From the NCBI GenBank assembly GCA_013388985.1, contig JACAEF010000055.1, forward strand, positions 1-37,201: a stretch of 37,201 nt of DNA, read 5' to 3'. Below, piece by piece: positions 1 to 37,201 of the stretch. Positions within the stretch are counted from its first letter, which is position 1; each line of letters opens with the position of its first letter. The stretch is from Rhodocyclaceae bacterium. GTDB taxonomy: Bacteria > Pseudomonadota > Gammaproteobacteria > Burkholderiales > Rhodocyclaceae. The notes below the pieces were generated by a model. That model was not told where the DNA came from. It worked only from the letters and a program-made list of their open reading frames with translations, and did no database searches. A program made the translations under genes and the position numbers.

Positions 1-112
1 GCACGCGAAGGCACGCGGGATTCGCGACTGTAGTGCTCGGCCGCGCGAAGGGCAATCAGTGTCAAGAAACCCTGCGCGAGCTCCGAAGCGGAGGGCTGCC
101 TGGCTTTCTAGG

Positions 113-134
113 ACCCGGCACCGTTCGTGCCAGG
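113..134 (-). terminator. Possible weak hairpin after the BtuF-like gene
   Basis: GGCAC-CGTTC-GTGCC forms a perfect 5-bp stem with a 5-base loop at 117-131. A flanking CCC/GGG pairing interrupted by a bulge can extend it. It lies just beyond the stop of the minus-strand gene ending at 147. No T-run follows, so it is at best a weak intrinsic terminator or mRNA 3'-end stem. Confidence 0.25.
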
Positions 135-146
135 GGACCAGGTGGT

Positions 147-977
147 TCAGCCGAGGCTCGCGCGGAATTGGCGCAGATACGTCAGCCCCTCGATTGCGCG
201 GCTGCCGTACCACGAGGTCATCGCGCCGTCGATGAGCGCCACGCGCGTGTGGCTGCCCTCCGGTAACGCATCCAGGATCTCGACGCAATGCCGTTCGCGG
301 AAGCTGTAAGGCTCGCTCGACAGCAGCACGAAGTCCACCTTCCCCAGTGTCTGCGGCGTCAGGTCGAGGGTCGGATAGCGGGCGTTGCTGTTGGGCGCGA
401 CGGTGTCCCAGCCCACGGTGGCGAGCATGCGCGAGATGTAGGTGTCCGCGCAGACCGTCATCCACGGCGCTTTCCAGATCAGATACAGCACCTTCTGCCG
501 CGGCCACGACGCGCCGATGGTCGCGACCTCGTCGTAGGCGAGCTCGAAGCGCCGGCACAGCGCTTCGGCCTGCTCCTCGCGCGAAAAGATCCCCCCCAGC
601 AGACGATAGAGATCGAGGTTGTCGCGCGGCGCGTGCGGATGCGTGACCACCACGTGCGGAACGAACTTCGCGATCTCCTCGACCAGCCCGCGCGGGTTCT
701 CGTCGATGTTGACCACCAGGTGAGTCGGGTGCAGCCGCTTGCTCCGGGCCGCGTCGATGGTCTTGGTCCCGCCCACCTTGGACACCTTGCGCACCAGGTC
801 CTTCGGGTGGATGCAGAATCCGGTGCGGCCGACAATGTTGGACTGCAACCCGAGATCGAACAGCAGCTCCGTGATGCTGGGCACCAGGCAGACGATGCGG
901 GCACCGGCGGAGGCCACCTCGTGGCGGGTGCCGGCGGCGTCTACCAGCTCGGGTTCGTTGGTAGGCGTGAGAGACAC
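147..977 (-). CDS. BtuF-like helical-backbone metal/cobalamin receptor without signal peptide
   Basis: This 276-aa protein starts with GTG at 977; there is no alternative in-frame ATG near the N-terminus. The early segment VCLVPSITELLFDLGLQSNI and the following VGRTGFCIHP match the start of the BtuF/FhuD-type periplasmic-binding fold, in which two lobes are joined by one long helix and bind cobalamin or iron chelates. Known members are usually exported or lipid-anchored, but this N-terminus (MSLTPTNEPELVDAAG) has no hydrophobic leader, so the protein should be cytosolic. Binding of a corrinoid is inferred from the family and from the B12-dependent icmF that begins 475 bp away on the other strand. 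No transporter permease or ATPase of the BtuCD type is beside it. It could instead bind another metal chelate. Confidence 0.75.
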   Translation of the reverse strand: MSLTPTNEPELVDAAGTRHEVASAGARIVCLVPSITELLFDLGLQSNIVGRTGFCIHPKDLVRKVSKVGGTKTIDAARSKRLHPTHLVVNIDENPRGLVEEIAKFVPHVVVTHPHAPRDNLDLYRLLGGIFSREEQAEALCRRFELAYDEVATIGASWPRQKVLYLIWKAPWMTVCADTYISRMLATVGWDTVAPNSNARYPTLDLTPQTLGKVDFVLLSSEPYSFRERHCVEILDALPEGSHTRVALIDGAMTSWYGSRAIEGLTYLRQFRASLG

Positions 978-1048
978 GTCGCTCGACCTTCAATCGGGCT
1001 TCTGGACCTGCCGTATTCTAGCTCTTGCAAACGCAACCCGGACAAGGC

Positions 1049-1236
1049 TCAAGCCCAACCGGCGTCGACGATGAACTCCTGGGCGCTGCACATGCGGCTG
1101 TCGTCCGCGGCCAGGAACAGCACCATCCGCGCGAGATCCTCCGGCATGACCCGCCCGGCCAGGCTCTGTGCGTGACCACGCTTTCGCCGATGCCGGTCGC
1201 GCCCCCGGTGACGAATACGACCTTGCCCTTCAGGCT
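1049..1236 (-). pseudogene. Remnant of a short-chain dehydrogenase/reductase with internal deletion
   Basis: Two ends of an SDR gene are fused here. Read on the minus strand from 1236, the frame gives SLKGKVVFVTGGATGIGES, the beta1-glycine-rich (TGxxxGIG) NAD(P)-binding start. After about position 1171 the recognisable sequence continues in another frame as MPEDLARMVLFLAADDSRMC followed by SAQEFIVDAGWA and a stop, which is the typical SDR C-terminus. The central ~180 residues with the YxxxK active site are missing. A TAA lies four codons upstream of the first fragment in its frame, so no start is left. The gene is therefore dead by deletion plus frameshift. The original substrate cannot be told. 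Confidence 0.8.
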
Positions 1237-1452
1237 CGGTTATGCACGCGTAGTGCTGCATGTTTCTCCCCCCGGCCGGCGTCCTGCGGCGAGTCTACAG
1301 CGCGCGGTTCGGGTACGTCTATTCATGGCAAAGGTCGAGTGGCCCAGAGCACCGGCGCGGATCCTGCAGTAGGATAGGCTTTGTCCGGACAGCGATGGCC
1401 CAGCGCTCGCCCAGGCTGCCCGGCGCTTGCTCCCCGACCGAGGCCTTACGAC
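1237..1452. other. Leader region upstream of icmF, no gene seen
   Basis: This stretch between the SDR remnant and the icmF start presumably holds the icmF promoter. I see no convincing -35/-10 pair, no tRNA, and no B12-box-like riboswitch core. Open frames run into icmF from a TTG at 1381, but the added residues ([20 protein letters not shown]) do not resemble IcmF. Confidence 0.5.
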
Positions 1453-4400
1453 ATGACCGATCTCAGCGTTCAGAAGGTCCGCACCGGCCGCGACAGCGGC
1501 CGCCGCCTGCGCTTCGTGACCGCGGCCAGCCTGTTCGACGGCCACGACGCCTCGATCAACATCATCCGGCGCATGCTCATGGCGAGCGGGGCGGAGGTGA
1601 TCCACCTCGGCCACAACCGCTCGGTCGAGGAGATCGTCACCGCCGCGGTGCAGGAGGATGCGCACGGCATCGCGGTCAGCTCCTACCAGGGCGGCCACGT
1701 CGAGTTCTTCCGCTACATGATCGACCTGCTGCGCGAACGCGGCGGGGCCAACATCAAGGTCTTCGGCGGCGGGGGCGGGGTGATCGTGCCGGACGAGATC
1801 CGCGAGCTGCACGATTACGGCGTGGCGCGCATCTACTCTCCCGAGGACGGCGCCAAGATGGGCCTGCAGGGCATGATCGACGACATGCTCACGCAGGCCA
1901 ATCAGGACCTGTGCGCGCACCTGCCCGCCTCCCTGGATGCCCTGCTGGCCGGCGACCGGCGCGCGTTGGCGCGCGTCATCACCGCCCTGGAAGCAGCGGC
2001 ACTGCCCGAAGTCATGCACGAGGCGCTGCTGGCGCACGCGCAGCGGCACACGAGCACGCCCGTTCTGGGCATCACCGGCACCGGCGGCTCGGGGAAATCC
2101 TCGCTGACCGACGAGTTGATCCGCCGCTTCCGGCTCGACCAGGCCGATCGCCTGAAGATCGCAGTGATCGCGGTCGACCCCTCGCGACGCAAGACCGGCG
2201 GCGCGCTGCTGGGCGACCGCATCCGCATGAACGCCATCGACGCCGGTGCGGTCTACATGCGCTCGCTCGCCACCCGCAGCGGCGGCAGCGAGATCGCCGC
2301 CTGCCTGCCCGACGTGATGGCCGCCTGCAAGTGCGCCGGGTTCGACCTGATCATCGTGGAGACCTCCGGCATCGGTCAGGGCGACGCCGCGATCGTGCCG
2401 CACGCGGACCTGTCCCTGTACGTGATGACGCCCGAGTACGGCGCGGCCAGCCAGCTGGAAAAGATCGACATGCTGGACTTCGCAGACTGCGTGGCGATCA
2501 ACAAGTTCGACCGCCGCGGCGCGGAGGATGCGTTGCGCGACGTGTCCAAGCAGTTCCAGCGCAACCGCCAGGCCTTCTCCAGCGCACCGGACCAGATGCC
2601 GGTGTTCGGCACCATTGCGTCCAGATTCAACGACGATGGCGTGACCGCGCTGTACCAGGCGCTGGCGGCGAGGCTGAAGGACAAGGGTTTGAAGCTGCAG
2701 AAAGGCGCGCTGGCTCCGGTCGCCGTACGCGCGTCTTCGCGCGTCACAGCCGTGGTGCCGCCGGCCCGCGTGCGTTATCTGGCCGAGATCGCACACACTG
2801 TGCGCCAGTACAAAGAGCACGCGCTCGAGCAGTCCCGCATAGCCCGTGAACGACAGCAGCTCATCGAGGCCAAGCGCATGCTCGCCGCGAGCCTCGGTCC
2901 TTCCCCGTCGCCGTCGTCCCGGCGGGCGCCGGGATCCAGCGAAGACCTGTCCCTGGATTCCGGCTTGCGCCGGAATGACGACCGTTCCGCTGCGCCTGGG
3001 GGGCAAGCAAGCCGCGCAGCGGCTGCGGCGACCAAGGCGAACCGTCAGGTGACATCGCAGCCCGAGGGCCGGGGTGAGGGGGACAAGGCTCCCTCTCCCC
3101 TCGTAGGAGAGGGCTGGGGTGGGGGGGCTCTCGCCTCGCAGCTCGACGCCCTGATCGCCGCGCGCGACGCCCGGCTCGATCCGCGCGCCAGGAAGCTGCT
3201 CGACATGTGGCCGGCCATGCAGAAGGCCTACGCCGGTGCCGAGTACGTGGTCAAGATCCGCGATCGCGAGATCCGCACCCAGCTCACCTACACCACGCTG
3301 TCGGGCACGGCCATCCGCAAGGTCGCGCTGCCGCGATTCGAGGACCACGGCGAGATCCTCAAGTGGCTCATGCTGGAGAACGTACCCGGGTCGTTCCCCT
3401 ACACCGCAGGGGTGTTCGCCTTCAAGCGCGAGAACGAGGATCCGACCCGCATGTTCGCCGGCGAGGGCGACCCGTTCCGCACCAACCGCCGCTTCCACCT
3501 GCTGTCCAAGGACATGCCGGCCAAGCGCCTGTCCACCGCCTTCGACTCGGTCACGCTGTACGGCTTCGATCCGGACCTGCGCCCCGACATCTACGGCAAG
3601 GTGGGCAACTCGGGCGTGTCGATCGCCACGCTGGACGACATGAAGGTGCTCTACTCGGGCTTCGATCTCACCGATCCGTCCACCTCGGTGTCGATGACCA
3701 TCAACGGGCCGGCACCGACCATCCTGGCGATGTTCATGAACACCGCCATCGACCAGCAGCTGGACAAGTTCCGCGCCGACAACGGCCGCGAACCCACCGA
3801 AGACGAGGCCGAGAAGATCCGCGAGTGGACGCTGGAAACCGTGCGCGGCACGGTGCAGGCCGACATCCTCAAGGAGGACCAGGGGCAGAACACCTGCATT
3901 TTTTCGACCGAGTTCAGCCTCAAGGTGATGGGCGACATCCAGGAGTACTTCGTCCACAACCGGGTGAAGAACTTCTACTCGGTGTCGATCTCCGGCTACC
4001 ACATCGCCGAAGCCGGCGCCAACCCGATTACCCAGCTCGCCTTCACGCTTGCCAACGGCTTCACCTATGTCGAGAGCTATCTCGCGCGCGGCATGCACAT
4101 CGACGATTTCGCGCCAAACCTGTCGTTCTTCTTCTCGAACGGCATGGATGCCGAATACACGGTGATCGGCCGCGTCGCGCGGCGCATCTGGGCGATCGCG
4201 ATGAAGCACAAGTACGGCGCCAACGAGCGCTCGCAAAAGCTCAAATACCACGTGCAGACTTCGGGGCGCAGCTTGCACGCGCAGGAGATGGCGTTCAACG
4301 ACATCCGCACCACCTTGCAGGCGCTGATCGCGATCTACGACAACTGCAACTCGCTGCACACCAATGCCTACGATGAAGCGATCACCACGCCGACCGAAGA

Positions 4401-4944
4401 GAGCGTGCGCCGCGCGATGGCGATCCAGCTGATCATCAACCGCGAATGGGGCCTGGCGAAGAACGAGAACCCGAATCAGGGCAGCTTCATCATCGAGGAG
4501 CTGACCGATCTGGTCGAGGAAGCGGTGCTCAAGGAATTCGAGGCGCTGGCCGAACGTGGCGGCGTGCTCGGCGCGATGGAGACGGGTTATCAGCGCGGCA
4601 AGATCCAGGAGGAGTCGCTCTACTACGAGCAGAAGAAGCACGACGGCTCGCATCCGATCATCGGCGTCAACACCTTCCGCAATCCGCACGGCGATCCGAT
4701 TCCGCAGCATGTCGAGCTCGCCCGCTCGACCGAGGAGGAGAAGCAGTCGCAGATCCGGCGCCTGCGCGACTTCCAGCGGCGCCATGCGGCCGAATGTGGT
4801 CCGATGCTGGCGAAACTCAAGCAGACCGTGATCGACAACGGCAATGTCTTCGCCGTGCTGATGGATGCGGTGCGCGTCTGCTCGCTCGGGCAGATCAGCA
4901 CTGCCTTGTACGAGGTCGGCGGGCAGTATCGGCGGTCGATGTAA
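1453..4944 (+). CDS. icmF: Fused isobutyryl-CoA mutase IcmF (B12 domain, G-protein chaperone, mutase domain)
   Basis: This 1163-aa protein starts at ATG 1453, where [12 protein letters not shown] leads into the conserved [20 protein letters not shown]; an in-frame TTG at 1381 adds unrelated residues. The B12 domain carries DGH with H31 as the lower cobalt ligand. The MeaB-like GTPase P-loop [12 protein letters not shown] spans residues 206-217 (K215). The mutase barrel follows from about residue 565. IcmF interconverts isobutyryl-CoA and n-butyryl-CoA using adenosylcobalamin, and its G domain guards cofactor loading. Substrate-pocket residues fit isobutyryl-CoA rather than methylmalonyl-CoA: Phe668 (MFAGEG) replaces the mutase Tyr, and Gln812 (GQNTCIF) replaces the Arg that holds the carboxylate. 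The protein is about 70 aa longer than usual (~1090 aa). The excess lies at residues ~482-560, where two REP-like DNA repeats are translated in frame between the G domain and the mutase domain. Confidence 0.95.
2914..2983. repeat. Paired REP-like palindromes inside icmF
   Basis: Two head-to-head copies of one ~28-bp unit lie here. The left copy reads GTCCCGGCGGGCGCCGGGAT then CCAG. The right copy, read on the minus strand, is GTCGTCATTCCGGCGCAAGC then CGGAATCCAG. Each is itself a hairpin (CCGGCG...CGCCGG or CCGGC...GCCGG). This is the widespread proteobacterial REP-like family whose members read GTCATTCCCGC...GCGGGAATCCAG. The pair is translated in frame in icmF without a stop. Confidence 0.8.
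3061..3128. repeat. Second REP-like palindrome inside icmF (CCCTCTCCCC...GGAGAGGG type)
   Basis: The segment holds CCCTCTCCCCTCGTAGGAGA then GGGCTGGGGTGGGGG, and to its left an inverted GGGCCGGGGTGAGGGGG. It matches the well-known intergenic repeat class CCCTCTCCC...GGGAGAGGGCTGGGGTGAGGG. It lies about 80 bp after the first REP pair and is also read in frame (residues ~537-559, low-complexity Gly/Pro/Ser). Confidence 0.75.
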
Positions 4945-4968
4945 AAGTCGGCGCTGGCGGGACGGCAC
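4944..4968 (+). repeat. Dispersed 25-bp repeat, copy 1
   Basis: This is a perfect consensus copy: AAAG + TCGGCGCTGGCGGGACGGCA + C. Its first A is the last base of the icmF TAA stop, and it ends 3 bp before the stop of the convergent ABC gene. It shows no internal stem and no T-run, so it is not an obvious terminator. Confidence 0.9.
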
Positions 4969-4971
4969 CCC

Positions 4972-6660
4972 TCAGGTGGCCGTCTCGCGCAACCGCCAGT
5001 TGCCGTCGCCGGTCAGCTCCAGGAACTGGCGATGAAAACGCAGCAGCGTATCCCGGTGGCTGACGCTGATCAAGGTCGTGCCGGACGCGACCAGTTCCTG
5101 ATAGAGCGCGGCTTCGTTGCCGGGGTCGAGCGCGCTGGTCGCCTCGTCGAGGATCGCGTAACGCGGCCGTGACAGCAGCACCCGCGCGACGGCGATGCGC
5201 TGCTGTTCGCCGATCGAGAGCGTCTTGCTCCAGTCGCGTTCGCTATCCAGCCCGCCGCAGCGCTCGGCGAGCGTCGGTAGGTGCACACGCTCGAGCAGGC
5301 GCAGCAATTCGGTATCGCTGATCCGCCGGCCCGTTTCCGGATAGCACAATTGCTGGCGCAGGGTGCCGAGGACCATGTAGGGCTGCTGCGGCAGGAACAT
5401 CGTCTGCTCCTGCGGCGGGCGGACGATCCGGCCGCTGCCGCGGCTCCACAGGCCGGCGATCGCGCGCAGCAGCGAGCTCTTGCCCATGCCGCTGGCGCCA
5501 ACGATCATCAGGCTGGCGCCCGGTTCGATCGTCAGCGACAGCTCGTGCACGATGATGCGCTCGCCACCCGGCGTCTGCAGCGTGACGTGTTCGAGCGCGA
5601 GCTGCGGGCCCTCGACCACCTCGATCCGTTCCGCGCTGGGCAGTCGATGTTCCGGTGGCGCGGCGAGTACGCGCGCGAAGGTGTGCAATCGGTCGATGCC
5701 CGCCGCGAAGCGGCTCAGGCCTTCGAAGTTTTCGACGATCACGGAAAGCGCCGTGAGCACGGCGACGAAGGCGCCGCTCGCCTGCACGGCCTTGCCGACT
5801 TCGAGCTCGCCGGAGAGCACGTCCTGGGCGATCAGCGCGCTCGGCAGCACGATGGTGAGCAGGCTGAAGGCGTACTGGAACAGGTTGAGGAAAAGCTGGC
5901 TGCGGATCAGTCGGTTGAAATTGTCGAAGGCCGCGGCGAAGCGCCGCCGCACCTGCTGCGATTCCTGCTCCTCACCGCGATAGAAGGCGATCGCCTCGGC
6001 GTTCTCGCGCACGCGCACCAGGCCGAAGCGGAAATCGGCTTCGCGCTTGAGCTGCAGGAAGTTGAGGCCGAGCAGCACGCGGCCGAACACCGCCAGCGTG
6101 ACGGCGGTGCCGAAGAATGCGTAGGCGACGAGGAAATAGACCAGGCCATGCGAGATCGACCAGAGCACGACGCTGAAGGCGATGAGCTGCATCACCGAGC
6201 CGATCAGGATCAGCAGGTAGTAGAGCGAGCGCTGCGTGAAGGTGTTGATGTCTTCGGCGATGCGCTGGTCCGGATTGTCGATCCAGCTGTTGGCGTTCAG
6301 CGCATAGTAATGGTGCGTGGCGAAATAGCTGTCTAGGAAGCGGTCGGTCAGCCAGCGCCGCCAGAAGATGCCGAGCTTGTCGCGCACGTAGTAGTAGAAC
6401 GCATAAGCCGGCACGGCGACCAGCAGCAGGGCGAGGCTATAGCGGATGGCGTCCCAGAAGCGTTCTTCCTGACGGGCCGCCAGCGCAGAGGTGAATTCGC
6501 CGGTCTGCTCGTTGAGCAGCACCGCGATGCGCGCCTGGGCCAGCAGCAGGCCGAGCAGCAGGAGCAGCAGCGCCCACGCCCGGCCCTTTTCCTCTTCGCG
6601 CCAGTAAGGCGCCGCGAGCGACCAGAAGCGATGCCAGACCGGGCGATCGGTGAGGCGCAT
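4972..6660 (-). CDS. SbmA/BacA-like ABC transporter, fused permease and ATPase (YddA family)
   Basis: This 562-aa half-transporter begins at ATG 6660. Hydrophobic segments lie near residues 29-49, 75-92, 146-168, 170-195 and 257-277. The ATPase domain has Walker A GASGMGKSS (388-396), signature LSIGEQQR (481-488), Walker B YAILDE (501-506) and an H-loop SHR. The order membrane domain then ATPase, and the length, fit COG4178 proteins such as YddA and mycobacterial Rv1819c. Members of this group import cobalamin, bleomycin-like compounds or antimicrobial peptides. Its convergent position next to icmF, with a BtuF-like protein beyond, makes corrinoid transport an attractive inference, but a peptide substrate is equally possible. 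It converges on icmF with only the 25-bp repeat between the stops. Confidence 0.85.
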   Translation of the reverse strand: MRLTDRPVWHRFWSLAAPYWREEEKGRAWALLLLLLGLLLAQARIAVLLNEQTGEFTSALAARQEERFWDAIRYSLALLLVAVPAYAFYYYVRDKLGIFWRRWLTDRFLDSYFATHHYYALNANSWIDNPDQRIAEDINTFTQRSLYYLLILIGSVMQLIAFSVVLWSISHGLVYFLVAYAFFGTAVTLAVFGRVLLGLNFLQLKREADFRFGLVRVRENAEAIAFYRGEEQESQQVRRRFAAAFDNFNRLIRSQLFLNLFQYAFSLLTIVLPSALIAQDVLSGELEVGKAVQASGAFVAVLTALSVIVENFEGLSRFAAGIDRLHTFARVLAAPPEHRLPSAERIEVVEGPQLALEHVTLQTPGGERIIVHELSLTIEPGASLMIVGASGMGKSSLLRAIAGLWSRGSGRIVRPPQEQTMFLPQQPYMVLGTLRQQLCYPETGRRISDTELLRLLERVHLPTLAERCGGLDSERDWSKTLSIGEQQRIAVARVLLSRPRYAILDEATSALDPGNEAALYQELVASGTTLISVSHRDTLLRFHRQFLELTGDGNWRLRETAT

Positions 6661-6703
6661 CGCGAGGCCGGAGCGCGAAGGGTTCTGCCGCAGGGGATGC
6701 GGG

Positions 6704-7744
6704 TCAGTTGCCGGCCTTGATGCGCTCGACCACGGCGCTGGCGAATTCCAGCGTCGTGGCGCTGCCGCCCAAATCGCCGGTGCGCACCTTGTCTTCGTTG
6801 AGCGTCGCGTTGATCGCGCGCCGCAGACGGTTGCCGAGGTCGACGCGGCCGACGTGGTCGAGCATCATCGCCGCCGCGAGCATCAGCGCGATCGGGTTGG
6901 CGATGCCCTGGCCGGCGATGTCCGGCGCCGAGCCATGCACGGCTTCGAAGATCGCGGCATGGTCGCCGATGTTGGCGCCGGGCGCCATGCCCAGCCCGCC
7001 CACCAGCCCGGCGATCTCGTCGGAAAGGATGTCGCCGAACAGGTTGGTCGTCACCAGCACGTCGAAGTGCCAGGGATTCATCACCAGCTTCATCGCGCAG
7101 GCATCGACGATGCATTCCTCGAATTCGACCTGGCCCTTGTAGTCGCTCTCGTACATCTGGCGGGCGGTTTCGAGGAAGATGCCGGTGAGCGCCTTCATGA
7201 TGTTGGCCTTGTGCACCACGGTCACCTTCTTGCGGCCCTTCTTGAGCGCGTAGTCGAAGGCGAACTTGAGAATGTGCCGGCAGCCCTGGCGTGTGTTGAT
7301 GCCGGTGGCCATGCCCACCGCGTGCGGGTCGTCGTCGATCGGGATGAAGTGCTCGTAGCCCATGTAGAGGCCTTCGTTGTTCTCGCGCACCAGCACCAGG
7401 TCGATGTTCTCGTAACGGCCGCCGGGGATCAGCGTCAGGGCCGGCCGGACGTTCGCGTAGAGCTTGAATTCCTCGCGCAGGCGCACGTTCGACGAGCGGT
7501 AGCCGCCGCCGATCGGCGTTTCCAGCGGGCCCTTGAGCGCCAGCCGGGTCTTGCGGATGCTGTTCAGACACGCTGGCGGCAGCGGGTCGCCAACGGCGGC
7601 GACGCCGGCCGCGCCCGCGACCTGACGGTCCCAGACGAACGGGGCGCCGAGCGCGTCGAGCGCCATCACGGTGGCGGCGGTGATCTCCGGTCCGATGCCA
7701 TCGCCGGGGATCAGGGTGGCGGGAATGGGCTTGCTGGTCGTCAT
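6704..7744 (-). CDS. NAD-dependent isocitrate dehydrogenase (beta-decarboxylating dehydrogenase family)
   Basis: The product is 346 aa. ATG 7744 is preceded by GGAG with an 8-base gap, which fixes the start; upstream in-frame Met codons add unrelated residues. The protein has LIPGDGIGPEI at the N-terminus, the substrate loop YRSSNVRLREEFKLYANVRP, and EAVHGSAPDIAGQGIANP near the C-terminus. The Ser and Asn in the substrate loop are the isocitrate-type residues; isopropylmalate dehydrogenases have a different loop. The Asp-Ile after GSAP indicates NAD+ rather than NADP+ use. It would convert isocitrate to 2-oxoglutarate and CO2. It diverges from cimA across 169 bp. Because no leuB lies with leuCD here, a side role on methylmalate or isopropylmalate cannot be excluded, but the motif argues against it. 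Confidence 0.85.
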   Translation of the reverse strand: MTTSKPIPATLIPGDGIGPEITAATVMALDALGAPFVWDRQVAGAAGVAAVGDPLPPACLNSIRKTRLALKGPLETPIGGGYRSSNVRLREEFKLYANVRPALTLIPGGRYENIDLVLVRENNEGLYMGYEHFIPIDDDPHAVGMATGINTRQGCRHILKFAFDYALKKGRKKVTVVHKANIMKALTGIFLETARQMYESDYKGQVEFEECIVDACAMKLVMNPWHFDVLVTTNLFGDILSDEIAGLVGGLGMAPGANIGDHAAIFEAVHGSAPDIAGQGIANPIALMLAAAMMLDHVGRVDLGNRLRRAINATLNEDKVRTGDLGGSATTLEFASAVVERIKAGN

Positions 7745-7776
7745 GATTTTTTCTCCGTCTCCATGTGTGATTGTTT

Positions 7777-7794
7777 GCGGCATTCTAATGCCGC
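7777..7794. promoter_or_regulatory. Perfect inverted repeat in the icd/cimA divergent region
   Basis: GCGGCATT-CT-AATGCCGC is a perfect 8-bp inverted repeat with a 2-base centre, 33 bp upstream of the dehydrogenase start and 120 bp upstream of cimA. Its place between two divergent genes fits an operator. No regulator is identified from the sequence. Confidence 0.4.
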
Positions 7795-7830
7795 GGCACT
7801 TGCCCCGGGTCACCGGCGGCCAATGGCGAA

Positions 7831-7855
7831 AAACTCGGCGCTGACGGAACGGCAC
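7831..7855 (+). repeat. Dispersed 25-bp repeat, copy 2 (diverged)
   Basis: This copy reads AAAC + TCGGCGCTGACGGAACGGCA + C and has three mismatches to consensus. It lies in the divergent region between the dehydrogenase and cimA, about 60 bp before the cimA start, where promoter elements would be expected. Confidence 0.75.
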
Positions 7856-7913
7856 GACCCACCGGTAAAATGGTCGCTGCACCGCACAAATCCTTATTCG
7901 CAAAGCGTCTTCC

Positions 7914-9503
7914 ATGACACAAGTTTCGATCTACGACTCCACGCTGCGCGACGGCGCGCAGGCCCAGGGCGTTTCCTATTCGGTCGAGGACAAGCTCAAG
8001 ATCGTCGAGCATCTCGACGCGCTCGGCGTCGCCTGGATCGAGGCCGGCAATCCCGGCTCGAATCCGAAGGACCTGGAATTCTTCTCGCGCGCCGGCGCGC
8101 TCGAGCTCGAGCACGCCCGGCTGATCGCCTTCGGCGCGACACGCAAGGCCGGCCGGCCCGTCGCGGAGGATACGAATCTCCAGTCGCTGCTCGCCGCCGG
8201 CACCGCCGCGGTGGCGATTTTCGGCAAGAGCTGGGATGCCCAGGTGCGCGACGTGCTGCGCACCTCGCTGAGCGAGAACCTGGCGATGATCGGCGACACG
8301 GTGCGCTTCCTGAAAGCGCAGGGCAAGACCGTCGTCTTCGATGCCGAGCATTTCTTCGACGGCTGGAAGAGCCATGCCGAGTATGCGCTGAAGACGCTGG
8401 CGGCGGCCGCTGCGGCCGGGGCGGATTGCCTGTGCCTGTGCGACACCAATGGCGGTGCGTTTCCGGACGAGATCCACGAGATCACCCGCGCAGTCTGCGC
8501 GCGCTTTCCCGACCGCGTGATCGGCATCCACTGCCACAACGACGGCGAGATGGCGGTGGCGAATTCGATCCGCGCCGTGCAGGCCGGCGCGACGCAGGTG
8601 CAGGGCACGATCAACGGCCTGGGCGAGCGCTGCGGCAATGCCAATCTCTGCTCGATCATCCCCAACCTGCAGCTCAAGCTCGGCTACGAGTGCATCCCAG
8701 CGGGGGCGATGCGGCATCTGACCAATGTCGCGCGCGCGGTGAGCGAGATCGCCAACCTGCCGCTGAACGACAAGGCGCCCTACGTCGGCAGCCATGCCTT
8801 CGCCCACAAGGGCGGCATGCACATCGACGCGGTGGTGAAGAACCCGTCCTCCTACGAGCACATCGATCCGGAGCGGGTCGGCAACAGCCGCCGCGTGCTG
8901 ATGTCCGAGGTGGCGGGGCGCAGCACGCTGCTGGCGCGCATCAACGCCATCGACCCGACGCTCACCAAGGATTCGCCGGAGACGAGGAAGATCATCGACA
9001 AGCTCAAGACGCTCGAGCACGAGGGCTACCAGTTCGAGGCGGCCGAGAGCTCCTTCGATCTGGTCGTGCGCAAGCTGCTCGGCCGCTACCGGCCATTCTT
9101 CGAGCTGGTCGAATTCAAGGTGCTCACCAACGAGCCGGCGGTGAATGACGTCAATTCGTCGGTGATCATCAAGGTGCGTGTCGGCGAGCAGGAGGTGCTC
9201 ACCGTCGCGGAAGGCGACGGCCCGGTGAATGCGCTCGACAAGGCGGCCAGGAAGGCGCTCGAGCGGCTCTATCCAGCGATCGGCGAAGTGCGCCTGACCG
9301 ACTACAAGGTGCGCGTGCTCGATTCGGACAAGGCTTCCGCCGCCAAGGTGCGCGTGCTGATCGAGTCGAGCGACGGACGCGAGCGCTGGACCACCATCGG
9401 CGTGTCGACGGACATCATCAACGCCTCGTGGCAGGCGCTCGTCGATGCGATGGAGGTCAAGCTGATCCGCGACCGGGAACGCCAGGCCGCCGTGCTGCCA
9501 TGA
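7914..9503 (+). CDS. cimA: (R)-Citramalate synthase
   Basis: This 529-aa enzyme belongs to the LeuA/HMG-CoA-lyase-like family. The N-terminus IYDSTLRDGAQAQGVSYSVE holds the catalytic Arg-Asp pair. The metal-binding HCH motif is at 206-208 (IHCHNDGE), followed by GTINGLGERCGNANL. A C-terminal LeuA-type allosteric domain lies after about residue 390. Length and the early LRDGAQAQG place it with long CimA proteins rather than LeuA. It condenses acetyl-CoA and pyruvate to citramalate, opening the threonine-independent route to 2-oxobutyrate and isoleucine. LeuC and LeuD, encoded just downstream, catalyse the next isomerisation. The stop overlaps the next gene's start (ATGA), so the two are co-translated. 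No strong Shine-Dalgarno precedes the ATG. Confidence 0.93.
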   Translation: MTQVSIYDSTLRDGAQAQGVSYSVEDKLKIVEHLDALGVAWIEAGNPGSNPKDLEFFSRAGALELEHARLIAFGATRKAGRPVAEDTNLQSLLAAGTAAVAIFGKSWDAQVRDVLRTSLSENLAMIGDTVRFLKAQGKTVVFDAEHFFDGWKSHAEYALKTLAAAAAAGADCLCLCDTNGGAFPDEIHEITRAVCARFPDRVIGIHCHNDGEMAVANSIRAVQAGATQVQGTINGLGERCGNANLCSIIPNLQLKLGYECIPAGAMRHLTNVARAVSEIANLPLNDKAPYVGSHAFAHKGGMHIDAVVKNPSSYEHIDPERVGNSRRVLMSEVAGRSTLLARINAIDPTLTKDSPETRKIIDKLKTLEHEGYQFEAAESSFDLVVRKLLGRYRPFFELVEFKVLTNEPAVNDVNSSVIIKVRVGEQEVLTVAEGDGPVNALDKAARKALERLYPAIGEVRLTDYKVRVLDSDKASAAKVRVLIESSDGRERWTTIGVSTDIINASWQALVDAMEVKLIRDRERQAAVLP

Positions 9504-10126
9504 GCTTCGCCACCTGGTGGCTGTATGTCGCGATGGTGTTCGTGATTTCCGCGACGCCCGGCCCCAACATGCTGCTGGTGATGGTGAGCGGGGCGCGCCA
9601 CGGCTTTCGCGCGGCCATGGCCACCATGGCTGGCTGCCTGACGGCGCTGCTCGGCATGATGAGCCTTTCCGCCGCCGGCCTCAGTGCCATCCTGCAGACC
9701 TTCCCGATGGTCTTCGATGCCTTGCGACTGGTCGGGGCGGCCTACCTGGCCTGGCTGGGCATCCAGCTCTGGCGCGCGCCGGCGGGGGCGACCGACATGC
9801 CAAGTGATGCAGCCCTGCCGCAAAGCACGCCGGCACAGCGCTTCCGCCAGGGATTCCTGGTTGCGACGAGCAACCCGAAAGCCATCCTCTTCGCCGCCGC
9901 CTTTTTCCCGCAGTTCATCGATCCGGCGCAACCACAGCTAATGCAGTTCGTCATCCTGCTGCTCACCTTCGTCGTCATCGAGGTGAGCTGGTACGCGATC
10001 TATGCCGCCGGCGGGCAGCGCATCACCATGCAGCTGCGCAAGCCGGCGGTGCTGAAGTGGTTCAACCGCGCGACCGGCGGCATCTTTGTCGGCTTCGCCC
10101 TGCTGATGGCCGACATCCGCAAGTAA
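9500..10126 (+). CDS. LysE/RhtB-family amino-acid exporter
   Basis: This 208-aa membrane protein starts at ATG 9500, overlapping the cimA stop by 4 bases. The family motif ATPGPNMLLVMVSGARHGFR lies near the N-terminus, and TSNPKAILFAAAFFPQFID marks the second half. About six hydrophobic helices can be seen, as expected for RhtB/LysE exporters that use the proton gradient. Coupling to cimA suggests export of a branched-chain amino acid or its precursor, possibly as overflow relief, but the substrate is not shown by the sequence. Its TAA stop shares a base with the dispersed repeat. Confidence 0.88.
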   Translation: MSFATWWLYVAMVFVISATPGPNMLLVMVSGARHGFRAAMATMAGCLTALLGMMSLSAAGLSAILQTFPMVFDALRLVGAAYLAWLGIQLWRAPAGATDMPSDAALPQSTPAQRFRQGFLVATSNPKAILFAAAFFPQFIDPAQPQLMQFVILLLTFVVIEVSWYAIYAAGGQRITMQLRKPAVLKWFNRATGGIFVGFALLMADIRK

Positions 10127-10150
10127 AAGTCGGCGCTGGCGGGACGGCAG
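10126..10150 (+). repeat. Dispersed 25-bp repeat, copy 3
   Basis: AAAG + TCGGCGCTGGCGGGACGGCA is perfect; only the 25th base differs (G for C). As in copy 1, its first A is the last base of a TAA stop, here of the LysE-type gene. It ends 7 bp before the stop of convergent rluA. Confidence 0.9.
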
Positions 10151-10157
10151 GGGGCGA

Positions 10158-10823
10158 TCAGAACGGCGGCGGGCAGTCGATGCGCAACAGCTTGCCCGTT
10201 TCGGGATCGCTGAATTCGATCGCGCAGGCGTGCAGCATCAGGCGCGCGGCCTTCGCGCAGGACGCCGGCGTGCCGTAGAAATCGTCGCCGAGGATCGGGT
10301 GGCCCAGCGCCGCCAGATGCACGCGCAATTGATGCGAACGGCCGGTCACGGGTTCGAGCTCGATGCGCGATACTGCGTGTGCTGCGTCGATGTCGAGCAC
10401 GCGATAGCGGGTCAGGCTGGGCCGGCCCAGGGTGTGGTCGACTATCTGCTTCGGGCGGTTGGGCCAGTCGACGCAGATCGGCAGGTCGATCTCGCCCGTG
10501 GCGGCGGCCGTCCATCGGCCATCGACCAGGGCCTGGTAGCGCTTATGCACCTTGCGTTCCTGGAACAGGATGCTGAGTTCGCGCTGCGCCTTGGCGCCGC
10601 GCCCCATGACGACGATGCCCGAGGTGCCCATGTCGAGGCGATGGACGATCAGCGCGTCGGGAAACTCGGCCTGCACCCGGCGCGAGAGGCAATCTTCCTT
10701 GCCGGCGCCGCGTCCCGGCACGCAAAGCAGACCGCTGGGTTTGTCGACGACGATCAGTTGCGCCGAAAGGTGGAGGATGGCAAGCCCCCGGTGCGGGGGC
10801 GGCCGATAGGGAGTGGATGCCAT
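10158..10823 (-). CDS. rluA: RluA-type dual-specificity rRNA/tRNA pseudouridine synthase
   Basis: This 221-aa protein matches E. coli RluA (219 aa) in length and motif order. It has VVDKPSGLLCVPGRG near residue 35, HRLDMGTSG with catalytic Asp64, then ICVDWPNRPKQ and GRSHQLRVHLAALGHPILGD. RluA makes pseudouridine at U746 of 23S rRNA and U32 of several tRNAs. ATG 10823 gives MASTPYRPPPHRG, like the short RluA N-terminus; an upstream in-frame Met would add about 29 residues of no family resemblance. It converges on the LysE gene and diverges from leuC 77 bp away. Confidence 0.88.
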   Translation of the reverse strand: MASTPYRPPPHRGLAILHLSAQLIVVDKPSGLLCVPGRGAGKEDCLSRRVQAEFPDALIVHRLDMGTSGIVVMGRGAKAQRELSILFQERKVHKRYQALVDGRWTAAATGEIDLPICVDWPNRPKQIVDHTLGRPSLTRYRVLDIDAAHAVSRIELEPVTGRSHQLRVHLAALGHPILGDDFYGTPASCAKAARLMLHACAIEFSDPETGKLLRIDCPPPF

Positions 10824-10899
10824 GGCGCGGATTGTCTCATTGAGAGACGGCACGCCGGGCTGATGTATGCTTCGCTTTTTTCCAAACACGAGAACTGCA

Positions 10900-12309
10900 A
10901 TGTCCGGCAAGACGCTCTACGACAAACTCTGGGATTCGCACGTCGTCCGCGAGGAGGACGATGGCACCTGTCTGATCTACATCGACCGGCACCTGGTGCA
11001 TGAGGTGACCAGCCCGCAGGCCTTCGAGGGGCTGCGCCTGGCCGGCCGCAAGCCCTGGCGTGCCCAGAGCGTGGTCGCCACCGCCGACCACAACACGCCG
11101 ACCGACCACTGGGAGCGCGGCATCGAGGATCCGATCTCGCGCCTGCAGGTCGAGACGCTCGACCAGAACATCCACGATTTCGGCGCGCTGGCGTATTTCC
11201 CGTTCAAGCACCCCAACCAGGGCATCATCCACGTCATCGGCCCGGAAAACGGCACCACGCTGCCGGGGATGACGATCGTCTGCGGCGACAGCCATACCTC
11301 GACGCACGGCGCCTTCGGCGCGCTGGCGCATGGCATCGGCACCTCCGAAGTCGAGCACGTGCTCGCCACGCAGACGCTGGTGGCCAAGAAGTCCAAGCGC
11401 ATGCTGATCGAGGTGAAAGGCAAAGTCGGCGCTGGCGTGACGGCAAAGGACATCGCGCTGGCGATCATCGGCCGGATCGGCACCGCAGGCGGCACCGGTT
11501 ACGCGATCGAATTCGGCGGCGAGGCCGTGCGCGACCTGTCGATGGAAGGCCGCATGACCGTCTGCAACATGGCGATCGAGGCCGGCGCGCGCGCCGGGCT
11601 GGTGGCGCCGGACGAAAAGACTTTCGAATACCTGAAGGGCCGCCCCTTCGCCCCGAAGGGCGAAATGTGGGACAAGGCGCTCGCCTACTGGAAGACGCTC
11701 AAGTCCGATGAGGATGCCGTGTTCGATGCCGTCGTCACGATCGACGCGGCGGGCATCGAGCCGCAGGTGACCTGGGGCACCTCGCCCGAGCAGGTGGTGC
11801 CGGTCGGCGGCAAGGTGCCGAATCCGGCGCAGGAGAAGGACCCGGTCAAGCGTGCGAGCATCGAGCGCGCGCTGCAATACATGGGGCTGAAAGCCGACAC
11901 GCCGATCACGGCGATTGCCGTCGACAAGGTTTTCATCGGCAGCTGCACCAACTCGCGCATCGAGGATCTGCGCGCCGCCGCCGCGGTGGTGCGCGGCAAG
12001 CGCAAGGCGGCCAACGTCAAGCAGGTGCTGGTGGTGCCCGGCTCCGGGCAGGTGCGGCGCCAGGCCGAGGCCGAGGGTCTGGACAAGGTCTTCATCGAAG
12101 CCGGCTTCGAATGGCGCGAGCCCGGCTGCTCGATGTGCCTGGCGATGAACGCCGACCGGCTGGAGCCGGGCGAACGCTGCGCCTCGACCTCGAACCGCAA
12201 TTTCGAAGGCCGCCAGGGCGCCGGCGGCCGCACCCACCTCGTCAGTCCGCAGATGGCCGCCGCCGCCGCCATCGCCGGCCACTTCGTCGATATCCGGAGT
12301 TTTTCATGA
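10900..12309 (+). CDS. leuC: 3-isopropylmalate / (R)-citramalate dehydratase large subunit
   Basis: This 469-aa aconitase-family subunit starts at ATG 10900 with [16 protein letters not shown], the normal LeuC start. The 4Fe-4S cluster ligands are Cys349 (GSCTNSR), Cys410 and Cys413 (PGCSMC). With LeuD it isomerises 2-isopropylmalate to 3-isopropylmalate, and citramalate to methylmalate when paired with CimA. The TGA stop overlaps the leuD ATG. Codons for KVGAGVTA at 11422-11446 match the dispersed repeat in 23 of 25 bases. E. coli LeuC has GKAAPGITAKD at the same place with the same length, so this is not an insertion. Confidence 0.96.
11422..11446 (+). repeat. Dispersed 25-bp repeat, copy 4, within leuC coding sequence
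   Basis: AAAG + TCGGCGCTGGCGTGACGGCA + A has two differences from consensus. It is read in frame as KVGAGVTA, part of the conserved (G)VTAKD segment of LeuC. It may be a true repeat copy, a gene-conversion tract, or chance similarity in a fixed protein motif. Confidence 0.55.
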
Positions 12310-12944
12310 AGCCCTTTACTCATCTCGATGGCCTCGTCTGTCCGCTCGACCGCGCCAACGTCGATACCGACGCGATCATCCCCAAGCAGTTCCTCAAGTC
12401 GATCAAGCGTTCCGGCTTCGGGCCCTATCTGTTCGATGAATGGCGCTATGAGGATGTCGGCCAGCCCGGCATGGACTGCAGCAAACGGCCGCTGAAGAAG
12501 GATTTCGTCCTCAACCAGCCGCGTTATCAGGGGGCGGAAATCCTCCTCGCGCGCGACAATTTCGGCTGCGGCTCGTCCCGCGAGCACGCGCCGTGGGCGA
12601 TCGCGGATTACGGTTTTCGCGTCATCATCGCCCCCTCGTTCGCCGACATCTTCTTCAGCAACTGCTACAAGAACGGCATCCTGCCGATCGTCGCCTCAGG
12701 CGAGATCGTCGATCAGCTGTTCCGCGAGTGTTACGCGACGCCCGGCTACCGCCTGCGCGTCGATCTGGAGACGCAGACCGTGCGCACCCCCAGCGGCGAG
12801 TGGTTTACCTTCGAGATCACCCCGCACCGCAAGCACTGCCTGCTCAATGGCCTCGACGAGATCGGGCTGACGCTACAGCACGCCGACGAGATCCGCGCTT
12901 TCGAGAAGAAACACCAGGCAGCGCATCCCTGGTTGTTTTGCTGA
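12306..12944 (+). CDS. leuD: 3-isopropylmalate / (R)-citramalate dehydratase small subunit
   Basis: The product is 212 aa. It begins [20 protein letters not shown] followed by [13 protein letters not shown], the classic LeuD start, and contains [16 protein letters not shown], the swivelling-domain motif of the aconitase small subunit. It forms the heterodimer with LeuC and shares ATGA overlap with it. After it, the strand shifts to cfa; the leuB usually found next in Betaproteobacteria is absent from the window. Confidence 0.96.
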
Positions 12945-13023
12945 CCGCATCGCCCCGATTGCCCGGCGCCACGAACTGCGGCATAGTTGACGCGCTTGCT
13001 CGTTTCTGTGATGGGGGGCGCAG

Positions 13024-14187
13024 ATGGAAACCTATTCCGGGCATGATTGGCCGGCAACGCGCGATCGGGCGGCGCCGCCGGCCGTGCTGGCCGAGCTGGC
13101 GGCCGCTGCCGGCGTGCGCTTCAATGGTGACGCGCCCTGGGACATCCGCGTCCATGACGACGAGGTCTACCGGCTGATTCTGACACGCGGGCCGTTGGGC
13201 TTCGGCGAAGCCTACATGGACGGCCTGTGGGAGTGCGCGCGGCTCGACGAGCTGTTTTACCGCCTCCTCAAACACCGCATCGACGAACGGCTCGGCGGCT
13301 GGAACCGCCTGCGCCTGCTCGGCGAGATGCTGCGGCACCAGTTCTTCAACCTGCAGTCGCCGCGCCGCGCCTTCCAGGTCGGTGTCGAGCACTACGACAT
13401 CGGCAACGACGTCTTCGCCGCGATGCTCGATCCGACGATGAGCTACTCCTGCGCCTACTGGCGCGAGGCCACCGATCTCGCCGCCGCACAGCGGGCCAAG
13501 CTCGAACTGGTCTGCCGCAAGCTCGAACTCAAAGCTGGCGAGCGGGTGCTCGAGATCGGCTGCGGCTGGGGTGGTTTCGCGCAGCATGCCGCGACGCACT
13601 ACGGCGTCGAGGTGTTCGGCATCACCGTCTCGAAGGAACAGCAGCGGCTCGCCGCCGAGCGCTGTGCCGGCCTGCCGGTGACGATCGAACTGATGGACTA
13701 CCGGGAGGTGACGGGCTGCTTCGACAAGATCGTCTCGATCGGCATGTTCGAGCACGTCGGACCGAAGAACTACCCGGACTATTTCGCGCTGGCGCGGCGC
13801 GTGCTCGCCCCGGAGGGGCTGTTCCTGCTGCACACCATCGGCATCGACCGCACCACGCGCCACACCGATCCGTGGATCGACAAATACATCTTCCCGAACG
13901 GCAAGCTGCCCTCGGCCGCCGAGATCGCGCAGGCGATCGACGGCCGCTTCATCCTTGAAGACTGGCACAACTTCGGGCCGGATTACGACCGCACGCTGAT
14001 GAGCTGGTGGGAAAACTTCGAGCGCGCCTGGCCGGCACTCGCGCCGCGTTATGGCGAGCGCTTCCGCCGCATGTGGCGGTATTACCTGATGAGCTGCGCC
14101 GGCTTCTTCCGCTCGCGCCAGGGCCAGTTGTGGCAACTGGTGCTGAGCCGGCCGGAGCGCAGCGGGGAATATCGCTCGATACGTTGA
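13024..14187 (+). CDS. cfa: Cyclopropane-fatty-acyl-phospholipid synthase
   Basis: This 387-aa protein is close to E. coli Cfa (382 aa). HYDIGNDVFAAMLDPTMSYS then CAYW is the lipid-binding/active segment. The SAM-binding loop is LEIGCGWGGFA around residues 176-186. Late motifs are FEHVGPKNY and HTIGIDRTTRHTDPWIDKYI. It transfers a methylene from S-adenosylmethionine to unsaturated acyl chains of membrane phospholipids. ATG 13024 follows a GGGGGG Shine-Dalgarno-like run. It ends facing the TPMT-like gene across a palindromic element and a dispersed repeat. It stands apart functionally from leuCD, 79 bp upstream. Confidence 0.93.
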   Translation: METYSGHDWPATRDRAAPPAVLAELAAAAGVRFNGDAPWDIRVHDDEVYRLILTRGPLGFGEAYMDGLWECARLDELFYRLLKHRIDERLGGWNRLRLLGEMLRHQFFNLQSPRRAFQVGVEHYDIGNDVFAAMLDPTMSYSCAYWREATDLAAAQRAKLELVCRKLELKAGERVLEIGCGWGGFAQHAATHYGVEVFGITVSKEQQRLAAERCAGLPVTIELMDYREVTGCFDKIVSIGMFEHVGPKNYPDYFALARRVLAPEGLFLLHTIGIDRTTRHTDPWIDKYIFPNGKLPSAAEIAQAIDGRFILEDWHNFGPDYDRTLMSWWENFERAWPALAPRYGERFRRMWRYYLMSCAGFFRSRQGQLWQLVLSRPERSGEYRSIR

Positions 14188-14189
14188 CT

Positions 14190-14336
14190 GCGGGAAACGC
14201 TGAATAAATGGCTGCGCGGGCGCATCGCTGTGTTGCGCGGTGCTCGCTCCCTCGTCTATCTGCTCGATATGTCTCGGTCGCTGCGCTCCGGGCGCCTAGC
14301 AACGCATCCCGCTCGCTGCTTTCTTCAGCGTTTCGC
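14190..14336. repeat. 147-bp palindromic (MITE-like) element after cfa
   Basis: The left end reads AAACGCTGAATAAAT (from 14195), and the right end read on the other strand is AAACGCTGAAGAAAG (to 14333). Similarity continues inward (GCTGCGCGGGCGCAT against GCAGCGAGCGGGATGCG). The whole unit can therefore fold as a long imperfect cruciform. It has no coding capacity. Its left ~50 bp recur at 30221-30269. It sits between convergent cfa and the TPMT-like gene, directly beside dispersed-repeat copy 5. Confidence 0.7.
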
Positions 14337-14339
14337 AAT

Positions 14340-14364
14340 ACCTTCGGCGCTGGCGGGACGGCAC
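14340..14364 (+). repeat. Dispersed 25-bp repeat, copy 5
   Basis: The 20-base core TCGGCGCTGGCGGGACGGCA plus the following C is perfect (14344-14364); the leading AAAG is replaced (ACCT). It abuts the palindromic element on its left and lies 9 bp from the stop of the minus-strand methyltransferase gene. Confidence 0.85.
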
Positions 14365-14373
14365 CCCGCGCCT

Positions 14374-14988
14374 CTATTTGCGCGTGAGCACCACCGCCAG
14401 TTCCTCGCGCTCGATGCGCCGGTTTTCGATGCGCGGATAGGGCGGCTTCGGCCATTCCCAGAGCATGGCCGGGAACAGCGCGCGCATCGCGTTGATGTCG
14501 CAGTGGTAGGGCGGACCTTCGATGAAGCCCTCGGCCGCCGAGGAGCGCGGCGCCTGCAGGAACATCGCCAGCAGTTTGCCGCCCGGCTTGATCCAGGAGT
14601 GCAATTGCGCGGCATAGTGCGTCCAGAAATCCGGATACAGCGCGCACAGGCAGGTCTGCTCGAAGACCGCATCGACCGGCGTGTCGGGCCGCCAGTGCAG
14701 CACGTCGGCATCGACGAGCTCGGCCGTGCAGCTGGCACGCTCGATCAGCTGCCGGCACAGCGCCAGCGCTTCCGGGGCGAAATCGATGCCGGTGACCAGC
14801 ACGCCCGCCTTGGCCAGCGCCGCGACCTCCCAGCCCTGGCCGCAGCCGGGCACGAGGATGCGCTGGCCGGGTGTGATCGTGCCATCGCCGAGCCATTGCA
14901 ACAGTTGCGGATTCGCTTCGCCGCGATCCCAGGGGATGCTGCCGGCGGCGAAGCGCTCGTTCCAGAAATCGCGTGTCGGTCCCGTCAT
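14374..14988 (-). CDS. TPMT-family class I SAM-dependent methyltransferase
   Basis: This 204-aa protein starts at ATG 14988, with GGGAGC a few bases upstream. FWNERFAAGSIPWDRGEANP is the N-terminal signature of the thiopurine methyltransferase-like family. The SAM-binding motif is ILVPGCGQGWEVAALA. Bacterial members methylate thiols, thiopurines, selenite/tellurite metabolites or halides; which one applies here cannot be read from the sequence. The start lies 2 bp after the rlhA stop on the same strand, so it is probably co-transcribed with rlhA. Confidence 0.85.
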   Translation of the reverse strand: MTGPTRDFWNERFAAGSIPWDRGEANPQLLQWLGDGTITPGQRILVPGCGQGWEVAALAKAGVLVTGIDFAPEALALCRQLIERASCTAELVDADVLHWRPDTPVDAVFEQTCLCALYPDFWTHYAAQLHSWIKPGGKLLAMFLQAPRSSAAEGFIEGPPYHCDINAMRALFPAMLWEWPKPPYPRIENRRIEREELAVVLTRK

Positions 14989-14990
14989 GG

Positions 14991-16907
14991 TCAGCTCCCG
15001 GTGCTCGCGAGAATGTGAGGCTTGATGCGCCCGACGACGTGCATTTCGCAGGCGCGGCAATCGAAAGTGAGCGTCAGGCGCTCGTTGCCCTGGATCAGCG
15101 TCATCGGCTCGGCGCGGATTTGTCCCTGCACGCCGGTGATGCCCTTGGCCTGGTGCGGGCAGAGGCTGAAGGCGTGACGCAGGCAGTGCTTGGTGATCAT
15201 CAAGGAGACCTCGCCGGTCTCCTCGTGTGCCTCGAAGGCCGCGGCGATCGTGCGCACGCCGTGCTTCTCATAGAAGCGCCGCGCCGCGCCGTTGAAGACG
15301 TTGGCGAGGTAGGAAAGCGCGGTGTCGGGATAAGGCGTCGGCGGCTCGACGGCGGGCCGGCGCTGGGGGCGCACATAGGCTTCGCGTCGCGCGGCTTCGA
15401 GCGCGGCCACCGCCTCGCGGCGCAGCGCATTGGCGGCCGAGCTGGGCACGAAGAACGGCTGCGACCAGACGACCGCGAACTCCCGCAAGGCAAAGTCGGT
15501 GCCGCCGAGACGGCTCAAGTGCGCCTTCAGGGTCTCGGCCGCACGTTCCGGCTGTCGCGCCGGCTGCTTGGCGAGCGTAAGCCTCGCCGTGGCGCAGATG
15601 CCGTCCGTGTCGGTCAGCGTCAGCGCGAAGCCGTCCGGGGTTTCGGAGAAGACGGCATCGACGCCGATGCGCCGCGTGGCGGAATCCTTCGCCAGCGCCT
15701 GCTCCCAGGCCTGATCGCGGTTGCGGTTGAGGTAGATCCCGGGCTTCAAGCCGGCGAGCTGGTCAGGCGGCTCGTTCGGCCAGATGCGCCAGCGGCCGGG
15801 GCCGATCTTCTCCACCCGGTTCGCCTGCGTGCCGACGGCCTGCCGCTTGTGGAGCCAGGACAGGCCGTCGCCATTGGCGAGCGTCTCGCCCGTCTCGATC
15901 TCGAAGCTGTCGGCGGCGACCTGCGTCACCCTGCCGATCGGCAGGCCGACGAAGGCGGGCGTGTCGAAGGCGGTGATGTGCGCGGGATCCCGGCTGCGGC
16001 CGTGGGTGAAGTAGTCGGTGCTGCCACGGTGGAAAGTCTTGTCCGGGTGAGGCTCGAACTTCAGCGTGACCTTGCCGCTGGAGGCCGGTGCCAGCTCGGG
16101 ATGCTGTGCGAAGAGGGCGTCGAGCAGTTGCCGGTAATGGCCGGTGATGTTCTTCACATAGCCGACGTCCTTGTAGCGGCCCTCGATCTTGAAGCTTTGC
16201 ACGCCGGCTTGAATCAAGGGCAGCAGGTTCGCGCTCTGGTCGTTGTCTTTGAGCGAGAGCAGATGCTTTTCGAAGGCGACGATGCGCCCCTGGCTGTCCT
16301 GCAGCGTGTAGGGCAGACGGCAGGCCTGCGAGCAATCGCCGCGATTGGCGCTCCGACCGGTCTGCGCGTGGCTGATGTAGCACTGGCCGGAGAAGGCGAC
16401 GCACAGCGCGCCATGCACGAAATGTTCGACGACCACGTCGTCCGGCAGCGCGGCGCGGATGGCGGCGATTTCCGTGAGGCTCAGTTCGCGGGCGAGTACC
16501 AGTTGCGAGAAGCCGCAGTCGGCGAGAAAGCGCGCCTTCTCGGGTGTGCGGATGTCGCACTGCGTCGAGGCGTGCAGGTCGATCGGCGGCAGGTCGAGTT
16601 CCAAGAGTCCCATGTCCTGCACGATCAGCGCATCGACCCCGGCGTTCCAGCAGTCCCAGGCGAGGCGTCGCGCGGCTTCGAGCTCGTCGTCGCGCAGGAT
16701 GGTGTTGAGCGCGACATAGATGCGGGCGTGGAAGCGGTGGGCGAAGTCGACCAGCGCGGCGATGTCGGCGATCGGGTTGCCGGCCTTCTCGCGCGCGCCG
16801 AAGGCCGGCCCGCCGATATAGACGGCGTCGGCGCCATGCAGGATCGCCTGGCGGCCGATCTCGGCGGTGCGGGCGGGAGCGAGCAGTTCGATGCGGCGGA
16901 AAGTCAT
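14991..16907 (-). CDS. rlhA: U32-family 23S rRNA C2501 hydroxylase
   Basis: This 638-aa protein has the U32 start IELLAPARTAEIGRQAILHG followed by ADAVYIGGPAFGAR, and the Cys-rich signature HGALCVAFSGQCYISHAQTG then RSANRGDCSQACRLPY. A long middle and C-terminal region carries more Cys pairs (KHCLRHAFSLCPHQ and FDCRACEMHVVG). This length and double Cys pattern match RlhA (YdcP, 653 aa in E. coli), which hydroxylates 23S rRNA C2501 using an iron-sulfur cluster and prephenate-dependent chemistry. Shorter U32 proteases and UbiU/UbiV lack the long extension. ATG 16907 lies directly against dispersed-repeat copy 6, which replaces most of the expected leader. Confidence 0.82.
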   Translation of the reverse strand: MTFRRIELLAPARTAEIGRQAILHGADAVYIGGPAFGAREKAGNPIADIAALVDFAHRFHARIYVALNTILRDDELEAARRLAWDCWNAGVDALIVQDMGLLELDLPPIDLHASTQCDIRTPEKARFLADCGFSQLVLARELSLTEIAAIRAALPDDVVVEHFVHGALCVAFSGQCYISHAQTGRSANRGDCSQACRLPYTLQDSQGRIVAFEKHLLSLKDNDQSANLLPLIQAGVQSFKIEGRYKDVGYVKNITGHYRQLLDALFAQHPELAPASSGKVTLKFEPHPDKTFHRGSTDYFTHGRSRDPAHITAFDTPAFVGLPIGRVTQVAADSFEIETGETLANGDGLSWLHKRQAVGTQANRVEKIGPGRWRIWPNEPPDQLAGLKPGIYLNRNRDQAWEQALAKDSATRRIGVDAVFSETPDGFALTLTDTDGICATARLTLAKQPARQPERAAETLKAHLSRLGGTDFALREFAVVWSQPFFVPSSAANALRREAVAALEAARREAYVRPQRRPAVEPPTPYPDTALSYLANVFNGAARRFYEKHGVRTIAAAFEAHEETGEVSLMITKHCLRHAFSLCPHQAKGITGVQGQIRAEPMTLIQGNERLTLTFDCRACEMHVVGRIKPHILASTGS

Positions 16908-16908
16908 G

Positions 16909-16933
16909 AAAGTCGGCGCTGGCGGGACGGCAC
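16909..16933 (+). repeat. Dispersed 25-bp repeat, copy 6
   Basis: This is a perfect consensus copy. On the minus strand it fills the gap between the hicA stop (16935) and the rlhA start (16907), leaving one or two bases at each side, so it must cover any rlhA ribosome-binding site. Confidence 0.9.
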
Positions 16934-16934
16934 T

Positions 16935-17114
16935 TCAATCGCCGCCAAGCTTCTTGAGGATCGATTTCGCCAGATACTCGTTGATTTCGCTGTGTCGCGG
17001 GACGGGCTGAGACTGCCGAGTTTTCGGATTGGTGTACCAGTCGTGACGACCGCCATTACGCACCAGCACACAACCCATTCGTTCGAGCAGGCGAATCAGA
17101 TCGCGCCGCTTCAT
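16935..17114 (-). CDS. hicA: HicA-family mRNA interferase toxin
   Basis: This is a 59-aa basic protein, MKRRDLIRLLERMGCVLVRN..., with GGRHDWYTNPKTRQS and PVPRHSEINEYLAKSILKKL. HicA toxins are small double-stranded-RNA-binding-fold ribonucleases of about 60 aa with a conserved catalytic His after GG/GS (here His24 in GGRHDWY), and they cleave mRNA without the ribosome. The ATG overlaps the TGA of hicB (ATGA). The gene is shorter than most gene-calling cut-offs and easily missed. The order antitoxin-then-toxin is the reverse of classic hicAB. Confidence 0.85.
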   Translation of the reverse strand: MKRRDLIRLLERMGCVLVRNGGRHDWYTNPKTRQSQPVPRHSEINEYLAKSILKKLGGD

Positions 17115-17302
17115 GCGACCTGCAGTTCTTCCACTTTATGGACGAAAGGTACCTGGCCGGATTCGAGATCGACGAGCAGATCCTTGAGGTTCTCGATGAG
17201 TTCTGCCTTGCTGCTGCCCTGGGTCTGATAGTCGGGATATTCATTGAGATAGCCAATGAAGAAATCGCCGTCCTGCCAATAGGTGAATTTGAGCGTGCGC
17301 AT
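17111..17302 (-). CDS. hicB: HicB-family antitoxin, minimal form
   Basis: This 63-aa protein starts at ATG 17302: MRTLKFTYWQDGDFFIGYLN..., with EYPDYQTQGSSKAELIENLK then DLLVDLESG. This is the partial RNase-H-like HicB fold that binds and blocks HicA. The usual C-terminal helix-turn-helix or ribbon-helix-helix DNA-binding domain is absent, so it may not repress its own promoter. Upstream in-frame sequence to 17431 reads MPAFCASNMAASRSS and is not HicB-like. It is coupled to hicA by a 4-base overlap and lies 53 bp after the Crp/Fnr gene stop. Confidence 0.83.
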   Translation of the reverse strand: MRTLKFTYWQDGDFFIGYLNEYPDYQTQGSSKAELIENLKDLLVDLESGQVPFVHKVEELQVA

Positions 17303-17354
17303 GGTCGGTGGTCCGTCGCTTTGAGGCGAGAAATCATAACCCTGAATCGGCTTT

Positions 17355-18053
17355 TCAACCGCCGAAGCGTCTGAGGCCGTCGAGGTCGAGGATCGTGATG
17401 CCGCCATATTCGATGCGCAGAAAGCCGGCATCCTCGAGCAGCTTGAGCGAGCGGTTGACGCGCTGGCGCGAGACGCCGGCCAGATGGCCGATCTCTTCTT
17501 GCGAGATGCTGAGCGTCGCGTTCTGGCCCGGGTAAAGCACCGGATTGAACATGATCGACAGGCTGCGCGCGACGCGCGTGTCGGTGTCGTGCAGGCGTTC
17601 GGATTCCAGGAGGCCGATGAACTGGCCGAGACGCTCGTTGATCTGCTCGATGATCGCGTGGTTGAAGGCGATGCTGTGGTCGAGCAGCCAGTGGAAGGTC
17701 TCGCGCTTCATGCAGGCGATGCGCGTGTCGCGCAGCGCGATCACGTCGTAACGGCGCGGCTCGGGCTTCAAGAGCGAGCCCTCGCCGAACCAGCCGCCGG
17801 TGGGGATGCCGGCATAGGAGGCGGTCTTGCCGGTCACCCAGTCGGAAGACATCTTCGCCAGTCCGTCGATGATGCCGATCCAGCAACTGGGTTGCTCGCC
17901 CTGGCGGCAAATGAAGCCGCCGGCGGGAATGCGCTTCTCGACCATGCCCTGCCGTGCGCGTACGAGTTCCTCGGGCGAGAGATTGCGCGCCCAGCGGGAC
18001 AGGGCGATCGCATCGTCGAGGGTGGGTGCGTTCGGGGCGCGATTGTCAGGCAC
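17355..18053 (-). CDS. Crp/Fnr-family transcription regulator
   Basis: This 232-aa protein appears to begin with GTG at 18053; the first Met otherwise is residue 37, too far in. A cyclic-nucleotide-binding beta-roll covers about residues 35-130 (GWFGEGSLLKPEPRRYDVIA), then a dimer helix. A winged helix-turn-helix follows (ISQEEIGHLAGVSRQRVNRS then LKLLEDAGFLRIEYGGI). It lacks the N-terminal Cys cluster of FNR, and the CRP Arg-Ser cAMP pair is not evident, so the ligand is unknown. It diverges from the acyl-CoA synthetase/liv cluster 87 bp away, making it the natural candidate regulator of that unit. Confidence 0.85.
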   Translation of the reverse strand: MPDNRAPNAPTLDDAIALSRWARNLSPEELVRARQGMVEKRIPAGGFICRQGEQPSCWIGIIDGLAKMSSDWVTGKTASYAGIPTGGWFGEGSLLKPEPRRYDVIALRDTRIACMKRETFHWLLDHSIAFNHAIIEQINERLGQFIGLLESERLHDTDTRVARSLSIMFNPVLYPGQNATLSISQEEIGHLAGVSRQRVNRSLKLLEDAGFLRIEYGGITILDLDGLRRFGG

Positions 18054-18061
18054 GCGACAAT
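18042..18061. promoter_or_regulatory. Candidate operator at the crp-like start
   Basis: ATTGTC-N8-GACAAT is a perfect 6-bp inverted repeat with an 8-base spacer, overlapping the GTG start of the Crp/Fnr gene and facing the divergent CoA-ligase gene. A second palindrome, ACAATTGT, overlaps its right arm (18057-18064). The size and two-fold symmetry suit a Crp-family dimer, but the sequence is not the CRP or FNR consensus. Autoregulation is inferred. Confidence 0.35.
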
Positions 18062-18140
18062 TGTAAGCCGTTCGCTGGCTACAATGAACCGCACATAGAC
18101 CGTAGGCTTAGCCGAAAACGGCGATTCGAGGAGATTGAGG

Positions 18141-20102
18141 ATGGTGGCAGTACCGGGCACCGACGCCCTGGACACTTTTCCCCGCCTGCTGCTCTCGCAC
18201 GCGCGCGTGCGTGGCGAGCGGGCGGCGATTCGCGAGAAGGATCTCGGCATCTGGCAGAGCTGGACCTGGGCCGAAGCGGCGCGCGAGGCGCGCGGCATGG
18301 CCTGCGGGCTGGCCGAGCTCGGCTTCAAGCGCGGCGACCGGCTCGCCATCATCGGCGACAACCGGCCGCGGCTTTACTGGGCGATGTGCGCCGCCCAGAT
18401 GCTCGGCGGCGTTCCGGTACCGCTCTACCAGGACGCCGTCGCGCAGGAGATGACCTTCGTGCTGCAGGACGCGAGCGTGCACATCGCGATCGTCGAGGAT
18501 CAGGAGCAGGTCGACAAGCTGCTGGAAATCAAGGCGCAGTGCCCCGAGCTGCAGCACATCGTCTATGACGATCCGCGCGGCATGCGCCATTACACGCAGC
18601 CGTTCCTGCACGGTCTCGACGAGGTCATCGCGGCGGGCAGGATTCACGATGCGAACCAGCCGGATTTTCTCGATCAGCAGATCGCGCTCGGCCGTCCGGA
18701 GGATGTCTCGATCATTCTCTATACCTCCGGCACGACCGGCAAGCCCAAGGGCGTGTGCCAGACGCATGCGTCCTTCATCGCCGCGGCGCAGGGCGGTTGC
18801 GGCTTCGACGGCCTGAACGAGAGCGACGAGGTGCTCTCCTACCTGCCGATGGCCTGGGTCGGCGACCACCTGTTTTCCTTCGCCCAGGCGCTGGTCGCCG
18901 GCTTCACGGTGAATTGCCCGGAGTCGGGCGACACGGTGATGACCGACATGCGCGAGATCGGCCCGACCTTCTATTTCGCGCCGCCACGCGTGTTCGAGAA
19001 CCTCTTGACGCAGGTGATGATCCGCATGGAGGATGCCGGACGCATCAAGCGCGCGATGTTCGATTACTTCATGGCGGTGGCCAAGCGCTGCGGCGCCGAC
19101 ATTCTCGACGGCAAGCCGGTGGCCGCGAAGGATCGTCTGCTCTACGCGCTCGGCGAGTTGCTCGTCTATGGACCGCTGCGCAACGTGCTCGGCATGAGCC
19201 GCATCCGTGTGGCCTACACGGCGGGTGCGGCGATCGGCCCGGATCTGTTCCGCTTCTACCGCTCGATCGGCATCAACCTGAAACAGCTCTACGGCCAGAC
19301 CGAGACCTGCGCCTACGTCTGCCTGCAGCCGGATCGCCAGATCAAGCTCGATTCGGTGGGGCCGCCGGCGCCGGGCGTCGAGATCAAGATCGCCGCAAAC
19401 GGCGAGATCCTCGTCAAGGGCCCGATGCTGCTCAAGGAATACTACAACCGTCCCGATGCGACGGCCGAGTCGATCAACGCCGAAGGCTATTTCATGACCG
19501 GGGACGCGGGCTTCCTCGACCAGGACGGGCATCTGAAGATCATCGACCGCGCCAAGGATGTCGGCAAGCTCAACAATGGCGCGGTGTTCGCGCCGAACTA
19601 CATCGAGAACAAGCTCAAGTTCTTCTCCTACATCAAGGAGGCCGTCGCTTTCGGCAATGGCCGCGACATGGTGTGCGCGTTCATCAACATCGACATGGGC
19701 GCGGTCGGCAACTGGGCCGAGCGGCGCGGCATCCCCTACGCCGGCTACACCGACCTGGCCGGCAAGCCCGAGGTCTATGCGCTGGTCCAGGAGTGCGTCG
19801 AGCAGGTGAATGCGGAGCTGGCGCGTGATGCGATGGTCGCCGACACGCAGATCCACCGTTTCCTGATCCTGCACAAGGAGCTCGATCCCGATGACGACGA
19901 GCTGACCCGCACCCGCAAGGTGCGGCGCGGCTTCATCGCCCAGAAATATGCGATCCTGATCGATGCGCTCTACGGCGGCAAGCAGAACCAGTACATCGAG
20001 ACCGAGGTCAAGTTCGAGGATGGCCGCAAGGGCAAGGTCGCGGCCGATCTCGTGATCCGCGATGTCAAGACTTTCCCGGTCGTGAAAGGCAGGGCGGCGT
20101 AA
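18141..20102 (+). CDS. AMP-forming long-chain acyl-CoA synthetase-like ligase
   Basis: This 653-aa adenylate-forming enzyme starts at ATG 18141, preceded by GAGGAG; a TTG six bases earlier is less likely. The P-loop-like motif is ILYTSGTTGKPKGVCQTHAS. Later come YGQTETCAYVCLQP, GYFMTGDAGFLDQDGHLKII then DRAKDVGKLNNG. Length and motifs fit bacterial long-chain/aryl acyl-CoA synthetases with an inserted helical region (residues ~260-340). It would activate a carboxylic acid with ATP and CoA. It is first in a run with livG, whose ATG overlaps its TAA (TAATG), so its substrate is probably the acid imported by the liv system. Specificity cannot be read from sequence. Confidence 0.88.
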   Translation: MVAVPGTDALDTFPRLLLSHARVRGERAAIREKDLGIWQSWTWAEAAREARGMACGLAELGFKRGDRLAIIGDNRPRLYWAMCAAQMLGGVPVPLYQDAVAQEMTFVLQDASVHIAIVEDQEQVDKLLEIKAQCPELQHIVYDDPRGMRHYTQPFLHGLDEVIAAGRIHDANQPDFLDQQIALGRPEDVSIILYTSGTTGKPKGVCQTHASFIAAAQGGCGFDGLNESDEVLSYLPMAWVGDHLFSFAQALVAGFTVNCPESGDTVMTDMREIGPTFYFAPPRVFENLLTQVMIRMEDAGRIKRAMFDYFMAVAKRCGADILDGKPVAAKDRLLYALGELLVYGPLRNVLGMSRIRVAYTAGAAIGPDLFRFYRSIGINLKQLYGQTETCAYVCLQPDRQIKLDSVGPPAPGVEIKIAANGEILVKGPMLLKEYYNRPDATAESINAEGYFMTGDAGFLDQDGHLKIIDRAKDVGKLNNGAVFAPNYIENKLKFFSYIKEAVAFGNGRDMVCAFINIDMGAVGNWAERRGIPYAGYTDLAGKPEVYALVQECVEQVNAELARDAMVADTQIHRFLILHKELDPDDDELTRTRKVRRGFIAQKYAILIDALYGGKQNQYIETEVKFEDGRKGKVAADLVIRDVKTFPVVKGRAA

Positions 20103-20884
20103 TGGCAAGACAGATCGGCGACGTCATCCTGGATCTCAGGAACATTTCGCTCTCGTTCGGCGGCGTCAAGGCGCTGACCGACATCTCCTTCGACGTGCGC
20201 GAGCACGAAATCCGCGCCATCATCGGCCCGAACGGCGCCGGCAAGAGCTCGATGCTCAACGTCATCAATGGCGTCTACCGTCCGCAGCAGGGCGAGATCA
20301 TCTTCCGTGGCCAGCATCGCCGTGACATGGATACCCATGAGGCGGCCGCCGCCGGTTTTGCGCGCACCTTCCAGAACATCGCGCTGTTCAAGGGCATGAC
20401 GGTGCTCGACAACCTGATGACCGGCCGCAACCTGAAGATGAGGTGCAATTTCCTGCAGCACGCGCTGTGGTGGGGACCAGCCAAGCGCGAGGAACTGGAG
20501 CATCGGCGCAAGGTCGAGGAGATCATCGATTTCCTCGAGATCGAGCATATCCGCAAGACGCCGGTCGGGCGCTTGCCCTATGGCCTGCAGAAACGTGTCG
20601 AATTGGGCCGGGCGCTGGCCGCCGAGCCGCAGATCCTGCTGCTCGACGAGCCGATGGCCGGCATGAACGTCGAGGAAAAGCAGGACATGTGTCGCTTCAT
20701 CCTCGACGTGAATGACCAGCTCGGCACCACCATCGTGCTGATCGAGCACGACATGGGCGTGGTGATGGACATCTCCGACCGCGTCGTCGTGCTCGACTAC
20801 GGCAGGAAGATCGGCGACGGCGTGCCGGACGAAGTGAAGAACAATCCCGAGGTGATCGCGGCCTACCTCGGCACGCAGCATTGA
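20102..20884 (+). CDS. livG: Branched-chain-type ABC transporter ATPase LivG
   Basis: This 260-aa ATPase has Walker A GPNGAGKSSMLN, the LivG-typical RTFQNIALFKGMTVLDNLM after it, a signature LPYGLQKRVELGRAL in place of LSGGQ, and Walker B ILLLDEPMAGMN, ending EVIAAYLGTQH. It pairs with LivF to power the HAAT-family importer. A 25-aa insertion-like stretch (NFLQHALWWGPAKREELEHR) is usual in LivG. It overlaps the upstream ligase gene by one base. Confidence 0.92.
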   Translation: MARQIGDVILDLRNISLSFGGVKALTDISFDVREHEIRAIIGPNGAGKSSMLNVINGVYRPQQGEIIFRGQHRRDMDTHEAAAAGFARTFQNIALFKGMTVLDNLMTGRNLKMRCNFLQHALWWGPAKREELEHRRKVEEIIDFLEIEHIRKTPVGRLPYGLQKRVELGRALAAEPQILLLDEPMAGMNVEEKQDMCRFILDVNDQLGTTIVLIEHDMGVVMDISDRVVVLDYGRKIGDGVPDEVKNNPEVIAAYLGTQH

Positions 20885-20903
20885 AGGCAGGGGGACAAGG
20901 CGT

Positions 20904-21818
20904 ATGCAGTTCTTTCTCGAAGTCATGATCGGCGGCCTGCTCTCCGGCGTGATGTATTCGCTGGTGGCGCTGGGTTTCGTGCTGATCTTCAAGGCCTCGG
21001 GCGTGCTCAACTTCGCCCAGGGGGCGATGGTGTTCTTCGCGGCGCTCTCCCTGGTCGGCTGCATGGAGAAGGGCGCGCCTTTCTGGCTCGCCTTGCCGCT
21101 GGCTTTCGGCATCATGACGCTGCTCGGCATCGCCACCGAGAAGTTCGTGTTGAGGAAGATGGTGAACCAGCCGCCGATCGCGCTGTTCATGGCGACGATC
21201 GGCCTGTCGTTCTTCATCGAAGGTCTGGCGCCGATGCTGTGGGGCAACGAGGTGCGCCGTCTCGACATCGGCCTCGTCGACGAGCCGATCCCGTGGATCC
21301 TCGACAACTGGAACATGGTGATCAGCAAGTTCGATCTCTTCGCCTCCGGCCTGGCGCTCGGCCTGGTCGCCCTGCTGGCACTGTTCTTCCAATACACGCG
21401 CGTCGGCCGGGCGCTCAGGGCCGTGGCGGACGACCATCAGGCCGCCTTGTCGATCGGCATCCCGTTGCAGCACATCTGGGCGCTGGTCTGGGCAGTGGCC
21501 GGCTTCGTCGCGCTGGTCGCGGGCATGCTCTGGGGGGCGAGGAACGGCGTGCAGTTCGCGCTCACCTTCACGGCCTTGAAGGCGCTGCCGGTCTTGATCC
21601 TCGGCGGCTTCACCTCGGTGCCCGGCGCGATCGTCGGCGGCCTGATCATCGGCGCTTCCGAGAAACTGGCCGAAATCTACATTCCACCGCTGCTGGCGGG
21701 TGTCTTCGGCGGCAATTTCGGCGGCATCGAGGGCTGGTTCCCTTATGTGATGGCCTTGTTGTTCTTGTTGATTCGACCCGAAGGCTTGTTCGGGGAAAAG
21801 CACATCGACCGGGTGTAA
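20904..21818 (+). CDS. livH: Branched-chain-type ABC transporter permease LivH
   Basis: This 304-aa, strongly hydrophobic permease starts MQFFLEVMIGGLLSGVMYSL then VALGFVLIFKASGVLNFAQG, the hallmark LivH segment. The cytoplasmic coupling loop is TRVGRALRAVADDHQAALSI, and it ends LIRPEGLFGEKHIDRV. It forms the membrane channel with LivM, whose gene starts 3 bp after its stop. Confidence 0.93.
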   Translation: MQFFLEVMIGGLLSGVMYSLVALGFVLIFKASGVLNFAQGAMVFFAALSLVGCMEKGAPFWLALPLAFGIMTLLGIATEKFVLRKMVNQPPIALFMATIGLSFFIEGLAPMLWGNEVRRLDIGLVDEPIPWILDNWNMVISKFDLFASGLALGLVALLALFFQYTRVGRALRAVADDHQAALSIGIPLQHIWALVWAVAGFVALVAGMLWGARNGVQFALTFTALKALPVLILGGFTSVPGAIVGGLIIGASEKLAEIYIPPLLAGVFGGNFGGIEGWFPYVMALLFLLIRPEGLFGEKHIDRV

Positions 21819-21821
21819 GAC

Positions 21822-22898
21822 ATGTTCTATCGCGAAACCGGACAATTCAAGACCAGCTACGCCGCGGATCAGCAGATCTTCCCGATCCGCCAGGATCGCA
21901 TCGGCATCGGCATCCTGCTGTTCGTCGCCTTCGTCGTCATTCCTCTGACCGCGGGCAACTATTGGTTCAACGCGATCTTGATCCCCTTCCTGATCTTCGC
22001 GCTCGCCGCGCTGGGCTTGAACATCCTCACCGGCTACGCGGGCCAGCTCTCGCTCGGCTCGGCCGCCTTCATGGCGGTCGGCGCCTATGCGGCCTACAAC
22101 TTCCAGGTGCGCATCGAGGGCATGCCGGTGTTGCTCTCCTTCGTCCTCGCCGGGCTCACGGCGGCGGGGGTGGGCATCCTGTTCGGTTTGCCCTCCCTGC
22201 GCATCAAGGGCTTCTATCTCGCCGTAGCGACGCTGGCCGCCCAGTTCTTCATCGTCTGGTGCCTGACCAAGTTCCCCTATCTGTCGAACAACTCGTCGTC
22301 GGGCGTGATCTCGGTGCCGGGCGTCGAGATCCTCGGCTTCAGGTTCGACAGCCCGCAAAGCCGCTATCTCCTGGTACTGACGATCGTCGCGCTGCTCGCC
22401 CTGGCGGCGAAGAACATGGTGCGCTCGACCACCGGCCGCGCCTGGATGGCGGTGCGCGACATGGACGTCGCCGCCGAGGTGATCGGCATCCGCCTGATGC
22501 GCACCAAGCTCCTGGCCTTCGCCGTGAGTTCGTTTTATTGCGGCGTCGCTGGCGCGCTGTATGCGTTCTGCTATCTGGGCTCGGTCGAGCCCGACGGCTT
22601 CTCGCTCGATCTGTCGTTCAAGATTCTCTTCATGATCATCGTCGGCGGCGTCGGCAGCATCCTCGGCAGCTTCCTCGGCGCCGCCTTCATCTTGCTCGTG
22701 CCGATCTTCCTCGACATCGCCTTGCCCTGGTTTTCCGAGCTGTTACATTTGCCCTTCGACGGGGCGACGGTCTCGCACATCCAGCTGATGGTGTTCGGCG
22801 CGCTGATCATGTTCTTCCTGATCGTCGAGCCGCACGGCCTGGCCCGCCTGTGGCAGATCGGCAAGGAGAAGCTGCGTCTGTGGCCGTTCCCGCACTGA
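21822..22898 (+). CDS. livM: Branched-chain-type ABC transporter permease LivM
   Basis: This 358-aa permease has an N-terminal soluble lead (FYRETGQFKTSYAADQQIFP) and then about eight hydrophobic segments. LNILTGYAGQLSLGSAAFMA is the conserved LivM segment, and GRAWMAVRDMDVAAEVIGIR is the coupling loop. The late IVGGVGSILGSFLGAAFILL is also typical. It partners LivH. Confidence 0.93.
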   Translation: MFYRETGQFKTSYAADQQIFPIRQDRIGIGILLFVAFVVIPLTAGNYWFNAILIPFLIFALAALGLNILTGYAGQLSLGSAAFMAVGAYAAYNFQVRIEGMPVLLSFVLAGLTAAGVGILFGLPSLRIKGFYLAVATLAAQFFIVWCLTKFPYLSNNSSSGVISVPGVEILGFRFDSPQSRYLLVLTIVALLALAAKNMVRSTTGRAWMAVRDMDVAAEVIGIRLMRTKLLAFAVSSFYCGVAGALYAFCYLGSVEPDGFSLDLSFKILFMIIVGGVGSILGSFLGAAFILLVPIFLDIALPWFSELLHLPFDGATVSHIQLMVFGALIMFFLIVEPHGLARLWQIGKEKLRLWPFPH

Positions 22899-22933
22899 TT
22901 CATTACAACCACACCACGAAGAGGAGACTCAAC

Positions 22934-24259
22934 ATGATCAAACGTTTCAAGCAGCTCACCCTGGCGACCTCCCTCGCGGTCGCCTGCTTCGCGGCGGCGC
23001 TGCCGGCTGCCCAGGCCGCCGAGGAACAGTTCTTCATGATCCCGTCCTACCGCGTCGGTCCCTACGGCGCCAATGGCCAGTCCTTTTATGGCGGCTTCAT
23101 CGATTATCTGACCTACGTGAACATGAAAGGCGGCATCGACGGCGTGCAGATCGCCTGGGAAGAATGCGAGACCGAATACAACAACGCCAAGGGCGTGGAG
23201 TGCTACGAGCGGCTGAAGTCGAAGGCGCAGAAGGCGCCGGGGCCGATCCACACGATGTCGACCGGCATTTCCTATGCACTCGCCGACAAGGCGACCGCCG
23301 ACCATCTGCCGCTGGCGATGATGGGCTACGGCCTGACGATGGCGGTGGATGGCTCGGTGTTCCCCTGGCTGTTTCCGCTGGTGACCACCTACCAGATGCA
23401 GGCCTCGGCGATCGTCAAGTTCCTCAAGGACAAGAGCGGCGGCAGCCTGGAAGGCAAGAAGATCGTCTATCTGTATCACGACTCGGCCTATGGCAAGGAG
23501 CCGATCCTCGCGCTGCAGGCCGAGTCGCGTCTCAACAAATTCACGCTGATCGAGATTCCCGTCGCCCACCCGGGTAACGAACAAGGCGCGCAGTGGCAGC
23601 GCATCCGCCAGGAAAAACCCGACTACGTGATTCTCTGGGGCTGGGGCGTGATGAACATGACCGCGCTCAACACTGCGCAGAAGATGGGCTTCCCGCGCGA
23701 GAAGATGGTCGGCGGTTGGTGGTCCGGCTCCGAGGAGGACGTGATTCCGGCGGGTGATGCGGCGAAGGGCTATACCTCGGCGACCTGGAACGTCGCCGGC
23801 AAGGACGTGCCCTTGATCGCCGACATCGAGAAGACCGTCTATGGCGCCGGCAAGGGCAACCTGAAGGACACCTCGAAACTCGGCACCATCCTCTACAACC
23901 GCGGCGTCTCCGCCGCCGTGCTCTCCGTCGAGGCAATCCGCACCGCCCAGGCCAAATTCGGCAAGGGCAAGGCGATGGGGCCCGAGCAGGTGCGCTGGGG
24001 TCTGGAACACCTCAACCTCACCGAGGCGCGGCTGAAGGAGCTGGGCGCCACGGGCCTCTTGCCCGAGGTCAAGACCTCGTGCAGCAACCATGAGGGTTCC
24101 GGCAAGGTGAAGATGCAGCAGTGGGACGGCAAGAAGTGGGTGCCGCTCACCGACTGGATCGAGGGCAACAAGGCGCTGATCCATCCGCTGTTCCAGGCCG
24201 ACGCGCAGAAGTATGCCAAGGAGAAAGGCATCACCCCGCGCGATTGCAGCAAGGAATAA
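22934..24259 (+). CDS. livK: Periplasmic substrate-binding protein of the liv-type importer
   Basis: This 441-aa protein starts at ATG 22934 with GAGGAG nine bases before it. The signal peptide MIKRFKQLTLATSLAVACFA continues to a cleavage site near AAQA-AEEQ. The mature part has the type I periplasmic-binding fold (IVYLYHDSAYGKEPILALQA; NTAQKMGFPREKMVGGWWSG). It is longer than leucine-binding LivK (~345-370 aa) and resembles binding proteins that sit beside CoA ligases in aromatic-degrading Betaproteobacteria. The ligand is therefore more likely an organic or aromatic acid than leucine. A stem-loop follows the gene. Confidence 0.88.
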   Translation: MIKRFKQLTLATSLAVACFAAALPAAQAAEEQFFMIPSYRVGPYGANGQSFYGGFIDYLTYVNMKGGIDGVQIAWEECETEYNNAKGVECYERLKSKAQKAPGPIHTMSTGISYALADKATADHLPLAMMGYGLTMAVDGSVFPWLFPLVTTYQMQASAIVKFLKDKSGGSLEGKKIVYLYHDSAYGKEPILALQAESRLNKFTLIEIPVAHPGNEQGAQWQRIRQEKPDYVILWGWGVMNMTALNTAQKMGFPREKMVGGWWSGSEEDVIPAGDAAKGYTSATWNVAGKDVPLIADIEKTVYGAGKGNLKDTSKLGTILYNRGVSAAVLSVEAIRTAQAKFGKGKAMGPEQVRWGLEHLNLTEARLKELGATGLLPEVKTSCSNHEGSGKVKMQQWDGKKWVPLTDWIEGNKALIHPLFQADAQKYAKEKGITPRDCSKE

Positions 24260-24270
24260 GCCGCGAGAAC

Positions 24271-24298
24271 CGGCGCTGGTGCCGTGCCGCCAGCGCCG
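24271..24298 (+). promoter_or_regulatory. Stem-loop between livK and livF, built on the dispersed repeat
   Basis: CGGCGCTGG (24271-24279), a 10-base loop, and CCAGCGCCG (24290-24298) form a perfect 9-bp GC stem. Half of the stem is repeat copy 7. A short T stretch (ACTTTGG) follows but no long T-run, so it looks more like an mRNA-stabilising or partial-termination stem that raises livK over livF than a full terminator. Confidence 0.55.
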
Positions 24299-24303
24299 AC
24301 TTT
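24279..24303 (-). repeat. Dispersed 25-bp repeat, copy 7 (reverse orientation)
   Basis: On the minus strand it reads AAAG + TCGGCGCTGGCGGCACGGCA + C, one mismatch from consensus and identical to copy 10. It lies between livK and livF; a partial inverted copy of its first half lies just to its left and creates the stem-loop. Confidence 0.85.
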
Positions 24304-24314
24304 GGAATCGTCAC

Positions 24315-25118
24315 ATGAGCGCCTATCTCTCCGTCAATAACATCGAGGTCATCTACGACCACGTCATCCTCGTGCTCAAGGGGGTGTCGCTCGAAGTGCC
24401 GCAAGGCAGGATCGTCGCGCTCTTGGGCGCCAACGGCGCCGGCAAGACGACGACGTTGAAGGCCATCTCGAATCTGCTCGCCGCCGAGCGCGGCGAGGTG
24501 ACCAAAGGCGACATCCAGTTCAAGGGCCGGCGGGTCGATCAGCTCACGCCCAACGAGCTGGTCAGGGGCGGCGTCATCCAGGTGATGGAGGGTCGTCACT
24601 GCTTCGCCCATCTGACGGTCGAGGAGAACCTGCTGACCGGCGCCTACACGCGCAAGGCGTCGCGTGGCGAGCTCAAGGCCAATCTCGAAAAGGTCTATGA
24701 GTTCTTCCCGCGCCTCAAGCAGCGACGCCACTCGCAGGCCGGCTATACCTCCGGCGGCGAGCAGCAGATGACGGCGATCGGCCGGGCGCTGATGGCCAAT
24801 CCCGAGATGATCCTGCTCGACGAGCCGTCGATGGGCCTGGCGCCGCAGATCGTCGAGGAGATCTTCGAGATCGTGCGCGATCTCAATCAGCGCGAGAAGG
24901 TGAGCTTCCTGCTTGCCGAACAGAACACGATGGTCGCGCTGCGCTACGCCGACTTCGGCTACATCCTCGAGAACGGCCGCGTCGTGATGGAAGGCGAAGC
25001 CGCCGAACTGCGCGACAACGAGGACGTCAAGGAGTTCTATCTCGGCCTGTCATCCAGCGGCCGCAAGAGCTTCCGTGAAGTGAAGCATTACCGCCGTCGA
25101 AAGCGCTGGCTCGCATGA
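24315..25118 (+). CDS. livF: Branched-chain-type ABC transporter ATPase LivF
   Basis: The product is 267 aa, from ATG 24315. Walker A is GANGAGKTTTLKAISNLL. VMEGRHCFAHLTVEENLLTG is the LivF-specific segment, YTSGGEQQMTAIGRALMANP the signature region, and ILLLDEPSMGLAPQIVEEIF Walker B. The basic tail SSSGRKSFREVKHYRRRKRW is longer than in E. coli LivF (237 aa) and typical for copies linked to CoA ligases. It overlaps the next gene (ATGA). The repeat and stem-loop occupy its leader. Confidence 0.92.
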   Translation: MSAYLSVNNIEVIYDHVILVLKGVSLEVPQGRIVALLGANGAGKTTTLKAISNLLAAERGEVTKGDIQFKGRRVDQLTPNELVRGGVIQVMEGRHCFAHLTVEENLLTGAYTRKASRGELKANLEKVYEFFPRLKQRRHSQAGYTSGGEQQMTAIGRALMANPEMILLDEPSMGLAPQIVEEIFEIVRDLNQREKVSFLLAEQNTMVALRYADFGYILENGRVVMEGEAAELRDNEDVKEFYLGLSSSGRKSFREVKHYRRRKRWLA

Positions 25119-26335
25119 TCCGCGAACACTTCGACGCGCTGGAAACCCGTGATCCCGAGCAGCGCGAGCGCGATCTCTTCACCCGTCTGCCGGCGCAGAT
25201 CGCCCATGCCAAGGCGCATGCGCCCTGGTTCGCGGCGAGCCTGCGCGAGGTCGAGCCAGCGGCGATCACGTCGCGCCATGCCTTGGCGCGACTCCCGGTG
25301 ATCCGCAAGCACGAGCTGATCGAACTGCAAAAACGCCAGCGTCCCTTCGGCGGCCTGGTCGCCGCCCGCTGGGGACAGCTGGGGCGAGTATTCTCCTCGC
25401 CCGGGCCGATCTACGAGCCGGAGGGCCGCAACCCCGACTACTGGCGCACGGCCCGCGCGCTGTTCGCCGCCGGCTTTCGCGCCGGCGATCTGGTGCATAA
25501 CAGCTTCTCCTACCACATGACGCCGGGCGCCTGGATCCTCGAAGGCGGCGCGCTGGCCTTGGGCTGCACGGTCTTCCCCGGCGGCGTGGGGCAAACCGAG
25601 CAGCAGGTGCAGGCGATGGCCGACCTGCAGCCGCAGGGGTATGTCGGCACGCCGAGCTTCCTGCGCATCCTGCTCGACAAAGCCGACGAACTGGGCCTGA
25701 AGATTCCGTCGCTGACCAAGGCACTGGTTTCCGGCGAGGCCTTCTTGCCACCGGTGCGCGAGGCGCTCAAGGCACGAGGCATCCAAGGTTTCCAGGCCTA
25801 CGCGACCGCCGATCTCGGCGTGATCGCCTACGAGACGCCGGCGCGTGAAGGGCTGGTCGTCGATGAGGACGTGATCGTCGAGATCGTCCGTCCCGGTACC
25901 GGCGAGCCGGTGCCCGAGGGCGAGGTCGGCGAGGTCGTCGTCACCACCTTCAACCCGACCTATCCGCTGATCCGTTTCGGCACCGGCGATCTTTCCGCCG
26001 TGTTGCCGGGCGCTTCGCCCTGCGGGCGCACCAACATGCGCATCCGGGGCTGGATGGGCCGCGCCGACCAGACCACCAAGGTCAAGGGCATGTTCGTCCA
26101 TCCGGAGCAGGTCGAGGCCGTGCGCCAGCGTCACCCCGGCATCGTCAAGGCGCGTCTCGTCGTCACCAATCCCGATGCCGTCGATACGATGACGCTGCTG
26201 TGCGAAGGCGCGGGCGATGCCGCTGCCATCGCCGATTCCCTGCGCGAACTGACCAAGCTGCGCGGCGAAGTGAAATTCGTCGCGCGCCTGCCCAATGACG
26301 GCAAGGTGATCAGCGACGAGCGCAAATTTGAGTAG
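25115..26335 (+). CDS. PaaK-like phenylacetate-CoA ligase family protein
   Basis: This 406-aa AMP-binding enzyme is related to phenylacetate-CoA ligase. The phosphate-binding motif is altered: where PaaK has SSGTTGKPT, this protein has RVFSSPGPIYEP. Later parts are typical: FRAGDLVHNSFSYHMTPGAW, ALVSGEAFLPPVREALKARG, YPLIRFGTGDLSAVLPG, GWMGRADQTTKVKGMFVHPE. The gene is translationally coupled to livF. It probably activates an aryl or related carboxylic acid. The missing TTGK may mean a changed mechanism or a non-canonical role, since many PaaK-like paralogues beside liv genes share this feature. Confidence 0.8.
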   Translation: MIREHFDALETRDPEQRERDLFTRLPAQIAHAKAHAPWFAASLREVEPAAITSRHALARLPVIRKHELIELQKRQRPFGGLVAARWGQLGRVFSSPGPIYEPEGRNPDYWRTARALFAAGFRAGDLVHNSFSYHMTPGAWILEGGALALGCTVFPGGVGQTEQQVQAMADLQPQGYVGTPSFLRILLDKADELGLKIPSLTKALVSGEAFLPPVREALKARGIQGFQAYATADLGVIAYETPAREGLVVDEDVIVEIVRPGTGEPVPEGEVGEVVVTTFNPTYPLIRFGTGDLSAVLPGASPCGRTNMRIRGWMGRADQTTKVKGMFVHPEQVEAVRQRHPGIVKARLVVTNPDAVDTMTLLCEGAGDAAAIADSLRELTKLRGEVKFVARLPNDGKVISDERKFE

Positions 26336-26369
26336 ACTTGGGCCTCCGCAACCCTGACCGGAGGAGACC

Positions 26370-26945
26370 ATGAAAATGAGAAGCTTGACCTCGATGCTGC
26401 TGGTGGCCGGCCTGGCCACGGTTGGCGCCGCGAGGGCCGACGAGGCACAACTGCTGCAGGAAGCGCGCGGCATTCCGGCCAAGATGGTGCCGAAGCTGCT
26501 CGAAGTGCTGCAGGAAGAGATCGACAAGAACGGCCATGCCGAGGCGATTTCGGTGTGCCGCGAAAAGGCGCCCGAGATGGCGAAGAACCTTTCCGCCCAG
26601 ATCGGCTGGCAGGTGCGGCGTGTCAGCCTGAAGAACCGCAATCCGAAGGCCGTGCCGGATGCCTGGGAGCGCGCCACCCTCGAAGAGTTCGAGCGTCGCC
26701 TCGCCGCGGGCGAAAAGCCGACCAACATCGACAAGGGCGAGATCGTCACGGAAAACGGCCAGAAGTTCTATCGCTACATGAAGGCGCTGCCGACCCAGGA
26801 CCTGTGCCTGAACTGCCATGGCACGCCGGAGCGGCTGGCGCCCAAGGTCGCCGAAAAGCTCAAGGAGCTCTATCCCGACGACAAGGCCGTCGGCTACGGC
26901 CTGGCCGAGATTCGCGGCGCGATCACCGCAAAGAAGCCGCTGTGA
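26370..26945 (+). CDS. Periplasmic c-type haem protein with Tll0287-like (DUF3365) domain
   Basis: This 191-aa protein starts at ATG 26370, with a strong GGAGGAGA site before it. The signal peptide MKMRSLTSMLLVAGLATVGA ends near ARA-DEAQ. A single haem-binding CLNCH is at residues 146-150. The fold family (Tll0287-like) comprises PAS-like haem sensors or electron carriers. Here no kinase domain is attached, so it is a free periplasmic cytochrome or sensor subunit. It sits 34 bp after the PaaK-like gene and before the racemase-like gene; its link to them is unknown. Confidence 0.85.
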   Translation: MKMRSLTSMLLVAGLATVGAARADEAQLLQEARGIPAKMVPKLLEVLQEEIDKNGHAEAISVCREKAPEMAKNLSAQIGWQVRRVSLKNRNPKAVPDAWERATLEEFERRLAAGEKPTNIDKGEIVTENGQKFYRYMKALPTQDLCLNCHGTPERLAPKVAEKLKELYPDDKAVGYGLAEIRGAITAKKPL

Positions 26946-26989
26946 TCCTCTGTGCGTGAGGCGCGTTGCAGGCGGACACGGGAAGCGGC

Positions 26990-28183
26990 ATGACGTCATC
27001 CGCCAGCCATGCAGCGGCCGGTCCGCTGGCCGGCCTGAAAGTCCTCGATCTCACGCGTCTCTTGCCCGGGCCGGTATGCACGCTGCATCTAGCCGATCTC
27101 GGCGCCGAGGTGATCAAGATCGAGGATCCCGGCGCGGGCGATTACGCGCGCACGATGGGACTGGGCGCCGCGCCGGGCGAAGATAGCTTCTTCTTCCGCC
27201 TCGTCAATCGCAACAAGCGCGGCCTGCGGCTCGATCTCAAGCAGGCAGCCGGCGTCGAGGTCTTCCTGCGTCTGGCGCGCGAGGCCGACGTGATCGTCGA
27301 GAGCTTCCGCCCCGGCGTCGTCGACAAGCTCGGCGTCGGCTACACGGCGGTGAAGGCGGTCAATCCACGCATCGTCTATTGCGCGATCACCGGCTACGGC
27401 CAGGACGGACCGTGGCGCGACCGCGCCGGCCACGATCTCAACTACCTCGCCACATCGGGCGTGCTCGACCAGATCGGCGCGGCAGGAGGGCCGCCGGCGA
27501 TTCCCAACCTGCAGATCGGCGATCTGCTCGGCGGCGCGCTCACCGCCGCGATGGGCATCCTCGCCGCGGTGATCGGCGCCCGGGCGACGGGCGAGGGACG
27601 CTATGTCGATGTGGCGATGACCGACGCCACCTTCGCGCATGCCTATTCCCCGTTGCTGTCGGTGCTGGCGCGTGGCAAGACGCTGCCGCGCGGCACGGAC
27701 GATCTCTCCGGCGGTCTGCCGGCTTACGGACTCTATCGCACACAGGATGGACGCTTCCTGGCGGTGGCTGCGCTGGAGCCCAAGTTCTGGAAAGTGTTTT
27801 GCGAGGCGATCGGCAAACCGGAACTGATTCCCTTCGGTCTGGCGCGCGGCGAGGATGGCGAACGCACGCGGCGTGAGCTCGAAGCGCTGTTCGCCCGCCA
27901 GCCGCTTGCCCATTGGGTGGCGTTGTTCGAGCAGGTCGATTGCGGCGTTACCCCGGTATTGACGTTCGACGAGGCGATGACGCATCCGCAACTGAAAGCG
28001 CGCGGCATGCTGCCCGAGATCGATGGCTTGCCGCAGTTCGCGCCGCCGCTGAAGATGAGCGGGGTGGAATTCGCGCTGCGGATGCCGGCGCCGAAAGTCG
28101 GCGCTGACGGCACGGCACTGCTGCGTGAGGCCGGCTATACGGCCGAGGAGATCGAAGCATTGCGCGCCGCCGGCGTGATTTGA
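26990..28183 (+). CDS. CaiB/BaiF family, alpha-methylacyl-CoA racemase-like
   Basis: This 397-aa protein from ATG 26990 begins GPLAGLKVLDLTRLLPGPVC, the family III CoA-transferase/AMACR start. His148 (GHDLNY) and Asp178 (QIGDLLGG) are 30 residues apart, exactly as the catalytic pair His126/Asp156 of mycobacterial Mcr. This favours 2-methylacyl-CoA epimerisation over CoA transfer. Racemases of this kind are needed for beta-oxidation of branched side chains of sterols, bile acids or isoprenoids. The C-terminal KVGADGTALLREAGYTAEEI overlaps dispersed-repeat copy 8. A TTG 24 bases earlier is in frame but less likely as start. Confidence 0.82.
   Translation: MTSSASHAAAGPLAGLKVLDLTRLLPGPVCTLHLADLGAEVIKIEDPGAGDYARTMGLGAAPGEDSFFFRLVNRNKRGLRLDLKQAAGVEVFLRLAREADVIVESFRPGVVDKLGVGYTAVKAVNPRIVYCAITGYGQDGPWRDRAGHDLNYLATSGVLDQIGAAGGPPAIPNLQIGDLLGGALTAAMGILAAVIGARATGEGRYVDVAMTDATFAHAYSPLLSVLARGKTLPRGTDDLSGGLPAYGLYRTQDGRFLAVAALEPKFWKVFCEAIGKPELIPFGLARGEDGERTRRELEALFARQPLAHWVALFEQVDCGVTPVLTFDEAMTHPQLKARGMLPEIDGLPQFAPPLKMSGVEFALRMPAPKVGADGTALLREAGYTAEEIEALRAAGVI
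28094..28118 (+). repeat. Dispersed 25-bp repeat, copy 8, in the racemase-like gene
   Basis: AAAG + TCGGCGCTGACGGCACGGCA + C has two mismatches. It is read in frame as KVGADGTA, near the C-terminus, where family members commonly have a similar P-x-x-G-A-D/H-T segment of equal length. It could therefore be chance or conversion rather than insertion. Confidence 0.55.
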
Positions 28184-28193
28184 GCGGGGCGGC

Positions 28194-29099
28194 ATGCACA
28201 CCGCACTGACGCTGCTGCCCGATTTCGCCCTGATCCTGCTCGGTTTCGCGCTGCGACGTGGGATGGCGCTGGGCGACCACTTCTGGACCGGGGTGGAAAA
28301 GCTCGTCTATTTCGTGCTGTTCCCGGCGCTGCTGTTCAATGCGCTCACCAAAGCGCCGCTGACATTCTCGGCGGTACCGTTGCTCGGCACCGGTGCTGCG
28401 GCGATGGCGGGCGCGATGGCGTTGGCCCTCGCCGCCCGGCCATTGTTTCCGCTCACGCCGATCTCTTTCGCGTCGCAATTCCAGTGCGCCTTCCGTTTCA
28501 ATACCTATATCGGTCTCGCGGTGGCGGCCAAACTGCACGGCGCGGCGGGGATCGCCGCGATGGGATTGCTCGCCGGGGCGATGGTGCCATTCGCCAACCT
28601 CGTCGCGGTCGGCATGCTGGCGCGTCATGGCGAGACCTCGGTGTGGCGCGAGCTGGCGAAGAATCCGCTGTTCCTCGCCACGCTCGTCTCGCTCGGTTGG
28701 AATCTGGCGGGTCTGCCGGTGCCGGCGCCGGTCGGCGCTTTCTTGAGCCGGCTCGCCGAAGCGGCGATCGCTTTGGGCCTCTTGGCGGTTGGCGCCGCCC
28801 TCAAGCTGCGCGGCGCGCTGGGGCACGATGGCCGCGGCGCGGCCGGCTATTTCCTGGCGGTGAAGCTGCTGGCGATGCCGGTCATCGCCTGGCTGGTCGC
28901 GCGCTGGGTCGGGCTTGCCGGGGTGTATTTCGATGTCGCGCTGGCGTTCGCGGCGCTGCCGACGGCCTCGTCGGCCTACATCCTCGCGCAGCGCATGGGC
29001 GGCGACGGTGCGCGCGTCGCCTGGCTGATCTCGGCCAGCACGCTGCTGGGAATGGTGACGCTACCGCTGTGGCTCGCCCTGAGGGTTTTTCTTGCGTGA
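28194..29099 (+). CDS. AEC-family (auxin efflux carrier-like) permease
   Basis: This 301-aa membrane protein from ATG 28194 has about ten hydrophobic segments in two halves, starting PDFALILLGFALRRGMALGD and holding VEKLVYFVLFPALLFNALTK, the typical AEC first half. The end SAYILAQRMGGDGARVAWLI then SASTLLGMVTLPLWLAL is also typical. Bacterial members export or import dicarboxylates such as malate or malonate. It starts 10 bp after the racemase-like gene stop, probably in the same transcript. Its last 39 bases overlap the convergent phaM gene. Confidence 0.87.
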   Translation: MHTALTLLPDFALILLGFALRRGMALGDHFWTGVEKLVYFVLFPALLFNALTKAPLTFSAVPLLGTGAAAMAGAMALALAARPLFPLTPISFASQFQCAFRFNTYIGLAVAAKLHGAAGIAAMGLLAGAMVPFANLVAVGMLARHGETSVWRELAKNPLFLATLVSLGWNLAGLPVPAPVGAFLSRLAEAAIALGLLAVGAALKLRGALGHDGRGAAGYFLAVKLLAMPVIAWLVARWVGLAGVYFDVALAFAALPTASSAYILAQRMGGDGARVAWLISASTLLGMVTLPLWLALRVFLA

Positions 29100-29516
29100 G
29101 CGTTTCGGCCTGGCAGGGGGCGTTTCGGTCTGGGAGGCTGGCTCGGAAGTCGGCGCTGGCGGGACGGCACCCTTGATGAACTCCCAGGGCATCTGCCAGG
29201 CGGATGGATCGAGGAAGGGATTGGCGGCTGGTGCCTGCTCGGCCTCCTGCGCGGCCTCCTGCGCCGCCTGACCCATCTGCTGAAAGGCCAGCAGCGTGGC
29301 GCGCTGCATTTCGAGGCCCTGAATGGTCATCTGCAGCAGGTTCAGGTTCGACTTGAGCCAGCCCTCGACGGCCTTCAGGTCGGCGATGCGCTTGCCGAGC
29401 TCGTCGGTGTCGACGGTGGGCGCGACCATCCCGGGCAGTGGAAAGCCCATGTTGCTCCACAGGTTCTTGACGAATTCCAGCGGGTCGCCGGAACTGGGAT
29501 TGAACGCGTTCGTCAT
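29061..29516 (-). CDS. phaM: PhaM-like polyhydroxybutyrate granule-associated protein
   Basis: This 151-aa protein starts at ATG 29516. The N-terminus DPLEFVKNLWSNMGFPLPGM then VAPTVDTDELGKRIADLKAV followed by EGWLKSNLNLLQMTIQGLEM matches the conserved PhaM domain. The tail KRSRKKNPQGEPQR is basic, as in Cupriavidus PhaM, which activates PHB synthase PhaC and ties granules to the nucleoid through a Lys/Ala-rich tail. The Cupriavidus protein is longer. Between domain and tail, KGAVPPAPTSEP is encoded by dispersed-repeat copy 9. The stop lies inside the convergent AEC gene. It diverges from a response-regulator gene across a palindrome. Confidence 0.82.
   Translation of the reverse strand: MTNAFNPSSGDPLEFVKNLWSNMGFPLPGMVAPTVDTDELGKRIADLKAVEGWLKSNLNLLQMTIQGLEMQRATLLAFQQMGQAAQEAAQEAEQAPAANPFLDPSAWQMPWEFIKGAVPPAPTSEPASQTETPPARPKRSRKKNPQGEPQR
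29146..29170 (+). repeat. Dispersed 25-bp repeat, copy 9, in phaM
   Basis: GAAG + TCGGCGCTGGCGGGACGGCA + C has one mismatch. It is antisense to phaM and read in frame there as AVPPAPTS, in the linker before the basic tail. Confidence 0.88.
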
Positions 29517-29533
29517 GGACGGCCTCGACGGGT

Positions 29534-29556
29534 TTATGATTCGCATGCAATCATAA
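29534..29556. promoter_or_regulatory. Palindrome between divergent phaM and response-regulator genes
   Basis: TTATGATT-CGCATGC-AATCATAA is an 8-bp perfect inverted repeat around a near-palindromic centre, AT-rich in GC-rich surroundings. Each arm contains a TATGAT that could serve as a -10 element for the gene it faces. It is either an operator or overlapping divergent promoters; binding by the adjacent LuxR regulator is possible. Confidence 0.5.
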
Positions 29557-29581
29557 CCTCATTCGAAACGGGGAGAACAAG

Positions 29582-30220
29582 TTGCGCATTCTGGTCATCG
29601 AAGATCATGCGCTGGTGCGCGAAGGTCTGTTGCTGGCGCTGAAGGCGCTGGAAGATGTGGGTGGAGAAGGCGGCTCGCCGGAAATTCTCGGTGCCCGCGA
29701 CGCCGACGAGGCCACCCGGCTGATCGAGCAGAACGACGATTTCGATCTCGCGCTGCTCGACCTGATGCTGCCGGGAACCGGTGGGCTTGCTTTCCTGGGC
29801 GTGCTGCGCAAGCGTTACCCGCACATTCCGGTGGTGATCCTCTCGGCGCTCGACGATGCCGATACGGTGGCGAAAGCGATGAAAGGCGGCGCGGCGGGGT
29901 TCGTGTCCAAGGCGAGTCCGACCGAGGTGCTGCTCGGCGCGCTGCGCGAGGTGTTGAATGGCGAGATCTGGCTGCCGCCCGAATACCGCGGCATGACGGG
30001 CAAGCGAAAGCGCGCGCGTACCGTCGCGGAGCGTTATGGGCTGACCAAGAGCCAGGCCTGCGTGCTCGATCTGCTCGCCGAAGGCAAGACCAACCGCGAG
30101 ATCGCCGAGCTGCTCGGCGTCACCGAAGGCACGGTGAAGATCCACGTCTCGGCGATCTTCAAGGCGCTGGGGGTGAGCAACCGCTCACAGGCTCTGCTGG
30201 TCGCGCAAGGCAAAAATTAG
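29582..30220 (+). CDS. Orphan NarL/LuxR-type response regulator
   Basis: The product is 212 aa. Start TTG at 29582 is chosen because it follows GGGGAG at good spacing and MRILVIEDHALVREG is the exact receiver start. Receiver residues are Glu7/Asp8, phospho-acceptor Asp60 (LLDLMLPG), Ser88 and Lys110. The C-terminal LuxR helix-turn-helix is YGLTKSQACVLDLLAEGKTN then REIAELLGVTEGTVKIHVSA. No histidine kinase is in the window, so the signal is unknown. Its position opposite phaM suggests, without proof, control of storage or carbon-linked genes. Confidence 0.9.
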   Translation: MRILVIEDHALVREGLLLALKALEDVGGEGGSPEILGARDADEATRLIEQNDDFDLALLDLMLPGTGGLAFLGVLRKRYPHIPVVILSALDDADTVAKAMKGGAAGFVSKASPTEVLLGALREVLNGEIWLPPEYRGMTGKRKRARTVAERYGLTKSQACVLDLLAEGKTNREIAELLGVTEGTVKIHVSAIFKALGVSNRSQALLVAQGKN

Positions 30221-30269
30221 GGAAACGCCGCATGAGTTGCTGCGCGGGCGCATCGCGCGCGTTGCGCGG
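30221..30269 (+). repeat. Half copy of the palindromic element seen after cfa
   Basis: GGAAACGCCGCATGAGTTGC then TGCGCGGGCGCATCGCGCGC and GTTGCGCGG closely match the left end of the 14190-14336 element. The right half is missing. It fills the gap between the convergent response-regulator and ParA-like genes. Confidence 0.6.
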
Positions 30270-30274
30270 CAGTT

Positions 30275-30955
30275 TTACGCGGCCGCCGCCATGGACCCGG
30301 TCGCGTTGGCGGCCTGGCGCGCGACACCCTGCAGCGGTGCGGCATCTTCCAGCGGTAGCTGCAGCAGGTCGATGACCTGATGCGCGACGGCGCGGCAGGC
30401 ATTCGCCAGCGGCGTCGGCAGGCTGGCGGGGATCTGCTTCTGCAGCAGCAGCTTGCTGGCCGAGAGGCTGAAGACCGGATCGAGGATGCGGTCGCGATAA
30501 GGCGCCAGCAGCTCGGCGACGGTTTTCTCGGCGGCTTCGCGCTGCCAGGCGTTGGTCGGCCACTGCGTCGGCACCGCATAGGCACGCGGGAAGGCTTCGA
30601 GATCGCGGATCACGGTGCGGATGTCCTCGTGCGAATCGCGGAAGGGCAGGAGCACCAGATCGGCCAGGCCGTAGAGCCGGCGGTCCATTTCGGTGCGGTT
30701 GCCGCCGCCGTCGATCACGCCGAGCCAGGCCTTGAGCGAACGGATCTTCTCCGTCACCTTGGCGAGCGCCTCGCGCGAACGCGCATCGGCGATCAGATAG
30801 CGCCGGTCGGCCGGGTCGAGCGGTTCGCGGTAGCTGTCGGTCAGCACGCAGACCGAGCGCTGGCCGAGTAGGCCCAGGCCCTGACAGAGCATGTGCGACA
30901 GCGTGGTCTTGCCGGTGCCGCCCTTGTTGCCGATGATGCAGATGATGTCCGCCAT
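30275..30955 (-). CDS. Orphan ParA/MinD-like P-loop ATPase
   Basis: The product is 226 aa, from ATG 30955. The deviant Walker A GNKGGTGKTTLS (residues 9-20, Lys11 and Lys16) marks the ParA/Soj family, which forms ATP-dependent dimers on DNA or membranes. LGVIDGGGNRTEMDRRLYGL corresponds to the Walker A' region. No ParB, origin or plasmid-type context is near, so it is not an obvious partition system; orphan ParAs often position protein cargo. Its closeness to phaM (granule-nucleoid attachment) is suggestive only. The Ala-rich C-terminus (GSMAAAA) lies next to the half element. The function is unassigned. Confidence 0.78.
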   Translation of the reverse strand: MADIICIIGNKGGTGKTTLSHMLCQGLGLLGQRSVCVLTDSYREPLDPADRRYLIADARSREALAKVTEKIRSLKAWLGVIDGGGNRTEMDRRLYGLADLVLLPFRDSHEDIRTVIRDLEAFPRAYAVPTQWPTNAWQREAAEKTVAELLAPYRDRILDPVFSLSASKLLLQKQIPASLPTPLANACRAVAHQVIDLLQLPLEDAAPLQGVARQAANATGSMAAAA

Positions 30956-31041
30956 GTCCGTGCGCTTCCGTGGTGTGCGGGACGGATTATTCTCGAACGG
31001 AGCCGCGGGGGATGGCCGGAAATGCAGCGGAATCGCCAGCC

Positions 31042-31824
31042 TTATCCGTCCGGGACGGGGTGATAGAGAAACAGCCGCGTATTCCGGCGATCGGCCACCT
31101 CGACCGTGGCGTCGGCCGGCTGGTCGGGCACCGCGAAGCTGTTGCTGACCAGCAGGGCGCCCGGCGACATCTCGCGTACGGCCTTCGCCCACAACCTGGG
31201 CATCGGCGCGGGCGAAAGGAACGCATAGACCAGCGCATGGCCGCCCAGCGGCGCCTGCCAGAAATCGCCGCGCCGGATCGTGACATTGGCGAGTCCGAGG
31301 GTGCGCAGCCGGGCGACGAGCCAGGGAAGCGGCGCATGCTCGACGCCGGTGAATAGGCAGTCGGGCCGGACGATCGCCAGCCGGCGCAGCAGCCCGCCGT
31401 CGCCGCAGCCCAGGTCGAGGACGCGGCAGGGCACGGTGGGCAGCAGTTTCAGCAGTGCCTCGGCGGTCGCGGCATTGGTCAGGTAGAGCGGCACGCGGCT
31501 CCGATCCGTGCGCCAGAAGACGAGCAGCAACAGCACGAAGGCGGCGAGGAACCAGCCGGGCGCGATGTCGAACCCCTGCACGATCACCACCAGCGGCATG
31601 AAGGCGAGGTGGATCGGCAGCCACCAGCGCGGCGAGCGCAGCTTCAGCGCGATCAGCGCCGCCAGCCCGCCCTGCAGTAGCGCGATGAGCAGCGGAATGC
31701 GCAGGAAATCGGCCGTGGAGATGCGGCTCAGTGCGGCGACGAACAGCAGCGTCGCGGCGCCGCCGCCCAGCTGCGCGAGCAGCGCGGTACGTAGCGGTGG
31801 CGGTTCAGCCGGCGAGTTTTGCAC
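31042..31824 (-). CDS. Membrane-anchored class I SAM methyltransferase
   Basis: This 260-aa protein is best started at GTG 31824, with GGGAAGG just upstream; longer frames run through the oxidoreductase C-terminus. Three or four hydrophobic helices come first (LLAQLGGGAATLLFVAALSR, FLRIPLLIALLQGGLAALIA, APGWFLAAFVLLLLVFW). A Rossmann methyltransferase domain follows with VLDLGCGDGGLLRRL and VTIRRGDFWQAPLGG. The start overlaps the oxidoreductase stop by 20 bases, so it is co-transcribed with it. The substrate is unknown; the membrane anchor suggests a lipid or membrane protein. Confidence 0.78.
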   Translation of the reverse strand: MQNSPAEPPPLRTALLAQLGGGAATLLFVAALSRISTADFLRIPLLIALLQGGLAALIALKLRSPRWWLPIHLAFMPLVVIVQGFDIAPGWFLAAFVLLLLVFWRTDRSRVPLYLTNAATAEALLKLLPTVPCRVLDLGCGDGGLLRRLAIVRPDCLFTGVEHAPLPWLVARLRTLGLANVTIRRGDFWQAPLGGHALVYAFLSPAPMPRLWAKAVREMSPGALLVSNSFAVPDQPADATVEVADRRNTRLFLYHPVPDG

Positions 31825-34800
31825 GCGCGCCTTCCCGTTGGTGCCGTGCCGCCAGCGCCGACTTTTCGCGCACGTGGCCGAAGCCGCGCACCTGCTCGGG
31901 CCAGCCGGAAAGTTCGAGCGCGGCGGGAAGCCTGCTGGCATCGAGCCGCGCGAGGATCAGATCGAGATCGTCCTCGTATTCCGCGAGCAACTGCCGGGCG
32001 AGACGGCGTTCCGGGCTGCGCGCGAAAATGTCCCAGCGCGTGCCGCGCAACTTCCTCATCCTGGCCAGCCAGCGGAAAACCATCATCATCCATGGACCGT
32101 AGCGGCGCTTGACGATGACGCCGGTATTGGGATCGGGCCGCGCCAAGAGCGGTGGGGCGAGATGGAAATCAAGACGATAGTCGCCCTCGAACTGCGCCGC
32201 GATGCGGTCGAGGAAATCGGTCTCGGCGTAGAGGCGCGCGACCTCGTATTCATCCTTGACCGCCAAGAGCTTGTAGTAGTTGCACGCGACGCGGGCGGCG
32301 AGCGCCTCGTTTGCCGCGGGGTGGCTGCGAATCTGCTCGACGCGCGCGCGGTAGCGTCCGGCCAGCGCGGCGTCCTGATAATCGGTGAGCCGCCGCACGC
32401 GGTCGGCGAGCAGTTCGTCCAAAGTCGACGCCGGGCCGTCCCCAGCCGACGCCCCCCCTGTGGTGGGCAGCGAGCCGGGTTTGCGAGCGAGGGGGGCCAA
32501 TAATTTCGGCGCTGACGATACGGCACGGCTGGGCAGCAGAGCGGCAATGCCGGCCGGATCGTGGGCGGCGGCGCGTCCCCAGCGGAAGGCGCGCCGGTTC
32601 AACGCCACATCCGCGCCGTTGAGCTCGATCGCCCGCAAGAGCGCCGCTTCGCTCAGCGGAACGAGCCCGCGCTGCCAGGCGAAGCCGAGCAGCAGGATGT
32701 TGGCGTAGATCGCGTTGCCCATCAGCCGTGTGGCCAGCGTCGTGGCGTCGAGGGCGTCGAAGGCGGCGCCGCCGATCGTCGTGGCAAGCGCGGCTTCGAT
32801 CGCGTCGAGCGGAAAACGCCAGTCCGGATCGGCGGTGAATTCGGCCGTGGGTGTCGCCGCGGCATTGATCGCCGCGCGCGTGCGGCCGGCCCGCATCTTC
32901 GAGAGGGCCTCGGGCGAGGCGCTGACGATCGCATCGCCGCCGAGGATCGCATCGGCCTCGCCCGTGGCGATGCGCGGCGCGTGAATCGCGGCTGGGTCGT
33001 CGCAGAGGCGCACGTGCGAGAACACCGCGCCGCCCTTCTGCGCGATGCCGGTCATGTCGAGCACGGAGACACCCTTGCCGTCGAGGTGTGCGGCCATGCC
33101 GATCAAGGCGCCGAGCGTGACGACGCCGGTGCCGCCGACGCCGGTGATCAGGATGTTGAAGGGCCGGGCTGTTTTTTCCAGATTCGGCTCTGGCGGGACG
33201 GCAGGTTCGAGGTCGAGCGCGCTGCCCAAGCGCTGCCGGCCGCCCTCGATCGTCACGAAGCTCGGGCAAAAGCCCTTCAGGCACGAATAATCCTTGTTGC
33301 AGGCCGACTGGTCGATCGCTCGCTTCGTGCCCAGCGGCGTCTCGACCGGCACGACGGCGAGGCAGTTCGATTGCACCGAGCAATCGCCGCAGCCTTCGCA
33401 GACCTCCTCGTGAATGAACACCCGCAGCGACGGGTCGGGCAGCCGGCCGCGTTTTCGGCGGCGGCGCTTCTCGGCCGCGCAGGTCTGGTCGAAGATGATC
33501 GCCGAGACGCCGGGACACTGGCGCATCTCCTTCTGGATCGCATCGAACTCGTCGCGATGCCTGACGAGCACGCCATGCGGCAGCTCGCTCTTGCGCCATG
33601 CTCTCGGCGTGCCATCGGTGACGACGACGATGTGGCCGACACCCTCGGCCTTGAGCTGCTGCGCGATCCGCGGCACGGTGAGGTTGCCCTCGACCGGCTG
33701 GCCGCCGGTCATCGCCACGGCGTCGTTGTAGAGGATCTTGTAGGTGATGTTGACCTTCGCCGCGACGGCGGCGCGCAGCGCGAGGATGCCCGAGTGGAAC
33801 CAGGTGCCGTCGCCGATATTGACGAAGACGTGCTGCGTTTCGGTGAAGGGCGCCTGGCCGATCCACGCCGCGCCTTCGCCGCCCATCTGCGCGAAGGTGT
33901 CGGTGCGCCGATCCATCCACGTCACCATGAAATGGCAGCCGATGCCGGCGAGCGCGCGCGAGCCCTCCGGCACGCGCGTCGAGGTGTTGTGCGGGCAGCC
34001 GGGGCAGAACCACGGCAGGCGCTTGGCCGGCAGCACGGGCAGCGGGCGCTGCGCGCAGGCTTCGATCCGCGTCAGATGCTCGCGCAGCCGTGGATGGTCG
34101 GGCAGGATGCGCGCGAGCACCCGGGCGATCTGCGTCGGCGTCAGTTCGCCGCTGGAGGGCAAGAGTGGCTGTCCGGTCTCGTCGAACTTGCCGAGGATGC
34201 GCGGCCGCTGCGGCAAGGGATAGAGCGCGTCCTTGAGCTGGGTCTCGATCAGCGCGCGCTTTTCCTCGACGACGAGGATCGTCTCGAGGCCGGATGCGAA
34301 GCGGCGCATCGTTTCGGTGTCGAGCGGCCAGACCAGGCCGATCTTGATCACGCGCAGGCCGAGTGCTACGGCGAGTGCATCGTCGATGCCGAGCAGTTCG
34401 AGCGCCTGGCGCACGTCGAGATAACTCTTGCCGGCCGCGGCGATGCCCAGCCGCGCATTGGGTGAGTCGATCACCGTGCGGTTAAGCTGATTCGCGCGGC
34501 AATAGGCCAGCGCGGCGGCGAGCTTGGTTTCGATGAGGCGCGCTTCCTGCGCCAGCCGCTCGTCCGGCCAACGGATGTTGAGGCCGTCGGGCGGCAGAGT
34601 GAAATCGGAGGGCATGACGATGGCAACGCGGGCCGGATCGATATCGACGGCGGCCGAGGATTCGATCGTGTCGGCGACGGTCTTGAAGCCGACCCAGCAG
34701 CCCGAGTAGCGCGACAGCGCCCAGCCGTGCAGGCCGAGGTCGAGCGTGTCCTGGATGCCGGAGGGCGCGAGGATCGGCATCGCCGCGGCGATGAAGGCCT

Positions 34801-35275
34801 GCTCGGACTGGTGGGCGACGGTGGAGGAGCGTGCGGCGTGGTCGTCGCCGGCGATCGCGATCACGCCGCCGTATTTCGCGCTGCCGGCGCCGTTGGCGTG
34901 CTTGAACACGTCGCCGCAGCGATCGACGCCCGGTCCCTTGCCATACCAGATGCCGAACACGCCGTCATACTTGGCGCCGGGGGCGAGGCCGATCTGCTGC
35001 GTACCCCAGATCGCCGTGGCGGCGAGCTCCTCGTTGACGCCGGGGTGGAAGACGATGTGATGGCGTTCGAGATGGCGCTTCGCCTGCCACAGCGCGAGAT
35101 CGTAGCCGCCGAGCGGCGAGCCGCGGTAGCCGGAGATGAAGCCAGCGGTGTTGAGACCCGCCGCCCGGTCGCGCCGGCGCTGCAGCATCGGCAGCAAGGT
35201 GAGCGCCTGCATGCCGGTCAGATAGACGCGGCCGAGCTCGAGCGTGTATTTGTCGTCGAGTGTCGCGTCGCGCAT
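31805..35275 (-). CDS. Fused indolepyruvate-type 2-oxoacid:ferredoxin oxidoreductase (IorA-IorB)
   Basis: This 1156-aa protein from ATG 35275 begins LGRVYLTGMQALTLLPMLQR. The order is an N-terminal pyrimidine-binding domain with FISGYRGSPLGGYDLALW, a TPP domain near residues 400-570 (CPGCPHNTS; NIGDGTWFHSG; NDAVAMTGGQP), and ferredoxin-like clusters with Cys626, 629, 632, 638 and Cys659, 665, 670. The gamma domain follows from ~705 (ILITGVGGTGVVTLGALIGM). Such fusions oxidise aryl or branched 2-oxoacids with CoA to acyl-CoA, CO2 and reduced carrier. Three dispersed-repeat copies are translated in its linkers (residues ~691-699, ~917-925, ~1137-1145). It starts 2 bp after the FAD-dehydrogenase stop. 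Confidence 0.92.
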   Translation of the reverse strand: MRDATLDDKYTLELGRVYLTGMQALTLLPMLQRRRDRAAGLNTAGFISGYRGSPLGGYDLALWQAKRHLERHHIVFHPGVNEELAATAIWGTQQIGLAPGAKYDGVFGIWYGKGPGVDRCGDVFKHANGAGSAKYGGVIAIAGDDHAARSSTVAHQSEQAFIAAAMPILAPSGIQDTLDLGLHGWALSRYSGCWVGFKTVADTIESSAAVDIDPARVAIVMPSDFTLPPDGLNIRWPDERLAQEARLIETKLAAALAYCRANQLNRTVIDSPNARLGIAAAGKSYLDVRQALELLGIDDALAVALGLRVIKIGLVWPLDTETMRRFASGLETILVVEEKRALIETQLKDALYPLPQRPRILGKFDETGQPLLPSSGELTPTQIARVLARILPDHPRLREHLTRIEACAQRPLPVLPAKRLPWFCPGCPHNTSTRVPEGSRALAGIGCHFMVTWMDRRTDTFAQMGGEGAAWIGQAPFTETQHVFVNIGDGTWFHSGILALRAAVAAKVNITYKILYNDAVAMTGGQPVEGNLTVPRIAQQLKAEGVGHIVVVTDGTPRAWRKSELPHGVLVRHRDEFDAIQKEMRQCPGVSAIIFDQTCAAEKRRRRKRGRLPDPSLRVFIHEEVCEGCGDCSVQSNCLAVVPVETPLGTKRAIDQSACNKDYSCLKGFCPSFVTIEGGRQRLGSALDLEPAVPPEPNLEKTARPFNILITGVGGTGVVTLGALIGMAAHLDGKGVSVLDMTGIAQKGGAVFSHVRLCDDPAAIHAPRIATGEADAILGGDAIVSASPEALSKMRAGRTRAAINAAATPTAEFTADPDWRFPLDAIEAALATTIGGAAFDALDATTLATRLMGNAIYANILLLGFAWQRGLVPLSEAALLRAIELNGADVALNRRAFRWGRAAAHDPAGIAALLPSRAVSSAPKLLAPLARKPGSLPTTGGASAGDGPASTLDELLADRVRRLTDYQDAALAGRYRARVEQIRSHPAANEALAARVACNYYKLLAVKDEYEVARLYAETDFLDRIAAQFEGDYRLDFHLAPPLLARPDPNTGVIVKRRYGPWMMMVFRWLARMRKLRGTRWDIFARSPERRLARQLLAEYEDDLDLILARLDASRLPAALELSGWPEQVRGFGHVREKSALAARHQREGARAKLAG
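31841..31865 (-). repeat. Dispersed 25-bp repeat, copy 10, at the 3' end of the oxidoreductase gene
   Basis: On the minus strand it reads AAAG + TCGGCGCTGGCGGCACGGCA + C, one mismatch, identical to copy 7. It has the same sense as the gene and is read in frame as KSALAARH, ten codons before the stop. Confidence 0.85.
32451..32497. repeat. GC-rich inverted-repeat element in the oxidoreductase gene
   Basis: GCCCCCC (32451-32457) and GGGGGGC (32491-32497) bracket 33 bases that include GCAGCGAGCCGGGTTTGCGA. The form resembles the short GGCCCCCCTCGC...GGGGGGC palindromes scattered in betaproteobacterial genomes. It is translated in frame as part of APLARKPGSLPTTGGASAGD, a low-complexity linker, and is followed within 5 bp by dispersed-repeat copy 11. 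Confidence 0.5.
32502..32526 (+). repeat. Dispersed 25-bp repeat, copy 11 (most diverged)
   Basis: AATT + TCGGCGCTGACGATACGGCA + C has five mismatches. It is antisense to the oxidoreductase gene and read there as RAVSSAPK, in the linker at residues ~917-925. Confidence 0.65.
33180..33204 (+). repeat. Dispersed 25-bp repeat, copy 12 (diverged)
   Basis: AGAT + TCGGCTCTGGCGGGACGGCA + G has four mismatches. It is antisense to the oxidoreductase gene and read as PAVPPEPN in the linker between the ferredoxin-like and gamma domains (residues ~691-699). Confidence 0.7.
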
Positions 35276-35277
35276 GC

Positions 35278-36666
35278 CTAATCGGGCAGGACCTTGCCCG
35301 GATTCATCAGATCAAGCGGGTCGAGCACCTGCTTGATCGCGCGCATCACGGAGAGTGCCGCTTCGCCATGCTCGCGGGCCATGTATTTCCGTTTGCCCAG
35401 CCCGATGCCATGTTCGCCGGTGCAGGTGCCATCCATCGCGATCGCGCGCTCGGCCAGCCGTTGCGCGAACGCCTGCGCCTTCTCCAGCTCCGCCGTGTCG
35501 TCCGGCCGGACGAGGATCAGCATATGGAAGTTGCCGTCGCCGACATGCCCCAGCAGCGGCGCGGTGAGACCGGTGGCTTCGAGGTCGGCGCGCGTGGCCG
35601 CGATGCAGTCGGCCAGCCGCGAGATCGGCACGCAGACGTCCGTCGTGATCGAGCGTGCGCCCGGCTGCAGGGCGAGGCAGGCATAGTAGGCGTCATGGCG
35701 GGCCTGCCACAGGCGTGTGCGCTCCTCAGGCCGGTGGGCCCATTCGAAGTCCATGCCGCCGTGCTCGCCGGCGATGGCGCGCAGGGCTTCGGTCTGCTCG
35801 GCCACGCCGGCGGGCGAGCCGTGCAGTTCGAAGAACAGCGTCGGCGCCTCACGCAGCGCGGTCTTGCTGTAGCGATTGATCGCGCGGATCGACAGGGTGT
35901 CGAGTAGTTCGATGCGCGCGACCGGGATGCCAAGCTGGATGGTCTGGATCACGGTATCCACCGCTGCGGCGATGTCGGGGAAGGCGCACACCGCGCTGGC
36001 GATCGCTTCCGGAAGGGGATGGAGACGCACCGTCAGCTCGGTGATGATGCCGAGTGTGCCTTCCGAGCCGACGAACAGGCGCGTCAGATCATAGCCGGCC
36101 GAGGATTTCTTCGCGCGCGTGCCGGTCTTGATGATGCGACCGTCTGGCAGCACCACCGTCGTGGCGAGCACCGCCTCGCGCATCGTGCCGTAGCGCACGG
36201 CATTGGTGCCCGAAGCGCGCGTCGCCGCCATGCCGCCGAGGCTCGCATCCGCGCCCGGATCGATCGGGAAGAACAGTCCGGTATCATGCAAGGCGGCATT
36301 GAGCTGCTTGCGCGTCACGCCGGCTTCCACGGTGGCATCGAGGTCCTGCGGGCGGATCGCCAGAACGCGGTTCATCTGCGACAGGTCGATGCTCACCCCG
36401 CCCTTGACGGCCAGCAGATGGCCTTCGAGCGAGGTGCCGGTGCCGAACGCGATGACCGGCACCTTGTGCGCATGGCAAAGCGCCACCGCTGCCGCGACAT
36501 CCTCCGTGGATTGGGCGAAGACCACGGCATCCGGCGGCATTGGCGCGTGGGAGGACTCGTCCTTGCCATGATGCTCGCACACGGCGCCGCTGGTCGTGAA
36601 GCGGGTGCCGAAGCGACCCGTGAGGGCTTCGTGGAGGGATGGCGGAAGACGCGAGGGCGTATCCAT
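35278..36666 (-). CDS. FAD-linked D-2-hydroxyacid dehydrogenase (GlcD/D-lactate dehydrogenase type)
   Basis: This 462-aa flavoprotein from ATG 36666 has a PCMH-type FAD domain with VIAFGTGTSLEGHLLAVKGG, FFPIDPGADASLGGMAATRA then SGTNAVRYGTMREAVL, and VGSEGTLGIITELTVRL. The C-terminal substrate/metal domain has GHVGDGNFHMLILVRPDD and GTCTGEHGIGLGKRKYM. Length and motifs fit cytochrome-linked D-lactate dehydrogenases and GlcD. It would oxidise a D-2-hydroxyacid to the 2-oxoacid in the cytosol or at the membrane. It is the first gene of a minus-strand unit with the oxidoreductase 2 bp downstream, which could take the 2-oxoacid on to acyl-CoA. Confidence 0.88.
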   Translation of the reverse strand: MDTPSRLPPSLHEALTGRFGTRFTTSGAVCEHHGKDESSHAPMPPDAVVFAQSTEDVAAAVALCHAHKVPVIAFGTGTSLEGHLLAVKGGVSIDLSQMNRVLAIRPQDLDATVEAGVTRKQLNAALHDTGLFFPIDPGADASLGGMAATRASGTNAVRYGTMREAVLATTVVLPDGRIIKTGTRAKKSSAGYDLTRLFVGSEGTLGIITELTVRLHPLPEAIASAVCAFPDIAAAVDTVIQTIQLGIPVARIELLDTLSIRAINRYSKTALREAPTLFFELHGSPAGVAEQTEALRAIAGEHGGMDFEWAHRPEERTRLWQARHDAYYACLALQPGARSITTDVCVPISRLADCIAATRADLEATGLTAPLLGHVGDGNFHMLILVRPDDTAELEKAQAFAQRLAERAIAMDGTCTGEHGIGLGKRKYMAREHGEAALSVMRAIKQVLDPLDLMNPGKVLPD

Positions 36667-36698
36667 GGCGTGTCATTCTACGGAAAGTCGCACCACCA

Positions 36699-36728
36699 TT
36701 GACAGCCACAAAGACTTTCGGGCAAAAT
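36699..36728 (+). promoter_or_regulatory. Sigma-70-type promoter of the tRNA-tuf operon
   Basis: TTGACA (36699-36704), an 18-base spacer and CAAAAT (36723-36728) lie 13 bases before the tRNA-Tyr 5' end. The GC-rich stretch right after the -10 (GCGCGG) is the kind of discriminator found at stringently controlled stable-RNA promoters. Confidence 0.7.
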
Positions 36729-36741
36729 GCGCGGTTTCTCT

Positions 36742-36826
<85 letters not shown>

Positions 36827-36881
36827 GATCAATGTCTGTAGCAGGCAGCAGATCGGTTCGTCGTTGCAGTCATACGGGCGG

Positions 36882-36955
<74 letters not shown>

Positions 36956-36976
36956 GACAGGCTCAGGGTGTTTTTG

Positions 36977-37051
<75 letters not shown>

Positions 37052-37079
37052 GGTTTCTTATTTTTGATTTTTGGGGTGA

Positions 37080-37201
<122 letters not shown>

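Follow-up and report, generated by a model that had tools for sequence, protein, structure and literature searches.

Motif copies in the window and the host genome

The window (the whole stretch of DNA analysed here, 37,201 nucleotides) contains, among other genes, an IcmF-like gene (named via NCBIfam NF045497), a citramalate synthase gene, leuC, a U32-like gene, ABC transporter genes and a CoA-transferase-like gene, and between and within its genes lie the copies of a short repeat collected in Table 1. At Rfam gathering scores, the whole window yields three tRNAs alone and no family that matches the repeat. The 20-base core of the repeat is present with ≤3 mismatches at all 12 places. In 100 dinucleotide shuffles 0.03 copies were expected and the largest count was 1, which upholds the preliminary description of a number far beyond chance. 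Its mismatch range also stands, with two perfect copies of the 25-mer and ten that differ at 1-5 positions; a borderline thirteenth copy, with 5 mismatches, is at 15492.

Table 1. Copies of the 25-mer in the window and their surroundings
Position	Strand	Match to the 25-mer	Setting
4944..4968	+	perfect	first base is the last stop-codon base of IcmF-like gene 1453-4944
7831..7855	+	3 mismatches	divergent gap ahead of citramalate synthase gene 7914-9503
10126..10150	+	1 mismatch	convergent gap, begins on last base of stop codon
11422..11446	+	2 mismatches	within leuC (10900-12309)
14340..14364	+	3 mismatches, core perfect	convergent gap
16909..16933	+	perfect	between U32-like gene 14991-16907(-) and gene 17111-17302(-)
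24279..24303	-	1 mismatch	gap separating two ABC transporter genes of the same direction; partial inverted half follows
28094..28118	+	2 mismatches	within CoA-transferase-like gene
29146..29170	+	1 mismatch	within called gene 29061-29516(-)
31841..31865	-	1 mismatch	within called gene 31805-35275(-)
32502..32526	+	5 mismatches	within called gene 31805-35275(-)
33180..33204	+	4 mismatches	within called gene 31805-35275(-)

The repeat, which had been described from 28 kb, extends far outside that region: the host genome of 2,896,965 bases contains 511 copies with ≤2 mismatches (263 forward and 248 reverse), or about one per 5 kb, as against 0 for a reversed-motif control. The repeat unit is a 25-mer with sharp boundaries, AAAGTCGGCGCTGGCGGGACGGCAC, and it is strict at all except a few of its positions. 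Its flanks are without conservation, and its mismatch spectrum is back to background at 4-5 mismatches.

Dialects, spacing and orientation

The motif is carried by nine genera of one family, apparently the Rhodocyclaceae. Its versions are genome-specific dialects, and the other genera keep the same 25-bp frame. A species of the window's own genus (G016) has 308 copies of a private dialect, of which 296 other genomes have ≤2 copies. Outside the family, one of 386 genomes has 16 copies and the rest have ≤4. Within motif-rich genera, G005, G194 and G124 are without the motif. Related taxa have related dialects of the motif, a feature by which DNA uptake sequences are recognized.

Spacing is more even than chance, with five gaps below 1 kb as against 17.5 and 13.4 under random placement, and a copy is present in 21 of the 22 stretches sampled from the closed genome of G017. 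Sites in coding DNA are on both strands, and among neighbouring sites in the G000 and G017 samples 68 share a strand and 70 are on opposite strands. In G017, 46 of 82 sites follow the orientation of the replichore (p 0.32); no replichore polarity or strand bias was found, and a KOPS-type polar motif is rejected for this genome. KOPS, Chi, matS and similar chromosome motifs resemble the repeat in being short DNA words that are genome-wide or regional, but they are shorter than 25 bp and polar or regional, whereas no polarity was found for the 25-mer. The chromosome-organising motif that the preliminary description had considered is kept as a rival: a nucleoid protein, or one that organises the chromosome, would bind the 25-mer within the cell, and selection would maintain the sites at roughly regular intervals. 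The even spacing, the sharp 25-bp profile and the genome-wide spread of the motif agree with such a protein. We nevertheless consider it unlikely, given the missing polarity in G017, the presence of copies in nearly all of its sampled stretches and the absence of the motif from several genomes of rich genera; furthermore, the joint rewriting of hundreds of sites in one species would be hard to achieve without a drive.

Origin and placement of the copies

For 162 sites that could be aligned to other species, an empty counterpart without a gap was found at 51 and a clean gap of 20-30 bases at one. These alignments show an origin of the copies via point substitution rather than insertion as a unit. 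In the window, the leuC copy is retained in 13 of 16 aligned relatives and replaced without a gap in three, the G016 dialect stands in G016 at the position of the copy in the CoA-transferase-like gene, and the G017 counterpart of the copy at 33180 is nearer to the consensus. Substitution origin and dialect turnover would equally result if the copies were written by some drive that does not involve uptake; within the cell, biased gene conversion or recombination at the motif could act in this way. However, we know of no intracellular drive with a 25-bp asymmetric word at such density, recombination hotspots such as Chi being shorter words, and we regard this explanation as quite improbable.

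The mobile REP-like unit proposed in the preliminary description would be copied to new places, and it has in its favor the strong homogeneity of the sequence and the one clean gap. The repeat shares with REP/RAYT elements that it is short, dispersed and homogeneous, but it is not inserted, not palindromic and often intragenic (53 of 98 and 59 of 82 sites in two samples lie wholly within genes), and its flanks vary. Because 51 of the 162 sites have an ungapped empty counterpart, the repeat is not a mobile insertion; an insertion element is ruled out, and the REP-like reading, already contradicted, has hardly any probability left.

Motif density is highest between convergent genes and low in divergent gaps, and sites are enriched directly after stop codons. 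In the window, the reported contact with stop codons was confirmed for two copies (Table 1), and 11 sense copies among those sampled from G000 begin at the final base of a stop codon, which fits the leading A's of the motif itself. This enrichment is what a transcript 3'-end signal or terminator would predict, but such a signal, suggested earlier, is rejected as very unlikely, since sites near stops face both ways (22 sense and 19 antisense in G000, 10 and 11 in G017), the majority of sampled sites are intragenic and inverted partners are rare (317 sites sampled from seven genomes include 1 inverted pair). A protein motif is likewise ruled out, as the sites sampled from G000 use all six combinations of strand and frame, and those from G017 use five.

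The one copy-free stretch among the 22 of G017 consists of prophage and IS DNA; the probability of no copy is 0.024 per stretch, and this single case, the basis for any depletion in mobile DNA, is by itself not significant. Terminase families were matched in 2 of 17 genomes and VirB4 families in 2 of 23. Among 74 viral contigs related through the tape-measure protein of the G017 prophage, there were 0 copies (≤3 mismatches) in 1,230,945 bases, a count of little weight for contigs of unassigned host; the exact 25-mer is present in five viral contigs.

Uptake machinery and comparison with known uptake sequences

Genes for natural competence are found with and without the motif. ComEC was found in 36 of 36 genomes and pilin genes in 10 of 10, motif-free ones among them in both cases, so their presence is uninformative. 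The ComP_DUS Pfam family does not mark the motif, since almost all genomes have it (53 of 61 and 30 of 32), motif-free genomes included; in G017 a ComP_DUS-like minor pilin is encoded near 1,712,931. A comparison of pilins gave no receptor candidate that separates motif-rich (G017, G028) from motif-poor (G005, G194) genomes: G005, though motif-free, shares its main pilin clusters with the motif-rich genomes compared. For a small pilin cluster common to G017, G028 and G005, no match was seen in G194, a single case.

According to a passage of PMC12616744, two families only, the Neisseriaceae and the Pasteurellaceae, are known for self-specific uptake. The DUS of Neisseriaceae, as portrayed in parts of PMC3630211 and PMC12616744, resemble the 25-mer in having hundreds to thousands of copies on both strands, in genes and gaps, and family-wide dialects. 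They differ in length (12 bp rather than 25 bp), in density (about one copy per 5 kb for the 25-mer), in family and in a described CTG core unrelated to the 25-mer. They are read by the minor pilin ComP, whereas a receptor for the 25-mer is putative. Inverted pairs, nearly absent here, are reported in high numbers for all Neisseriaceae with DUS dialects, although at terminators they are an accessory trait of the DUS and not its definition. The USS of Pasteurellaceae share with the 25-mer an origin by substitution and not insertion (sections of PMC1626085; for both USS and DUS, also of PMC1939737), and their extended motif is likewise long (the model outlined in PMC7811141 has 31 bp), with two types known. 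On the other hand, the Hin-USS core AAGTGCGGT, as quoted in an excerpt of PMC12616744, differs from the 25-mer, in which nearly all positions are strict, and the present host belongs to another class by taxonomy. Furthermore, the Haemophilus USS occurs about once per kb according to a passage of PMC7811141, and the 25-mer is about five times sparser.

We think that the 25-mer is probably a DNA uptake sequence by which a lineage of the Rhodocyclaceae recognizes its own DNA. We infer that the DNA receptor of a type IV pilus uptake machinery would bind the 25-mer on extracellular DNA, that DNA tagged in this way would be preferentially taken up, and that its recombination would drive chance near-matches to fixation, a molecular drive. 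Copies would accumulate through point substitution at places where neither protein nor promoter constraints forbid them, and an altered receptor specificity would lead to rewriting of the motif genome-wide and hence to dialects. The near absence of inverted pairs, the lack of a receptor candidate, the competence genes of motif-free genomes, a density below that of the Haemophilus USS and the single, non-significant case of depletion in a prophage stretch speak against uptake. The earlier suggestion of a DNA-uptake motif has gained support from substitution origin, dialects, permissive placement and spacing; judged from sequence, the motif looks like an uptake sequence in its behavior, with membership of the DUS/USS class unproven.

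In open-licence PMC papers, we found none on an uptake sequence in Rhodocyclaceae, Sulfuritalea or Rhodocyclales, four motif strings matched no paper, and a wider search gave no such report among the matches listed. On balance, we favor the hypothesis that self-specific DNA uptake has originated independently a third time, in the Rhodocyclaceae, with a mostly strict 25-bp word in at least four dialects, one of them private to a single species, and that sister genomes either lost it or never acquired it. Species of the two known families live mainly in mucosal environments, as stated in a part of PMC7811141. A third case outside those families, if true, would be a test of why uptake sequences evolve at all. 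With several dialects, one of them private, and motif-free genomes in rich genera, these bacteria are well suited to a search for the receptor and to the study of a switch in specificity. If the hypothesis is true, the motif, as a tag for the DNA of close relatives, would allow gene exchange among these bacteria to be predicted.

Abundance, bounds and distribution of the 25-mer

A re-scan of the window recovered the positions, strands and mismatch range of all twelve copies reported in the preliminary description; these 12 matches to the 20-base core (at most 3 mismatches) compare with 0.03 in dinucleotide shuffles. The check suggested there, a genome-wide count, gives 263 forward and 248 reverse copies with at most 2 mismatches in the host genome (2,896,965 bases, 156 contigs) and 0 of the reversed word. 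Across 435,202 sampled bases (20 stretches and the window), copies at 0–6 mismatches number 32, 29, 24, 13, 15, 34 and 201, against 0, 0, 0, 0, 2, 29 and 175 for the reversed word, and the spectrum is that of a class of near-perfect copies followed by background. Conservation runs from the first A through position 25, with almost no signal in the flanks; TCGGCGCTG and CGGCA are near-invariant, positions 14–16 are mildly tolerant, and the tolerant positions are 4 and 18 (G in 66%), 17 (74%) and 25 (C in 78%).

We searched for the core in 61 genomes, the host's own and 60 relatives. Within the genus, 17 of 18 other genomes hold 121–576 copies and one, G005, holds 0. The 18 family members outside the genus have 0–4 copies, apart from the rich genomes G019 (232) and G026 (348), and none of 24 genomes from other families exceeds 4. 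The shared frame AAAGTCRG-N10-ACGGC was counted across 297 genomes of the family with reversed-word controls, and by our own tally of the count table 46 of these have at least 50 copies. Such genomes occur in nine genera (g1, g2, g9, g11, g47, g62, g70, g88 and g90); the family's other genera have 0–13 frame copies, and the reversed controls 0–7. Poor members of rich genera are G005 (0), G194 (4), G124 (2), G277 (16), G290 (35) and G305 (47). In an order-level scan of 399 genomes, 13 of them belonging to the family, the other 386 have at most 4 copies except G384 (16). The exact core occurs in at least 105 stretches, and because most of the 80 titles listed are Rhodocyclaceae, Sulfuritalea or Sulfurisoma assemblies, we take Rhodocyclaceae as the carrier family; among the rest of those listed are some Proteobacteria, and isolated titles name, for example, Tepidimonas and Lysobacterales. 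The copies listed for G384, which belongs to another family of the order, include both AAAGTCAGTC and AAAGTCGGCGCTGG types and possibly reflect transfer or contamination.

Dialects and accompanying repeats

The dialect of the host genus is AAAGTCGGCGCTGGCGGGACGGCAC, and an ending ACGGCG is found in G019, G026, G079, G141 and G187 (4–23 sampled sites each). De novo 11-mer counting in the core-poor genome G028 found a dialect in the same frame, composed of AAAGTCAGTC, a variable middle and ACGGCG (15 sites). G016, a species of the host genus with 8 copies by the shared frame, has its own dialect, AAACTCGGCGCYGGCGRGGCGGCG: 347,303 of its bases contain 47 copies of the consensus used for it versus 4 of the own-genus type (at most 2 mismatches), and one strict G016 pattern occurs 308 times in G016 and at most twice in each of the other 296 genomes of the family. 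When G016 DNA was aligned with own-type DNA (26 rows, some representing one place against two genomes), both dialects stood at one place in 6 rows, 5 of them ungapped, the G016 type stood alone in 8 and the other type alone in 12. This mixed outcome implies that sites turn over, besides being rewritten in place.

Individual sites and other repeats met alongside the 25-mer
Sequence	Position	Observation	Reading
Window	28094	Both dialects at one place, ungapped	
Window	15492–15516	Borderline 13th motif copy, 5 mismatches	
L206 (locus of G028)	11851–11883	Two overlapping inverted copies forming a hairpin, then TTTT; sole full pair in the samples	Possible terminator
L009 (IMG/VR contig IMGVR_UViG_3300009945_000063)	700–2400; motif copies at 887, 1203, 1519, 1835, 2220	Five direct repeats, about 316–385 bp each, one motif copy apiece; GCCTAAC and GTTAGGC flanking arms reminiscent of integron attC sites	May be a cassette array with a tag in every cassette
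L221, L223, L224 (G023, motif-free genus)		TGTGGGAGCGGC words in close pairs, GC-rich palindromic parts	Look like REP elements
One 20-kb stretch among L201–L205 (G036)		Family of 11-mers, AAACTAAGCCC plus neighbours, with 22 occurrences in a single 2-kb bin	Possibly a CRISPR array

Layout and origin of the sites

Sites are spaced more evenly than under random placement: the coefficient of variation is 0.65 versus 0.88 in the host and 0.65 versus 0.89 in the closed, motif-rich genome G017, and gaps below 1 kb number 5 versus 17.5 and 5 versus 13.4, respectively. Against the uptake reading, such regularity could come from an organising protein too. Orientation follows the replichores of G017, which we split at 1.3 Mb from GC skew, in 46 of 82 sites (p 0.32; halves 25/14 and 22/21), and neighbouring sites in the samples of both genomes lie on the same strand 68 times and on opposite strands 70 times. 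One of 22 G017 stretches lacks the motif; its genes are for tape-measure, tail and lysozyme proteins and for transposases, a single case of mobile DNA.

Motif sites were aligned with orthologous DNA from other loci, over no fewer than 300 bases and at identities of 97% or less. Of 511 site pairs, 366 shared the motif, 95 lacked it without gaps, 48 lacked it with small or irregular gaps and 2 with at least 20 gap columns. That tally took in eight loci (L001–L008) that overlap samples; without them, 51 of 162 sites had at least one ungapped empty ortholog and 1 a clean 20–30-base gap, while 83 were shared in all comparisons and 19 showed only irregular gaps. Of 16 relatives, 13 retain the leuC site and 3 have an ungapped replacement. 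The motif is written by substitution, a result that mainly concerns coding sites because several intergenic sites were unalignable, and the ungapped empty orthologs contradict insertion as a unit.

Genes were called with our own simple codon-model caller. The 98 sampled host sites fall within genes (53), outside them (31) or across gene ends (14) in DNA that is 92.6% coding; for the 82 G017 sites the numbers are 59, 15 and 8 (92.4% coding). A conserved protein motif is ruled out, since genic sites occupy six of six strand and frame combinations in the host and five in G017. Convergent gaps of the host (3,435 bases) contain 16 sites versus 4 in divergent gaps (9,495 bases; p about 1e-6), an excess that is expected because convergent gaps are promoter-free DNA, and sites near stop codons lie in both orientations.

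Machinery and comparison with known uptake sequences

All 36 genomes tested for ComEC and all 10 tested for pilins were positive, which permits but does not prove the uptake reading, because motif-free genomes are among them. The ComP_DUS family occurs whether or not a genome has the motif (53 of 61 and 30 of 32 genomes), and comparing pilins of motif-rich (G017, G028) and motif-poor (G005, G194) genomes gave no receptor candidate. G005, G194 and G124, with 0–4 copies in motif-rich genera, could be natural losses or misplaced genomes, and could reveal the receptor.

Strong uptake preferences are described for Neisseriaceae and Pasteurellaceae species in a portion of PMC7811141 (2020). PMC12616744 presents self-specific uptake as known from these two families alone. 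The 25-mer resembles the Haemophilus USS in arising by substitution, which an excerpt of PMC1626085 shows for the USS with the same gap test. It is about 5 times sparser than that USS, whose spacing is roughly 1 kb, and its 25-bp length is no record because the full USS has been modelled as 31 bp (both from passages of PMC7811141, 2020). Against the uptake reading, every Neisseriaceae genome with a DUS dialect is rich in inverted pairs, according to part of PMC3630211, whereas the 317 sites sampled here from seven genomes include 1 such pair.

Our search of the open-licence literature found no publication on the motif strings, nor any on uptake sequences of Rhodocyclaceae, Rhodocyclales or Sulfuritalea. 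The 25-mer works like an uptake sequence, with putative membership among the DUS/USS. Hundreds of substitution-written sites in permissive DNA, and their collective replacement in one species, suggest drive through gene exchange: the motif would spread by biased uptake in transformation, the known process with this kind of result, as a section of PMC1939737 describes.
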